The notes under the pieces were generated by a model. It made no database searches. It was not told the DNA's origin and worked only from the letters and a program-made list of their open reading frames with translations. A DNA stretch of 64,000 bases. Source: Acinetobacter sp. ANC 4178. Its GTDB lineage: Bacteria > Pseudomonadota > Gammaproteobacteria > Pseudomonadales > Moraxellaceae. Within the stretch, counting starts at the first letter, position 1, and each line of letters starts with the position of its first letter. Below are positions 1 to 64,000 of the stretch, piece by piece. The stretch lies in assembly GCF_004331175.1 (NCBI RefSeq), contig NZ_SJOD01000002.1, positions 124,001 to 188,000 of the forward strand. The letters are read 5' to 3'. Made by a program: the position numbers and the translations under genes.

Positions 1-3000
1 GTTGCTGATCACGCATGTTGCCGAAGCTATCGTACTGACGAACTGCAATCGTATTTTTACCAGCCGCCAATGGCACACCAATAAAGTCAAAGCCTGCTGC
101 ACCACGCTCTTGATAAACCGCTTTTTTACCAATACGCTTTTCCGAAACTTGTTCATCGTTTACAAATAAACGAATGTCGGTGCCTAAAGCACCTTTAACC
201 TGAATCGTGGCTTGTGGTGTAGGTAAAATTTGCTGTTCTTTCAGATTTAAAATCGCCAGTTGATTCGATTCCGAACGCTCCAGTTCTTGCTCTAAATCTA
301 AAACAACTGACGCCTTTACTGGTTCGATTTGAACAGTTTGAATCTCTTTAATCTGATCTTTTTTATATTCAATATTACAATTGGCTGAAGCCCCTGCTGC
401 ACTAATACATCCGCTTGCAGGTTGACCTTGTACATCTGAAACTGAATTGCTGAGTGGATCAACGGTTAAATCTTGACGCAAGGTTTGCTCTAATGCATCC
501 AGTTGCGCATTAATTTTACTGCGGCGGTCTTCAATTTGCTCCGCCAAAGCTTGACTGCATTCACCTGAAGAATCAGTAATCGCGAAGTCTGCTCGGTGCA
601 ATTCGCCACGTTTTAAATCTACGAATCGGCTGGCTGGATCACCTGCTTGACGGTTATTAATCAGCACCAATTCTGCATTATTGGGTAAAGTCGTATTGTC
701 GACTTTTAATACGTGGGTAATCGGTTTAATGCCGTAGAAGTTGTATTTACCTTCACGATCCGTCACCACAAAGCTACCATCTTCCATATAAATACGGATA
801 CCAGGTACACCGCGTTCTCCCGCATCTTGAACGCCATTGCGGTTACAGTCGCTAAAGACTTTCCCGACAATAAAGCCATCTGGACTAAATACACCAGGGG
901 TGACTTTTACTGCGGCCTGTGCTTCATTCGAAACGGTATTTTTGTTGTCCTGCGCGTACACACGGTTAACGCCATCTCCACTCAGCGCATTAGGACCAAT
1001 ATAGACACGGTATTGAACTTTGGCTTGTTGCTTTGGTGTCAGCGTTCCCAAACCTAGCGTCAAATAAGGTCCTTTTCCACCTTCAGGATCTGCATTTTTT
1101 TGCCCATTGACGCGGGTACTGCCTGAAACATAAATAAAACCACGAGGCAAAGTATCTTTCATGTTGACATCATAGAGGGTCGAATCCCCCATATTTGCCA
1201 CCGTAATTTGATAATCTTTAAAATCACCAATTTCGGCAGTATTCGTTCCGACCACTTCTTTTTTAATGACTAATTTGTCATTGCTGGGTACAGAAATATC
1301 TACAGGATCAATTGGAATATCAATATTGAGTGCAGCATCACCCGTCTTTAACGTAAAGTTGCCCCCATACGACCAAGAGCTGTCAACCACACGATCCGCA
1401 AAATTATTATAAATGGTCTTGTCACTGGTAAATTTATAATTGGTAGAGCCTGCAATTGTTGAAGTATCAATATCAAGTCTATAAGTTCCATTTTCCACAA
1501 AAGGATAGACAAATTCGCCTTTACTATTGGTTAGCTGCGTTGCAGGAATCACCACTTTTTCACCCGTGGTTTCATCCAATTTATACGCCACATTTTCAGC
1601 AGGATTACCCTTCGCATCCAACAACGTGACCTTCGCACCAGCAACAGGTAAATTGGTCTTTGCATCAAAAACGACACCATAAGGATCAATTAAAACCGTG
1701 GTATGAATATCTGTAATACTGTTGGTCGAATTACCACTCTCATCTAAACAATCCGTCAAAGACACAATCACCTGATCTCGCTTGACGGTTTGTAGAATCT
1801 GGTCATTCAAATGAATGGCACCCGCTTCTTGTGTTGCTAAAGTGAAGCGGAATACACCTGTATTCGCCCCAGTCTCCACGCCCTGAACATACTCAACATC
1901 CCCAGTCAGCGTCGATTGAACTTTAATTTTGACTTTATCTAAATTGCTACGTGAGGCATTACACATGGCACTATTTGCAGCAATGTATAACGGTTGATTT
2001 AGACTGCCCGTTGCTAAAATATTAGAATAATTTTTGCTGTTATTGCTAATTGATGCACTACCGCCAACGGTTGTCGTCACTTCGTTGGAAACTGTTTTTT
2101 TCAAACTCGAAAGCAAACCATGCTCAACATTAAACACGTTTGAAATTGAGGCATGACTCACATTGGAATTCATGGTCACAACCAACTCGACTGCTTCTGT
2201 GCTATTCGCAGCCAAGGCTTGAGGGTATGCCACCACCAGCGTATTAATTAAAGATTTATCTGCTGGAATCTGACGCGTAAACTTATCTTGTCCTAAAGGA
2301 TATAAAACCAGCGCTTTAGAATTGGTTGGTTTAGCCGATTTAAAGATGGTATTGGCTGGTATTTCATCCAACAAAACCACAGCCTTCATGGTCTCACCAT
2401 CAACGTCAATGGTTTGCAGACCAGAATTACGCTTTGAACTATTTTTCACGCTCAAGTTATAGGTTAAATCATAAGATTGACCCACTTGTGGTTCAATACT
2501 GGTTTTATCGACCGATTTGGTTGCTGTGAGTTGTGGTAAGAAACTAATTAAAGCATTGACCGCATCGGCAATGGCAGTCGGGTCTTGCACAACATAAGCT
2601 TGAAGTGGTAAGTCTACTTGCTGGTTATCATTTAGTGATATGGACGAATCAGCGACCACCCATAAATCAACTTTTTGCCCAGCCTGTAAACTTAAATGTC
2701 CAGTCACCAGTAAATCTGAACTATCAAATTCACCATTTTGATTACTGTCGACATAAATTTTAATATTCGATAATTCTGGAACAATACTTTTATCAATCGC
2801 AATATCGGCAGGTGCATTACTGTGATTGGTCAAAGTATTTAGCCAAATCACTCGCGCACCCGCATCAATTTCTAATCGTGTTGGTGAAGTGAGGCTAATC
2901 ACATATTTAGGAGTGATGGTCACTTGGACGGTATTTGAAACCGATTGACCAATTTGACCATCAGTTTGCATAAAACTTGCATACGCGGTATTGGTAATAT

Positions 3001-3118
3001 TTTGCCCAGCAGCAGGCATCACAGCATAAGCATGATTTACCAATGCCATAGCCGTAGCTAAGCTTGAAAAAATAAGCTTGATCTTATGATTCTGTAGCGG
3101 CTGAACTCGTTTAATCAC
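1..3118 (-). CDS. Large exported DUF11/SdrD-B-like repeat protein, 3' end outside window
   Basis: Open frame reading from a GTG at 3118 past position 1, so at least 1039 codons with no stop seen. GTG is chosen because GGGG lies about 8 nt upstream and the next in-frame stop upstream is at 3151-3149. Residues 1-32 form a signal peptide ending in an AYA-type site. Then come an Ig-like/DUF11 N-terminal region, a carboxypeptidase-regulatory-like segment (around residue 500, PVAGAKVTLLD), a DUF11 repeat around 600-700 (YQITVANMGDSTLYDV) and an SdrD-B-like repeat (GKVFSDCNRNGVQDAGE). The visible C-terminal part is a coiled/linker stretch followed by another beta-rich domain. It is the last gene of a unit starting at 6474. 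Function is unknown; a surface or secretion role is inferred. The unseen C-terminus could hold an outer-membrane anchor. Confidence 0.8.
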   Translation of the reverse strand, partial: MIKRVQPLQNHKIKLIFSSLATAMALVNHAYAVMPAAGQNITNTAYASFMQTDGQIGQSVSNTVQVTITPKYVISLTSPTRLEIDAGARVIWLNTLTNHSNAPADIAIDKSIVPELSNIKIYVDSNQNGEFDSSDLLVTGHLSLQAGQKVDLWVVADSSISLNDNQQVDLPLQAYVVQDPTAIADAVNALISFLPQLTATKSVDKTSIEPQVGQSYDLTYNLSVKNSSKRNSGLQTIDVDGETMKAVVLLDEIPANTIFKSAKPTNSKALVLYPLGQDKFTRQIPADKSLINTLVVAYPQALAANSTEAVELVVTMNSNVSHASISNVFNVEHGLLSSLKKTVSNEVTTTVGGSASISNNSKNYSNILATGSLNQPLYIAANSAMCNASRSNLDKVKIKVQSTLTGDVEYVQGVETGANTGVFRFTLATQEAGAIHLNDQILQTVKRDQVIVSLTDCLDESGNSTNSITDIHTTVLIDPYGVVFDAKTNLPVAGAKVTLLDAKGNPAENVAYKLDETTGEKVVIPATQLTNSKGEFVYPFVENGTYRLDIDTSTIAGSTNYKFTSDKTIYNNFADRVVDSSWSYGGNFTLKTGDAALNIDIPIDPVDISVPSNDKLVIKKEVVGTNTAEIGDFKDYQITVANMGDSTLYDVNMKDTLPRGFIYVSGSTRVNGQKNADPEGGKGPYLTLGLGTLTPKQQAKVQYRVYIGPNALSGDGVNRVYAQDNKNTVSNEAQAAVKVTPGVFSPDGFIVGKVFSDCNRNGVQDAGERGVPGIRIYMEDGSFVVTDREGKYNFYGIKPITHVLKVDNTTLPNNAELVLINNRQAGDPASRFVDLKRGELHRADFAITDSSGECSQALAEQIEDRRSKINAQLDALEQTLRQDLTVDPLSNSVSDVQGQPASGCISAAGASANCNIEYKKDQIKEIQTVQIEPVKASVVLDLEQELERSESNQLAILNLKEQQILPTPQATIQVKGALGTDIRLFVNDEQVSEKRIGKKAVYQERGAAGFDFIGVPLAAGKNTIAVRQYDSFGNMRDQQ

Positions 3119-3155
3119 GAAAATACCCCAATACCGAGCAAAAGCAGGTTAAAGG

Positions 3156-3180
3156 GATAGGCACTAAAGTGATGCCTATC
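3156..3180. other. Intercistronic hairpin
   Basis: Perfect 8-bp inverted repeat (GATAGGCA / TGCCTATC) with a 9-nt loop in the 93-bp gap between two DUF11 genes. There is only a weak T-run on the minus side, so it may be a weak attenuator or mRNA-stability hairpin rather than a true terminator. Confidence 0.4.
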
Positions 3181-3211
3181 CACATAAATAGTTATTGATG
3201 TTTTGAGTTAA

Positions 3212-5935
3212 TTATTGAGCATCAACTTTGACGCTGAACTTCATCGTAACGGTTTCAGATGGAGCCAAATCAAACTGAGATGACTTCAAGTTGTTTGCCG
3301 TGTTGGTCACTGTACCTTTTGACACTGGATCTAGTGCAGCTGCAGGCGACGAACCTAGCGTGGTGTAACTTGGTACAGCATCGGTAATTTCAACTTTAGT
3401 CACCGCCTGATTACCATCATTTACCGCTTTGATTTGGTAAATGATACAAGCACCCGGTTTAGCCTGAAGTGTAAATGTTCCAAAGCTACCATCTGGTGTT
3501 CCGTCACATGCTGCATCAAGTGCTTGCATTTTTTCCAGACGAACTTGACCAATGTTCACTGTGGTTTTGTCCGTAACAGTGATCGCAGCAGGAGCCGCCG
3601 TACCATTTAATGCACCAGTAGGTGTAACCGTCACAATCGATAGATCGGCTTGACCCGCTGTTGCATTACTTGGTGCTTCAACTTTAACCAAGATATTGAT
3701 ACTTTCTTTTGGAGAAAGACCATCAGCACCATTGGTTGCAGTTAACCACTTGTTAAGGTTCTGAACATCAGTAACCAACTCATCCGTGTCTGCAATACCA
3801 TTGTTGTTTTTATCAACATAAACAGAAGTCACAAAACCGTTAGTTGCAGGGTCATGTGTAATGCTGATAGGCAATGTTCCATCAGCAATACCCTCTACAA
3901 CGTTACCGTTGTTGGTTAAGGTATGTTTATAGACAATCGTACCACCCGGTGCAACCTGACCTTGTTGGTCCGCCAAGAATGAAAGTCCACGAACTGCTTC
4001 CACAGTAAGATGATCTTTCATCTTGTCTGTTAAGCCTGTTGCAGGTGAATTAATTGTGAAGACAATGTCTTGGCTATTTGCAGGTGTTGCATCTGTAGAT
4101 GGAGTCACCTTGGCACAGAAATACGCCGTTGCATTAGGCTGAATAGCACCCGTATTGGTCACTTTAGTCGCTGAACATACACCACTTGAATCAGCAACGA
4201 AGTATTCAACTGTCCAACCCGCTGGTAATGCTTGTTCAGTACCAAAGTTATAGTTGTCTGCTGTTGAACCATAATTCGTTACAGCAATTGGGAACGTAGC
4301 TGCAACACCTGGTTTAGTGGTTACCGTGTTGACGACATTACCTGGAACGTATATGCCTTCACCCGTTAAACCTGTATCATCTTCCGCGTAGTTTTTATTC
4401 CCTTTACCATTGCTTAAATCGACTTTTGATGCTGTGATATTGGTAATTCTTAAAGTCACGGTATCTGAAGATGCTGGCGCATGTACAGGTGTAATGGTTA
4501 AGATTGTGTCCAAACCAGGTGCTGTAATTGGGCCGGTATAACCATTTGGCAAAGTAATCCGTGCAGAGATTTCAAGGTGACCACCTGAAGCCAATGGGCC
4601 ACTGTCTACGCTTGCATCACCATTGGTATCGGTTAACGGTGTATTACCATCTGACTTTAATAACTCAACAATAGAACCTGCAGGTAGTGCAGATTTATTC
4701 ACGGTAATGTTATACGTTTCAGCTACATTGCCAAGGTTGTGAATCCAGATATCTTCTGTAGAGCTTGATGCACCAAATAAAACTGGAGAACCTTGTACTG
4801 CTGTGGTGGTGATCAAGTCATCTTTAGCGAGATTGCCAGAAACTTTTTGCGCATCCGAATAAGTATCGGTCGCGTTATCGTTGATGGTACCTGTATAGGT
4901 AGACTGTACAGTTACATCATATGGGTTGGTAGGTTGAGAAGTCTCAGTACCCGGACCATCTGGATCAAATGTCGCGATGTTGGTAATTTTTCCTGCAGGA
5001 GCTGTATTATCCACCGTCACTTGGAAGGTTAACTTGCCCGTACTGTTACGCACTACAGAAGCAAGAACTAACTGAACTTTACCATTAGTAAATTCATACT
5101 TCGCTGCTGCTGCCGCTTCATCACCAGTCGCATCGGTCAATGCTGCTGTCTGACCGCTCCAACGTGCTGAACCTGCAACATAAGTCACGCCTGAAGGTAA
5201 AATATCTTCAATGGTTAAATTAGTTGCGTCGGCATTACCTGTGTTTTTATAGGTCAATTCATACGTTACGGTATCGCCACGCGCAACTGAAGTGACATTG
5301 GCAGACTTCGTGACTTGAATAACCGCACCTGAAACAATCGTTACGGTGTCAGTATTCAGTTTGGTTTTGTCTGCAATAACTGTAATGTAAGTACTTGCCG
5401 CAGACAGTGCTAATTGACCAGAATTACCAGCTGTTGCTGTTGCTGCGGTTGTACCCACTACAACTAAGCCTACAGACTCGCCAGCATTTAAGGTAACTTT
5501 TTGACCTGCCAAATTCGTACCGTTATCAGGCACACCATCTTTATTCGCATCTAAATAAATCGCAATGTTGGAGAAATCAAAATTATCCCCAGCCACATTC
5601 GCTAAATTTAGCGTAAATTCATCCGTTCCATTACCTGTATTGGTTAATACGTGCGATAAAGTCACGACACCATTCGGGTTGGCAGTTGCGGTACGGTTTT
5701 GCTCGAGTGTGAAGCTACCTACTTGTAAAACCGTGGTTTTAACTTCATTTGACGTTACAGTACGTGTGGTAGATGTACCATCTACATACGATGCTGTTGC
5801 AATGTTACTAATATTTGTTCCCGCGGCTGGCGCTGCTGCATGTGCACCTGTCGCGAAAAAAGCAAAGCCCCCCAAAACTGTGGCAATTGACACATAAAGG
5901 CTATTTCGCTTTGTTGTCTTCAAATTCATAGGCAT
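3212..5935 (-). CDS. Exported DUF11-repeat protein (907 aa)
   Basis: The signal peptide covers residues 1-33, with a hydrophobic core and cleavage after AHA. The mature protein starts with an SNIATASY-type motif also found in the neighbouring paralogues. A DUF11 repeat lies around residues 205-310 (YELTYKNTGNADATNL), more Ig-like beta repeats fill the middle, and a C-terminal DUF11-like domain carries two cysteines (AACDG and GACIIYQ). Three Asp/Asn-rich loops (DANKDGVPD, DTNGDASVD, DKNNNGIAD) resemble calcium-binding loops. A GGGGGA Shine-Dalgarno lies 5 nt before the first ATG; a second ATG at 5929 is possible. No sortase signal, transmembrane tail or beta-barrel is visible, so localisation beyond the periplasm is not settled. 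DUF11 domains occur in many bacterial cell-surface proteins, but no biochemical role is known for this type. Confidence 0.85.
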   Translation of the reverse strand: MPMNLKTTKRNSLYVSIATVLGGFAFFATGAHAAAPAAGTNISNIATASYVDGTSTTRTVTSNEVKTTVLQVGSFTLEQNRTATANPNGVVTLSHVLTNTGNGTDEFTLNLANVAGDNFDFSNIAIYLDANKDGVPDNGTNLAGQKVTLNAGESVGLVVVGTTAATATAGNSGQLALSAASTYITVIADKTKLNTDTVTIVSGAVIQVTKSANVTSVARGDTVTYELTYKNTGNADATNLTIEDILPSGVTYVAGSARWSGQTAALTDATGDEAAAAAKYEFTNGKVQLVLASVVRNSTGKLTFQVTVDNTAPAGKITNIATFDPDGPGTETSQPTNPYDVTVQSTYTGTINDNATDTYSDAQKVSGNLAKDDLITTTAVQGSPVLFGASSSTEDIWIHNLGNVAETYNITVNKSALPAGSIVELLKSDGNTPLTDTNGDASVDSGPLASGGHLEISARITLPNGYTGPITAPGLDTILTITPVHAPASSDTVTLRITNITASKVDLSNGKGNKNYAEDDTGLTGEGIYVPGNVVNTVTTKPGVAATFPIAVTNYGSTADNYNFGTEQALPAGWTVEYFVADSSGVCSATKVTNTGAIQPNATAYFCAKVTPSTDATPANSQDIVFTINSPATGLTDKMKDHLTVEAVRGLSFLADQQGQVAPGGTIVYKHTLTNNGNVVEGIADGTLPISITHDPATNGFVTSVYVDKNNNGIADTDELVTDVQNLNKWLTATNGADGLSPKESINILVKVEAPSNATAGQADLSIVTVTPTGALNGTAAPAAITVTDKTTVNIGQVRLEKMQALDAACDGTPDGSFGTFTLQAKPGACIIYQIKAVNDGNQAVTKVEITDAVPSYTTLGSSPAAALDPVSKGTVTNTANNLKSSQFDLAPSETVTMKFSVKVDAQ

Positions 5936-5982
5936 AAGAGTCCCCCGACTCCATCAAAATGATGTATATAAAACTTTAGAAA

Positions 5983-6474
5983 TTAATCGTTTGATGCATT
6001 TACTTTGGCTTGTGCACTAACAGTGACTGTTTTCTTGGCAGGCAATTCCATGATTTGCCACTGTAAAGCGCGGTATTCTTTGAGTGGAACATTGACAAGT
6101 TTTCCATCTACTTTTTTCTTTAATGGCATCGCAGCAAAGTTAACGCCATCGATACTCGCCAGCGCACCTGAAGGCAGGCTGTTGCCTAAATATTGCGTAT
6201 CTGCTGGAATAGGCAATGTTGCTTTTAAGCTTTTAATGCTGTGTGTCGTGTTGTTGGTATAAGTCGCACGATACTCGATAACATCTTGAGGCTTGATTGA
6301 GTCTGCAGCTTGAAACTGTGCATTCCCTTTACTGTCTACAACTTTTTTGAATGCTTTCAACTGAATTGATACAGGCTCATTGGATGTGGTTGCGGCAGCC
6401 ATTCCATGAGCAGCCCCCCCAGCAAGCATTAAACCCATCATCAATTTTTTCAGCGTAGTTCTTTTGTTTAACAT
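5983..6474 (-). CDS. Small exported single-DUF11-domain protein (163 aa)
   Basis: A signal peptide of about 27 residues (basic MLNKRTTLKK, then a hydrophobic core) is followed by one DUF11-like beta domain with the typical YTNN and LPIPADTQY strands. An in-frame ATG at 6501 lies upstream, but the ATG at 6474 is preferred: it has a GGA about 9 nt upstream and begins exactly at the signal peptide. The gene is first in a transcription unit with the 907-codon gene 47 bp downstream and the giant partial gene after it. It is far smaller than its neighbours and may be an accessory subunit or chaperone-like partner of the large repeat proteins; that is inference. Confidence 0.8.
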   Translation of the reverse strand: MLNKRTTLKKLMMGLMLAGGAAHGMAAATTSNEPVSIQLKAFKKVVDSKGNAQFQAADSIKPQDVIEYRATYTNNTTHSIKSLKATLPIPADTQYLGNSLPSGALASIDGVNFAAMPLKKKVDGKLVNVPLKEYRALQWQIMELPAKKTVTVSAQAKVNASND

Positions 6475-6660
6475 GATTTTATCCACTGCAAACCAATGCA
6501 TATATTTGCGACATTAATCACATTTAAGTAAATTAATGCTGCAAAGCTCAAAGCAATATTAAACAAAAAACGAACGCATCACCATACATTTTATAAAAAA
6601 AATGTTAACCAGTTCACTCTTGATTTTTTAATTTAGTTATATAACTTTACAAATTTTGAA

Positions 6661-6676
6661 ATAAACAGCTGTTTAT
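6661..6676. promoter_or_regulatory. Perfect 16-bp palindrome, possible operator
   Basis: The sequence ATAAACAG/CTGTTTAT is perfectly self-complementary. It lies about 190 bp upstream of the start of the 163-aa DUF11 gene, in the 420-bp non-coding gap that must hold the promoter of the second DUF11 unit. It has no T-run and no loop, so a protein-binding site is more likely than a terminator. No regulator is identified. Confidence 0.4.
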
Positions 6677-6701
6677 CATTAATTTTCATAAAAACAGTGA
6701 G

Positions 6702-6724
6702 TTTACATAAAGAAACAATGTAAA
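6702..6724. promoter_or_regulatory. Inverted repeat TTTACAT-N9-ATGTAAA, possible operator
   Basis: Two 7-bp half-sites in inverted orientation sit 25 bp from the perfect palindrome at 6661-6676, in the upstream region of the second DUF11 unit. The spacing is compatible with a dimeric regulator. Apart from these two elements, the gap 6502-6893 shows only AT-rich sequence without a convincing reading frame. Confidence 0.3.
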
Positions 6725-6893
6725 GCTTTGCGTGATTATTCCCTTATTCTTAAGATGAAATTAGACCGAACATTCAAACCAAGTAGTTGTTTAAAATATT
6801 TATTTATGATTATTTTTTAATATAATTCCTGTAGATTTAACGCATCTAATTGCTTCAAGCAAAATACGGGATATTGTTCGCTGTAAATTTAAT

Positions 6894-6933
6894 GAAAAAA
6901 ATAAAGTCGGCGCCATAAAAATGACCCGACCTT
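6894..6933 (-). terminator. Rho-independent terminator of the first DUF11 unit
   Basis: On the minus strand a stem AAGGTCGG...CCGACTT is followed by TTTATTTTTT. It begins 24 bp after the stop codon of the 1292-codon gene and separates the upstream three-gene unit from the second unit. Confidence 0.65.
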
Positions 6934-6956
6934 ATTGTATTGACCTAAAATCAAAA

Positions 6957-9900
6957 CTAGTTTGGAATCCGCACGCAGAAACCCACTTGCCCCTTTTGCT
7001 TAGGCGCCAATACCCCCGGAATCGTCCATTTTAATTGCCCTGAACTTTCCTGAGTTTGACAACCCGATGCCGTACAAGACATGGTTCCATAAACTGTTCC
7101 AAGTGGAACGCTATCTTTAAGGACAATATCAACCAAGTTTTTATTTGAATTATTGGTATAGGTGATTTGATATTCCAAATAATCGCCTTTAGCCGCTTGA
7201 TTCGTGACGGTAAACGGCGTTGAATCATTGCTCGGTGCAGGACATGCAGAGGTTTTTCTCACCAACTTACTCATGTTTAAACCTGCTGTACCAATGGTCG
7301 TAATATCGTTCACACTATTACTTTCCTTGGATGTCGCAGTACTATAAGTTGCCTTGCCATTAACCTTAAAACTCGCAATAAAACGATCTCCACCTTGTGC
7401 CGTGGTAGGTGAATTTACGCGTTGAATCAAACAAATTTTTTCATTGGCTTTCAATACACGACTGGTGAGTAAACTCTCACCCTGGTCTAACTGTGCATTA
7501 CAGTTACTATCGACATAAACCAAACTCTGCCAAGGTTGATTATTTGCTGGTTGTTTCTCTTTGCTTTCCGTTAAATTAAGCGCATTCATGACACTTTTCG
7601 CACTGAGCTCATGTGGGTAATCCACTACATCACCCGCCACAATGGTTTTTTGTCCATTTTGGGTTAAGACCAACTGTAACTCGGCATCGCCAAACAAGAA
7701 ACCATCATAACTGGTCACATTTGCCGCCTTAGGAATAGTAAAGAAGTCATTCGTTGTGTCGGCTGTTGCGGTCACACTACTGGCTTTTGCAGAACTGACT
7801 GAATCAAAACCCGTCAAATTACGCTGCACAAGACAAACATTACTGCGCCCAGCAAATACATCATCTAAGGTCTGTATTTTAAAATCACCATTGGCATTGC
7901 TGGTTGTAGAAGCCAAAACTGCTTTACTAGTACAATCTTGCAGTTCAACCACACTGCCCGCAATTCCCACTTCACCTGCATCTACAATCGCATTATATGC
8001 CTTAGAAACATCCGAAGTGGTACCGCTGTTATCGTTAAACACACGCCCCGAAAATACATAACCCGCTTTTTTACTGTTGGTCACACGACAAACGAGTTTT
8101 GCAGCAAATTTCACATTCGTTGCAGGTATGGTTTGGGTCATACCATTTACGCCACCCAAATTTGAAGTGCTATTGCCCGAAACTGCTGCATTGGTATCGG
8201 TACATTCAATACTTTTCAGTGAATATAAAGTCGAGGTTGATTCAGCAAAACTGATGGCTGTGTTTGGTGTTGCATAAGCCAATAATGAGCCTTGCTCGAC
8301 GGGTGATGTACTGGTTTTTAAACGAACCGATTGTGCAGTCCCTACTACCGTTGTGACTACTTCACCACTGGTAATAGTTTCAGCGTTGGCATTGCTCAAG
8401 TTGGTAAAAGTACTAAAGTTGAAGCTGTCTGTGCCATTTTCAGACACTTTATTCATTTCAAAAGTCGGTTTTAAGCATGCATTGACTTCATTTAGACCAA
8501 TACCAATATCATCTCCCGCAACACTAGAGCCTGCATAACTTTGAAACTCTGTGCGTACCATATTGATACTGGTCACAGCCGTTGGCAAAGTAATGGTAAA
8601 ATTAATCGAGCCTGGATCAGTTTGGTAAGACGTTAAAGTATAATCTGCCTGCGAAACCTGTGCACCATTTAAGGCATTAAAAGAGGCTGTTAAATTAGCA
8701 CTTTTTCCTGGTGTGGTTAATACAGCATACACAACGCCATCTACCAATATTCGCATGTTCACTGCCGTTGTATTACTTCGTGGTGAGCCATATGACCAAC
8801 TCAAACGACCTTTTAATTGCAATGCACCATTTATACCAGTGCCATACATCACCGTATTCGGAAGAACTGTTGGACTCGAACCTGCAGTTTTTAGATTATT
8901 ATCAAAAGCCGCCAAGGTATTATCTGCATCATACTTTCTAAAAGTAGTATCAGACACCAAATTTACTGCTTGACCAGATAAACACTGATTTTGGGAGCTG
9001 CCAGTGGTGCTTGGCGTATTCTGTGTAATCGTCATATTTGCAGTTGCATTATTATTTACAGAATTTGAATCGAATACGCTGGTCGAAATCGTTGCTGTGT
9101 TAGCTACAGAACCTGCTTTATAAGCTAAGCCTGTTATAGTGAACTCTAAATAATTAACATCTTTTCCATTTGCGGGAAGATTCAGCCCTGTCGCAGTTAA
9201 ATTATTACTACTTTCCGAAACTACCATATTAGCCGTGCTTGGACACACTGCAGTACCATATTTGGTACATGACCAGCTTAAACCTGAGAGATTAGTCGGA
9301 ACAGGATCTGCTAAGACTGCATCAGTAACAGCCAAGCCACCATTATTCCAAGCCTTAATCGTATATTTCACAACATCGCCAGCATTATAGGTAGCCTTAT
9401 CAGAAATTTTTGAGACTTCCAGATCGGCAGAAGCAAGTACAGTATCTTGGTCCGCTGTCGTACAAGCACCTGTGGTTGAGTTAAATGAACGGGTAATACC
9501 GTTTGCATTTAAAGTTGTACAACTTGCACCTGTTGAAGAACCTAAGGTTGGCACATCCACCGTAGCAGTGTTCGTTACCGTGCTGCCTGCCGCAGCATCT
9601 ACACGTGCTGTGACTAAAATTTCGTAAAATTCGCCAGAAGCCAAGCTTCCTGTATCAATAGAAGCTAAACTATTTAAAGCTGGAGCTGTGGTACATTTAT
9701 TGCCTGCAGCCGTACTACAAGCAACGGCTGTAGCGGTTAACCCAGTTCCCACGACGTCCTTAAGCAAAGTGCCTGTATAAGTATCGGGGCCGTTATTCGT
9801 TACACGGACGGTATAAGTCGTCGTACTGCCTGAATAGACTTGGGTCGTGTTATTGGTTTTTGAAACCACCAAATCACCCACCATAGAGTCAACACTTGAA

Positions 9901-10835
9901 GCACTAAAAATAAATGCATCTGCTCCAGTGTTTCTTGATATATCTATTAAGCCAGAAGCATTAGAATCAGAGCGCAGATAAACAGCAAATTTAAGCTCAG
10001 TAATGGCAGAACTTGTCATTATCTGGACACTACCACTCGCTCCCCCAGCATCAATAGTTGCACTAATAGTACTTGATGTATTTCGAATTTCTCCATTACT
10101 GACTGAAAAATTACTCCCCGATAATCGGTACATCTGTGAAACATTCGTAGTTGATAGCAACTTAAATTGTGAGCTAATCCCATAAGCTGGATATAGTTGT
10201 GTATTAGATGAGGAGGTCCGCCCTCCTAGTCCAGAAATATTAATGACTGGGTTCGTAATGGGACGATCCCACTTCATTGTTATTTCGCCAATATAATGCC
10301 CTAATCCACTATTTACTCCAGAAGTATTAATCGAGCGTCCCGCTAATTTTTCCCAATTCCCCGTAAAACGAACACCATAGTTTGTAGCTAGATCAATGCC
10401 CGCCCCTACATTATTCCGATTAGATGAAAAAACACTCGTATATGCACTATAATTTGTTGGGAACCCTTGATCTTTTAAAGCAACAAAAGAGTTTGCGCTA
10501 TAAAAAAGTCCATACGAATCATTAGATGATCCAGAATACGGATTATCGGTTATTGAATAAGTAACTTTCGTCACGGGAAAGTATGACTGTGTATTATTAT
10601 CATTTGGATTTGCTGGGTTAAATACAAATGTATTCGTTTTATCATTCAACGACGCACTAGTAGTATTAGTACCACTAGCAGACATGATTTCTAAAGTCGG
10701 AACAGCAAGTACAATCTGCGAAATACCCATTATGAAACTTAGTAAGCCAGCATAAGCTATTTGCTTAGTAAGCGAGTTTGAACTTATTCTTTTCTGAATA
10801 CTATGCAAAACATAATTCAACTTAGTTCCCCACAT
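6957..10835 (-). CDS. Large exported DUF11/SdrD-B-like repeat protein (1292 aa)
   Basis: The ATG follows GGGGTGA closely and overlaps the end of the upstream gene by 14 bp, which indicates translational coupling. A long signal-anchor-like leader (residues about 20-45) precedes a beta-rich N-terminal domain (50-300). DUF11 repeats lie near 325-440 (YTVRVTNNGPDTYTG) and 470-600 (YTIKAWNNGG), and a separate domain with SxDDIGIGL near 650-810. An SdrD-B-like repeat follows near 960-1060 (SGRVFNDNSG), and a C-terminal DUF11 near 1205-1290 ends in VGFCVRIPN. One Asp/Asn loop (DSNCNAQLD) is present. It is the last gene of the first unit, as the SdrD-B-bearing giant is the last of the second. Function is unknown; an extracellular structural or adhesive role is inferred from family habits. 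Confidence 0.85.
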   Translation of the reverse strand: MWGTKLNYVLHSIQKRISSNSLTKQIAYAGLLSFIMGISQIVLAVPTLEIMSASGTNTTSASLNDKTNTFVFNPANPNDNNTQSYFPVTKVTYSITDNPYSGSSNDSYGLFYSANSFVALKDQGFPTNYSAYTSVFSSNRNNVGAGIDLATNYGVRFTGNWEKLAGRSINTSGVNSGLGHYIGEITMKWDRPITNPVINISGLGGRTSSSNTQLYPAYGISSQFKLLSTTNVSQMYRLSGSNFSVSNGEIRNTSSTISATIDAGGASGSVQIMTSSAITELKFAVYLRSDSNASGLIDISRNTGADAFIFSASSVDSMVGDLVVSKTNNTTQVYSGSTTTYTVRVTNNGPDTYTGTLLKDVVGTGLTATAVACSTAAGNKCTTAPALNSLASIDTGSLASGEFYEILVTARVDAAAGSTVTNTATVDVPTLGSSTGASCTTLNANGITRSFNSTTGACTTADQDTVLASADLEVSKISDKATYNAGDVVKYTIKAWNNGGLAVTDAVLADPVPTNLSGLSWSCTKYGTAVCPSTANMVVSESSNNLTATGLNLPANGKDVNYLEFTITGLAYKAGSVANTATISTSVFDSNSVNNNATANMTITQNTPSTTGSSQNQCLSGQAVNLVSDTTFRKYDADNTLAAFDNNLKTAGSSPTVLPNTVMYGTGINGALQLKGRLSWSYGSPRSNTTAVNMRILVDGVVYAVLTTPGKSANLTASFNALNGAQVSQADYTLTSYQTDPGSINFTITLPTAVTSINMVRTEFQSYAGSSVAGDDIGIGLNEVNACLKPTFEMNKVSENGTDSFNFSTFTNLSNANAETITSGEVVTTVVGTAQSVRLKTSTSPVEQGSLLAYATPNTAISFAESTSTLYSLKSIECTDTNAAVSGNSTSNLGGVNGMTQTIPATNVKFAAKLVCRVTNSKKAGYVFSGRVFNDNSGTTSDVSKAYNAIVDAGEVGIAGSVVELQDCTSKAVLASTTSNANGDFKIQTLDDVFAGRSNVCLVQRNLTGFDSVSSAKASSVTATADTTNDFFTIPKAANVTSYDGFLFGDAELQLVLTQNGQKTIVAGDVVDYPHELSAKSVMNALNLTESKEKQPANNQPWQSLVYVDSNCNAQLDQGESLLTSRVLKANEKICLIQRVNSPTTAQGGDRFIASFKVNGKATYSTATSKESNSVNDITTIGTAGLNMSKLVRKTSACPAPSNDSTPFTVTNQAAKGDYLEYQITYTNNSNKNLVDIVLKDSVPLGTVYGTMSCTASGCQTQESSGQLKWTIPGVLAPKQKGQVGFCVRIPN

Positions 10836-13479
10836 ATTTCACCCCAAACTCTAAGCTATGGCTTTCATTACTATTCACTGCTGCAACTGAAGCTTTAATT
10901 GCACCCGTTTGTCCCAGTGCAGGCGCACTAAGTGAACCCACTTCACAGGTTGTGCAACTTGGCGCTTTGCTCATGACCATCGCTTCAGGGGTGTAATCAT
11001 AAAAATTAAATCGACCAATTGCCGAAGCGCCCAAATTTTTCACGGTTAATTGATACAAAACACACTGCCCAGACCCATCCAAATTACGGGTAATCGGCAA
11101 TACATTTGAGGTATACGCGCCATCAGCAACCCCATCGCAATTATTGTCATTGGCTTGTAATTTAGTTAAACGTACAGGTGAACTGGTGATGGTGGTAATG
11201 TCTGTCGCCGTATCTAGCAAAGTACCAGCACTATTTTTTAGGCTAATGATGGACGTATTCACGATTCCAACTGTGTTATACGCGGTATTTTCAACTTTAT
11301 TAAAAATACGAATAGGCGCTTTGCTGCTTAGAATAGAGCTATTCACAATCGATAAATTTTGAATCATTGGATCAGAAGCATCTAACTGTCCATTATTATT
11401 GGCATCATAATAAAGGGTTGTCGTAAAACCTGTTCGATCATTGACAACACTTAAAGCATCCGTTGCTGACAATACAGACGTTCCCCATGGTTTTAAGCTA
11501 TGGCTATACACAATACTGCCACCCGGCGCAATTTGCCCACGTAAATCAGGCTCTAAACTTACCCCACCCTGACTCGCATTTGAGTTAATCGTAATGGCAT
11601 TTTGAATGACGTCGTACGCATTACTTGGTGCGGAGCTCATCAAATTAGACGAAGCGACTTTAAAATAAATCGGAATCGGTTGACTTGTGCTTTGAGCATC
11701 TGCCCGAATTTCCACTACGGCGCAATACAGTTGCGATTCACCATCACCCAACAAACGAGTTGAAGAGATTTCTGCCCCAAGTGCTGAACAGTCTGTGGTG
11801 GATGTCGAAAAGTAACGAACAGAACTAATTGCTGGAGGCAATGCAACCGTCGCAAAATTATTATCGGCATCGGCACTAAAGTTATAAGCAGTCGCTTGAC
11901 CTGTATGACTTACAGTTAATGGAAACACCACCGTTTTATTGTTGACCCCAGTTAGGATTTTCCACGGTGAACCTGCATTCGATACATTGCCATTTCCCGT
12001 ACCATTTGCTGTAGTATCGGGGCTATTGATCAAGTCCACCAAACGAGCGGCCGTACTTTGAATGAGAGAGGTACGATCTTGTACCGTATCTGTTTTGGTA
12101 CTGTCTAAGATCGATTGTGCTTTAGGCACAATGTTATATGTGGTATTGGCTGTATCCACATAGTCTGTTGGGAAGGTGACCTTCACAATAATCGGAAGTT
12201 TGGCTCCTGAAGCTAGCATTCCCGTATCAACAAGACCGTCATTATTGCTATCAAACAGCGGTGTAACCCCATCCGCACGATAAAACTCTAGCACACTGCC
12301 TGTCGGTAAATTATGACTATTAAAAGTTAAATTAAACCGATCAGCGACAGTTCCAGTATTCCAAACATAGTTTTCGAAGCTAACTGTACCGCCACTACTT
12401 ACCGCAGACTTGGTGAGTAAATCCACGCCACTTATGCTATTTGCATCAGCATTAATCACCACACCATAAATGGGCTTAATGGTTAATACCGCAGTATTCG
12501 ACTGCGTAGTTAAATTTGCTGTGCTGGAAAGACCATCATGGTCATAGTCCATATTGGCCAAGTTGGGAATTTCACCGGGTGCAGTACGTGCAACGCGAAC
12601 ACGGAATTCAATATAGCCTTGAGCATTCGCAGGTACATTGGTGATTTGCGCACGAATGGTTTTACCATCTGTATCGAGATAATAATTAATCCCTGTTGGG
12701 TCATTACTACCTGTCGCAGAATTCAGGGCCTGCCCATTCCAGTTTTCATTACCCGTAACATAGGTCAACTGCGTGGTATCTAACAAGTCGCTGATATTCA
12801 CCACGCCACTGTTATTACCATTATTAAAATAGGTTAAGCGGACAGTTGCGATATCACCATTCACTACGCTTGTTTTATCAAAACTCTTGGTTAAGTTGAG
12901 TACCGCCTGATCAGTGATTCGTGAAGTATCAATATTATTTTGAGTCAGGCTCGGTTGTTGTGTCGAAGTAGCTGTGAGTTGAATCTGACTGGAACTATTT
13001 ACGGCTGCGGATGATGGAATAATGGCTTTAATAATCAGTGCAACCGAATCACCAGCATTTAAGCTATATTGAGTAATCGGTGTATTACTGTCTGCAACAC
13101 CATTACGATCGGCATCCAAATAAATTTCAATATTGTTATGAGTGAAACTACCCCCAGCAATTTGACTACCCAACAAATTATAAAGATCGCGCTCATTGCC
13201 TGTATTGGTTAAAATATGGTGATAATAAATCGCCTGACCCGGACGTACATATTCCGTGCGGTTATCCTTTAAACTCAAGTTATAAACAGGAAGTACCGTG
13301 GTTTGCACCAAGTTGGAACGTGCCACTTGAACCACAGTAGAGCCTTCTTCTTTGTATTCGCCCACAGCCATATTACTGATAACCAAAGCATCAGCAAAAA
13401 CCCAAGTCGATGCTGTTGCCCCCAATAAGCTCAGCATCGCAATACGCAAATTTCGAATCATTTTCTTTTCTGCAAACAT
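10822..13479 (-). CDS. Exported DUF11-repeat protein (885 aa)
   Basis: The signal peptide begins at Met1 or Met7 (ATG at 13461) and ends near WVFA. The first ATG has TAGG about 8 nt upstream and is kept here. The architecture matches the 903- and 907-residue paralogues. It has an N-terminal ISNMAVGEY motif, an LTNTGNERDLY segment, and a DUF11 repeat near 195-300 (RLTYFNNGNNSG). Three Asp/Asn loops (DADRNGVAD, DSNNDGLVD, DANNNGQLD) lie at corresponding places. The C-terminal DUF11-like repeat has the conserved cysteines (NNCDG and GQCVLYQ) plus an extra CTTC. It starts 15 bp after the upstream gene and overlaps the downstream one, so the three genes are almost certainly co-transcribed. No anchor motif is visible. 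Confidence 0.85.
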   Translation of the reverse strand: MFAEKKMIRNLRIAMLSLLGATASTWVFADALVISNMAVGEYKEEGSTVVQVARSNLVQTTVLPVYNLSLKDNRTEYVRPGQAIYYHHILTNTGNERDLYNLLGSQIAGGSFTHNNIEIYLDADRNGVADSNTPITQYSLNAGDSVALIIKAIIPSSAAVNSSSQIQLTATSTQQPSLTQNNIDTSRITDQAVLNLTKSFDKTSVVNGDIATVRLTYFNNGNNSGVVNISDLLDTTQLTYVTGNENWNGQALNSATGSNDPTGINYYLDTDGKTIRAQITNVPANAQGYIEFRVRVARTAPGEIPNLANMDYDHDGLSSTANLTTQSNTAVLTIKPIYGVVINADANSISGVDLLTKSAVSSGGTVSFENYVWNTGTVADRFNLTFNSHNLPTGSVLEFYRADGVTPLFDSNNDGLVDTGMLASGAKLPIIVKVTFPTDYVDTANTTYNIVPKAQSILDSTKTDTVQDRTSLIQSTAARLVDLINSPDTTANGTGNGNVSNAGSPWKILTGVNNKTVVFPLTVSHTGQATAYNFSADADNNFATVALPPAISSVRYFSTSTTDCSALGAEISSTRLLGDGESQLYCAVVEIRADAQSTSQPIPIYFKVASSNLMSSAPSNAYDVIQNAITINSNASQGGVSLEPDLRGQIAPGGSIVYSHSLKPWGTSVLSATDALSVVNDRTGFTTTLYYDANNNGQLDASDPMIQNLSIVNSSILSSKAPIRIFNKVENTAYNTVGIVNTSIISLKNSAGTLLDTATDITTITSSPVRLTKLQANDNNCDGVADGAYTSNVLPITRNLDGSGQCVLYQLTVKNLGASAIGRFNFYDYTPEAMVMSKAPSCTTCEVGSLSAPALGQTGAIKASVAAVNSNESHSLEFGVKYVGN

Positions 13480-13494
13480 TTTCCGAGCCTACGC

Positions 13495-16149
13495 TTAAGG
13501 GTTAACACGAATGACAAAGTAGAAATTGGCTTCTTGATTTGGATCTAAACTACTCACCAAAGCAGAAACTTTCTCACCAGAAGATAAATTTGTTCCTGTC
13601 GGAACAATCACAGGCGTCCCAACAAGACTGGTGTAAGCAGGAACGACATCATTAAACTGCACATTCTTCACCACGGAACTACCATCATTTTTCAGCGTGA
13701 GTTTATAGGCCACACACTGATTCGGTTTAACCGAAACCAACTGGGTGGTATAGCTCAAAGCGGCTAGATTACTGGTTATACAGCTACTATTTTCCGCTTG
13801 TGTTTTGAGTAACTGCAAATGCCCAGTTGCCACTGTGGTGACATCGGTGTTTTTTAAGTTATCTAAATGAATGCCATTAAAATCAGAGATTTCGACTAAA
13901 ATATCAGCCTGACTCACCACACCTTCTGTTGCCGAAGGAGCTGCCTGAACTTTAAGTAAGAGCTGGATGTCGGCCTGAGCAACCAAACCAGCACTGCCCA
14001 AAAGCTGATTTAAGCTGGTGGTGGCGCTGATCATCTGGTCTGCACTATCAATTTGACCATTTTTATTGGCATCGTAATAAAGACTATAAACAAAGCCATC
14101 ATTTTTTAGTGGAACCACTTTAAGGTTCACTTGAGAGCCTGCATTTGCCCCTTCTGCCATATTGCCCAAATTCTTTAAAGTATGAATATAGACAATCGTG
14201 CCCCCAACGCCTACTTGTCCCTGCTGATCATTGGTCAGGGTGAGTAAACGTGCAACATTACTTTCTATTTGGTTCTTAATGGAGTCTGCTTGTTGATTGA
14301 CAGGTGATTGAATTGCAAACCAAATGGGTGCTGTAAAATTCTGCTGGCTGGCATCAACATCAATCACCGCACAATACGCTTTACTTGCTCCCGCCGCTAA
14401 AGTTCCCGTATTGGTGATCTGCTTACCAACCGTTTGACAGCTAGCATCGCCTTCATAAAATTTGACACCAAACCCAGTTCTTGATGTAGGCGCAATATTG
14501 TCTACATCAATCGCGCTAAAGGATGCATACAAATTATAGTTATTGGCTTGGGTAGAATTATTCTTTGCCACCAAAGGAAAAATAGCTTTACCCGAAACCA
14601 CTTTAACCGTACGTAAAGCTTGCCCCAGATTATCCACAACACCTACGCCTAAACCCGATTGGTCTGCGTTGTATAAATCACTGCTGCTCGATACTGTCGT
14701 TAAGACTGTAATTTGGTTACGAATTGGGTCAGAGACCGAACTTGAAGCAATCGAAGTTGCAACCACATCAATATTGATATGACTGACACTGTTGGTACAA
14801 CCTGTGGAAGCGAACACCCCAACCTGAATTTGTTTTACCGCTGCGTTGGAAATTGACCCCGTATCGACTTTGCCGTCACCATTGGTATCTGTGAGTAAAG
14901 TTTTTCCATCTTGCGTGTAGAAATTAACTTTGGCACAACTTGGTAAATTGCTTGAGCTGTAGCTTAGATTGTAAACATCGGTGCTATTGCCAACGTTCCA
15001 GACATAGTTATTAAAAAAAACTTCTTGCCCTGGTTTTAAACTGGCTTGAATCACCAAGTTATCGGGGCTGCTATTGGGGTTGCCGACGTTGGTTGCTGAA
15101 CTGGATTTATTATTTAAAACCACACCATAGACAGCAGCTAAGTTATAGATCACGGTATTGGAGAAACTGCTCAGTTTTACCGTAGTATTATCCGTGTCAT
15201 ACTGCACAAAACCCGCTGTGTTTGGAATTTTACTGGCCGCACCTTGTTTCACTTTGGCTTGAAAAGCCAACGTACCTGAGGTGAGCGGCGCAACGGCTGC
15301 AATACTGGCTTCTACACTTTTCCCATCAGGTTTGAGTTGAAAAGCAATTCCCGTATTCGTTGATGCTTCCGTATCATTTGCATCGGTGAGTGCGGTGCTA
15401 TTTTGATTCCAAATTGCCGAGCCTGATACATATTCCAAGGAATCATCCAAGACATCTTGCAACAGCACACGACGCGTTGCTGTACCTGTATTTCGATAGG
15501 TCAAAGTATAAGTAATCAGATCACCTATATTGCCTTCACTTGCACTTTGCGCTTTAACCAGAGCAATTACGGCATCGTCTACAACGCGAATCGTATCGGT
15601 GACTTGTGCAGAAAGCGTCGCATTTTGCTGGCTCACGGCCTTGAGGTCTAAACTACTAAGCTGATTAAAAGACACATTGCTAGGAATACTGCCCACAATC
15701 ACAACAGCTAAAGATTGTCCTGCATTCAGCTCAATTGAACCTAGCAATAGGTCTTCGGTATTATCAGGTAAACCATTTTGATCACGGTCTGCATATACCT
15801 TTACATTACTTAAATCAAAGTTATCGCTAGTGCTTTGCACTAAAGCCAAGGTATATCGATCAGCACTATTACCTGTATTGGTCAGCACGTGTGGAAGATT
15901 CACCACCCCGCCTATAGCGCCATATTGGTTTTGATTTTGTAGCAGTGTTAGGGAGTATGTTTTTTGTACTTCCAATGCCACAGGATTGGAATTGACCAAT
16001 AAGACGTTCCCCATCTCATCGGTATAATCCCCAGATGCAACGTTGGAAATATAGCTTCCAGGCTGAGGAAAAGCATGACAAACACCCACCAATAATAGCG
16101 ATGCACTCCCCAATAACGCGCGATGTATTCTTGTTGTCATCCCCTGCAT
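13495..16149 (-). CDS. Exported DUF11-repeat protein, first gene of the cluster
   Basis: An ATG at 16206 is also in frame, but its codons 2-3 form a TATAAT box and the residues after it do not look like a leader. The ATG at 16149 starts a proper signal peptide (MQGMTTRIHRA, core LLGSASLLLVGV, cleavage near CHA) and has GTGAG upstream, so it is preferred; ATG 16140 is a further option. The mature protein has the SNVASGDY motif, an LTNTGNSADRY segment, a DUF11 repeat near 210-320 (YTLTYRNTGTATRRV), Asp/Asn loops DRDQNGLPD, DTNGDGKVD and DANKNGQID, and a C-terminal DUF11-like domain with cysteines (SSCIT and NQCVAYK). It is a paralogue of the two next genes. Function is unknown. Confidence 0.82.
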   Translation of the reverse strand: MQGMTTRIHRALLGSASLLLVGVCHAFPQPGSYISNVASGDYTDEMGNVLLVNSNPVALEVQKTYSLTLLQNQNQYGAIGGVVNLPHVLTNTGNSADRYTLALVQSTSDNFDLSNVKVYADRDQNGLPDNTEDLLLGSIELNAGQSLAVVIVGSIPSNVSFNQLSSLDLKAVSQQNATLSAQVTDTIRVVDDAVIALVKAQSASEGNIGDLITYTLTYRNTGTATRRVLLQDVLDDSLEYVSGSAIWNQNSTALTDANDTEASTNTGIAFQLKPDGKSVEASIAAVAPLTSGTLAFQAKVKQGAASKIPNTAGFVQYDTDNTTVKLSSFSNTVIYNLAAVYGVVLNNKSSSATNVGNPNSSPDNLVIQASLKPGQEVFFNNYVWNVGNSTDVYNLSYSSSNLPSCAKVNFYTQDGKTLLTDTNGDGKVDTGSISNAAVKQIQVGVFASTGCTNSVSHINIDVVATSIASSSVSDPIRNQITVLTTVSSSSDLYNADQSGLGVGVVDNLGQALRTVKVVSGKAIFPLVAKNNSTQANNYNLYASFSAIDVDNIAPTSRTGFGVKFYEGDASCQTVGKQITNTGTLAAGASKAYCAVIDVDASQQNFTAPIWFAIQSPVNQQADSIKNQIESNVARLLTLTNDQQGQVGVGGTIVYIHTLKNLGNMAEGANAGSQVNLKVVPLKNDGFVYSLYYDANKNGQIDSADQMISATTSLNQLLGSAGLVAQADIQLLLKVQAAPSATEGVVSQADILVEISDFNGIHLDNLKNTDVTTVATGHLQLLKTQAENSSCITSNLAALSYTTQLVSVKPNQCVAYKLTLKNDGSSVVKNVQFNDVVPAYTSLVGTPVIVPTGTNLSSGEKVSALVSSLDPNQEANFYFVIRVNP

Positions 16150-16197
16150 AAAGCAAACACTCACAAAATTTACAATAAATGATAAATAAGTCACAAT

Positions 16198-16205
16198 ATT
16201 ATACA
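16198..16205 (-). promoter_or_regulatory. Putative extended -10 promoter element for the DUF11 cluster
   Basis: TGTATAAT on the minus strand is a full TATAAT with a TG extension. It sits about 50 bp upstream of the preferred start of the first DUF11 gene, and no good -35 is seen. It also lies inside a short ATACAT-AA-ATGTAT inverted repeat. The rest of the gap 16207-16573 shows no convincing gene, only short open frames and a 12-bp palindrome TGCTCATGAGCA at about 16342. Confidence 0.4.
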
Positions 16206-16573
16206 TAAATGTATCATTTGTTGATTATTTTGCACACGCTTTTAGATAATTTTTCTTATTATTCTTCTGACGACAAGGCATGCGCTTGCGCAGCTTCAGC
16301 AGCACATCCAAGAAACATTGAATTAATACGTTGAGTCACTGCTCATGAGCAATACCAATCAAGTGCTGGATGCAACCAAAGGCAATATAAATAAATGAGC
16401 TTTATCAACAACTAACTTAAAAATAAATTTAAAAGTCCCAAAACCTTTCTTTAATATTAGCTGAAAAAACGACGTGAAATTATTTTGACTTTTCCAAATC
16501 AAGAAAAACCTGCTTTGGAATAAACCATTCATAATGAAGCAATAAATAAAAAAAGAAGGGAATATGCGAATGA

Positions 16574-16978
16574 TCATTCAAGGTGTTTGGTTAAATATTC
16601 TAAAATTTCGGCTGAATTAATTAAACGCGAACAATGTTTAGGACATTTTAGACATTTAATTTTCTCGACTTCAAAAATGCGCTGCTCATTTAACAAATGA
16701 CAAAATGCATCCACATACCAATGCTGCTTTTCTTGATATACCCGAATGACATCAATATCACGAATAGTCATTTGACCTTTCTGATTTTGATAAAGAATTT
16801 CTAGGGTTTTACAAGGCGCGCAAACACATTCAGGCTCTAAAGAAACTGTATTTTGTTCCAAGGCATTCAATGGACATGGGGTTTCATTCGCATCACAAGA
16901 TCGCTTCGGTATTCTTTTACTTATCAAGATGAAACCACCAAAGAAGATAGCCGCCAGTACAGCGCCCGCAATTTCCAT
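16574..16978 (-). CDS. Membrane-anchored, Cys-rich protein with WYL-like domain (134 aa)
   Basis: One N-terminal membrane segment (residues about 3-20, AGAVLAAIFFGGFILI) is followed by a cytoplasmic-type basic stretch. Then comes a region with the WYL-domain pattern: LEILYQNQKGQMTIRDIDV, a variable loop, HWYVDAFCH, then RIFEVEKI. Cysteines cluster as CxCxxC before the domain and CxxCxxxC after it, suggesting a metal site. WYL domains normally sit at the C-terminus of HTH transcription factors and bind nucleic acid or ligands; here there is no HTH and a membrane anchor instead. The ATG at 16978 is used; a TTG at 16984 with GAGGTG upstream is an alternative. It is monocistronic. The role is unknown, with sensing suggested by the domain only. 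Confidence 0.65.
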   Translation of the reverse strand: MEIAGAVLAAIFFGGFILISKRIPKRSCDANETPCPLNALEQNTVSLEPECVCAPCKTLEILYQNQKGQMTIRDIDVIRVYQEKQHWYVDAFCHLLNEQRIFEVEKIKCLKCPKHCSRLINSAEILEYLTKHLE

Positions 16979-16984
16979 CTTCAA

Positions 16985-17455
16985 ACCACACCTCGTTATC
17001 GCTTTTAAATTCTTTAACTATTTTAAACAACCGCAAAGACTGGGTGATTGTAGCAAATCCCTATCATTTTATTGATTCAATTTTTGCATTAATTTTTAGT
17101 CGATTTAAAAAATAGATTTATATATAAGGATAAATTGAGAAATTTACAGATATAAGTGCTTATTTATATTATGTTCAACAAATGATTTTTAATCTTTATT
17201 AGGGTAAATTTCACTTTTTTTTAAACAAGAAACTTAAACAATAACCGACTATTCCTTTTTACATAGACATTAAAATTAAATGAATTATCCTGAAAATTAT
17301 TTGGCTTAAAATATAAATACCTCTTAACCCATAGTTTATTCATTCAACTCCATAAAAACACTTAAATTTGAACACAATGTAAATTCAAGCGCTTATTTTT
17401 ATATATGATTTTTTATTGATAGATTACATTTTGAATTTTACTGGCACATTCCTGC
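16985..17455. other. AT-rich intergenic stretch without recognised features
   Basis: About 470 bp, strongly AT-rich, with many short T and A runs. I see no reading frame with coding character, no clear terminator and no repeat. The promoter of the WYL-like gene should lie in its left part. Confidence 0.5.
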
Positions 17456-17776
17456 CTATGCCCTAATTCGCTCTGATCGGTCAGTAATCTCTATGAGTAA
17501 ATCGCAATCCACACTCAATACATCGTCCCCAAACTTGTTCACACAGTACGCTTCATCTTTAAATGAATGGTACTTCACACGTGGGGCATTCAAACAATTC
17601 TCTATATTCCTTTGATTCTGCTCGACAAGTTGCTGACATGAATTGGCCCATTGATTGGCATATACTTGATCTGTGTCATGGATATAATTTTGATAAACCA
17701 GTTTTTGCTGTTCAACCTGCCATTGTTTTTCTTGAGTGCTTTTGTGCTGTTTCCTGCCTGTACTGCATTTTTTATA
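17456..17776 (-). pseudogene. Probable broken gene, hydrophilic protein remnant
   Basis: A minus-strand frame open for 106 codons ends at TAG 17458-17456. It has protein-like character in its C-terminal 90 residues: Gln-rich YIHDTDQVYANQWANSC, then CLNAPRVKYHSF and LLIEITDRSERIRA. It has no ATG, GTG or TTG in its first 70 codons, and a TAA lies just upstream. The upstream reading continues only in another frame, which fits a frameshifted or 5'-deleted gene. A plus-strand frame (17563-17850) overlaps it but is Cys/Phe-rich and looks like the antisense shadow. The family is not recognised. Confidence 0.35.
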
Positions 17777-17976
17777 TTATTCAGCGCAATATAAGGAGAG
17801 ATGTAAAACATGCCAAGACACAAAAATTAACTCAAGCACTACCCAAATGATTTTTAACTGATTGTTCTTTGCAAGATGAAGCTATTCACAATCATTAAAT
17901 AGCCTGTTTATTGAAAGAAGCAGAAGAATTTCATCTAAAAAGTGTTTTATCGTACACTCAATAAATTTCAGGCAAT

Positions 17977-18010
17977 AAAAAAACCCCCAAGTCTTAATAT
18001 GCTTGAGGGC
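17977..18010 (-). terminator. Terminator of tRNA-Leu
   Basis: On the minus strand an 8-bp stem CCCTCAAG...CTTGGGGG (with G-U pairing) is followed by seven T. It lies 12 bp past the CCA end of the tRNA gene. Confidence 0.75.
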
Positions 18011-18021
18011 TTCTTAATATA

Positions 18022-18108
18022 TGGTCCCGAGGGTCGGACTCGAACCGACACGTCATCTCTGACAGCGGATTTTGAGTCCGCCGCGTCTACCAATTTCACC
18101 ACCTCGGG
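18022..18108 (-). tRNA. tRNA-Leu (CAA anticodon)
   Basis: An 87-nt class II tRNA. The acceptor stem CCCGAGG pairs with CCTCGGG, followed by A and an encoded CCA. The anticodon stem GCGGA/TCCGC frames the loop CTCAAAA, giving anticodon CAA (reads UUG). A long variable arm (TGTCAGAGATGACG) and the T-loop GGTTCGAGTCC are present, as expected for leucine tRNAs. Confidence 0.95.
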
Positions 18109-18123
18109 AAGGTGTTGATGCGT

Positions 18124-18151
18124 ATATTAACCTGTTTGAAAAACTTGTCAA
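18124..18151 (-). promoter_or_regulatory. Sigma70-type promoter of tRNA-Leu
   Basis: On the minus strand TTGACA, a 16-bp spacer and TAATAT lie about 15 bp before the mature tRNA 5' end. The -35 is a perfect consensus. Confidence 0.65.
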
Positions 18152-18276
18152 CGCTAGATTATCGCATTTGGTTACTTTTAAAACAGAATTGATTTTTTAG
18201 ACTCTTATTTAACCAATTTCGACTAAAAAATGAAAAAAAGCATATACTACCGTCAGTTTTTTTAGCGAAATGTGTC

Positions 18277-19314
18277 ATGCAACTTTCTGACTTCAATTTT
18301 GATCTCCCTGATGAGCTTATTGCTCGATATCCATTAGACACCCGCAGTTCATCACGCTTGCTCCATTTAGATGCGCAAGGTCAATACCACGATCTTCAGT
18401 TTACCGATATTCTCGATTTACTGAATGAAGGTGATCTATTGATTTTAAACGATACCAAGGTCATGAAAGCCCGATTAAAAGGCAAGCGTGCAACAGGTGG
18501 CGCAATTGAGGTTTTGGTTGAGCGTTTGCAGGATACACACATCGCACATTGCCATATCAAAGCCAGCAACTCCCCTAAAGCGGGTGCAGAACTGTTTATT
18601 GGCACAGAAGAAATTAAAGTGACGGTACAGGGTCGCCATGAGAATCTGTTCATTGTCGAATTTTCTCAGCCGATTCTAGATGTCTTGGATCGCTGTGGTC
18701 AGTTACCCATTCCGCCTTACTTCAACCGTGAAGCTGAAGCAATTGATACTGAACGCTATCAAACTGTATTTAATGATCCAACCAAACTGGCAAGCGTTGC
18801 TGCACCGACTGCAAGTTTACACTTCGATCAAGCTTTACTGGAAAAACTCGAAGCCAAAGGTATTCATAAAGCCTTCGTGACCTTACATGTTGGCGCAGGA
18901 ACTTTCCTGCCAGTCCGTACCGATGATATTGCCAACCATATCATGCACAGTGAATGGTGCGATGTACCTGCGCATACGGTTGAATTGATTCGTGAAACCA
19001 AAGCACGTGGTAATAAAGTCATTGCTGTCGGCACAACCGCAACACGAGCTGTGGAAAGTGCTGCCCAAGCACATGGCGGTGTACTCGATGCATGGGTCGG
19101 TGATACACAAATCTTTATCTATCCAGGCTATGATTTTAAAGTGGTCGATCGATTAATTACCAACTTCCATTTACCTGAATCCACGCTCTTGATGTTGGTT
19201 TCGGCACTCTCCAATCGTGACAATATTCTCAATGCCTATCAACATGCGGTAGCTACGCAATATCGTTTCTTCAGTTATGGCGATGCCATGCTGATTGACC
19301 GTTTTACAGGATAA
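18277..19314 (+). CDS. queA: S-adenosylmethionine:tRNA ribosyltransferase-isomerase
   Basis: QueA transfers and isomerises the ribosyl part of SAM onto 7-aminomethyl-7-deazaguanine in tRNA, giving epoxyqueuosine at the wobble position of GUN-anticodon tRNAs. The 345-residue length is normal. Family motifs seen are the N-terminal [23 protein letters not shown] near 60-70, [11 protein letters not shown] near 205-215, and [15 protein letters not shown] near the C-terminus. It is cytoplasmic. tgt, the preceding enzyme of the same pathway, is encoded 3 kb downstream on the same strand, separated by three unrelated genes. Upstream it faces the divergent tRNA-Leu across 168 bp, which must hold both promoters. 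Confidence 0.97.
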
Positions 19315-19353
19315 CTGTTTTACAAGATAACAATAACAAGGATCTTCTCCCTT

Positions 19354-20382
19354 ATGCCGATTGATACTGTGCGACATTCGATTCATATTCGCCGTAAAAA
19401 GAATCAGGTGGTGTTCCACAATATTGCTCGGCTTTGGGACATTGGGCGTCAGGCGCAAAGCCATCAACAGATTTTAGATGGCTTACATCCTTGGAATGCT
19501 CCCGTCACCTTGAAGTTTGAAAATACCCTGCCGTGGTTGCTTGCAATTACAGGCAGTATTTTTATGCTTGCGATTTTGATTCAACCCAGCAGTATTTGGG
19601 CGCAAGCCAGTCTATTCTGTGGCGGGTTAATGGTATTTTGGGCCTATATTTGTTATGAAGATGACGACCCCGTTGAAGAAGTAATTGATTATCTCGAACA
19701 ACAAACCATTGCCCAAAAATATCAGTTGGCTTACCACCGCCAACCACAACATATTTCCGTTCCACTCAATCCCGTTTTATTTATTGCCCACTTAAAACGC
19801 CTATTTCCAGTATTTGAGCAAGGCTCTGTCTCCAATGATTTTCCGTTATACGCCAGTACAGTGTGGACGGATGAAGAGAATAAGGATCATCAAGTATTGG
19901 TGTTCCAATATCACTTTGTTAACGAAGTCCGTATGACAGACAAAGATGGCAATCAAGTCAAGGTTCAGGAAATACATCGCGATCTTTGGGGTGTATTTGT
20001 GTTTGGTCTAGACATGCCTGGTTTGGCCATCAGTACTGCAAGTAAATCCTTTGGCTCCCCTTATTCTTTTGCATGGCATACCAGTGATATTCAGACCAAT
20101 CAGCGACTCAAATTCTATGGTACCGATGAAATGCAGATGGCAAAAACCCTGACACCTGCCATGGTACTTCGTCTATCAGACTTTTTTGAATCCCGTTCAG
20201 GAGATCTATTGTTTCATCCTGAAAGTGATGTGCTGTGTTATCTAGGACCGCACGATTTATTCAAAATTTCCAGCAAAGCACAAAATATACAAGATATTTC
20301 CAGTTTACGTGGACACTTACGTACATTTAAACTACCTTATCTAGAACATTTAAAGTCTGATTTATTAGAGCTTTTAAAATAA
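19354..20382 (+). CDS. DUF3137-like membrane protein
   Basis: 342 residues. Two adjacent membrane segments lie near 57-76 and 81-100, leaving a large C-terminal soluble domain. The region near 250-285 (KFYGTDEMQMAKTLTPAMVLRLSDF) matches the pattern of DUF3137 proteins, in which a TPAMxxRL motif is typical. The gene ends 37 bp before a lemA-family gene, and DUF3137 proteins are often encoded next to LemA. The pair is therefore likely one functional unit at the inner membrane. An AAGGA lies upstream of the ATG. Biochemical function is unknown. Confidence 0.7.
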   Translation: MPIDTVRHSIHIRRKKNQVVFHNIARLWDIGRQAQSHQQILDGLHPWNAPVTLKFENTLPWLLAITGSIFMLAILIQPSSIWAQASLFCGGLMVFWAYICYEDDDPVEEVIDYLEQQTIAQKYQLAYHRQPQHISVPLNPVLFIAHLKRLFPVFEQGSVSNDFPLYASTVWTDEENKDHQVLVFQYHFVNEVRMTDKDGNQVKVQEIHRDLWGVFVFGLDMPGLAISTASKSFGSPYSFAWHTSDIQTNQRLKFYGTDEMQMAKTLTPAMVLRLSDFFESRSGDLLFHPESDVLCYLGPHDLFKISSKAQNIQDISSLRGHLRTFKLPYLEHLKSDLLELLK

Positions 20383-20419
20383 CAGCAACAAAAATGTACA
20401 AGCATTCAAGAGGGGCAAC

Positions 20420-20986
20420 ATGGGACTTTTTATTTTATTATTGCTAATTATTATTGCCATTGTCGCCATTATTTTCATTCGCAATAATATTGTGCGCCAT
20501 CATAATGCCACCATTCGTGCTTGGTCAGATGTCGCCAGTTATGAACGTCAAAAAATTAAAATTTTAGATGCGCTTGCACCCTTGGTAGAGCAATATTCAA
20601 GTTTTGAAAAAGGCACTTTAGAAAAAGTGACCGAATTGCGTCAGAACATTTTAAATTTGAATGCAAATACTGCCGATGTATCACAGTTACAGCGTATTGA
20701 GAACTTAAATAAAGAGCTCATGCATAGCCTCAATGTTGTGGTTGAAAATTACCCTGAGCTTAAAGCCAACGAAATTTATCTCAAAATGATGAATGAAATT
20801 GAAGAGCAAAACGAAAATGTGGGCGCTGCGATTACCATTTTTAATCGCAACGTTGAATTATTTAATAATCACATCCAGATTTTCCCAAACAACATTATTA
20901 ACACCATGACTACTGGCAAAAAAGCCATTCGACCATTTCGTGATACAGCAGCTATGCAAAATTTTGATTATCGTCCGAATTTCTAA
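20420..20986 (+). CDS. LemA family protein
   Basis: 188 residues. One N-terminal membrane segment (residues 2-22) is followed by a helical domain with the family patterns NATIRAWSDVASYERQ near 32-47, YPELKAN near 113-119 and FNRNVELFNN near 142-151. LemA proteins are inner-membrane anchored helical bundles of unclear function. A strong Shine-Dalgarno (GAGGGG) precedes the ATG. It follows the DUF3137-like gene and is probably co-transcribed with it. The usual FxxxPxNIV-type end is partly kept (IQIFPNNII). Confidence 0.85.
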   Translation: MGLFILLLLIIIAIVAIIFIRNNIVRHHNATIRAWSDVASYERQKIKILDALAPLVEQYSSFEKGTLEKVTELRQNILNLNANTADVSQLQRIENLNKELMHSLNVVVENYPELKANEIYLKMMNEIEEQNENVGAAITIFNRNVELFNNHIQIFPNNIINTMTTGKKAIRPFRDTAAMQNFDYRPNF

Positions 20987-21055
20987 TGATTTAACACAAA
21001 GTACGGCATGGTGAATACGCATTCACCATGCTGTTTAAATCTCTCTTAAGTATTC

Positions 21056-21982
21056 TTACGATAGAAAACGAACCTGATTACGCCCTTCGGCTTTTGCCTG
21101 ATACAACAATTGATCTGCTGACTGCAAAAAGCTAGACACGTTTAAATAATTTTGCCCTGCGCCATGTGTATTCACACCAATGCTGACTGTAATATCAGCA
21201 TGCTGACTTGCAGCCAGACTTGGTATGGTCAAATGAGCCACCGCTTTACGGAAACGTTCAGCCGATGAAACTGCATCTTCAAGTGTGGTTTCAGGCAAAA
21301 TCACCACAAACTCTTCCCCGCCAAAGCGCGCCACAAAATCGTAGGCTCGACTAAACTGATTTTTTAATAACTGCGCCACTGCAATCAAACACTGATCACC
21401 TTGTAAATGTCCAAAATCATCGTTGTATTTTTTAAAATGATCTATATCAATAAACAATACTGAAAGTGGTCGTGCATTTCGCTCTGCACGTTTAAACTCA
21501 TGTTCAATCCGTTCATTCAGTGCTTTACGATTTGCCACCTGCGTCAAGGGATCTTGCAGTAATAACGCTTGGTTCTTTTTGTTCAACTCCTCGAGTTCCA
21601 ACTCCATGCTTTTGCGTTCAGAAATATCAAACATGAACCCAATAATGGCAATGGTTTTATCATTTTCACGAATCACATGCACAACATCGCGTATCCAGAC
21701 ATATCCTCCGTCTTGGGTTAAAGCGCGATAATCGGCTTCATGATCGGTACCATCATCGGAGAGTTGAATACACATCCCAACCGTCTTGTCTCGATCATCT
21801 GGATGAATGCGATCAATCCAATCTTGTGCAGTTTTCCAACTGTCTTGCGACCACCCCATTAATGTTTCAATTTGCGGTCCAATATAACTAAATTCTTTGG
21901 TATCCCAATTAATTTGCCAAGGAATCGCATTGGTCGTTTCGAGCAATGTTTTATAAAATTCCCATTCTTTTAATTCACTCAT
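21056..21982 (-). CDS. PAS-GGDEF diguanylate cyclase
   Basis: 308 residues. A PAS domain with PAC tail (about 10-125, WSQDSWKTAQDWIDRIHPDD) leads through a short coiled linker to a GGDEF domain (about 140-305). The active-site signature is GGEEF at 221-225, so c-di-GMP synthesis is expected. An RxxD inhibitory I-site (R212-D215) lies exactly five residues before it, so product feedback is expected. There is no transmembrane segment, so it is a cytoplasmic sensor with unknown ligand. It is transcribed alone, convergent with the lemA gene. A good Shine-Dalgarno (GGGGTGG) precedes the ATG. Confidence 0.93.
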   Translation of the reverse strand: MSELKEWEFYKTLLETTNAIPWQINWDTKEFSYIGPQIETLMGWSQDSWKTAQDWIDRIHPDDRDKTVGMCIQLSDDGTDHEADYRALTQDGGYVWIRDVVHVIRENDKTIAIIGFMFDISERKSMELELEELNKKNQALLLQDPLTQVANRKALNERIEHEFKRAERNARPLSVLFIDIDHFKKYNDDFGHLQGDQCLIAVAQLLKNQFSRAYDFVARFGGEEFVVILPETTLEDAVSSAERFRKAVAHLTIPSLAASQHADITVSIGVNTHGAGQNYLNVSSFLQSADQLLYQAKAEGRNQVRFLS

Positions 21983-22259
21983 TACCCACCCCTAAGAACA
22001 CACAGCCAGCGTAAAGAATTAGTAGATACCAATTTCACTTACAATTTAATCACTATTTTTAGGTAAAATAGAAACAAATCATTACACAAGCAAAAATAAT
22101 GCAAACTTCCAATCCCGCATGCTTTTCTCTCATTTTTTTGTAATTCATGAATCAGAATTAACAGTTCAATACATCACAAAACTGGCGTTTAAGTACAGAA
22201 TCGAGGAAAATAGCTCTCTTTTTAGCTCGAACAATCAGCGAACTGTTTTTTCGCCTTGA

Positions 22260-23402
<1,143 letters not shown>

Positions 23403-23500
23403 TTCTTTCAGCATTTGCGCTGAAGAAAAAGACAAGGTAAATTGCAGAGCAAGTCTATTTATTATCAAATTGATACCAGTTTATTGTTTAGGAAATTGAA

Positions 23501-23830
23501 ATGAGCCTTTTTATTTCTACTGCTCACGCAGCAGGTGAAGCTGCACAGCAACCAAGCCTCGTAACGAACTTACTTATGATTGCGGTTTTTGTCGCAATTT
23601 TCTATTTCTTGATTTGGCGTCCGCAATCTAAGCGTGCTAAAGAACACCGTTCTTTAGTAGAAAGCTTAGGCGTTGGAAGTGAAGTTGTTTTTGCTGGTGG
23701 TTTGATGGGTAAAATTACTAAAATTGAAGGTGATTTTGCAGTGGTTGAATTAAACCGTGGTGTAGAAGTAAAAATTCAACGCGCAAGTGTGATTTCAGTT
23801 CTTCCTGAAGGCACATTAAATAACCTTTAA
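23501..23830 (+). CDS. yajC: Preprotein translocase subunit YajC
   Basis: 109 residues. A single membrane segment (about 20-38, NLLMIAVFVAIFYFLIW) is followed by the family signature RPQSKRAKEHRS and a small cytoplasmic beta domain (GGLMGKITKIEGDFAVVEL). YajC associates with SecD and SecF in the Sec holotranslocon. The gene lies 98 bp after tgt and 51 bp before secD, but a terminator-like hairpin stands between yajC and secD. Confidence 0.96.
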   Translation: MSLFISTAHAAGEAAQQPSLVTNLLMIAVFVAIFYFLIWRPQSKRAKEHRSLVESLGVGSEVVFAGGLMGKITKIEGDFAVVELNRGVEVKIQRASVISVLPEGTLNNL

Positions 23831-23838
23831 TCAAAAAT

Positions 23839-23865
23839 AGTCGTGCACCCGCACGACTTTTTCAT
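23839..23865 (+). terminator. Terminator-like hairpin between yajC and secD
   Basis: A perfect 8-bp GC-rich stem (AGTCGTGC/GCACGACT) with an ACCC loop is followed by TTTTT. It sits 9 bp after yajC and ends 17 bp before the secD ATG. Its shape is that of an intrinsic terminator, so it probably reduces transcription into secD-secF. Confidence 0.6.
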
Positions 23866-23881
23866 TTTAAGAAGAAAACAA

Positions 23882-25783
23882 ATGCGTTACCCAGCATGGA
23901 AATATCTACTGATTCTCGTGGTTCTCGTGGTCAGTACATTATATGCCCTGCCAAGTTTGTATCCTGATGAACCTGCTGTTCAAATTTCAGGTGCCAAAGC
24001 TGGTACTCAAATTGACCAAAGCATCATACAAAAAGCAGAGCAAATTTTAAAAAGCGAAAATATTGCAACGCATGACAATAGCTTTACCAATAACGCTGCA
24101 TTGCTCCGTCTAGATTCATCTGAAGCCCAGTTAAAAGCCAAAGATGCATTACGTCGTGGTCTTGGAGATAACTATATTGTTGCGCTAAACCTTGCCCCAA
24201 CCACGCCAGAATGGTTGCAAAAAATTGGTGCGAAACCAATGAAGCTTGGTTTGGACTTGCGTGGTGGTGTTCACTTCTTGCTTGAAGTGGATATGGACAA
24301 AGCCATCAGCCAACGTATGGAAACCTCTGCAACCGATTTACGTCGTCAATTGCGTGACAATAAATTGAAATTCAATAGTCTTTCATTGAATAACAATACG
24401 ATGACTTTGCAATTTGCGAACAATACCGATCGTGATGCAGTCATGGACTTCCTACGTAGCAAAAATACCGAATTTGCTCAGCAAGCAGTTGCATCAGATA
24501 CAGGCTCTAGCTTGCGTTTGACCTATACCGATGCGCGTAAGCAAGAAATTCAATCGTATGCAGTCAATCAAAACTTAACCACTTTACGTAACCGTATTAA
24601 TGAATTAGGTGTTGCAGAAGCGCTTGTTCAAACCCAAGGTAGTAACCGCATTGTAGTGGAATTACCAGGTGTACAAGATACAGCCGAAGCCAAACGTGTT
24701 TTGGGTCGTACTGCAAACTTAGAGTTCCGTCTGGTATCTGACCAGAATGATCAATATATCGACCCGTATACAGGTAAATATAATGGTCAACCACTCCCTC
24801 CAGGTACGGAAGTATTTGCCTATCAGTCACTTGATAGCGGTCGTGAATTATTGCTTAACCGCAACCGTATTTTGACGGGTGAACGCGTTCAAAATGCCTC
24901 TTCTGGCTTTAGTCAGGATACTGGCGGTGCAGAAGTGAATATTACCCTCGACAGCGCGGGTGGTAAGCTTATGGCAGATGCTACACGTAACTCTGTGGGC
25001 AAACGTATGGCGGTATTGTTTATCGAAAATAAACAAAAAATTAGCTATGTCACTGACCCTAAAACTGGTGCACAAACTGAAGTTCGTACACCATATGCAG
25101 AATCTGTAGTCATTAATGCTGCAACCATTCAAGCCGTATTGGGCTCTCAATTCCGTATCACGGGCTTAGACTCTCCTCAAGAAGCTGCTGAACTTGCCCT
25201 CATGTTACGTGCAGGTGCATTAGCAGCGCCAATGTACTTTGTAGAAGAACGTGTGGTTGGTCCTAGCCTTGGTCAAGAGAACATTGATAAAGGTGTATTA
25301 TCCACCCAAATCGGTTTCTTACTGGTGGCGATCTGGATGGTAGTGTTCTTCCGTCTATTTGGTTTAATTGCCAATTTAGCCCTAGTCATCAATATTGCCA
25401 TGATCCTGACCGTAATGTCTTGGATTGGCGCCTCCCTATCGCTTCCGGGTATTGCAGGTATCATCATCACCATTGGTATGGCGGTCGATGCCAACGTCCT
25501 CATCTGTGAGCGAATACGAGAGGAAATGAAATGGGGAGCCTCTCCGAAACAAGCCATTATTGCGGGTTATGATCGCGCCTATAACACTATTTTAGACTCG
25601 AACTTAACCACCTTTATTGTCGCTTTCATTTTGTTTGCCATCGGTTCAGGTCCAATCAAAAGCTTTGCAGTCACCCATATGATTGGTATTGTCTGCTCGA
25701 TGTTTACCTCTATTACGGTCACTCGTGCAGTCGTACAATTGATTTATGGCAAAAAGCGTGACTTGAAAAAGTTGAGCATTTAA
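23882..25783 (+). CDS. secD: Protein translocase subunit SecD
   Basis: SecD works with SecF and the proton gradient to pull exported proteins out of the Sec channel. The start is placed at the ATG of MRYPAWKYLL, with AAGAAG upstream; an upstream in-frame GTG at 23843 lies inside a hairpin and is not credible. The 633 residues show the first membrane segment near 8-24, LGLDLRGGVHFLLEVDM before the first periplasmic domain, and a large periplasmic part. A C-terminal five-helix block carries IAGIIITIGMAVDANVLICERIREE. It is complete and ordinary in length. secF follows 8 bp later. Confidence 0.97.
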   Translation: MRYPAWKYLLILVVLVVSTLYALPSLYPDEPAVQISGAKAGTQIDQSIIQKAEQILKSENIATHDNSFTNNAALLRLDSSEAQLKAKDALRRGLGDNYIVALNLAPTTPEWLQKIGAKPMKLGLDLRGGVHFLLEVDMDKAISQRMETSATDLRRQLRDNKLKFNSLSLNNNTMTLQFANNTDRDAVMDFLRSKNTEFAQQAVASDTGSSLRLTYTDARKQEIQSYAVNQNLTTLRNRINELGVAEALVQTQGSNRIVVELPGVQDTAEAKRVLGRTANLEFRLVSDQNDQYIDPYTGKYNGQPLPPGTEVFAYQSLDSGRELLLNRNRILTGERVQNASSGFSQDTGGAEVNITLDSAGGKLMADATRNSVGKRMAVLFIENKQKISYVTDPKTGAQTEVRTPYAESVVINAATIQAVLGSQFRITGLDSPQEAAELALMLRAGALAAPMYFVEERVVGPSLGQENIDKGVLSTQIGFLLVAIWMVVFFRLFGLIANLALVINIAMILTVMSWIGASLSLPGIAGIIITIGMAVDANVLICERIREEMKWGASPKQAIIAGYDRAYNTILDSNLTTFIVAFILFAIGSGPIKSFAVTHMIGIVCSMFTSITVTRAVVQLIYGKKRDLKKLSI

Positions 25784-25791
25784 GGAGATCG

Positions 25792-26760
25792 ATGATGACT
25801 GACATGACTCAACCTAAATCAAAACAATATGGTCGCCCTGACAATGAGCGTGTAATTGGCTTTATGAAGATCAGCAAACCTGCTGCCTTCGCGTCAATTT
25901 TAATTACCATTGCCAGTATCTTCTTTATTGCCGTGAATGGTCTTAACTTAGGTTTAGACTTTACTGGGGGTATTTCTGCGGAAGTAACCTATGCAAAACC
26001 TGTTGACCAAGAGCAAATTGTTAAATCACTTCAAGCCACAGGCTTTGAACATGCCGTGGTGCAAACCCTCGGCAGTAACACAGATGTACTCATTCGTATG
26101 CCTGTGCAAAAAACCAGTGTTGAAGATTTGAATAACACCTTGGCCAAAGCGGTGCAAGTTCCCAATAACACAGCTACGCTACATAAAGTCGATGCTGTCG
26201 GTGGTCAAGTCGGGAATGAACTCTATGTTCGTTCTGCGGGTGCAGTTGCACTTGCACTGATCTTGATGTTGATCTACGTAACCATTCGCTTTGAGTTCAA
26301 ATTGGCTGTGGGCGCAATCCTCTCCCTCTTTCACGATATTTTGGTGATTTTAGGGGTATTTGCATTCATGCAATGGCCATTCGATCTGACCACTTTGGCT
26401 GCAGTGCTTGCCGTGATTGGTTTCTCACTCAACGATAACATCGTAGTATCAGACCGTATCCGCGAGAACTTCCGTAAAATTCGAGGCGCATCCCCTCGTG
26501 AAGTAATCGATATTGCCCTCACTGAAACTTTACGCCGAACTGTCCACACCTCCATGACCTTGTTATTGGTCGTGGTGGCGATGCTCATTATGGGCGGTGA
26601 AGGTCTACGCTGGTTCTCGGTGGCAATGTTTATCGGTGTGTTTGCAGGTACGTATTCTTCGATTTATATTGCAACTGCTTATGCCCTATGGCGTGGTCTA
26701 AATCGTCAAGACTTTATCGTGCAAATTAAACCTGAGTTTGATGAGGAAGAGATTCCTTAA
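25792..26760 (+). CDS. secF: Protein translocase subunit SecF
   Basis: 322 residues. The N-terminal membrane segment (about 28-48) leads to GLDFTGGISAEV, then a periplasmic domain and five C-terminal helices with FSLNDNIVVSDRIRENFRK, the counterpart of the SecD signature. AAGGAG lies 4 nt before the first ATG and 7 nt before the second (25795), so either start works. It is co-transcribed with secD and ends at a clear terminator. Confidence 0.97.
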   Translation: MMTDMTQPKSKQYGRPDNERVIGFMKISKPAAFASILITIASIFFIAVNGLNLGLDFTGGISAEVTYAKPVDQEQIVKSLQATGFEHAVVQTLGSNTDVLIRMPVQKTSVEDLNNTLAKAVQVPNNTATLHKVDAVGGQVGNELYVRSAGAVALALILMLIYVTIRFEFKLAVGAILSLFHDILVILGVFAFMQWPFDLTTLAAVLAVIGFSLNDNIVVSDRIRENFRKIRGASPREVIDIALTETLRRTVHTSMTLLLVVVAMLIMGGEGLRWFSVAMFIGVFAGTYSSIYIATAYALWRGLNRQDFIVQIKPEFDEEEIP

Positions 26761-26785
26761 TTCCTAAACAACAGACTCACACTTA

Positions 26786-26810
26786 AGCTCATCCTCGGAT
26801 GGGCTTTTTT
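26786..26810 (+). terminator. Terminator of the secDF unit
   Basis: The stem AGCTCATCC/GGATGGGCT with a 2-nt loop (TC) is followed by six T. It begins 26 bp after secF and slightly overlaps the 3' end of the convergent phosphopantetheinyl transferase gene. Confidence 0.75.
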
Positions 26811-27453
26811 AATGCTGAATCAATTGAATCTGTGGCCACTGGAAGCCTCGACATGAGGGCCCTGCCTGCCAAGCCACTGTCAGCATCGTTTGACCTAAAT
26901 GATAGTTCTGATAAGCAAAACTTCCTAGCATCGCGTGCTGACACATCCCACCATGCTGAATTGGATGCACCTGTGTATTCAACTCATTCAAACTCAGTCG
27001 AATCCCCAAACCCGAGGCTTTTAAGACCGCTTCTTTAGTGGTCCAAACCCTAAACCAAAACTCTTCTGAATATTCTAATTCAGCCCAATGTTCAAGCTCA
27101 TCAGGGTGAAATGCATGTTGTGCCAAGGCTTCAAATCGAACCTTTCGGTCCAAATCCTCAATATCTATACCGACCTGTTTAACCGTATCGCTATAGGCTA
27201 AAGCGTAGTGTTTATGGCTATGGCTATGATTGAATGCCACTTGAGGAAATTCTGTCAGATAGGGTTTTCCATATTCAGTCTTAGAAATATCTGTATTTTG
27301 GATCTCGTGTTGCATATGTTGCGAGAGCAACTGATTCCGAAATTGATAGATCGCCTGTTTTTGTTGCTGTATTTTGGCTTTACGGTCTAAATCCGCAGGC
27401 AACTGAATCATCTGCTCTAAGCGGCTGACATCTATATGAATCAATTTCGTCAC
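26809..27453 (-). CDS. 4'-phosphopantetheinyl transferase superfamily protein
   Basis: Moves the phosphopantetheine arm of CoA onto a carrier-protein serine. 214 residues, in the Sfp/AcpT size range. Motifs are GKPYL at 62-66, FNHSHSH at 74-80, VGIDIED with the metal ligands Asp97 and Glu99, and WTTKEAVLKASGLG at 137-150. The start is a GTG with AGGAG 6 nt upstream. It stands alone, convergent with secF, and no biosynthetic cluster is next to it. It may serve as the main fatty-acid or siderophore carrier-protein activator, which cannot be decided from sequence. Confidence 0.85.
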   Translation of the reverse strand: MTKLIHIDVSRLEQMIQLPADLDRKAKIQQQKQAIYQFRNQLLSQHMQHEIQNTDISKTEYGKPYLTEFPQVAFNHSHSHKHYALAYSDTVKQVGIDIEDLDRKVRFEALAQHAFHPDELEHWAELEYSEEFWFRVWTTKEAVLKASGLGIRLSLNELNTQVHPIQHGGMCQHAMLGSFAYQNYHLGQTMLTVAWQAGPSCRGFQWPQIQLIQH

Positions 27454-27504
27454 GCATATCTCCTCATTATGTGCAGCCTCATTCTAAAAGAAACCGAATA
27501 CAAA

Positions 27505-27537
27505 AGAAAAAGCCCAAAGTCATCTTTGGGCTTTTTC
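27505..27537 (-). terminator. Terminator of der
   Basis: A 9-bp stem AGCCCAAAG/CTTTGGGCT with a 4-nt loop has T-runs on both sides, so it works for the der transcript (minus strand). It lies 20 bp after the der stop codon. Confidence 0.8.
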
Positions 27538-27558
27538 ATCGTTTAAACGAACTGAAAA

Positions 27559-28968
27559 TTAACGTTTGAATTTTTTCTCAGCTTTTTTGAACTTCTGAAC
27601 ATAACGACGTTTACGTGCAGCAGTGCGTTCATCCACTTGTGACTTACGCCCTTCAAATGGATTTTCAGAGGTTTTAAACTCAATACGCACAGGCGTACCT
27701 TCCAATTTGTACACACGACGGAACACATTTTCCAAGTAGCGACGGTAATCTGCTGGTGTTTTATCAACTTTGTTACCATGAATCACAATCGTTGGTGGAT
27801 TTTGCCCACCCATATGCGCATAACGCATTTTAATACGACGACCGCCCACCATTGGTGGTTGATGTGCATCCACAGCATCACTCAAAATTTGCGTGATTTT
27901 GGCAGGTGAAACTTTCAAATGTGAAGATTCATAAGCACGGTGGATCGATGGGTACATTTCGCCTACACCTGTACCATGCAGTGCAGAAATTAAGTGGATT
28001 TTTGCCCAAGGAATAAAGTCAAAACGACGCTCAACATCTAACTTACATTGCTTACGATCATATTCAGACATGTTGTCCCATTTATTGATCGCAATCACCA
28101 TGGCACGCCCTGCTTCTAAGGCATAACCAATCAAGTGTAAGTCTTGCTCTACAATGCCTTCGCGGGCATCCACTACAATCACAACTACATGTGCATCCTT
28201 CATGGCTTGTAAGGTTTTCACAATCGAGAATTTCTCGATCATTTCATCGACCTTACCTTTACGACGTACACCCGCAGTATCAATCAGCGTATATTGACGA
28301 CCATCACGCTCGAAAGGAATATAAATGGAGTCACGGGTTGTACCCGGTTGGTCAAATGCCACCACACGCTCTTCACCCAACAAACGGTTGACTAGCGTTG
28401 ATTTACCCACGTTCGGACGGCCAATAATCGCTAAACGTAAGCCTGTGTTTTTGTCATGCTCTTCTGGACTCTCGTCTTCAGGCACATCCTGCAACACGTC
28501 TTCCAGCATTTGCTGTACGCCACGACCATGACTTGCCGCTACTTGCAGTGGCTCACCCATACCGAGTTTATAGAATTCAACCAGCGCAGCTTCAGCATGC
28601 ACGCCATCGACCTTATTCGCCACAAGGTAAACTTTTTTACCTAAAGTACGCAGTTCACGGGCAATTTGTTCATCAGAAGCCAATAAACCTGCGCGTGCAT
28701 CCACCACAAACACAATGATATCTGCTTCATGAATCGCAGTTTTAGACTGCTCCGCCATGTAAGTGTCAATACCGCCTTCATTTTCGCCAATACCACCTGT
28801 ATCGACCACAATGAAAGATTTATTTTGATAAACCGCATCACCATATTTACGGTCACGTGTCAGACCCGCAAAGTCCGCCACCAAAGCATCACGACTTTTG
28901 GTAATTTGGTTAAATAGGGTTGATTTTCCGACGTTCGGACGACCAATGAGCGCAATTACGGGTTTCAT
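27559..28968 (-). CDS. der: Ribosome biogenesis GTPase Der (EngA)
   Basis: An essential GTPase for 50S subunit maturation. 469 residues with two tandem G domains: GRPNVGKST near 8-16 and again near 183-191, DTGG and DTAG Walker B sites, and NKVD and NKWD specificity motifs. A C-terminal KH-like domain follows, with a basic tail (KKAEKKFKR). It is the last gene of the rlmN-to-der series, 165 bp after bamB, with a hairpin between them that may partly separate it. Confidence 0.98.
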
Positions 28969-29051
28969 AGTTTAACCTTTATTCAAGATCAGCCAGTGCG
29001 ACTGGTCTGAACATCAGAAAAATGGAAGATATTTAAGAATAATACTAAATA

Positions 29052-29090
29052 AAACACGGGGCATTGAAATTTCTCAAATACCCCGTGTTT
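29052..29090 (-). terminator. Hairpin between bamB and der
   Basis: A perfect 10-bp stem AAACACGGGG/CCCCGTGTTT with a 19-nt loop is followed on the minus strand by TATTTAG. The T-run is weak, so partial termination or mRNA processing between bamB and der is the likelier role. Confidence 0.5.
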
Positions 29091-29133
29091 AAAAATACGG
29101 ATTTGGCTTAGTTTAACATAAGGCAGATGAAAA

Positions 29134-30282
29134 TTAACGATTCTGCCAAACGCTAAATGCACCCTTACGTGTCGCGACTGTGAGTTGACCTTCAATAACA
29201 CGCAATGTACGTACAGCACCACTGGTTTTGGCACGACCAATTAACCGACCTGAATTCGGGTCAATCAGATGTAATACGCCATCTAAATCCCCGACCACAA
29301 GGTCTTGACCAAAGAGTACTGGATTACTCAGCTCTCGGTTTAAAAGTTGCTCATTCTGCCACAATTGCTGACCTGTCGCCAGATCATAGGCCACTAGCTT
29401 GCCATCTGCTTGTGCAACAAAGACTTTATTGTCTGCAACTTCAGGACGTTTGGTACTGCTGGCATCTTCACTCCAAATCACTTGTTGTGAAGCCAAGTCT
29501 GTTGCAGTCACTTGCCCTTGGAAACTGGTGGTCACTAAAAGCTGACCTGCGACCACTGGGTCACCATCCACATCATTTAAGCGCTGAATGTCCGAACGAC
29601 CATCACTCACCGCTACACGGCGCTGCATACGAGGGACACCACTGAGTACATCTAAAGCATAGACATAAGCATTTGCAGAAGACACCAATACAGTACGTGC
29701 ATCGAGTGCTACAGGCGTTGAAGTACCACGTAAGCTAAATTGTACGCTTGGTAAATCATAACTCCAGACTTGCTGCCCAGACTCTAAATCGTGCGCGTAA
29801 ACCGTACCATCATTACTGACAGTCACCACACGACCTGATTGTACCAATGAGGGCGCTAGAATTGCTCCTGTTAATTGAGCAGTCCACTTTTGTTCGCCCG
29901 TGGCTTGATCTAGTGCAAACAATTGACCTTTATGGTTTCCAACAATGACCAAACCATCTTTGGCTTCTACGCCCGAGCTTAGACCTTGCTTAGAGACTTT
30001 TTTACTCCAAACTTTATCTTTACCACGATAGGCGGTGACTTCACCTTTAGGGCTGGCAATGAAAATTACCCCATTATCGATGTCCAATTGCAAACGTAGT
30101 GGATCTGCTTCTGAAGTCGAAGAAACACTTTCAGAAAAAACAGGCGCTAAACTTTTCGATTGTTCAAGTTTAGGTAATGGACTTGGTTTGACATCTTCAA
30201 CTTTAATTTTGTTACTCGAACAACCGACTAAAGCCAGCGTCAAAATTGTTAGTGCAAACGGTATTTTATATTTTCTATCCAT
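29134..30282 (-). CDS. bamB: Outer membrane protein assembly factor BamB
   Basis: Lipoprotein of the BAM complex that inserts beta-barrel proteins into the outer membrane. 382 residues. The lipobox LALVGC is at about 16-21 and repeated PQQ-type blades follow (GQLFALDQATGEQKW, GTVYAHDLESGQQVW, GKLVAYDLATGQQLW), as in an eight-bladed propeller. It overlaps the yfgM stop codon by one base (TAATG), so translation is coupled. The same yfgM-bamB-der order is found in E. coli. Confidence 0.97.
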   Translation of the reverse strand: MDRKYKIPFALTILTLALVGCSSNKIKVEDVKPSPLPKLEQSKSLAPVFSESVSSTSEADPLRLQLDIDNGVIFIASPKGEVTAYRGKDKVWSKKVSKQGLSSGVEAKDGLVIVGNHKGQLFALDQATGEQKWTAQLTGAILAPSLVQSGRVVTVSNDGTVYAHDLESGQQVWSYDLPSVQFSLRGTSTPVALDARTVLVSSANAYVYALDVLSGVPRMQRRVAVSDGRSDIQRLNDVDGDPVVAGQLLVTTSFQGQVTATDLASQQVIWSEDASSTKRPEVADNKVFVAQADGKLVAYDLATGQQLWQNEQLLNRELSNPVLFGQDLVVGDLDGVLHLIDPNSGRLIGRAKTSGAVRTLRVIEGQLTVATRKGAFSVWQNR

Positions 30283-30986
30283 TAAGACTCATCCACGTGT
30301 GTTTCTAAAATTGGGCGTTCGATTTCAGGATCATCCACTAAAACGCCAACACTTTCGAGTTTAATTTGTAAAATTTGGCGCTCTTGTTTACGCTCAATTA
30401 ACGCATCCCATGCACTTTGATATGCTTTTTTCGCATTTTCAATATCACTCTTCGCAACGTATACATCACCACGCGCTTCATCAGCCGTTGCTTTGAAGGC
30501 TGGATCGGTAACCAGAGCTAAAGATTTAAGGGCATCGTCATATTTATTTTGCGCCAACTGTGCATAAGCCAAACGTAGTTTCACGATTTGTGTTAAACCA
30601 CTATCTTTGACTTTAGAGTTTTCAACCTTTTTCAGGGCTTTCTCTGCACCAGCATAGTCACCCTTGTCATAAGCCAACTTCGCCATCACAAATTGAGTCT
30701 GAATCGCCTGTGCAGAATCAGGATCATCTTTCACAATTTTATCCGCAGCTTCAGTCAACTCAGTCATCGCATTCGGATTAGCTTGCACATTACGCGCATC
30801 ATCCATCAATTGCTGAACTTTTGCAGTTTGCATTTGCGATTCTGCAAGGTTTTTCTTTTGCCAATATTCCCAACCGAAAAAGGCAATCAACGCAATTAAA
30901 ATCCCACTAATGATGGCCGAACCATATTTTTTAGTGAAAGACTTTAAACCCTCAAGTTGTTCTTCTTCACTCAATGATGCGCTCAT
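30282..30986 (-). CDS. yfgM: YfgM-like tetratricopeptide protein (SecYEG ancillary)
   Basis: 234 residues. A cytoplasmic N-terminus (LSEEEQLEGLKSFTKKYG) precedes one membrane helix near 23-42, then a periplasmic domain of TPR-like helices (AIQTQFVMAKLAYDKGDYAGAEKAL). In E. coli YfgM binds SecYEG and PpiD and helps newly exported proteins. It sits between hisS (33 bp upstream) and bamB, the usual place. The C-terminal tail beyond residue 215 is short and acidic. Confidence 0.9.
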   Translation of the reverse strand: MSASLSEEEQLEGLKSFTKKYGSAIISGILIALIAFFGWEYWQKKNLAESQMQTAKVQQLMDDARNVQANPNAMTELTEAADKIVKDDPDSAQAIQTQFVMAKLAYDKGDYAGAEKALKKVENSKVKDSGLTQIVKLRLAYAQLAQNKYDDALKSLALVTDPAFKATADEARGDVYVAKSDIENAKKAYQSAWDALIERKQERQILQIKLESVGVLVDDPEIERPILETHVDES

Positions 30987-31019
30987 TTGATTACCCTTTT
31001 CCTAAATGTTATTTGACTC

Positions 31020-32315
31020 TTATTTTGAAGAAAATTTTTCGATGAAGTATGGCACGACATCAGCAATTGCGACTTCGGTCTGTTCTGCGGTAGCCAAAGT
31101 TTTGACCAATAGCTGCTGTGCTTCCCACTCACGCTCACCCAAAATCAAAGCATACAAAGCACCAGATTGATCTGCCTTTTTCATTTGGCTTTTCATTGAA
31201 CCTTGTGAGCCGACTTTTAAACGCAATGAGCTTTGTGCCGTGTCTAACTGATTACGGAATTGTTCCGCCAAAACCAACGCCTTCCCTTGAGAGGCAGGAT
31301 CTGCCACCAAGAAAATCTCACAATCACGAATTGGAGCAGCTTCTTCGACTTGTTCAAGCAAAAGTAATAAACGCTCTATCCCCATGGCAAAACCAACCGC
31401 GGGTACAGACTGATCAGCCTTTCCTTTTAGCTGTCCAACCAAACCATCATAACGACCACCCGCACATACCGTACCTTGTGAACCCAAATGCGTGGTGGTC
31501 CATTCAAATACAGTTTTGTTGTAATAGTCTAAACCACGAACCAATTTCTGGTTAATCACAAAGCTCACACCCGCATCAGTTAAATACTGCTGCAAAGTTG
31601 CAAAGTGCTGTAAGGTCTCTTCCCCCATAAAGTCATGCAATTTTGGCGCATTTTCTAAAATGGCTTGGGTTTTTGCATCTTTAGAGTCAAGAATACGCAG
31701 TGGATTGGTGGTCAAACGGCGTTGTGAATCTTCATCCAAATCATTTTTATGTGATTCTAAGAACTCAACCAAAGCTGCACGATAAGCGGCACGCTCATCC
31801 GACTCACCTAAAGTATTCAATTCAAGCTGTACTTTATCCGCCACACCCATACGTTTCCATAGGCGTGCCGTCATCAAAATCAGCTCAGCATCCATATCTG
31901 GCGTCGCCACACCAAAAGTTTCCACACCAAACTGATGGAACTGGCGGTAACGACCTTTTTGTGGTTTTTCATAACGGAACATTGGTCCGATATACCACAC
32001 ACGCGGTGTCGCACCACGGAGCAAGTTATGCTCAAGCATGGCACGCACACAACCAGCCGTTCCTTCAGGACGCAGCGTCAAAGACTCAGGCGGATTGCCT
32101 TTATCCAAGAACGTATACATTTCTTTTTCAACGATATCCGTTGCATCACCAATCGAACGTTTGAACAAATTGGTTTGTTCAACAATAGGCAAACGGATTT
32201 GTTGATAGCCATAGGCATCCATTAAAGATGCTAAATGTTGCTCTAGACGTCTCCATGCAGGTGTTTGCGATGGAAGGATGTCATTAAAACCTTTGATTGC
32301 GACAATTGAACTCAT
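31020..32315 (-). CDS. hisS: Histidyl-tRNA synthetase
   Basis: Charges tRNA-His. 431 residues, class II fold. Motif 2 is in the region [19 protein letters not shown] near 113-131. The histidine-binding loops are [15 protein letters not shown] near 258-272 and [15 protein letters not shown] near 282-296, motif 3 is [13 protein letters not shown] near 307-319, and a C-terminal anticodon-binding domain follows. Its start overlaps the ispG stop by 4 bp. Cytoplasmic and complete. Confidence 0.98.
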
Positions 32316-33427
32316 GATGAACTACGAATGATCTCTTTAGATTTAGCTTCTTCAAGCTCTAGAACACGTTGACGAACCATTGTTTCGATTTCATCAACCA
32401 ACTGGTTGGTATCAATGAGATGGCTTTTCTCGCCATTTCGATACACAAGCGAACGTGGACTTGCCCCCACCACGCCAATATCAGCCTCTTTGGCTTCGCC
32501 TGGTCCATTCACCTTACAACCAATGACCGATACGTCCATTGGGGTACGAATGTCTTCCAAACGCTCTTCTAAAGCTTGCATCACTGAAATCACATTAAAT
32601 TCTTGTCGTGAACAGCTTGGGCAAGCAATAAAGTTAATGCCATTTGAACGAAGACTGAGTGATTTTAAAATATCAAAACCAATTTTAACTTCTTCTTCTG
32701 GTTCTGCTGCCAATGAAATACGCATGGTGTCTCCAATGCCTTCCATTAACAAACCACCCAATGCAATGGCTGATTTTACTGAACCCGTACGATAAATCCC
32801 CGCTTCGGTAACCCCTAAATGCAAGGGGTTATCAATCTGCTGTGATAATAAACGGTAAGCATCCATGGTCAAAAACACATTCGATGCTTTTACAGAAACC
32901 TTAAATTCATGAAAATTCAAACGGTCTAAGATATCAATATGACGCATTGCCGATTCAAGCAGTGCTTGACCTGTCGGTTCACCATATTTCTTTTGAATGT
33001 CTTTTTCCAAAGAACCCGCATTTACACCAATACGCATAGAAATATCATGATGACGCGCCGCAGCGACCACTTCACGAATTTTCGCTTCCGAGCCAATATT
33101 ACCCGGATTAATACGTAAACAATCTGCGCCCATGTCGGCCACTTTTAATGCGATTTTATAATCGAAGTGAATATCTGCCACCAAAGGCACTTGCACGCGT
33201 TTACGAATTTCACCAAAAGCTTCTGCTGCTTCCATCGAAGGCACAGAAACTCGCATAATGTCAGCGCCCGCATCCGCACAGCGCTGAATCTGAGCCACAG
33301 TCGCATCGACATCACAAGTTTCAGTATTGGTCATACTTTGAATACTGATCGGAGCATCACCTCCGACGTAAACAGAACCCACACGAATTTTGCGGGTAGT
33401 ACGGCGTTGAATCGGGTTTACAATCAT
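32312..33427 (-). CDS. ispG: 4-hydroxy-3-methylbut-2-en-1-yl diphosphate synthase (flavodoxin)
   Basis: Converts MEcPP to HMBPP, the penultimate step of the MEP isoprenoid pathway. 371 residues. A TIM-barrel N-terminal domain starts with [12 protein letters not shown], and the [4Fe-4S] ligands are Cys269, Cys272, Cys304 and Glu311 (CPSC and [10 protein letters not shown]). It lies 20 bp after the rodZ gene and overlaps hisS by 4 bp. Confidence 0.98.
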
Positions 33428-33447
33428 GATTATTTACTCTGGCACCA

Positions 33448-34242
33448 TTAGCGAGATAAACGGAATTCTGCTTTCCCATTTACCGTGTATGGTGACAATG
33501 AAATCTGCTCATTGTTCAAACTTAATGACACTGCTGATGCATCATCCAAACGAATTTGGAATGGGGCCTCACCATTTAAGGTTAAAGTATTGGCTTGACG
33601 ACCTGTCGCTAAAACTTTACCCGTCGAATCCACAATATGAACTGAGGTCGGACGATTAAAATTCAAGACCAATTGATCACCAGAAACTGCGGTTGCACCG
33701 CCTACGGACAAGACTTCAACTTCAGATTTATTCGCATCTGCCGCACTACTTCCTGCATTAGAACCCGATGAGCCCCAGTTTTGAATCGTGCCAACAATTG
33801 CAGCCAAGATCACTAAAATAATAATGATGATGACAGATCGTTTTAACCATTTACGGTTACGCTCACTGTTTGATCCTGGCAATTTACCCATAATCTTGAT
33901 TGGCGAATTATCCAAGGCATGATTAGGTACCATCCCTGTATCATTGGCATAAATTTCATCAAAACGCTGAATCAGTGAGGTTGCATCGACATTTAAATAT
34001 TTTGCATAAGTGCGATAGTAACCTTTAATAAAGGTTGCTTCAGGCAAAGACTTATATTCATCTTGCTCTAATGCAGTTAAAGTTTTTACAGGAATTTTTA
34101 AATCTGCAGCAACTTGACTTAATTCACGTTTTTGAGCAATACGTTTCTGGCGTAAGTATTCTCCAGGACGCTGGACATTTCCTAATGCATTAGGTACTAC
34201 GCTTGAACCATTCGATTGCGGTGAATTAGGATTTACTTCCAT
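33448..34242 (-). CDS. rodZ: RodZ-like cytoskeletal/HTH membrane protein
   Basis: 264 residues. A Cro-like HTH lies at about 28-95 (LRQKRIAQKRELSQVAADLK, AEATFIKGYYRTYAKYL-like pattern), followed by a basic stretch and one membrane helix near 131-150. A Ser/Asn-rich periplasmic linker leads to a C-terminal DUF4115 beta domain (GEAPFQIRLDDASAV). RodZ links the MreB filament to the cell-wall elongation machinery. The start overlaps the pilF stop by 10 bp. The order pilF-rodZ-ispG is usual in gammaproteobacteria. Confidence 0.9.
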   Translation of the reverse strand: MEVNPNSPQSNGSSVVPNALGNVQRPGEYLRQKRIAQKRELSQVAADLKIPVKTLTALEQDEYKSLPEATFIKGYYRTYAKYLNVDATSLIQRFDEIYANDTGMVPNHALDNSPIKIMGKLPGSNSERNRKWLKRSVIIIIILVILAAIVGTIQNWGSSGSNAGSSAADANKSEVEVLSVGGATAVSGDQLVLNFNRPTSVHIVDSTGKVLATGRQANTLTLNGEAPFQIRLDDASAVSLSLNNEQISLSPYTVNGKAEFRLSR

Positions 34243-35048
34243 ACGGCCTCAGTACTGTACTGTAATTGCAAATAACGTGTGTATTCTTGGCTATCTGGGA
34301 ACAATGCACGCAGTTGGTTTACCAACACTTGCATACCCATCTGATCGCCATTGGCTCGCGCAATACGAATACCAATCCATAATGCACGCGCACTCTGATT
34401 TTTCTGCCCAACCAGACGAACAAACTGTTCATATAACTGTGTTGCAGCAGGAATTTGTTGTCTTAAATAAAATATTTCCGACAACTCTAACATTGAAACA
34501 TAAGAATTCGGATTCACTTGCAATGCTTGCTTGAATGATTTTTCAGCATTCGCTGTATCACCCAACTTTAAGTAAATACGTCCTAAATTTTCCAACGCCT
34601 TAAATCGCTGATCATAACCTAGGGTTGAACCAGCAATTGTTAATTGTTCAATCGCCTCATTATAACGCCCTACGACGTATAAATACGTACCATAGTTGTT
34701 ACGAGCTTGCGCATTTTTAGGATCTGCGGAAATTGCACGCTTAAAATGCGTTTCCGCTTTTTCCATATTCGCAGGGCTGCCTTCTTGCTGTAGCAACACG
34801 CCCATCATCATATTTGCCGTGGAATCACGAGACTCCATTTCTAATGCTTGATCGAGCGCACGTTTTGCTGCATCCAAGTCACCCTTACGAATATATTCCG
34901 CGGCCAATTGAGTACGCACTTCTACGGCTTTCTCGGGGTCTTTTTTAAACCCTGGTGCTGACGAAGTGGTTGTTGTAATACAACCCACCAACGACGCCGA
35001 AAGACAAAACATGGTCATACATGCAAATTTGTAGGTGGGTTTACTCAA
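34233..35048 (-). CDS. pilF: Type IV pilus biogenesis/stability lipoprotein PilF (PilW)
   Basis: 271 residues. The lipobox LVGC is at about 20-23, and five to six TPR repeats follow (AAEYIRKGDLDAAKRALDQA, AQARNNYGTYLYVVGRYNEA and so on). PilF/PilW helps the secretin PilQ assemble in the outer membrane, so the cell is expected to make type IV pili. It is 15 bp downstream of rlmN, as in Pseudomonas and Neisseria neighbours. Confidence 0.92.
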   Translation of the reverse strand: MSKPTYKFACMTMFCLSASLVGCITTTTSSAPGFKKDPEKAVEVRTQLAAEYIRKGDLDAAKRALDQALEMESRDSTANMMMGVLLQQEGSPANMEKAETHFKRAISADPKNAQARNNYGTYLYVVGRYNEAIEQLTIAGSTLGYDQRFKALENLGRIYLKLGDTANAEKSFKQALQVNPNSYVSMLELSEIFYLRQQIPAATQLYEQFVRLVGQKNQSARALWIGIRIARANGDQMGMQVLVNQLRALFPDSQEYTRYLQLQYSTEAVWK

Positions 35049-35063
35049 TTAATAGCCCCTTTA

Positions 35064-36299
35064 TTATCCGTTTGAGCGCAAAATCTCATTCCGCTCAGCC
35101 ACTTTTTTCTTCCACTGCTCTGCACGACGTGTGCGGTCAGCCACTTGACCAACCAACTGTCCACATGCAGCATCAATATCATCACCACGTGTCTGACGAA
35201 TCGTACACACAAATCCTGCATCAGACAAAGTTTTTTGGAAAGAAATAATACGGTTACGACTTGAGCGACCATATGGTGCATGCGGAAACGGATTAAAGGG
35301 AATTAAATTAATTTTACTTGGTAAATTCTTTAACAATTTCAATAGTTGTTGTGCATGTTCAGGATGGTCATTCACCCCATCCAGCATCACATATTCAATC
35401 GTGACATGGCGACGTGCACTTTCATTACCATCTTTCGCCAAATAGCGCTGACATGCTGCAATTAATTGAGCCAAAGGATATTTTTTATTAATTGGCACCA
35501 ATTCATTACGCAATTCATCATTTGGCGCATGTAGCGAAATTGCTAAAGCGACATCAATATCTTGTGCCAATTGATCAATTTTAGGTACTACACCTGACGT
35601 TGACAGGGTCACACGACGTTTTGACATGCCATAAGCAAAATCATCCAGCATCAAGCGCATAGAGCTTAAGACTGCATCATAATTCAGCAATGGTTCGCCC
35701 ATCCCCATCATAACCACATTGGTCACGGTACGTTCACGCTCAGCAACAGGGACTTCTTCCATATAGGAATAGTTTGCCATCCACAATTGACCAATAATTT
35801 CCGCAGGGGTTAAATCACGTTGGAAACCTTGCTTACCTGTAGAACAGAATGAACAATCTAAGGCACAACCCACTTGTGAAGAAATACACAAAGTTTTACG
35901 TGCACCTGTTTTATCTTCTGCTGGGATGAGAACAGTTTCAACCAATGAACCTGTACCTTCACCGACACGGAACACCCATTTACGTGTGCCATCTTTAGAA
36001 TAGTTACGGTGTACAACTTCTGGCGCTTTGACTTCACATACGCGCTCTAATTTTTCTCGCAACTTGCCAGAAATGTTGGTCATTTCAGCAAAATCAGTTA
36101 CAAAATATTGATGGATCCACTTCATCACCTGTCCTGCACGGAATTTCTTTTCGCCCATCGCTTCAAAGAATTGTTCCAGTTCAAGACGTGACATGCCCAG
36201 TAAATTCACTTTTTCCACAGAAGGTTGCTGTGTTGGAGTGGACAAAGATTGTTGCGATTCATCAGACGTTGCAGATGAAACGACCACTTCAGTACTCAT
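35064..36299 (-). CDS. rlmN: Dual-specificity RNA methyltransferase RlmN
   Basis: Radical-SAM enzyme making 2-methyladenosine at A2503 of 23S rRNA and A37 of some tRNAs. 411 residues. The iron-sulfur cluster motif CxxxCxxC is at Cys145, Cys149 and Cys152, and the conserved C-terminal Cys near 379 ([10 protein letters not shown]) is present. The first 30 residues are a Ser/Gln-rich extension with low conservation; an internal ATG at codon 36 ([11 protein letters not shown]) would give the usual start of the family, so the true start is open. First gene of the rlmN-pilF-rodZ-ispG-hisS-yfgM-bamB run. Confidence 0.96.
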
Positions 36300-36372
36300 G
36301 TGTAATTACCTAAACCATGTCGAAGATAGAAGGAGATTGCTCAATATTCAAGCAAATAAATTCAAAGAGAAT

Positions 36373-36409
36373 AAAAAAACCAGATAAGCAGTATAACACT
36401 TATCTGGTT
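36373..36409 (-). terminator. Terminator of ndk
   Basis: An 11-bp perfect stem AACCAGATAAG/CTTATCTGGTT is followed on the minus strand by seven T. It stands 14 bp after the ndk stop and before the rlmN start. Confidence 0.85.
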
Positions 36410-36422
36410 CGAATACTGCGAA

Positions 36423-36854
36423 TTAACGAGTACGCGGAGCAATCTCAGTTTGAGCGAAGAAGTAGTTAACTTCACGATCAGCAGATGCTACAGAGTCAGA
36501 ACCGTGAGCAGCGTTTTCGTCGATGCTTACAGCGAAGTCAGCGCGGATTGTACCTGGAGCAGCTTCTTTAGGGTTAGTTGCGCCAAGGATTTCGCGGTGA
36601 GCAAGAACTGCGTTTTCGCCTTCAAGAACAGATACAACAACTGGACCAGAAGTCATGAACGCAACTAGGTCAGCAAAGAAACCACGTTCTTTGTGTTCTG
36701 CGTAGAAACCTTCAGCTTCAGTTTGAGTCAAGTGTTTCATTTTAGTCGCAACGATTTGAAGACCAGCTTTTTCAAAACGAGCAAAAATGTCACCAATGTG
36801 GTTTTTAGCAACTGCGTCTGGTTTTACGATAGATAAAGTACGTTCAATAGCCAT
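36423..36854 (-). CDS. ndk: Nucleoside diphosphate kinase
   Basis: Transfers the gamma phosphate between nucleoside triphosphates and diphosphates through a phosphohistidine. 143 residues. The catalytic His117 in NAAHGSD and the N-terminal [10 protein letters not shown] are canonical. Codon use looks highly biased (long runs of preferred codons), as expected for an abundant protein. Transcribed alone with its own terminator. Confidence 0.98.
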
Positions 36855-36980
36855 GATTGGCTCCTTAAGTCAAATTAGACGTGAAAATTTTGCCGCATTA
36901 TACCGAATAATGTGCAACTATCAGCTTTTGTAATGTAAAAAAACTAGATTTTTTCGATGTGCTGCTAGAAAAATGCTGGA

Positions 36981-37181
36981 TTAGCTGGCTTCGTCAATCC
37001 ACGCCATTTGAATTGCCTCAAGCAAACCTTCAGTCGACTTAGTTGGATCATCACTAAAGTCAGGCAAAGCACACACCCACGCGTGTAAGTCGGTAAAACG
37101 AATCCATTGCGGGTCCACATCTGGATGTGCTTCATATAATTCAATCGCGATATCCATGGTATCGGTCCAACGTAAACCCAT
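36981..37181 (-). CDS. iscX: Fe-S assembly protein IscX
   Basis: 66 residues, the normal IscX length. The acidic pattern GLRWTDTMDIAIELYE, HPDVDPQWIRFTDLH and LEAIQMAWIDE is characteristic. IscX binds IscS and iron and tunes iron-sulfur cluster assembly. It is usually the last gene of the isc operon; here it stands apart, between ndk and the PAP2 gene, with no other isc gene in the window. Confidence 0.9.
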   Translation of the reverse strand: MGLRWTDTMDIAIELYEAHPDVDPQWIRFTDLHAWVCALPDFSDDPTKSTEGLLEAIQMAWIDEAS

Positions 37182-37261
37182 GACTGTTCCTAATTTATGC
37201 TATGAATTGGCTACTTTAACAAATTTCATCATGTCTGAAAAACTGCTCAACATGATTCAAT

Positions 37262-37813
37262 CTACAAGACCACACTAAACATTGGTGCACACGCAATAAT
37301 CACCGCGGCAACACTCGCACCTATTACCGCGCCAACAGCGACATCACTAGGATAATGCAAGCCGAGCACCATACGGGACAAAGCAACCAGCACAGTAAAG
37401 GGCAACATTAAGACCAATAACATCGGTTGAATTGAACCGATTACCACACTCGCCATGACCGCATGCAAGGTATGTCCAGAGGGAAAACTAAAATGGTCTA
37501 AAGGTCGCTCACACAGGCGTATCACTTGATGCACCTGATACGGTCGTGGGCGCACAGTTTTGGTTTTGAGAATCTTATAAATGGCTGTGCCCAGTAAAGA
37601 GCCTAAAATCAAATACACCATTTGTAAGCTATAAGACAGACCTTGCAACATCCAAAGACTCATCAACATAGCGCACCAAAAAACACCATCACCTAAACGG
37701 CTAATAAATTTAAAAAAAAGTGCCACTCGTTCTGAATGGGAAAAATGGTTCAGATATAAACAGCCTTTTAAGTCGAGATCGAGCATTTTTATTTTTGCAT
37801 TCTTAAAATTCAT
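37262..37813 (-). CDS. PAP2-family membrane phosphatase
   Basis: About 183 residues. The ATG at 37813 is chosen because GAGGAG lies 8 nt upstream; an in-frame ATG at 37849 would overlap the glycosyltransferase. All three phosphatase motifs are present: KTKTVRPRP, PSGHT and SRMVLGLHYPSD. Four to five membrane helices are predicted by eye. The family dephosphorylates lipid phosphates such as undecaprenyl pyrophosphate or phosphatidate. It is 28 bp after a glycosyltransferase gene, suggesting a joint role in a glycolipid or lipid-linked sugar. The substrate is not known. Confidence 0.88.
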   Translation of the reverse strand: MNFKNAKIKMLDLDLKGCLYLNHFSHSERVALFFKFISRLGDGVFWCAMLMSLWMLQGLSYSLQMVYLILGSLLGTAIYKILKTKTVRPRPYQVHQVIRLCERPLDHFSFPSGHTLHAVMASVVIGSIQPMLLVLMLPFTVLVALSRMVLGLHYPSDVAVGAVIGASVAAVIIACAPMFSVVL

Positions 37814-37841
37814 AATTTCTCTCCTCAAGCTTTTGTTTTGC

Positions 37842-39125
37842 TTATGCAATCATTCGAGTTTCCTTTGCCACTTGATATAGGGCTTGTTCCAATTGAGTCA
37901 CGGGATGATGCCACCCCATTTCCATTACGTTAAGACGGGCACTTTGCCCCATAGTATTCAGTTGTTGTCGTCTTGGTAGATTCTGCATTTGATTTGAAAA
38001 TGCATGTACATCATTTAATGGACTCAGCCATCCCGTTTTACCCTGTTCAATATGGGCATGAGCACATGCATAATTATATGCCACTACGGGTAAACCACTC
38101 GCCATTGCTTCTAAAACAACGTTACCAAAGGTTTCTACTTGGCTGGCAAACACAAAAACATCTGCGCTGGCATAAACACTTGCAAGATTCTTACCAGTTA
38201 AGCTGCCTGTAAAAATCACTCCATGTGCTTTACCCAAAGCTTCTAAGCGTTGACGGTCAGGTCCATCCCCCGTAATCACCAATTTATAATGTTTTTCACA
38301 ACGTTGCAGCATACATATATAGTTACGAATCAATACATCAATTTCTTTCTCGGGCGACAAGCGTCCCACGTAAAGCATCACTGTCGTGTTGCTATCTGCC
38401 CCCCAACTGCACCGATATGCATCAGAGCGATGGTTCGGGGAAAATTGCTGCGTGTCTACACCCCGCCCCACCACAACCAACGGACAAGTAATCCCAAATT
38501 GCTTTAAGGCATTTTGTGTATCTTTACTTGGAACACAGGTCAGTTGGGTATTGTTATGAAACCACCGTAAATAATGCTGTATCGGTTTCACCAAAAAAGC
38601 CAAATCAAAGAAGCGACTGAAATCCTGAAACGGTGAATGAAAACCACTCGATACAGGAATATTTCGGCTTTTAGCTGCGTGTAAGGCCGTAAGGCCCAAA
38701 GGCCCTTCCGTCACAATATGAACAACATTCGGCATAAACTCGTCTAAGGCATTCGCTACTTTTAGAAACTGAGGCCAACCAAATTGTAAACTTGGATATT
38801 TGGGAATACTTTGTGCAGTGACCAAACACTCTTTATTCGGGGAAAACTCTATGCTTTGCGTAGTTTGATTTGGACGAATCAGCAAGATTTTATGTCCCTG
38901 TCGTTGCAACCCCTTACAGAGATGCATCAAGGACAACGCCACCCCATTTACTTCTGGCGGCCATGTTTCTGTAACAATTGCTATTTTTAACCGTGGGCGA
39001 ACCAAGTCTTTTAAAACATTGACTTCTTCTTTGCTGTTTTTGTTTTGTTGTAATCTAAAATAAAACTTAAAACTTTCTGGAAAATCTTGTTGTTTTAACA
39101 GGCTCGCAGTGGATATGTAAGACAT
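37842..39125 (-). CDS. Glycosyltransferase family 4 (GT-B fold)
   Basis: 427 residues. An N-terminal extension of about 45 residues precedes the GT-B fold, which begins IAIVTETWPPEVNGVALSL. The donor-binding domain has VGRLSPEKEIDVLI near 260-275, and EAMASGLPVVAYN with upstream FGNVVLE gives the EX7E-type signature of GT4 enzymes. Start region features resemble alpha-mannosyl or sulfoquinovosyl-type lipid glycosyltransferases, but the sugar cannot be told. AGGTG lies 4 nt before the ATG. Paired with the PAP2 phosphatase gene. Confidence 0.88.
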   Translation of the reverse strand: MSYISTASLLKQQDFPESFKFYFRLQQNKNSKEEVNVLKDLVRPRLKIAIVTETWPPEVNGVALSLMHLCKGLQRQGHKILLIRPNQTTQSIEFSPNKECLVTAQSIPKYPSLQFGWPQFLKVANALDEFMPNVVHIVTEGPLGLTALHAAKSRNIPVSSGFHSPFQDFSRFFDLAFLVKPIQHYLRWFHNNTQLTCVPSKDTQNALKQFGITCPLVVVGRGVDTQQFSPNHRSDAYRCSWGADSNTTVMLYVGRLSPEKEIDVLIRNYICMLQRCEKHYKLVITGDGPDRQRLEALGKAHGVIFTGSLTGKNLASVYASADVFVFASQVETFGNVVLEAMASGLPVVAYNYACAHAHIEQGKTGWLSPLNDVHAFSNQMQNLPRRQQLNTMGQSARLNVMEMGWHHPVTQLEQALYQVAKETRMIA

Positions 39126-39211
39126 ATAACACCTATTGCTTGATTTTCTTTTAGCTTAGATGTCTTTTTTTACAGTTTGATGATTGTTGTTTGACATTCC
39201 CGTGAAATACA

Positions 39212-39268
39212 AAAGGGAGATAACCTTTACCTCCCTTTCGTTGATCATTTACAAAACCTAAAGGTTTT
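39212..39268. other. Two adjacent hairpins beside the IS
   Basis: AAAGGGAG/CTCCCTTT (39212-39238, 11-nt loop) and AAAACCT-AA-AGGTTTT (39253-39268) lie between the glycosyltransferase start and the IS left end. The first looks like a terminator for minus-strand transcripts coming from the right, possibly left over from a gene lost when the IS arrived. Confidence 0.35.
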
Positions 39269-39278
39269 ACAACGAAAT

Positions 39279-40318
39279 GGCTTTGTTGCATAAAGCCTTT
39301 AAAGATAGAACTTTTCTAAATCACTCAAATTTAAGTGACAACTTGGATATGAGGTCGGCCTAATTCTACAAACTTATTGAGTACTGCTATACGGGTATGA
39401 GTCTCATCCATTTGACTATCGAAGTTTCTAGCATTGAGTTTATCTCCTAATAATTTAATGCAATGCATCTTGGTTTCCACCAAACTACGACAATGATACC
39501 CAGACCACTTTTTCCAAGTCGTTTTTCCTTGGTGTTTAACTGTTTTCAGCAATTCATTTCTCTCTAAAGATCTCAGTTTGTTATCTTTCATAGGCTTCGT
39601 ATTTTTTCTAGGTGGAATCACTGCATGTGCTCGTCGCTCTGAAATTACCTATCAGTAATATTTGGTGTCATGAGCTCTATCTGCATAGATAGAATCAATT
39701 TGCTCATCAGGAGAGATTTGATCTAGTAAACTCCCGAGGACGTGAGAATCACCAACATTATTCGTAGTCAGCTGAACAGCCCTAATTTGAAGGGTTTTAG
39801 CATCTATACCAATATGAAGCTTACGCTATGGGCGACGATATTCAGGCTGAAGTTTGTTACGTTTCCATTCACCTTCACCTAAAAACCTTAAGCCAGTTGA
39901 GTCTACGAGTAGATGAAGACCATCACGACTTTTTTTAATAGCTAATCGCAATATCAATATGCTTTTGTCTTCTGCAAAGGGTGGAATAATCTGGAGCTGA
40001 CCAATTCAAATCAGATAGTTTAATGAGACTTTGAACAAAGTCAGTAACCATCCTTAAAGAAAGTCTAAATAGAGATTTGATCATCAAACAACATTGAATA
40101 GCTGTATCGGAATAGGTCTGATTTCGACCATGCTTGCCGTGTGGCTGAGCATACCATTGTGTTTTGGGATCAAACCGAATGGAAATGTTGCCTCGATTAA
40201 TTAAAGCTCGGTTATAGGAAGACCAATTGGTTGTACGATAGGTTTTCAGTGCAAACTTCTTCATTTTGAAATTATATTGCTGAAGAAACCTTTAAGAATA
40301 GATTTGTGCAACAAAACC
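39279..40318 (-). mobile_element. Degraded IS5-family (IS903-group, IS17-like) element
   Basis: 1040 bp between imperfect terminal inverted repeats: GGCTTTGTTGCA at the left, GGTTTTGTTGCA at the right. It contains one transposase reading frame broken in several places. No target duplication is visible: the flanks read CAACGAAAT and GCTTAAGAC. Size and ends resemble IS17 of Acinetobacter from memory; that name is a suggestion only. Confidence 0.85.
39331..40264 (-). pseudogene. IS5-family transposase, inactivated
   Basis: The N-terminal 109 residues are intact (40264 down to a TAA at about 39935): MKKFALKTYRT, then WSAPDYSTLCRRQKH. A one-base insertion near 39935-39938 shifts the frame. The DDE-bearing part can be read on in the other frame (DGLHLLVDSTGL, IGIDAKTLQIRAVQLTTNN), but carries a TAG at 39828-39826 and TGA-TAG at 39654-39649. 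The C-terminal part ends SLVETKMHCIKLLG and VVT at 39331. At least four lesions mean no functional enzyme is made. Confidence 0.88.
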
Positions 40319-40409
40319 GCTTAAGACTGCAATCTATTTACTTATTACATGTAATTTTCATTATTTATATACTTTTATAATTCTTATTATTAAAACTATG
40401 AGAACCCAT

Positions 40410-40434
40410 TTATTTCAGTTCAAAACTGAAATAA
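40410..40434. repeat. 11-bp inverted repeat
   Basis: TTATTTCAGTT-CAA-AACTGAAATAA, a perfect stem with a 3-nt loop. A second hairpin, GATTCTAA-TAT-TTAGAATC, lies at 40473-40491. Both stand between the IS and the DUF2971 remnant. No long T-run follows, and the role is unknown. Confidence 0.45.
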
Positions 40435-40524
40435 GCAATTTTTGCATAGACAAAATAACCCTACTTTCACAGGATTCTAATATTTAGAATCTGCTTTCAT
40501 GATAAAGATGATGAACGCATTTAT

Positions 40525-40796
40525 TTAGCATATTATTTCATTTTTTATGAGTGACCCGTTTTCTACATTCATGCTGACATTGTATAAATCAATATGATCC
40601 TCAAAACACGATATTTTCTAGAAAACCTATTACTGAAAGCATCGATAGCAATAGATAACGGAGCTTCTAAATTATAAAGCCCCAAACTCGTACCTTCAAA
40701 TGGATCATTAAAATCCTATAAATGCGAAAATCCCAAAGTACTTGTTTCTAGGATTTTTAAACCTGTATCAAAATCGACATATTTATATAAAATCAT
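40525..40796 (-). pseudogene. DUF2971-family remnant
   Basis: From an ATG at 40796 the minus strand reads MILYKYVDFDTGLKILETS, then a TAG at 40718-40716, then DFNDPFEG at the place where DUF2971 proteins have their FNDPFE signature. It continues SRKYRVLRI before losing frame. A later segment (DLYNVSMNVENGSLI) fits the middle of such proteins in another frame, ending at TAA 40527. An intact member is about 250-300 residues, so most of the gene is gone. DUF2971 genes are often found in accessory or defence-rich loci. Non-functional here. Confidence 0.6.
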
Positions 40797-40913
40797 TATT
40801 CTTAAGCAAATAAGAAAAACCACCAAAGCAAGGTTTTACCACCTACAACTCAAAACCTGATCAAAATAATAGTTCTTTTATTTGTCTACGATTTTGTTTA
40901 CTGAACTACAAGG

Positions 40914-40947
40914 TATAAAAAAAGAGGAAAGCAATGCTTTCCTCTTT
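40914..40947 (-). terminator. Terminator of ilvC
   Basis: On the minus strand a 12-bp perfect stem AAAGAGGAAAGC/GCTTTCCTCTTT with a 3-nt loop is followed by TTTTTTTATA, 17 bp after the ilvC stop codon. Confidence 0.9.
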
Positions 40948-40964
40948 GTGTAAAGTACAGAACC

Positions 40965-42020
<1,056 letters not shown>

Positions 42021-42046
42021 TCAAGGGTTTATTGTTTGATGAAATC

Positions 42047-42068
42047 CTCCTCTTTTCTCAAAAGGAGG
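42047..42068 (-). other. Intercistronic hairpin between ilvH and ilvC
   Basis: CCTCC and TTTT pair with AAAA and GGAGG around a small bulge and a 3-nt loop. There is no long T-run. It could process or stabilise the ilvC part of the transcript. Confidence 0.4.
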
Positions 42069-42086
42069 TTGAATCTTGTTAAATAA

Positions 42087-42578
42087 TTAAATGGTTAAAA
42101 CTTTTTCGCCACGCGCGATGCCTGACACACCTGAGCGTACAACTTCAAGAATGGTATTCTCTGCTAGAGCATCAATAAAACCATCAATTTTTTCAGTTGT
42201 ACCCGCGATTTGAATGGTATAGGTCGTTGGGGTGACATCAACGATTTGCGCACGGAAAATGTCCGCAGTTCGTTTAATTTCAGCACGGGCTGAACCAAGT
42301 GATTTGACTTTAATCAGCATCAACTCGCGCTCAATGTGCGCACCTTCAGACAGATCAACCACTTTCACCACCTCAACCAATTTGTTGAGTTGTTTGGTGA
42401 TTTGTTCAATTTTATGGTCATCACCATAAGTCGTTAATGTCAAACGAGATAAGGTCGGATCTTCAGTTGGCGCAACGTTTAAGGTCTCAATGTTATAATT
42501 ACGTTGAGAAAATAAACCCACCAAACGAGAAAGCGCACCAGCTTCGTTTTCTACAAGGACAGAGATAATATGTCTCAT
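42087..42578 (-). CDS. ilvH: Acetolactate synthase small (regulatory) subunit
   Basis: 163 residues. An N-terminal ACT domain ([21 protein letters not shown]) binds valine for feedback inhibition, and a C-terminal regulatory domain ([15 protein letters not shown]) follows. It overlaps the large-subunit stop by 4 bp, so translation is coupled. The name ilvN is also used for this subunit. Confidence 0.97.
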
Positions 42579-44302
42579 GACGTGCGCTCCCCTTTACCTA
42601 ACCACATATCTTTCATCGACTGACCCGCAATAAGCATCGGATAAACATGCTCTGTGCGATCCACCATGACATTAATGAATACACATTTATCGTTAATTGC
42701 CATCGCTTCAGCAAGCTTAGATTCAAGCTCATCAGCATGGTCAATTTGAATCCCAACGTGACCATACGCTTCCATCAATTTAGGGAAGTCAGGCAGTGAA
42801 TCCACATAAGAACTAGAATGACGTCCTTCATAGTTCATATCTTGCCACTGCTTCACCATGCCTAAAGCTTGGTTATTCAAGCAAAGGATTTTTACGTTTA
42901 GGCCATATTGTTTACAGGTTGAAAGCTCTTGGATACACATCTGAATCGATGCTTCACCCGTAATACATACAACTTGTTGGTCTGGAAAAGCCAATTTCGC
43001 TGCCATCGCATAAGGTAAACCCACTCCCATAGTCCCTAGACCACCAGAGTTGATCCATTGACGTGGACGCGTGTATTTATAGTAAAGCGCACCGAACATT
43101 TGATGCTGACCAACGTCCGAAGTAATAATTGCTTGGCTATTGGTAATTTTATCTAATGCTTCAACCACCTGTTGCGGCTTCATTGAACCATCAGTTGGTT
43201 TGTCGTAATTCAAACTATGTACTTTGCGCCATTCATTGATTTGCGACCACCAAGCTGCAATCACTTCAGGATTTGGCTTAGACACATTCAATTGTTTCAA
43301 CTGCGCCAGCATTTCCTGAAGAACAGGCTCTACCGCACCCACAATTGGAATATGCGCAATAATGGTTTTTGAAATCGTCGCAGGGTCAATATCAATATGA
43401 ATGACTTTCGCATTCGGACAAAATTTTGCAGGGTTATTGGTTACGCGGTCATCAAAGCGCGCACCAACACACAAAATCACATCCGCATTGTGCATGGTCA
43501 TATTGGCTTCATACGTACCATGCATACCCAACATACCGATGAACTGCTCATCATTCCCAGGGAAAGCACCTAAGCCCATTAAAGTATTGGTCACTGGATA
43601 GCCCAGTAAATGTGCCAATTCAGTTAATAAAGCAGATGCATTACCTTGAACAACACCACCACCTGTATAAATGACAGGACGTTTTGCATTAATGAGTTCA
43701 TCAATCGCTTTACGAATTTGACCTGAGTGACCACGATGCGGTGGTTGATAAGAACGCATCTTCACTTTTTCTGGGTATTCGTAAGCAAATTTTTCTGCTG
43801 GGTTGGTTGCATCTTTCGGAATATCAACCACAACTGGGCCTGGACGACCAGAAGCTGCGATATAGAATGCTTTTTTGATAATTGCAGGAATTTCACTCGC
43901 ATGACGCACTTGGAAACTGTGTTTTACGATTGGACGCGAAATACCAACCATGTCTGTTTCTTGGAATGCATCTTCCCCAATTAAATGCGAAGCCACTTGA
44001 CCAGACAAAATCACCATTGGGATTGAGTCCATATAAGCAGTTGCAATTGGAGTAACGGTGTTGGTTGCACCTGGGCCAGAAGTGACCAGTACTACACCCG
44101 TTTTACCCGTAACGCGCGAATAGGCATCTGCCATATGACCAGCAGCTTGCTCATGGCGTACGAGATAATGATTGATTTTGTCTTGTTGAAAAAGCGCATC
44201 GTAAATGTGTAAAACTGCGCCGCCTGGGTATCCAAAAACATGTTCAACGCCTTCGTCCGCTAATGCGCGAACAAGCATTTCACCACCAGATAAAAGTTCC
44301 AA
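42575..44302 (-). CDS. ilvI: Acetolactate synthase large (catalytic) subunit
   Basis: ThDP- and FAD-dependent enzyme making acetolactate or acetohydroxybutyrate. 575 residues. N-terminal [20 protein letters not shown] has the conserved YPGG turn and Glu47-type [14 protein letters not shown]. The cofactor-binding part has [13 protein letters not shown] with the ThDP/metal motif GEAS-N26-NN rather than the textbook GDGS, as occurs in this group. The start is a TTG (44302) with AGGGTGA 6 nt upstream; the next ATG (codon 9) would cut into the conserved N-terminus. It begins the ilvI-ilvH-ilvC unit. Confidence 0.97.
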
Positions 44303-44376
44303 CGTGATTCACCCTAATCTTTTATCACCGCTTGATGGGAGACATCAGCAGTGTTCATTCATTAATTGTCTGCACT

Positions 44377-44385
44377 GTTATAGCA
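44377..44385 (-). promoter_or_regulatory. Candidate extended -10 for ilvI
   Basis: TGCTATAAC on the minus strand has a TG extension and lies about 75 bp before the TTG start. A consensus TTGACA occurs further up (44614-44609) and may belong to an alternative upstream promoter. No typical Leu/Val/Ile-rich attenuator peptide was found. Confidence 0.3.
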
Positions 44386-44482
44386 CACATATTTCATAGT
44401 TTTCATGGCAATAGGAAAAAAATCCGACCCGTTTGCTGTTTGAGCAATATGGGATCTAAAACATGTTGGGATAAACATATTT

Positions 44483-44587
44483 TTATTTGCTTTGTTCACC
44501 ATCTCGGCTAGAGATGACGCCCATTGCATGACGTAACACTTCTTCGAAGGGTGATCGAGAGAAGGTACATAAAACTGAAGACAGCAT
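44483..44587 (-). CDS. Possible 34-codon leader ORF upstream of ilvI
   Basis: ATG at 44587 to TAA at 44485-44483. The product begins MLSSVLCTFSRSPFEEV and has mixed composition with five Val/Leu/Ile residues in its first 24, but no run of branched-chain codons. It has only a weak AAGAAAA Shine-Dalgarno. It is the only plausible coding content in the 626-bp gap 44303-44928; the rest is AT-rich. It may not be a gene. Confidence 0.2.
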   Translation of the reverse strand: MLSSVLCTFSRSPFEEVLRHAMGVISSRDGEQSK

Positions 44588-44928
44588 TTTTCTTGTTTAA
44601 CTCAGTATTGTCAAGTTGAAAAATCAGCTTTTTTTTGATTATTTACAGACCGTTTATTTTTTAAACAAATCATGATTTTTAGTATACTTAATCAAGCATT
44701 CAATAAATTATGTAGAATCTTCACCAAATTTTATCTATCTGTATAATTTTTCGAGATTAAATGTATGCATTTTTAGACGTTTAAACACTGGAATTGCTTG
44801 TTCATATGAAAAATCAACCTATACTATTTTGAATACATCCTATTCCGTTCTGGAATCTATAAATTTACTTTTACGACTAATTTACAGACAGAACATCTTC
44901 ACAGAGAAATAAAGCAGGACAAAATCTT

Positions 44929-45330
44929 ATGTCACTTCCATTTCATTTGATCAGCCGTGTCGCACTCACTTGTACCTTGTTATCTTCCAGTGCATCACTT
45001 TGGGCTAAAGATTATTACAAATGGGTTGATGCGAATGGATCAACCCATTACACCGCCACACCTCCCCCGAAAAGTGCACAGAAAAAAGGGAAAATTCAAA
45101 CTTATGGTTGGAACAATTCCGCACCTACAGCTAGCCGCAACAATAATATTCCTTTAGAAACGCAGCAGAATAACTCGACGATGCCTGTAGATACTGCAAC
45201 TGCGCCCAAACCTGTACCAAACATGAATGAAAATGATACCAGAGCACCTATTTCAGCTGCGCCAACTCCAAGTGAAGTAAAAGCTGTTCCTGCACCTAGA
45301 CCAAATGGAAAAAATTACCCAGCTGAATAA
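44929..45330 (+). CDS. DUF4124 domain-containing exported protein
   Basis: 133 residues. The signal peptide covers residues 1-27 (LTCTLLSSSASLWA). The DUF4124 core DYYKWVDANGSTHYTATPP follows at once, then a Pro/Ala/Asn-rich, low-complexity tail. DUF4124 occurs at the N-terminus of many small proteobacterial envelope proteins; its function is unknown. Transcribed alone toward leuS. Confidence 0.85.
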   Translation: MSLPFHLISRVALTCTLLSSSASLWAKDYYKWVDANGSTHYTATPPPKSAQKKGKIQTYGWNNSAPTASRNNNIPLETQQNNSTMPVDTATAPKPVPNMNENDTRAPISAAPTPSEVKAVPAPRPNGKNYPAE

Positions 45331-45375
45331 AATCAGCTTTTACGAAATAGTTTAATTTTTCTTACGGTTCAGCCT

Positions 45376-45407
45376 GCGCAAAATTCACATTTAGGTGCAT
45401 TTTGCGC
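45376..45407 (+). other. Hairpin in the leuS upstream region
   Basis: GCGCAAAAT and CAC pair with GTG and ATTTTGCGC, with one mismatch and a 6-nt loop: 12 pairs in all. It ends 44 bp before the leuS ATG. No T-run follows. It could be a leftover terminator of the DUF4124 gene or a leader structure for leuS. Confidence 0.45.
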
Positions 45408-45430
45408 TATGCTGTGCAGCAAACTTTTAA

Positions 45431-48073
<2,643 letters not shown>

Positions 48074-48077
48074 AGCC

Positions 48078-48165
48078 TTAAAGCCTCCCTTTTATAAAGG
48101 GAGGTTTGGAGGGATTTTATTAGAAAATCTCCCCTAACCCCTCTTTCAAAAAGAGGGGGAAACGG
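48078..48165 (+). repeat. Composite palindromic (REP-like) element after leuS
   Basis: Two G/C-rich hairpins, CCTCCCTTT-TA-TAAAGGGAGG and CCCCTCTTT-CA-AAAAGAGGGG, are joined by a segment GGATTTTATTAGAAAATCTCC that is itself palindromic. The pattern resembles dispersed palindromic repeats seen in intergenic regions of Acinetobacter genomes. It probably also ends leuS transcription. Confidence 0.5.
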
Positions 48166-48188
48166 AAAGGAATAAACAAAACCCAAAC

Positions 48189-48215
48189 AAAGCCCGTTGC
48201 TAGTCAACGGGCTTT
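48189..48215. terminator. Hairpin between leuS and lptE
   Basis: AAAGCCCGTTG/CAACGGGCTTT, an 11-bp perfect stem with a 5-nt loop. The T-run is short on the plus strand. It is a likely terminator of leuS, which would leave lptE-holA with their own promoter. Confidence 0.55.
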
Positions 48216-48277
48216 GCACATACAATCATGACATATTATTTTTCTTTTTCTTAAAAAGAGTAAACAGAGGAAAACCC

Positions 48278-48802
48278 ATGCATTTAGGCAAACGTTTCGC
48301 AACTCTTATTCTCACTTGCGGTCTAGGTGTAGGTTTGGTGGGCTGTGGTTTTCATTTGAAAGGAACTCAACCTTCTGCGAATCCAGTGGCGTATGCACAG
48401 ATGAGTTTATCTCTGCCTAAAGATACAGAAGAATTAGAAGAAAAATTATCCATTTATTTAGGTGCTGCCAATGTTCAACTCAGTAACAGCCCGAATGCTT
48501 ACCACTTACATGTGTATAGTTATACGCCCGTTCGCCAAGAGCTGCGCGGCAAACTGATCGAAACGCTCCTACGTTTGAATGTGACTTTCCGTATTGAAGA
48601 TGCGCAAGGTAATCCTGTAACTGAAATGCGTACCGTCACAGCATCACGTAGCTACCAATATAATTTGGCAACGGTCAACACCGATGACCAAGAAGAAAAA
48701 TTCTTAAAAGATGTTTTGGTCGATGACGTTGCACAACAAATTGTGCGCCAAATTTCATCAAACCGTTTACCTAAAGTTATTCCTACAACAACTCAACCTT
48801 AA
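48278..48802 (+). CDS. lptE: LPS-assembly lipoprotein LptE
   Basis: 174 residues. It plugs the LptD barrel that places lipopolysaccharide (here probably lipooligosaccharide) on the cell surface. The lipobox GLVGC is near residue 25, followed by GFHLKG, the family signature. The C-terminal half has RNVTxRI-like strands (LLRLNVTFRIEDAQGN). The start at MHLGKRFAT has GAGG upstream; an earlier TTG is open but lies in the terminator stem. Confidence 0.93.
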   Translation: MHLGKRFATLILTCGLGVGLVGCGFHLKGTQPSANPVAYAQMSLSLPKDTEELEEKLSIYLGAANVQLSNSPNAYHLHVYSYTPVRQELRGKLIETLLRLNVTFRIEDAQGNPVTEMRTVTASRSYQYNLATVNTDDQEEKFLKDVLVDDVAQQIVRQISSNRLPKVIPTTTQP

Positions 48803-48807
48803 TCGTT

Positions 48808-49809
48808 ATGAAACTCGACTATTTGCAGGCCCTTAAACGCATTCCTGAGGCACGTGGTGCATGGGTGCTGCATGGTCAAGAACCCCTCCTCGAACAGAAT
48901 CTACTCGATGCTTTTCGTAAAAGCTGGCAAGAACAAAATATTGAACGTCAACGCTATGACATATCGAATGTGAGCGATTGGAAAACCGTCTTCAATGCCT
49001 TGAACAGTTTGTCGTTATTTTCGACACAACTCGCGATTGAAGTACATGGCAACATCAAACCCGATGCCAATGGCATTAAATTACTGACCCAATATCTACA
49101 ACACAATGAACAAAACTTGTTGTTGATTGTGATGCCAAAGCAGGACAGCAGCAATTTAAAATCTGGCTTCTTTAAAGTCATTGATGCCAATGGGGTGAAT
49201 GTCACTTTGACTGCCCATTACCCACAAGATCGACAACGGATTTTGGCAGTTGAAGCAGAAAAACTCGGTATTCAATTGGCCAACAATGCATGGCAATGGC
49301 TGGAACAACATCACGAGCATAATTTACTCGCGGCAAAGAACAGCCTAATGCGGGTACGAGATACTTTTCCTGATTTGGCACAAATTGGTATCGAACAACT
49401 GTTTGCCTGCCTACAAGACCAATCACGTTATAGCACCTTTGATTTAAGTGATGCTTTGCTCGAGGGTAACTTTGCCCAAGCCGTAAAAATTTACCAATAT
49501 CTGTTGGCTTCGGGTGAACCGATGAGCTTATTGCTGTGGAGCATTAGCAAAGAGATGCGCCTTTTGATGCAGCTTTTTGAACAACCACAAAATGCACTAC
49601 AGCTCGGGATTTGGAAAACCAAAGTGAGTCTTTATCAACAAGCCTTACGCCGACTAAATCCGAAACAGTTTCTCACTTGGCCCACACTTTTATTAAGAAT
49701 AGATGCATCAATTAAAGGTTTAGGTCAGGAAAATCCTGAACAACTGATTCTACAAGCGATTGCGATGCTCTGCGGAAGGCAGTTGTTTCACTCACCTGGC
49801 TATTTTTAG
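48808..49809 (+). CDS. holA: DNA polymerase III subunit delta
   Basis: The delta subunit opens the sliding clamp in the clamp-loader complex. 333 residues, family-typical. N-terminal AAA+-like domain without Walker A (WVLHGQEPLLEQNLLDAFR), a middle FxTxKLAPYL-type region, and the C-terminal helical collar (LLLWSISKEMRLLMQL). Only 5 bp after lptE, so co-translated. No frame damage. Confidence 0.95.
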   Translation: MKLDYLQALKRIPEARGAWVLHGQEPLLEQNLLDAFRKSWQEQNIERQRYDISNVSDWKTVFNALNSLSLFSTQLAIEVHGNIKPDANGIKLLTQYLQHNEQNLLLIVMPKQDSSNLKSGFFKVIDANGVNVTLTAHYPQDRQRILAVEAEKLGIQLANNAWQWLEQHHEHNLLAAKNSLMRVRDTFPDLAQIGIEQLFACLQDQSRYSTFDLSDALLEGNFAQAVKIYQYLLASGEPMSLLLWSISKEMRLLMQLFEQPQNALQLGIWKTKVSLYQQALRRLNPKQFLTWPTLLLRIDASIKGLGQENPEQLILQAIAMLCGRQLFHSPGYF

Positions 49810-49899
49810 CAGACCGATCTGTAGACAATGACGTCAGAAAATTAGAATGTTGTGCAGCCTATGGATGAGATGTTGGCGAATTTTGACTTAAAACTTACA

Positions 49900-49915
49900 A
49901 AAGAATAATTATCAT
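49900..49915. promoter_or_regulatory. Weak Fur-box-like site upstream of macA
   Basis: AATAATTATCATTTAC matches the common Fur half-box pattern AATGATTATCATTTGC at 14 of 16 positions by eye. It is about 80 bp before macA, in a promoter-sized gap of 187 bp. The match could be chance in AT-rich DNA. Confidence 0.25.
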
Positions 49916-49996
49916 TTACAAATTGATAAAAAATCCACGATTTATCCGCATTTCACTTTTATACTATGCATGATTATTTTTTACTCCCTGACTCCT

Positions 49997-51337
49997 ATGC
50001 CAAAAATAAAATCTTTTAAAATTATTATTGCACTGCTCTGTGCCGCTTTACTCGCGTATTTGGCTTGGAATTACTTCAAACCCAAACAGGAACAACCCCA
50101 ATATATTACCGAAAGCGTCACACGTGGAGATCTTGAAAATACCGTACTCGCCACAGGAACTTTAGACGCCACTAAACTGGTGAGTGTCGGTGCGCAGGTG
50201 TCAGGTCAAGTTCAAAAAATGTATGTACAGTTAGGCGACGAAGTCAAACAAGGGCAGTTAATCGCGCAAATTGATTCCACCACACAAGAAAATAGTTTTA
50301 AAACGGCTGAAGCCAATATTAAAAATCTTGAAGCTCAACGCTTACAGCAAGAAGCCAATCTGAATGAGACACAACTGGCGTATAAGCGTCAACAACAAAT
50401 GTTTGCACAGGATGCAACCTCAAAAGCAGAACTCGAATCTGCAGAAGCAAGTTTTAAAACTGCACAAGCACAAATTAAGGCCATCGATGCACAGATTGAA
50501 TCTGCAAAAGTGACCAAATCCACGGCGCAAACCAATATCGGTTATACCCGTATTGTGGCGCCGACTGATGGCACAGTGGTTGCGATTGTGACCGAAGAAG
50601 GTCAAACGGTGAATGCGAATCAAAGTGCACCGACCATTGTTAAAATTGCCAAATTACAAAATATGACCATTAAAGCGCAGGTCAGTGAAGCGGACATTAT
50701 GAAAGTCGAAAAAGGACAACAAGTCTATTTCACGACTTTGGGTGATGACAGCAAACGTTATGCCACTCTACGTCAGATTGAACCTGCACCCGATTCAATT
50801 AGTAGCGATAGTAGTACCAGCACTTCAAGTTCATCAAGTACCGCAATCTATTACAACGCTTTATTTGATGTACCCAATAATGATGGCAAGCTACGTATTG
50901 ATATGACGGCTCAAGTGTATATCGTGCTTGATTCTGCAAAAAATGCCTTATTGGTTCCCTCTTCGGCCATTTCGACTCGCCCTGTAAACAATAAGCAAAA
51001 TAGTGCGACCAAAACGCAAGCTGCCTCGAGTGCTCAAGCCAAATCAGAGACAGATCATCCACAAGGCCCACGTCTTGAACGTCTTAATTTAAATGCGGCA
51101 CAGCAACAATTGGTCAAAGAAGGTAAGGCCACCGTCAGCGTAGTTCGTGTATTACAAGCCGATGGTTCTGCTCAGCCTAAACAAGTTCTGATTGGGATTA
51201 ATAACCGTGTGAATGCACAAGTTCTGGCAGGTCTAAAAGAAAATGATCAAGTGGTGATAGCAGACAGTTCAGATACCTCTGCGGCCTCTGCCAATAGCAG
51301 CAATAAACGTCGTAATGGTCCACCAATGGGAATGTAA
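49997..51337 (+). CDS. macA: MacA-type periplasmic adaptor (membrane fusion protein)
   Basis: About 446 residues. The ATG at MPKIKSFKI is preferred over the ATG at 49970, because it begins the N-terminal membrane anchor (about residues 5-23). The lipoyl/barrel-sandwich halves are [16 protein letters not shown] and [16 protein letters not shown], with an alpha-helical hairpin of about 90 residues between them. A Ser/Thr-rich loop (about residues 264-282) is inserted in the beta-barrel domain. With MacB and an outer membrane factor it forms a tripartite pump; substrates in relatives are macrolides, heme-like compounds and peptides. Start of the macA-macB-OMF operon. Confidence 0.93.
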
Positions 51338-51339
51338 GC

Positions 51340-53331
51340 ATGACAAAAAAAGCCTTGCTTGAAGTCAGCAATTTGGTCCGAGAATTTCCTGCTGGTGAAA
51401 GTACTGTTCAAATTCTCAAAGGGATTGATCTGACCATTTACGAAGGCGAACTGGTTGCAATTGTCGGTCAATCAGGTTCGGGTAAATCCACCTTAATGAA
51501 TATTCTCGGCTGTCTGGATCGTCCTACCTCAGGTAGCTATTTGGTCAAAGGCAGAGAGACTGGACAACTCGCACCCGATCAACTGGCTGAATTACGTCGT
51601 GAATATTTTGGCTTCATTTTCCAACGTTACCATTTACTAGGCGATTTAACTGCTGAAGGCAATGTTGAAGTTCCTGCCATTTATGCAGGCACCACCCCCT
51701 ATGCCCGTAAGCAACGAGCAACCGCCTTGCTCACGGAACTCGGACTGGGCAATAAAACCCAAAACCGTCCGAGTCAACTCTCAGGGGGACAGCAACAGCG
51801 AGTGTCTATTGCGCGTGCGCTGATGAATGGTGGCGATGTCATTCTTGCCGATGAACCGACAGGTGCTTTGGACTCACACAGCGGCGTGGAAGTGATGCGG
51901 ATTTTGCGTGAGCTGAATGCCGCAGGTCATACCATTATTTTGGTGACCCACGATATGCAAGTGGCGAAAAATGCCTCGCGGATTATTGAAATCAGCGATG
52001 GTCAAATTATTGCAGATCGTGTCAATCAACCAGAACATGACACTGAACTACATACTGACCCTGATGCAGAAACGGCGATTTCTGCCCAGCAAGAAAAAAA
52101 TAAAAGTGTTTCTGCATGGCGTTCTCTACTCGACCGTTTAGGTGAAGCCTTCCGTATGGCGATCTTGTCCATGAATGCCCATCGTATGCGCACCTTTTTG
52201 ACCATGCTCGGGATTATTATTGGGATTGCATCGGTGGTAACTGTAGTCGCATTAGGCAATGGTTCTCAGAAGCAGATCCTGAGTAATATTAGTAGTCTAG
52301 GCACCAATACCATTACCGTGTTCCAAGGTCGTGGTTTTGGTGACAACTCCAAAACGGCAAACTTTAAAACACTGGTTCCTGCTGATGCTGAAGCGCTCGC
52401 CACCCAGCCGTATGTCAGTGCCGTCAGTCCCATGGTGAGTTCATCGAAAACCATTCGCTATCAACAAAACGAAGCCAATGCCACCATCAATGGTGTTGGC
52501 GGAGATTATTTCACCGTTAAAGGGCTTACTTTTAAAAATGGGCAAACCTTTGATCAACGCAGTGTCCGTGACCGTACTCAAGATATCGTGATTGATAGCA
52601 ATACCCAAAAGCAATTTTTTAGTGATGGTACCAATCCGATTGGACAAGTGATCTTACTTGGCAGTGTCCCCGGGCGAATTATCGGGGTCGTAGAACCACA
52701 AACCAGTGCGATGGGTTCCGATGATACCCTAAACGTATATATGCCTTACACCACGGTCATGAGCCGTATGCTGGGTCAGAGCAATGTACGGAATATTATT
52801 GTGCAAATTAATGACAAATACTCCACTAGCGCGGCTGAAAATGCGATTGTGAACCTATTAACACTGCGTCATGGTCAACAAGATGTCTTTACCATGAACA
52901 GTGACAGTATTCGTCAAACCATTGAAAAAACCACCAGTACCATGACCTTATTGGTCTCTGCTATTGCCGTGATTTCATTGGTGGTTGGCGGAATTGGGGT
53001 CATGAATATTATGTTGGTTTCGGTGACCGAACGAACCCAAGAGATTGGCGTACGAATGGCAGTGGGTGCACGTCAAAGTGACATTTTACAACAGTTTTTA
53101 ATTGAAGCCATTTTGGTCTGCCTGATTGGCGGAGTTTTAGGTGTGTTGCTGTCCCTTGGTCTAGGACAAATCATTCAAAAATTTGCAGGTGGTAATTTTG
53201 GGGTTGCCTATTCAACCACTTCGATTATTGCCGCATTTGTATGCTCGACGTTAATTGGTGTGGTGTTTGGTTTCTTACCTGCAAAAAATGCAGCCAAACT
53301 CGACCCAGTAGCAGCACTTGCTAGAGAATAA
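51340..53331 (+). CDS. macB: MacB-type ABC transporter (ATP-binding and permease)
   Basis: 663 residues. The N-terminal ATPase domain has Walker [10 protein letters not shown] near 45-53, signature LSGGQQQRV near 147-155, Walker [13 protein letters not shown] near 168-179 and the H-loop THD. The C-terminal part has four membrane helices (about 285-305, then three from 535 on) around a large periplasmic domain. The last-helix region reads [26 protein letters not shown], typical of MacB. It starts 2 bp after macA and is 9 bp before the outer-membrane gene. Confidence 0.96.
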
Positions 53332-53340
53332 GGACAAATT

Positions 53341-54747
53341 ATGCAGTTTTCATTTACACGTCTGTGTACGGCAATGCTACTCGGTAGTACTTTAGTGGGT
53401 TGTGCGGCTGTAGTTAAAACACCTTATCAAGCACCCAGTGTGCAAACACCTGCTCAGTTCCAATATGCTCACACGACTGTACAACAACGACAGCAAGCCA
53501 TTTATGCTGATCAATGGTGGACCTTATTTGGTGATGCGCAACTGAACCAATTAATTGATGAGGTCTTAGCTAAAAATACCGACTTGGCCGTTGCAGGCAT
53601 CACCTTAAAGCAAGCACGTTTACAAGCAGCGCTCACAGAGAATCAGCAAAAGCCACGTGTTAACTCTACTGTTTCCACAGGTCATACTTTCGATTTAAAT
53701 TCAGGCGATGACAGCTCCAAAGGGCTATCTTTAGGTGCAGGGTTGAGTTATGAATTAGATTTATTTGGCAAATTGGCACGTCAAACCGAAGCGAAAAAAT
53801 GGGAAGCACTAGCAACTGAACAGGATTTGCAAGCCACAGCACAAAGCCTGATTGGCACCACAGCCAAACTGTATTGGCAATTGGCTTATTATCATGAAAG
53901 CCTCAGCACCGCACAGCAAAGTCTTGCCACCTCACAAAAACTCTATGACTTGGTTAAAGTTCAGTATCAAGCAGGTTCTGTTTCTGGCTTAGAACTGACT
54001 CAAGCTGAACAATCAGTACAAAGTCAGAAAGCCAGTCTCAGCCAAATTCAGCAAAGCTTAGTCGAAACACGTACTACGCTTGCGGTACTGCTGCATATGC
54101 CTATCCAGCAGTTGAATATTCAAGAACCACAACGTTTGCCACAACTGGCTTTACCGAGTATTGCAGCAGGCTTACCCGCAGATATCCTGTCACGTCGTCC
54201 AGACTTAAAAGCGGCTGAGCTGCGTTTACGTGAGAGTTTAGCCACTAAAGATGCCACTACGGCGAGTTATTATCCTTCCATCAGCTTAACTGGAAATTTA
54301 GGCAGCAGTAGTACCTCTTTAACGCAACTTTTGCGTAATCCTGCCCTGACTTTAGGTGCCAGTTTAAGCCTGCCATTTTTGCAATATAACGATATGAAAA
54401 AAGATATTGCGATTAGCCAATTAGACTATGAAAAAGCCATCGTGCAATATCGTCAGAGCTTATATCAGGCCTTTGGCGATGTTGAAAATGCCTTGTCTGC
54501 ACGTAGTGAGTTGGATCAGCAAGTCAAGCTACAACAACGTAATCTCGAACTGGCTGAAAAAGCAGAGCGCTTAACCGATGTACGTTATCATTATGGTGCA
54601 GTCGCCTTAAAGAATTTGCTGGATCAACAAGAAACTACGCGTAGTGCACGTTTGACTTTGGTTAATACCAAACAAAGTCAATACAACGCCTATGTCACGC
54701 TGATGCAAGCTTTAGGGGGTAGTCCCATTCAGCAATTGCCGAACTAA
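53341..54747 (+). CDS. TolC/OprM-type outer membrane efflux lipoprotein
   Basis: 468 residues. The lipobox LVGC at about 18-21 indicates a lipoprotein. Two outer-membrane-efflux repeats follow, with motifs DQWWTLFGDAQLNQLIDE and LPADILSRRPDLKAAELRLR, the NodT-family signature. As third gene of the operon it gives a self-contained tripartite pump. Complete, ends at a strong terminator. Confidence 0.93.
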   Translation: MQFSFTRLCTAMLLGSTLVGCAAVVKTPYQAPSVQTPAQFQYAHTTVQQRQQAIYADQWWTLFGDAQLNQLIDEVLAKNTDLAVAGITLKQARLQAALTENQQKPRVNSTVSTGHTFDLNSGDDSSKGLSLGAGLSYELDLFGKLARQTEAKKWEALATEQDLQATAQSLIGTTAKLYWQLAYYHESLSTAQQSLATSQKLYDLVKVQYQAGSVSGLELTQAEQSVQSQKASLSQIQQSLVETRTTLAVLLHMPIQQLNIQEPQRLPQLALPSIAAGLPADILSRRPDLKAAELRLRESLATKDATTASYYPSISLTGNLGSSSTSLTQLLRNPALTLGASLSLPFLQYNDMKKDIAISQLDYEKAIVQYRQSLYQAFGDVENALSARSELDQQVKLQQRNLELAEKAERLTDVRYHYGAVALKNLLDQQETTRSARLTLVNTKQSQYNAYVTLMQALGGSPIQQLPN

Positions 54748-54764
54748 GTATTAAAAACAAAAGA

Positions 54765-54796
54765 CAAAAAAACGGCACTTAAAGTGCCGTTTTTTT
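54765..54796. terminator. Bidirectional terminator between the MacAB pump operon and fabI
   Basis: A stem CGGCACT/AGTGCCG flanked by A and T runs on both sides (AAAAAAA, TTTTTTT). It serves the efflux operon on the plus strand and fabI on the minus strand. Confidence 0.85.
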
Positions 54797-54809
54797 GTCG
54801 CCAAAGCGA

Positions 54810-55613
54810 TTAGTCATCACCCATCATATCAGGGCTCATACCGACCGTATTGAAACCTGCATCTACATACATGATTTCACCGGTAATCCCGTTTGCCCAA
54901 GGTGAGCAAAGGAACAATGCAGCATTACCGACATCTTCAATGGTTACATTGCGTTTAAGCGGTGAAATTTTTTCATTCGCGTCTAACATCTTACGGAATG
55001 ATTTAATGCCTGAAGCCGCTAAAGTACGGATTGGACCCGCTGAAATTGCGTTAACGCGAATACCTTCAGCACCCAAGCTAGACGCCAAGTAGCGTACGCC
55101 TGCTTCTAGAGACGCTTTTGCCATACCCATCACGTTGTAGTTCGGCATCACACGCTCAGAACCTTGGTAAGTCAAAGTCAATAGACAACCTTGACGCGCC
55201 AATAACAATGGTTTTGCTGCACGCGCCATTGCAATAAAGCTATACGCACTGATGTCATGCGCAACACGGAAACCTTCACGATCTGTAACATCAGTAAAGT
55301 CACCATCTAAAGTATGCGCTGGCGCAAAACCGATAGAGTGAACTACACCATCTAGACCATCCCAGTGTTTTGCCAATTCAACGAATGCTTGGTCAATTTC
55401 TGCATCCACAGCAACATCACAAGGAAACACCAATGTTGAGCCAAATTGCGCTGCAAATTCATCAACACGTTTTTTGAGTTTCTCATTCGGATAGGTAAAT
55501 GCCAATTCCGCACCTTCACGATGCAATGCTTGAGCAATACCAAATGCAATCGACAACTTACTTGCAATGCCCGCAATCAGAAAGCGTTTTCCCGCTAGTA
55601 GTCCTTGTGACAT
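54810..55613 (-). CDS. fabI: Enoyl-[acyl-carrier-protein] reductase (NADH)
   Basis: Last reduction of the fatty-acid elongation cycle; target of triclosan. 267 residues. N-terminal [20 protein letters not shown] binds NADH. The catalytic YxxxxxxK arrangement is in [19 protein letters not shown], and the segment [14 protein letters not shown] is family-typical. Terminal acidic MMGDD. It is alone on its transcript, with a long hairpin about 94 bp upstream of its start. Confidence 0.97.
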
Positions 55614-55706
55614 GTGAATCTCACTTAAAATAATTTAGGATGAATAATGCCAAGTCTGGCATCAGAACAAAATTGCAAAATGCGCCTTTTTTCAGTAAAT
55701 CACAGA

Positions 55707-55750
55707 TTCATAACAATTCACCCTGCCAAAGCAGGGTGAATTGTTATGAA
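55707..55750. repeat. Perfect 20-bp stem hairpin
   Basis: TTCATAACAATTCACCCTGC and its exact reverse complement are separated by CAAA. It stands between the Bax-inhibitor gene (stop 25 bp away) and fabI. Neither strand has a T-run, but a stem this long is a strong transcript end or processing structure. Confidence 0.8.
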
Positions 55751-55774
55751 CTGAAAGATGATTTAACAGAATAA

Positions 55775-56509
55775 TCAATCATCGCCTTGAATCAGGCTTA
55801 ATAAACGCATGAATGAGTAATACATCCACACCAAAGTGGCCAATAGCGCAATCGCAGATAACCACTCCATAGACTTCGGAGCGTGTTGGGCCGCACTGCT
55901 TTCAATCAGATCAAAATCCAGAATTAGGTTTAAAGATGCAATCACCGCCACAAAAGCGGCAAAACCAATGCCTAACCAATTGCTTTCAAAAATATACGGC
56001 ACACTTGAACCAAACGCTAAACGCATGATCAGTTGCACCACAAACACAATTGCAATGGCAATGCTGGCAGAAAGAACAACCGATTTAAATTTTTCTGTGG
56101 CACGCACAATTTGTAAACGATACAAAGTAAACATCACCAACGTTGTCACAAAAGTCGCCAATAATGCCTGCAATGGTACGCCTGGAAATTTCAATTGGAA
56201 AATAACCGAAACGCCACCTAAAAAAGCACCTTCAAAAAATGCATAGGGAATGGCAAGTATTCTCGCTGTATTGGGTTTAAATGTAGTGATGAGCGCCAAA
56301 ATAAATCCACCAATGGCACCCACGATGGCAGCACTATAGGCGATAGAAATATTTAAGGTCATAAAGCTATAGAAGAAAATGCCTAAACCCAGTACCGCGG
56401 CAATTAAAGTCAACAATACAGACTTTTGAATCGCACCTTGAACGGTCATCGGTTGGCTATAATCTGCGTAAACTTCGACGCGATTGAGTATTGGATTATT
56501 ACTTTGCAT
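55775..56509 (-). CDS. Bax inhibitor-1/YccA family membrane protein
   Basis: 244 residues. Seven membrane helices are visible by hydrophobicity, the first near 28-48 (LLTLIAAVLGLGIFF). The typical helix-start EGAFLGGVS near 93-101 and the C-terminal ASLNLILDFDLIE with AQHAPKSMEWLSAI are signatures of the BaxI_1 group. Family members act as ion (often calcium) leak channels or protease regulators in the inner membrane; the role here is not known. Confidence 0.9.
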   Translation of the reverse strand: MQSNNPILNRVEVYADYSQPMTVQGAIQKSVLLTLIAAVLGLGIFFYSFMTLNISIAYSAAIVGAIGGFILALITTFKPNTARILAIPYAFFEGAFLGGVSVIFQLKFPGVPLQALLATFVTTLVMFTLYRLQIVRATEKFKSVVLSASIAIAIVFVVQLIMRLAFGSSVPYIFESNWLGIGFAAFVAVIASLNLILDFDLIESSAAQHAPKSMEWLSAIALLATLVWMYYSFMRLLSLIQGDD

Positions 56510-56640
56510 ATTTAAACTCTTTTTTATAATTTAAAATGAATAAAAACAAAAATTTGTACTTTACTTTAGATCAACTTAAAGCCGTACACCCTCTAGCTTA
56601 ATGTAGAAAATATAACCTAAAAATATGACAGACTAAAATA

Positions 56641-56664
56641 AAAATGGGGTTTAACACCCCATTT
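56641..56664. terminator. Terminator of orn
   Basis: AAAATGGGG/CCCCATTTT with a 6-7-nt loop; on the minus strand it is followed by TATTTT. It lies 16-39 bp past the orn stop. Confidence 0.7.
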
Positions 56665-56679
56665 TCAGCCAATATTGAT

Positions 56680-57237
56680 TTAGTCTTTATTCATGATAAA
56701 GAAGTATTCACGGTAATATTTTAGTTCTGCAATCGAATCACGAATATCATCCATGGCCAAATGAGAGGCATTTTTCTTGAGCCCACTCATAATTTCTGGG
56801 CGCCAACGCTTTGCCAACTCTTTCACTGAAGATACATCCAAGTTACGGTAATGGAAGTATTGTTCCATTTCAGGCATTAAACGATGTAAAAAACGGCGGT
56901 CCTGACAGATGGAGTTACCACACATCGGTGAACTCTTTGGATTGACCCATTTTTTTAAGAATTCAATGGTTTGTTGCTCAGCATCTCGTGCCGTCAATTT
57001 ACTACGACGCACGCGTTCAATCAGACCTGACTGGCCATGTTGACGGGTATTCCACTCATCCATTGCATTCAGGATTAAATCCGATTGATGCACAGCCAAT
57101 ACTGGACCTTCCGCCAAAATATTCAAATGATCATCAGTCACAATCGTTGCAACTTCAATAATTTGGTCGTTATCGGTATCTAGACCTGTCATTTCAAGGT
57201 CAATCCAGATGAGGCGAGTATCAGGCGTGCTGCTCAT
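56680..57237 (-). CDS. orn: Oligoribonuclease
   Basis: 3'-5' exonuclease that clears di- to pentanucleotides, including pGpG from c-di-GMP breakdown, so it connects to the diguanylate cyclase in this window. 185 residues. DEDDh motifs: [10 protein letters not shown] near 11-20, [14 protein letters not shown] near 109-122, and the C-terminal [14 protein letters not shown]. Divergent from rsgA, the usual arrangement. Confidence 0.97.
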
Positions 57238-57361
57238 AAATGTGCAATCTTATTGGCTGTAAAAACATTTATAGTAGCAAATTAATACCCTGAATGCTGT
57301 AATTCATCCCCCGCTTCATGCTATTTTTGCCATCTTGAATTCATGGTTTTTTAGGATATGA

Positions 57362-58420
57362 ATGGCTTTAATTCGTAAACGTCGCTTAACTGAACAGCAG
57401 CAGCGTCGTATTCAGAAACAGCAGCAAACACGTCAAGAAGAAATTGACACGTCAAATGATCTGGAAGGGTTAGTGGTTCAACACTACGGACGTCAGCTTG
57501 AGGTGCAAGCCCTGTCGGTGCCAGACATGCATCCTGAAAAACCACATGTACAAGATGGTGAACCTGAACCTTTTTGGAAACCGATTGAATTGGGCAGTAT
57601 TTGGCGTTGTCATACACGGACCAATCTTGAATTACTGGTCACGGGCGATCGAGTTAAATGGCAAGCCGACCCGAATACGGGTTTAGGTATTATTACGGCT
57701 ATCCATCCGCGTCGTTCTCTGCTGACTCGTCCTGACCGTTATCATAAAGTGAAGCCTGTAGCAGCCAATATCAGTTTGATTGTGATTGTGTTTTCACCTT
57801 TACCAGAACCTGCACCTACGTTAATTGACCGCTATTTGGTGGCGTGTGCCGATGCGGATATTCCAGCCTTACTGGTACTGAATAAGATTGATTTACTCAA
57901 AGAAAATGATCCGATTCTGGACATGCTCAAAGAATATCAAGATCTGGGCTATGAAGTGCTGCAATGCCAATCTACAGGTGATCTCAGTGCTTTAGCACAA
58001 CGCCTTGAAGGTGAAACGGTGGCTTTTGTGGGACAGTCTGGCGTGGGTAAAAGCTCATTAATTAATACCATGGTTCCGAATGCTGCACAAAAGACCAATA
58101 TTATTTCTGAAAACTCAGCTTTAGGTCAGCACACCACCACATCAACGCGTTTAATTCCTTTTGGTCAGGGTGCATCACTGATTGATTCGCCTGGAATTCG
58201 TGAATTTGGTTTATGGCATCTGACCACTGAAAAAGTGCAACAAGGCTTCCCTGAGATTCAAAATCAATTGGGCTATTGTCAGTTCCGTAACTGTACTCAT
58301 AAACATGAAAAACAGTGTGCACTGCGTTTAGCCGCCAGCAATGGTGAAATTTTACCTCGTCGTTTAGACAGTTTTTTACGTTTAATGGATGAAATTGCTG
58401 AAGCCCAGCAAAAAAATTAG
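57362..58420 (+). CDS. rsgA: Small ribosomal subunit biogenesis GTPase RsgA
   Basis: Checks the 30S decoding centre during maturation. 352 residues. Basic, Gln-rich N-terminus, OB-fold, then circularly permuted G domain: NKIDLL near 178-183, GQSGVGKSSLIN near 222-233, DSPGIREFGL near 275-284. The C-terminal zinc site CxxxxCxHxxxxxC (CQFRNCTHKHEKQC) is complete. AGGA lies upstream of the ATG. Divergent from orn. Confidence 0.97.
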   Translation: MALIRKRRLTEQQQRRIQKQQQTRQEEIDTSNDLEGLVVQHYGRQLEVQALSVPDMHPEKPHVQDGEPEPFWKPIELGSIWRCHTRTNLELLVTGDRVKWQADPNTGLGIITAIHPRRSLLTRPDRYHKVKPVAANISLIVIVFSPLPEPAPTLIDRYLVACADADIPALLVLNKIDLLKENDPILDMLKEYQDLGYEVLQCQSTGDLSALAQRLEGETVAFVGQSGVGKSSLINTMVPNAAQKTNIISENSALGQHTTTSTRLIPFGQGASLIDSPGIREFGLWHLTTEKVQQGFPEIQNQLGYCQFRNCTHKHEKQCALRLAASNGEILPRRLDSFLRLMDEIAEAQQKN

Positions 58421-58453
58421 ACTTTCTGTCTGTCCTCCCCTTGAAGCGGTGAT

Positions 58454-58481
58454 TTTGATCACCATATTTATGAGCTATACT
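58454..58481 (+). promoter_or_regulatory. Promoter of the rhodanese-grxC-secB unit
   Basis: TTTGAT, a 16-bp spacer and TATACT lie 33 bp before the GTG start. A GGTGAT-TTT-GATCACC inverted repeat overlaps the -35 and may be an operator. Confidence 0.45.
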
Positions 58482-58513
58482 CTAGGCAATTTTGAATTGT
58501 AATTAGGTGATTT

Positions 58514-58921
58514 GTGGAACGTTGGTTGGAATTTATGGGGAATCACCCCTTTTTATTTGGAACACTTGGGGCATTAGTGGTGTTGTTCTTCGTTTTAGAA
58601 GGTCAACGCAACGGTCGCAAAATCTCTCCACAATCTCTCGGTATTTTAGTGAAAGCAAAAAATGCCATGTTGATTGATTTACGTGATGCAAAAGACTTCC
58701 GTGAAGGTCACATCAGTGGCAGCCGTAACATTCCCTACAGCCAAATTGCAAGCCATGTCGAAGAGTTAAAATCTGCGGAACGTCCATTGGTGTTTATTTG
58801 CAACCTTGGTCAAGTCGCAGGTACCGCTTTGCAACAAGTTGGTCATGCAGATAGCTATCGTTTAGATGGTGGTATTAGCAACTGGAAAGCGCAAGGCTTA
58901 CCTTTGGTAAAAGCGAAATAA
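58514..58921 (+). CDS. Membrane-anchored rhodanese-like protein
   Basis: 135 residues from a GTG with AGGTGA upstream. One N-terminal membrane helix (about 11-29) precedes a rhodanese domain with LIDLRDAKDFREGHISGSRNIP and active-site Cys96 in CNLGQVAG. Rhodaneses move sulfane sulfur. This one resembles E. coli YibN, which also lies just before grxC-secB. It is 18 bp before grxC. Confidence 0.9.
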   Translation: MERWLEFMGNHPFLFGTLGALVVLFFVLEGQRNGRKISPQSLGILVKAKNAMLIDLRDAKDFREGHISGSRNIPYSQIASHVEELKSAERPLVFICNLGQVAGTALQQVGHADSYRLDGGISNWKAQGLPLVKAK

Positions 58922-58939
58922 TTGCTTAAGGAGACTCTA

Positions 58940-59194
58940 ATGGCTGAAGTAACGATCTATTCTACAACTGTATGTCCTTACTGCGTTCGTGCGAAACAAC
59001 TTCTTGAGCGTAAAGGCGTTGAATATAAAGAAATTAATTTATCCAATGAAGCGCCTGAAGTACGTGTAGAACTCATGCAACGCACGAACCACCGTACTGT
59101 TCCACAAATTTTTATTGGTGAGCAATTTATTGGTGGGTTTGACCAGCTTTATGCTTTAGAGCGTGATGGTAAACTTGACGGATTATTGGCTTAA
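58940..59194 (+). CDS. grxC: Glutaredoxin 3
   Basis: 84 residues. Thioredoxin fold with the dithiol active site CPYC (Cys12, Cys15), and TVPQIFIGEQFIGGFDQL for glutathione binding. AAGGAG sits 6 nt before the ATG; an upstream TTG is open but not used. Middle gene of the rhodanese-grxC-secB unit. Confidence 0.97.
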   Translation: MAEVTIYSTTVCPYCVRAKQLLERKGVEYKEINLSNEAPEVRVELMQRTNHRTVPQIFIGEQFIGGFDQLYALERDGKLDGLLA

Positions 59195-59233
59195 CCATAA
59201 AGCATAGTTCAAATTTATATTAAGGATTTAAGA

Positions 59234-59692
59234 ATGAGCGAAGAACAACAAGTTCAACCACAATTGGCACTCGAACGTATTTATACCAAAGACATTTCTT
59301 TCGAAGTTCCTGGCGCACAAGTCTTCACTAAAGAATGGCAGCCTGAACTGAATATCAACCTTTCTTCTTCTGCAGAAAAGATTGATCCAACCCATTTCGA
59401 AGTGTCTTTAAAAGTTGTTGTTCAAGCAAATAATGCGGGTGAGACTGCATTTATTGTTGATGTAACTCAAGCAGGTATCTTCCTGATTGATGCAGTTGAA
59501 GAAGAACGCCTTCCATATATTTTAGGTGCATACTGCCCGAACATTTTGTTCCCATTCTTGCGTGAAGCGGTAAATGATATGGTTACCAAAGGCAGCTTCC
59601 CTCAATTATTGTTAACACCAATCAACTTTGATGCTGAATTCGAAGCAAATATGCAACGCGCTCAAACAGCGATGGCTGAAGGTCAAGCATAA
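59234..59692 (+). CDS. secB: Protein-export chaperone SecB
   Basis: 152 residues. Holds preproteins unfolded and hands them to SecA. The conserved core [21 protein letters not shown] and [21 protein letters not shown] are both present. Last gene of its unit; a weak hairpin near 59730 (AGGCTGAATAGATTATTCAGCCTTTTTT) ends transcription. Confidence 0.97.
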
Positions 59693-59730
59693 TCCCAGAC
59701 TTTTGCATTGCAAAATCATGGATTTTTAAA

Positions 59731-59759
59731 AGGCTGAATAGATTATTCAGCCTTTTTTT
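59731..59759 (+). terminator. Terminator of secB
   Basis: GGCTGAATA-GAT-TATTCAGCC, a 9-bp stem with a short loop, is followed by TTTTTT. It lies about 40 bp after the secB stop, at the end of the convergent alkB gene. Confidence 0.8.
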
Positions 59760-60372
59760 ATTGCGCTTCATTCATCATTCTGAAGGTTAGATTTACCCTC
59801 ACATCAAGCACCTTTTTGGTCGGAGGCAACCGATGCAACCAATAGCTTTGGGTTTCATCTTTCATGACCAGTAAACTGCCATGTGCCAACACCAACTCGA
59901 CCTTTTCTTGAGTATGTTTATGCTTAAAAGCAAACTTCCGCTCGGCACCCAAGCTTAAAGAAGCAATCGCAGCATGTTGTTTCAGTTCTCGTTCGGCATC
60001 ACTATGCCATGCCATTCCTTCTTCACCTGAATGATATAAGTTTAATAAGCAAGCATTAAACGTCTCACCCGTTTTGGCTTCAACCAAGGCTTTCAATCCC
60101 AATAGCTCAGGCGTCCACGGCAACGCTTGTTTGGTGGTTTTAGAATAGGTATAGGAAAAAGCCTGATCGGCATACCAAGCCACTTTACGCTTGGTCACAA
60201 TGGTCTTACCAAAAATTACCGCCAAATCATTTTGCCAAACGATACTTTCTAATAGTCGATGTAAATAATGATCCGCCAAAACACTATCCATAATTTGACC
60301 GTAGTAATGCACACAGCCCTGATAAGGCAATAAATTCTGCTTAGAATCAAACTCGACGGGAAATAATGACAT
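59758..60372 (-). CDS. alkB: AlkB-type alpha-ketoglutarate-dependent dioxygenase
   Basis: Oxidative repair of alkylated bases (1-methyladenine, 3-methylcytosine). 204 residues. Iron ligands His123 and Asp125 (WHSDAE) and His180, and the 2-oxoglutarate motif Arg192-x-Asn-x-Thr-x-Arg198. It begins directly at the stop codon of the Ada/Ogt-like gene, so the two are one alkylation-repair operon. Confidence 0.93.
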   Translation of the reverse strand: MSLFPVEFDSKQNLLPYQGCVHYYGQIMDSVLADHYLHRLLESIVWQNDLAVIFGKTIVTKRKVAWYADQAFSYTYSKTTKQALPWTPELLGLKALVEAKTGETFNACLLNLYHSGEEGMAWHSDAERELKQHAAIASLSLGAERKFAFKHKHTQEKVELVLAHGSLLVMKDETQSYWLHRLPPTKKVLDVRVNLTFRMMNEAQ

Positions 60373-61233
60373 TTAAGCCTCTGCTGAATGGGCATGAATT
60401 TGGGCACTTTCCCAACCAATCATCGCCGTCTTGCGGGTTGCTCCCCAATGATAATTGCCGAGTACGCCTGACGCTTGAATGACCCGATGACATGGAATTA
60501 AAAATGCCACGGGATTATGTGCCACGGCACTCCCCACCGCACGTGCTGCTTTGGGTTGCTCAATCTGCGATGCCACGTCACGGTAACTCGCCAGTTGACC
60601 CGCAGGAATCTTAAGTAAACTTTCCCACACCTTTAATTGAAAAGCTGAACCCTTTAAATGCAGCTTGACGTGCTGTATCGAGTTTGGCTGTGCTGTCAAC
60701 AAAGCCACTGCACGCTGCTGCATTTCATCCGTCTGCTCAATATATTCAGCATGAGGAAACTTGGCGTGTAATTCATTCAGGGCTTGCGCATTCTGTTCCA
60801 CAAAAGCCAGTGCACAGATTCCTTTTGGTGTGGAAGCCACCAACACACGCCCAAATAAAGTTTCTGCAAAACTATAAGAAATCTTTAAGCCAGCCCCGCC
60901 CTGTTTATATTCGGCAGGTGTCATGCCTTCAATTTGAATAAATAAATCATGTAAGCGACTGCCACTGGATAATCCTGTGTCAAATGTCGCATCTAAAAGT
61001 GCATGAGATGCTGTTGAAGTTAGAATCGATTTGGCATGTTCCACGCTGATATATTGCAGAAATTTCTTAGGACTGGTGCCTGCCCATTCGCTAAATAAAC
61101 GTTGAAAATATGCAGGACTTAAATGTACATGTGCCGCCACATCCTCCAGCGTCGGCTGATGCTGAAAATTTCGCTGAATATACTCAATCGCTTGAGCTAC
61201 TCGCTGATAATGCTGTTGTGAAGACATATTCAT
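60373..61233 (-). CDS. AraC-type HTH / methylated-DNA-[protein]-cysteine methyltransferase fusion
   Basis: 286 residues. An AraC-type HTH domain (about 10-110, TLEDVAAHVHLSPAYFQRLF) leads to the suicide methyltransferase domain (about 125-275), with nucleophile Cys248 in PCHRVI. Unlike full Ada it lacks the N-terminal zinc domain whose methylated cysteine turns Ada into an activator. ATG 61227 has better Shine-Dalgarno spacing (AAGGATGAAT) than the ATG 61233 listed. Coupled to alkB. O6-methylguanine repair is secure; the mode of regulation is open. Confidence 0.92.
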   Translation of the reverse strand: MNMSSQQHYQRVAQAIEYIQRNFQHQPTLEDVAAHVHLSPAYFQRLFSEWAGTSPKKFLQYISVEHAKSILTSTASHALLDATFDTGLSSGSRLHDLFIQIEGMTPAEYKQGGAGLKISYSFAETLFGRVLVASTPKGICALAFVEQNAQALNELHAKFPHAEYIEQTDEMQQRAVALLTAQPNSIQHVKLHLKGSAFQLKVWESLLKIPAGQLASYRDVASQIEQPKAARAVGSAVAHNPVAFLIPCHRVIQASGVLGNYHWGATRKTAMIGWESAQIHAHSAEA

Positions 61234-61331
61234 TCATCCTTGCAGATTTCCTTTTCACTTTAGCAATTCTTGCTATAGCTGAAAATCCGAATCATGCTCA
61301 GTTTGAGTCACTACCTTAATTGATCAGGCAT

Positions 61332-61363
61332 AAAAAAACTGCACCAACAAGGGTACAGTTTTT
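61332..61363 (-). terminator. Terminator of the cytochrome b562 gene
   Basis: AAAAACTG and ACC pair with GGT and CAGTTTTT with one mismatch and a 5-6-nt loop; on the minus strand TTTTTTTA follows. It starts 29 bp past the stop codon. Confidence 0.65.
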
Positions 61364-61391
61364 GATCTATCGCTGAGATGATTACCCCAGA

Positions 61392-61769
61392 TCAATGTGC
61401 ATAGTATTTATGACCTTGATCACGTAACGCCGCAATTTTTTTGCCTTCTTTTTTTGCTTCATCTAATTTACCAGCTTGCGCAAGTGCTTTAGTTTTATCA
61501 ATTTCTACAATAATCTGGTCAAATAAAGCGCTTGAACTTGGCACTTTTTCAGCGGTATGCGCGGTCAATTTATATTGCTTAGCATGTACCGCAGCACCAC
61601 GCATATTGTTCAAAGCACTGGTTGCAGCTTGTGGTGTTGAGGCTTGGTTAAAGGCTTTATAATTTTTCCCTAGGGTTTTCATATCATCTTGTAAACCCGC
61701 TGCCATAACGGTATTGCTCAATAGCAAAGATGACAACATTACAACGGTGGCTAAAGTTTTTTTAATCAT
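61392..61769 (-). CDS. Cytochrome b562 family protein
   Basis: 125 residues with a signal peptide (about 1-23, cleavage VMA). The mature part is a four-helix bundle: DDMKTLGKNYK with Met30 and LRDQGHKYY with His120, at the places of the heme ligands Met7 and His102 of E. coli cytochrome b562. No CxxCH, so heme would bind non-covalently in the periplasm. Heme binding is inferred from these two residues only. Single gene. Confidence 0.82.
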   Translation of the reverse strand: MIKKTLATVVMLSSLLLSNTVMAAGLQDDMKTLGKNYKAFNQASTPQAATSALNNMRGAAVHAKQYKLTAHTAEKVPSSSALFDQIIVEIDKTKALAQAGKLDEAKKEGKKIAALRDQGHKYYAH

Positions 61770-61873
61770 GAGGATGTCCTATCAAAAACTGTGGCTATGA
61801 TTTATTTATCGTGGGCAAATATACAAAAATGTTTATTTAAACATTCTGTTTTATTCTACTGATGTAGCATACA

Positions 61874-61902
61874 TAAAAAATGCAACGGATTCGTTGCATT
61901 TT
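61874..61902 (-). terminator. Terminator of coaBC
   Basis: ATGCAACG-GATT-CGTTGCAT, an 8-bp perfect stem; on the minus strand six T follow. It is 20 bp after the coaBC stop codon. Confidence 0.8.
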
Positions 61903-61920
61903 GATAAAAATTTCACACGT

Positions 61921-63183
61921 TTATTTGGCTTTATGTTGTTGTAAAGCATCGTGCATGGCTTCGACCAATTGTTGCGCAATCTCTTGTTTTGAGGCTTTTT
62001 CTAAATCACGTTTATCCATATGGTATTGATTGGCAAAAAACACCGTCATGGCATTTTCATCCGAAGCAAAACCAATATCAGCACGTGACACATCATTACA
62101 GGCAATCATGTCCAGTTTTTTGGCGACCAACTTGCCTGCTGCATATTCTTCCACATTACGTGTTTCTGCGGCAAAGCCAACCATAAATGGGCGCTTTTGT
62201 TGCTGAGCAATAGTCGCCACAATGTCTGGGTTTTTCACTAAAGCGACATTGAGCTCATCACCCGATTTTTTAATTTTATGTTCAGCCACTTCAGCAACGC
62301 GATAATCAGCGACTGCTGCTGTGGCAATGAAAATATCACAGCCTTCTTCCAACATTTGCATACTGCTATTCAACATTTGAATCGCAGAGGATACGTTCAC
62401 ACGGCGTACCCCATTTGGAGTATCTAAACTGACAGGACCTGCAATTAAAGTCACTTTTGCCCCAGCTGCATAACAGGCAGCCGCCAACGCAAAGCCCATT
62501 TTGCCTGTACTGTGATTAGAAATATAACGCACAGGGTCTATCGCTTCACGGGTTGGACCTGCTGTAATCACTACATGCTTACTTGCCAATAGACCAAATT
62601 TTTCAGCAATTGCGCGTTGTGCTTTATGAAAATATTCTGTGACTTGATAAGCCAAATCTTCTGGTTCAGGCATACGACCTAAACCCACATCACCACATGC
62701 TTGAGAACCGGCTTCTGGCATAATCACATGCACGCCATCTTCAATCAGGGTATTCAAATTACGCTGCGTGGCTTTAGCTGCCCACATTTGTTGATTCATG
62801 GCAGGTGCAACCCAAACGGGTGCTTTGGTCGCAAGATATAAAGTGCTGAGCAAATCATCTGCCAAACCTGCGGCAAACTTGGCTAAAGTATCGCAACTGG
62901 CAGGTGCCACCAACAATAAATCTGCCCAACGCGCCAATTCGATATGTCCCATGCCTGCTTCGGCTTCTGGATCAAGTAATTCTGTATGCACGGGATTGCC
63001 AGACAAGGCTTGAAAGGTCAGTGGGGTAATAAAAGCCTGAGCACCATGCGTCATCACGACACGGACATTAAATCCCTGATCTTTAAGTCGACGAACTAAG
63101 ATGGCACTTTTATAGGCTGCAATTCCGCCTGTTACAGCCAAAATGATGTTTTTATTTGGAATTACACTTAAATCAAAGCTCAC
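61921..63183 (-). CDS. coaBC: Bifunctional phosphopantothenoylcysteine decarboxylase/synthetase
   Basis: Two successive steps of coenzyme A synthesis. 420 residues. The N-terminal flavoprotein CoaC domain (about 10-180) has GGIAAYKSAIL, PAMNQQMW and the active-site Cys in GSQACGDVGLGRM. The C-terminal CoaB domain (about 200-400) has ITAGPTREAIDPVRYISNHS, the CTP-binding motif KIKK, and VGFAAETRNVEEYA. The start is a GTG with AAAGG upstream. Divergent from radC, the usual arrangement. Confidence 0.97.
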   Translation of the reverse strand: MSFDLSVIPNKNIILAVTGGIAAYKSAILVRRLKDQGFNVRVVMTHGAQAFITPLTFQALSGNPVHTELLDPEAEAGMGHIELARWADLLLVAPASCDTLAKFAAGLADDLLSTLYLATKAPVWVAPAMNQQMWAAKATQRNLNTLIEDGVHVIMPEAGSQACGDVGLGRMPEPEDLAYQVTEYFHKAQRAIAEKFGLLASKHVVITAGPTREAIDPVRYISNHSTGKMGFALAAACYAAGAKVTLIAGPVSLDTPNGVRRVNVSSAIQMLNSSMQMLEEGCDIFIATAAVADYRVAEVAEHKIKKSGDELNVALVKNPDIVATIAQQQKRPFMVGFAAETRNVEEYAAGKLVAKKLDMIACNDVSRADIGFASDENAMTVFFANQYHMDKRDLEKASKQEIAQQLVEAMHDALQQHKAK

Positions 63184-63295
63184 AAACAGTATACCTTTCT
63201 GTTGCAGTGGCGCTCACAATAGCATTAAATATCCGCATACCCAAGTGATTGACTAGGGTAAAACTTGATAATAAACATGAAAAAGCTCAACAAAA

Positions 63296-63988
63296 ATGAA
63301 TCTATCGATCAAACATTGGCCCGAACAAGAGCGTCCACGCGAACGCTTATTACAACAAGGGGCGAATAGCCTTTCAGATGCTGAATTATTGGCTATTTTT
63401 CTGCGCTCTGGTTCCAAACAACATTCAGCCGTTGAATTAGCCCGACTGCTCATTCATCACTTTGGTGGGCTAGCCCCTATTCTGAATGCTGAACTCCCTC
63501 AACTCAGTCAGTTTCATGGCATTGGAGCCACTAAATATTCTCAGCTCATGGCAGTCAAAGAATTGGGACGGCGTTATGTGGCACAGCAATTACAGCAACA
63601 CAGTCTAGAAATTCAAAATTCCTCACAACTGCTTGATTATTTACGCTTTGAACTGTTGGGAGAAACGCAAGAAGTATTTGCGGTTCTGTGCCTAGACAGT
63701 CAACTGCGCAAACTGAATTTTAAAAAACTCTTTTTTGGTTCACTGAATAGTTGTACGGTCTCCCTGAATCAATTACTGCGTTATGCCTTGCAACAACAAG
63801 CCAGCTCGATTGTGATCGCACACAATCATCCTTTAGGACATGCCCTGCCTTCGGCTGCGGATATTGCCTTAACGCAACAAATTGCGCACGCCTGTCAACT
63901 GCTTGAAATACAATTGTTGGATCATTGCGTGATTGCTGCGACAGGTAGTTTTTCGTTTGCTGAGCAGGGCTTGATCAAGTCCACTTAA
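63296..63988 (+). CDS. radC: RadC family JAB-domain protein
   Basis: 230 residues. N-terminal UPF0758 helical part (RPRERLLQQGANSLSDAELLAIFL) followed by a JAB/MPN domain with metal ligands His176, His178 and Asp189 and candidate Glu126. The usual HNHPSG is HNHPLG here: the conserved Ser is changed to Leu. Biochemical function is unknown; the old repair role is not supported in E. coli. Divergent from coaBC. Complete, ending 12 bp before the window edge. Confidence 0.93.
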   Translation: MNLSIKHWPEQERPRERLLQQGANSLSDAELLAIFLRSGSKQHSAVELARLLIHHFGGLAPILNAELPQLSQFHGIGATKYSQLMAVKELGRRYVAQQLQQHSLEIQNSSQLLDYLRFELLGETQEVFAVLCLDSQLRKLNFKKLFFGSLNSCTVSLNQLLRYALQQQASSIVIAHNHPLGHALPSAADIALTQQIAHACQLLEIQLLDHCVIAATGSFSFAEQGLIKST

Positions 63989-64000
63989 AGCTTTTCAACC

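Follow-up and report, generated by a model that had tools for sequence, protein, structure and literature searches.

Six adjacent genes at one end of a 64,000-nucleotide stretch of DNA from Acinetobacter sp. ANC 4178 (hereafter the window) encode proteins of the DUF11 type, which raises the question of what these proteins build together and how. The open reading frames, A to F, span window positions 2–16206 (ORF calls), all on the minus strand and with no other gene between them, which confirms the run of DUF11-type genes that an earlier note on this DNA had described: five complete genes and the start of a sixth. A starts at 16206 or at a start codon further on, which puts the upper end of the cluster at ~16206.

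Organization and relatives of the cluster

Extension of the sequence past position 1 completes F, a protein of 2005 aa whose gene runs to C3:121101, and adds a further gene, G. With F running on past position 1 and G lying wholly past it, the system extends beyond the window edge. In the following list, tag denotes an N-terminal hairpin with an Asn, and catcher denotes a terminal domain from which this hairpin is absent.

13495..16206, minus strand: gene A (P0001), 903 aa; shaft-type, with tag, internal DUF11 and terminal catcher
10822..13479, minus strand: gene B (P0002), 885 aa; shaft-type, with tag and terminal catcher
6957..10835, minus strand: gene C (P0003), 1292 aa; tip candidate
6502..6956, strandless: C–D gap, 455 bp; divides two proposed transcription units
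5983..6501, minus strand: gene D (P0005), 172 aa; one catcher-like domain, tag-less; cap or chaperone candidate
3212..5935, minus strand: gene E (P0004), 907 aa; shaft-type, modelled as a beta-rich domain string
2..3118, minus strand: gene F (P0006), N-terminal 1039 of 2005 aa; tag, DUF11 and SdrD_B
C3:120442-121104: gene G, 220 aa; beyond window position 1, overlaps F (stop codon) by 4 bp

A and B are 15 bp apart, B and C overlap by 14 bp, and the spacers between D and E and between E and F measure 47 bp and 93 bp. The C–D gap ranges from 161 to 670 bp in relatives (21 C–D pairs). The proposal of two transcription units, A-B-C and D-E-F-G, is supported by this spacing and by the comparison with relatives: the A-B-C block is inverted with respect to D-E-F in A. 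nectaris (locus L058) and is missing from loci of the order D-E-F-G-H. The C–D gap itself contains one promoter-like site, compared with a mean of 3.1 in shuffles, and zero terminator-like sites, and these scans add nothing on the two-unit question. No excess of promoter-like sites over shuffles was found at either unit boundary. Upstream of A there are two overlapping terminator-like sites (shuffle mean 0.9), which lie within a 136-aa ORF.

The Pfam profile for DUF11 (PF01345) matches A (32.0 bits), C (86.5), E (57.6) and F (37.3) above its cut-off of 24.6 bits, and D falls under it with 18.6 bits. B has zero Pfam matches but aligns with A over 840 aa at 34% identity, and identities of 32–34% mark A, B and E as paralogues. 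A profile search of the genome places DUF11 matches at 8 places, all within the cluster. SdrD_B is over its cut-off in F (47.3 bits) and under it in C (23 vs 29.7 bits), which otherwise consists of its own tag-less N-terminal domain, DUF11 domains, SpaA_4 and the terminal catcher. The suggestion that the two units arose by block duplication is rejected, because the similarity of C and F is confined to ~119 aa, D has no counterpart in the first unit, and the barrel described below is exclusive to F.

F is present in 43 of 175 genomes of the genus at E <=1e-50. The order A-B-C-D-E-F is found in 10 of 12 mapped genus genomes, one of them with the genes split over two contigs, and D-E-F-G-H in the other 2, where both loci begin at a contig start. 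The 75 named loci contain 42 neighbour pairs of D with E and 52 of E with F, so that the homologues are mostly linked and not single and scattered, though F lacks a recognised partner in 7 of the 75, several on short contigs. That the genes travel together in most relatives supports the earlier idea of a joint system. Beyond the genus, the core (D-E-F or E-F) extends to other Proteobacteria and to Desulfuromonadales. Among 398 sampled genomes of the phylum, 39 have a near-full-length match to F-type barrels and 16 more have a partial one. The N-terminal regions of C and of H vary.

Terminal catchers and N-terminal tags

A, B, C and E each finish with a DUF11 domain that ends before the final hairpin, the one with the isopeptide Asn, and that retains the Lys and the catalytic Asp.

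13498..13818, minus strand: catcher of A; Lys801, Asp853; stops before the Asn hairpin
10825..11175, minus strand: catcher of B; Lys773, Asp828
6960..7280, minus strand: catcher of C; Lys1190, Asp1241
3215..3544, minus strand: catcher of E; Lys802, Asp852, neither of which varies in an alignment of 32 E proteins

In the catcher alignment Lys and Asp are both present in all rows of A (11/11), B (23/23), C (25/25) and H (12/12, of which the row from L080 is actually the cut end of an A protein), and the Asn column is reached by 0 rows of these four. The 61 E rows, which take in two pieces of a single broken E (L066) and the D-like protein of L113, have the Lys in 48 and the Asp in 50. The 32 E proteins, in which the tag residue Asn44 is invariant as well, are the window's E and 31 of 37 relatives of 840–1000 aa. 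Proteins open at the 3' end are excluded from the catcher counts and those open at the 5' end from the tag counts. In A to E the chain stops at the last catcher strand or a few residues from it, with no C-terminal sorting signal.

A, B, E and F each open, after an apparent signal peptide whose end was assigned by eye, with the hairpin and its Asn that are absent from the terminal catchers.

15961..16062, minus strand: tag of A, residues ~49–82; Asn55 codon at 16042-16044
13285..13386, minus strand: tag of B; Asn36 codon at 13372-13374; same tag in 12/12 relatives
5726..5824, minus strand: tag of E, residues 38–70; Asn44 codon at 5804-5806
2909..3007, minus strand: tag of F, residues 38–70; Asn43 codon at 2990-2992

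A one-part tag pattern is found in B (12/12), E (47/49) and F (53/55) and in 0/53 D proteins, counts that leave out the Geomonas group (9 loci, counted apart) and loci L091 and L093. Off target, it occurs in 1/11 H proteins, 49/520 unrelated ORFs and 9/25 C proteins, where all matches lie at residue 103 or beyond and are read as chance. A two-part pattern, with L091 and L093 kept and the Geomonas group again apart, is present in A (1/1), E (43/49) and F (47/57) and in only 1/12 B proteins; the controls give 0/25 for C, 0/11 for H, 0/53 for D and 10/520 for unrelated ORFs. The 11 B tags missed by this pattern belong to a set of 12 that are all caught by simpler patterns. F proteins shorter than 1500 aa were dropped from the one-part and two-part counts. 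The first, stricter pattern matches A in 0/1, E in 45/58 and F in 46/71, and off target it matches 14/53 D proteins (residues 79–103, inside the domain) and 28/520 unrelated ORFs.

Further lineages contribute 12 loci, one of which (L126) is without an F ORF. The tag with its Asn is found in 9 of their 11 F proteins; that of L131 is without the Asn, and that of L127 has no recognised tag. Loci L127, L132 and L133 have no same-strand upstream gene block and do not enter the counts of E and D. Position and length (327–476 aa) served to choose the 16 E-type proteins of these lineages, with 5 of the 16 unmatched by the family profiles and three block ORFs (246, 802 and 709 aa) left out.

D shows a different pattern. 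The D protein of this locus has no tag and carries Leu at the position of the catalytic Asp, which is kept in 8 of 54 D proteins and, in further lineages, in 1 of 7, with Asn in 5 of the 7. D is perhaps a cap or a chaperone.

As evidence that the tag corresponds to the last hairpin, an HMM of 113 tags, searched against targets from which L091 and L093 were excluded, detects 49 internal sites that score at least 5 bits, compared with 0 in shuffled sequence. Among the 22 sites that score at least 8 bits, we read 16 as hairpins at the end of an internal domain, 2 as lying over its second strand and 4 as lying elsewhere. A pooled HMM of internal domains was swamped by the long repeat proteins of L091 and L093 and was discarded. 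The Pfam DUF11 score of the E catcher is 32.8 bits alone, 38.2 when joined to the F tag, 36.0 with the E tag and 33.3 with a control; for the C catcher the values are 28.8 alone, 38.9 with the F tag, 30.1 with the B tag and 30.9 with a control. The joining of tag and catcher lifts the score unevenly, and we count this against our preferred explanation.

In the predicted structure of E (pLDDT 82.8) the tag strands fall within residues 41–51 and 57–69, and the last strand of the C-terminal domain is 895–904, where an internal DUF11 domain goes on with a hairpin. The complete internal domain of E has K210 in at least 90% of 32 sequences, with D244 and N319 invariant. Its model (residues 201–344) has a CnaA-like fold and aligns with the CLIPPER structure 9IFR (Z 13.3, 122 residues, 2.5 Å), in which a Lys715–Asn806 isopeptide bond with Asp748 has been solved (PMC12617251). 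The Asp-to-Asn spacing of 9IFR is 58 in that paper and 57 in the printed sequence, and the triad was therefore assigned by motif. A direct sequence search of solved structures gave a weak match of F to 9IFR (E 0.062) and nothing useful with E, C or a single C domain.

Head-to-tail complementation of a catcher by a tag is well supported by these sequence comparisons. The covalent Lys–Asn junction between subunits is putative, with Lys, Asp and Asn in place across two proteins as judged from their sequences. In the Geomonas group all 9 loci have an E catcher without Lys and Asp and an F tag with His instead of Asn, a co-loss that is probably a single event. Because this group keeps F and E genes without the three residues, a non-covalent form may exist. 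A donor-strand fibre without covalent junctions, in which complementation occurs in trans and stability comes from strand exchange alone, would also agree with the split of the domain, which is independent of the chemistry. As an account of the cassette we consider it unlikely: outside the Geomonas group Lys and Asp are kept in every A, B, C and H row counted above, and the invariance of Asn44, Lys802 and Asp852 in the 32 E proteins is hard to explain if the bond never forms.

A predicted fibre and its barrel

C and H have a catcher only, A, B and E have a tag and a catcher, and F has a tag and a predicted barrel that replaces the catcher. Given this logic of parts, we think that the cassette probably specifies a surface fibre whose subunits join head to tail by way of split DUF11 (CLIPPER) domains. 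The presence of both halves in E, A and B would also suit independent monomeric adhesins, circular or clasped, in which the tag closes its own catcher in cis and F is a separate outer-membrane protein; the confidence of the E tag in a single-chain model (83–91 pLDDT per 10-residue block, residues 41–70) could mean such docking. We regard this as very improbable. F has only a tag and C and H only a catcher, so these proteins cannot self-close, and the conserved gene order and the long multi-domain chain of E also argue against it.

The C-terminal half of F is predicted to form a giant outer-membrane beta-barrel. The earlier note had hypothesised that the partial gene would provide such an anchor at its C-terminus, and the completed F does contain this putative anchor. 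The barrel model has 43 strand elements of at least 3 residues in residues 273–1056, and the last strand of the barrel is conserved, as RFRFKFDE(N/D)LF in most Acinetobacter-type proteins and as an (M/F)KFDQ type in distant ones. The 12-stranded autotransporter domain of type Va (PF03797) is unmatched in F by Pfam. The best VIA-align match of the barrel is FimD (Z 16.6, 331 residues, 5.5 Å) with SlpA and others close behind, and the Foldseek query TM is at most 0.22 among the 50 matches listed. Scores are modest throughout, for FimD, SlpA, SprA and others alike, and F is therefore not filed as an usher.

Matches of the barrel model to SlpA/SDBC chains (Z 14.8, 14.3 and 13.8) recall the Deinococcus SlpA envelope complex and an S-layer-like coat, in which subunits would tile the surface on the F barrel; DUF11 proteins have been proposed as part of archaeal surface layers (PMC12617251). 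Such a coat is improbable in our view, as FimD ushers score equally or higher and large barrels match one another broadly. Connectivity through one tag and one catcher favours a linear chain, and the N-terminal variety of C and H resembles that of tips. Where a fibre or coat had been suggested for this locus, the evidence points to the head-to-tail fibre rather than a generic coat.

Relatives of G mostly end in an OmpA domain. OmpA (PF00691) is located at the end of G in genome G027, Perlucidibaca and Burkholderiales and inside three distant F proteins, those of genome G053, Marinobacterium and Geomonas, and it was not found by Pfam in G of this species or close relatives.

In the proposed fibre, the tag of one subunit would complete the catcher of the next in trans, in donor-strand style, and a Lys–Asn isopeptide bond between the subunits would form by itself, as in a natural SpyTag/SpyCatcher, to give a covalent chain. 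F would be the base, E, A and B the shaft, and C the adhesive tip. As a periplasmic chaperone or cap, D would occupy tags but form no bond with them. The F barrel would anchor the fibre and may let subunits out. G would tie the base to peptidoglycan where it has the OmpA domain, as it does in most relatives but not in this species or those close to it.

Comparison with known systems

SpyTag/SpyCatcher, engineered from a CnaB-type domain of Streptococcus pyogenes, consists of a short piece with one bond partner and a domain with the Lys. The parts described here are alike in both respects; however, the split is natural, the domain is of the CnaA/DUF11 type, and both halves are on every shaft subunit. 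The resemblance to chaperone-usher pili (FimD/FimC/FimA) lies in an incomplete terminal Ig-like domain that, judged from sequence, would be completed by the N-terminal strand of a neighbour, in a large outer-membrane barrel, predicted here for F, and in a small accessory Ig-like protein, here D. However, the donor here would be an Asn-bearing hairpin, A, B and E are multi-domain proteins of ~900 aa, and the usher and PapD-like chaperone families have no Pfam match in the seven proteins at E <=0.1.

In Gram-positive bacteria, sortase links the pilin shafts at an LPXTG-type signal. These pilins share the CnaA-like isopeptide domain (BcpA, Z 14.4; EbpB, 14.4; RrgB, 13.1; SpaA, 12.0) and the covalent shaft, which is predicted here, whereas the proteins of this cluster end one to a few residues past the last catcher strand. 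To our knowledge, archaea of the Saci_0406 kind have no outer membrane. Their threads are described as donor-strand filaments in which an isopeptide bond links different subunits, from the amino group of the N-terminal Asp to Asn57 two subunits away (PMC9715654); the term DUF11 has 0 occurrences in that paper. Sporesilk is cited in PMC12617251 as a natural autocatalytic intermolecular case.

A further close relation is to the CLIPPER domain of the Acinetobacter silvestris adhesin B9T28_05395 (9IFR), which has the same family, fold and Lys-Asp-Asn triad as the internal domain of E. That CLIPPER domain is complete and forms its bond intramolecularly, in an adhesin whose single polypeptide includes an OmpA-like domain of its own (PMC12617251). 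In this cluster, the terminal domains are instead divided over different proteins, and relatives encode the OmpA domain in another gene or within F. Searches of the open-licence literature, which takes in few subscription papers and no preprints, yielded no description of the cassette or of a split DUF11 domain, as judged from titles and the opening of abstracts, and the available parts of PMC12282271 and PMC10787695 have no bearing on the cassette.

More tentatively, and at slightly under an even chance, the cassette may represent a widespread and undescribed Gram-negative fibre, present across Proteobacteria and Desulfuromonadales and in at least one Campylobacteraceae bin: a sortase-free covalent polymer with both split-domain halves on each shaft subunit, an inactive catcher (D) that parts the tags in export, F as base and exit, and tips C and H swapped between lineages. 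If true, many Gram-negative bacteria would build a covalently linked surface fibre under a simple rule, in which a tag makes the base, both halves the shaft and a catcher the tip. Given how many sampled genomes have F-type barrels, such an adhesion system would be common though still without a name, and it would provide a function for many proteins annotated as 'DUF11 domain-containing'. It would also mean that nature uses the SpyTag/SpyCatcher trick, with new protein-ligation pairs on offer.

Gene content of the cassette

The cluster of six tandem DUF11 paralogues described in the earlier note is real. An ORF scan of window positions 2-16206 identified six minus-strand ORFs with no other gene between them, here called A to F:

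A, minus strand, 903 aa
B, minus strand, 885 aa
C, minus strand, 1292 aa
D, minus strand, 172 aa
E, minus strand, 907 aa
F, minus strand, open at position 2

Extension past position 1, as had been proposed, completes F at 2005 aa and places a 220-aa gene, G, next to it with a 4 bp overlap. The genes past G lie on the strand opposite to the cassette, and are read from their sequences as a putative two-subunit fumarase-type hydratase and transporter. The DUF11 profile (PF01345) matches at eight sites in this genome, all within the cluster. Among named relatives, F is most similar to its counterparts in Acinetobacter sp. ANC 4910 (97% identity) and A. tandoii (96%), in a comparison from which records of the same genome were possibly excluded. 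An ORF of 136 aa upstream of A (16574-16984), rich in cysteine and starting at TTG, is 85% identical in genome G011, and a tRNA-Leu (caa) is found near the cassette at 18022-18108.

A, C, E and F exceed the Pfam cut-off for DUF11, and D falls below it. B has no Pfam match and is 34% identical to A. F also contains SdrD_B, and C contains SpaA_4 with a sub-threshold SdrD_B. The block duplication of two transcription units that had been suggested found no support. G has no domain above the Pfam cut-off in the window's genome, and most of its relatives end in an OmpA domain (21/27 proteins, 20 by BLAST and that of locus L091 by Pfam, omitting a 155-aa ORF of L064 that is not adjacent to F). OmpA is absent from six: the G of the window's species, those of the closely related L051, L052 and L053, the interrupted copy of A. 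junii (L065), and that of L069.

Distribution and gene order

A search of 58 genomes, the window's own and those around it, gave F matches in 15, of which 12 are among the 37 of the genus. Ten of the 12 mapped genus genomes carry A-B-C-D-E-F in the same order and orientation (one across two contigs). The other two carry D-E-F-G followed by H, a further DUF11-type gene, and both begin at a contig start. Genus-wide, F occurs at E <= 1e-50 in 43 of 175 genomes. Scanning named genomes yielded 75 loci, including Acinetobacter, Alkanindiges, Perlucidibaca, Zavarzinia, Methylibium, Steroidobacter, Thiothrix, Marinobacterium, Geomonas/Geobacter, Desulfuromonas, Sulfurovum and others. These loci contain 42 adjacent D-E pairs and 52 adjacent E-F pairs, and F stands alone in seven, several of them on short contigs. 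We found no prior description of the cassette in the open-licence library searched, which excludes preprints and most subscription titles.

Six loci share two downstream neighbors (clusters c0 and c1), read from sequence as rsmB and fmt. Two of these have B-C-D-E-F-G, truncated where the locus starts, and four have D-E-F-(G)-H, which identifies D-E-F as the core. The A-B-C and H modules seem to substitute for each other. At other loci the cassette adjoins several different gene sets. A. nectaris (L058) has A-B-C in inverted orientation with respect to D-E-F, which implies that each unit can rearrange independently of the other. In genome G028 (L033/L034) the cassette is flanked by two near-identical ORFs in opposite orientation (259/262 residues), presumably IS3-type transposases, and G ends early, at 217 aa, with an unrelated ORF after it.

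A split DUF11 domain

The isopeptide bond of the DUF11 (CLIPPER) domain joins a Lys near the domain start to an Asn late in the domain with the assistance of an Asp; in the solved example these are Lys715, Asn806 and Asp748 (PMC12617251). The residue spacing given for this structure (PDB 9IFR) differs by one from that in its sequence. In an alignment of the C-terminal 125 residues of the family proteins with complete internal domains, Lys and Asp were kept and the protein ended before the Asn column in all rows of A (11/11), B (23/23), C (25/25) and H (12/12, one of which, L080, is actually an A protein cut at its end). Among the E proteins, this terminal "catcher" has Lys in 48/61 rows and Asp in 50/61.

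At the N-terminus, directly after a signal-peptide-like stretch, A, B, E and F each begin with the missing hairpin, or "tag", which has the pattern I.N.A...Y.......SN.V. In the window the tags are:

A, ISNVASGDY
B, ISNMAVGEY
E, ISNIATASY
F, ITNTAYASF

Outside the Geomonas group the two-part pattern is found in 43/49 E and 47/57 F proteins, and it is found in 0/25 C, 0/11 H, 0/53 D and 10/520 unrelated ORFs. It misses 11/12 B proteins, which are caught by simpler, less specific patterns (49/520 and 28/520 unrelated ORFs). A profile built from 113 tags scores >=5 bits at 49 internal sites, with no such match in shuffled sequence. We read the 22 sites scoring >=8 bits as 16 hairpins that end internal domains, two matches to the second strand only and four that lie elsewhere.

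Tag Asn44 and catcher Lys802 and Asp852 are invariant in 32 aligned E proteins (the window's and 31/37 relatives of 840-1000 aa, short and Geomonas-type proteins excluded), and the complete internal domain retains its own triad in cis. In a predicted structure of E, the internal DUF11 continues past its 299-308 strand with two more, at 315-324 and 339-343. The terminal domain stops at 895-904, and strands within 41-51 and 57-69 come from the tag. This model agrees with a split domain. Joining tag and catcher raises the Pfam score clearly with the F tag, less with the E tag and not at all with the B tag.

F carries a tag without a catcher, C and H carry a catcher without a tag, and A, B and E carry both. 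A linear chain with a single base and a single tip would need this distribution. D consists of one domain, which has a signature of its own. Its catalytic Asp position is Leu in 38/54 and Asp in 8/54, and in eight loci of further lineages it is Asn in 5/7, Ala in 1/7 and Asp in 1/7; the 16 neighboring E-type proteins there have Asp in 16/16 and Lys in 15/16. As the Asp is mostly absent, D looks like a catcher mostly unable to bond, which would suit a candidate chaperone or cap.

All nine Geomonas-group loci (L101, L103, L104, L105, L106, L108, L109, L120 and L122) retain E and F genes, with an E catcher that has neither Lys nor Asp and an F tag with His for Asn. They give a natural control, and may reflect a single event since the loci are closely related.

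The N-terminal regions vary (L054 1354-6330, L070 5082-9227, and H genes such as that at L060 16248-19139): some C proteins start with a QRS(F/Y).N(L/F)-type region, as in H, and others with a PTIEI-type region. Tip domains seem to have been swapped. We infer the tip role of C and H, as well as the export route and the adhesive target, if any.

A predicted outer-membrane barrel in F

The C-terminal part of F was modeled using the A. tandoii homologue (residues ~931-2005) and 42 sequences (mean pLDDT 77, pTM 0.61). The model consists of Ig-like domains followed by 43 strand elements (>=3 residues) up to a conserved last strand. By VIA-align it best matches the FimD usher (Z 16.6 over 331 residues, 5.5 A); SlpA/SDBC envelope proteins of Deinococcus are also among its best matches (Z 14.8, 14.3 and 13.8). 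For the region ahead of the barrel the matches are Ig-like domains from GH2 enzymes and from intimin. The model shows a predicted large outer-membrane barrel; the fold scores do not indicate its family. In a phylum sample of 398 genomes the barrel is matched in 55 (E <= 1e-30), 39 near full length and 16 partially. Shorter proteins in this sample (open frames of ~1100-1450 aa; e.g. G275, G585, G248, G513) match only positions ~190-650 of the barrel model, suggesting a wider outer-membrane family.

OmpA is found inside F, ahead of the barrel, in Geomonas, Marinobacterium and G053. In G027, Perlucidibaca and a Burkholderiales bin it lies close to the C-terminal end of G. This exchange ties F and G functionally. 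For the stretch of F before the barrel, though not for its N-terminal half, it also suggests a periplasmic location. In two Burkholderiales-type loci (L091 from 2312, L093 from 599), DUF11-repeat proteins of 3068 and 3648 aa directly precede a separate barrel ORF, as if F had been cut in two.

The gene linkage across relatives and the predicted barrel in F support the proposal that these proteins form a joint system with an outer-membrane anchor. With the proposed covalent bond as the part most dependent on proof, the most likely reading of the sequences, and a reasonably probable one, is a fibre of DUF11 proteins that would be joined head to tail through a split isopeptide junction.
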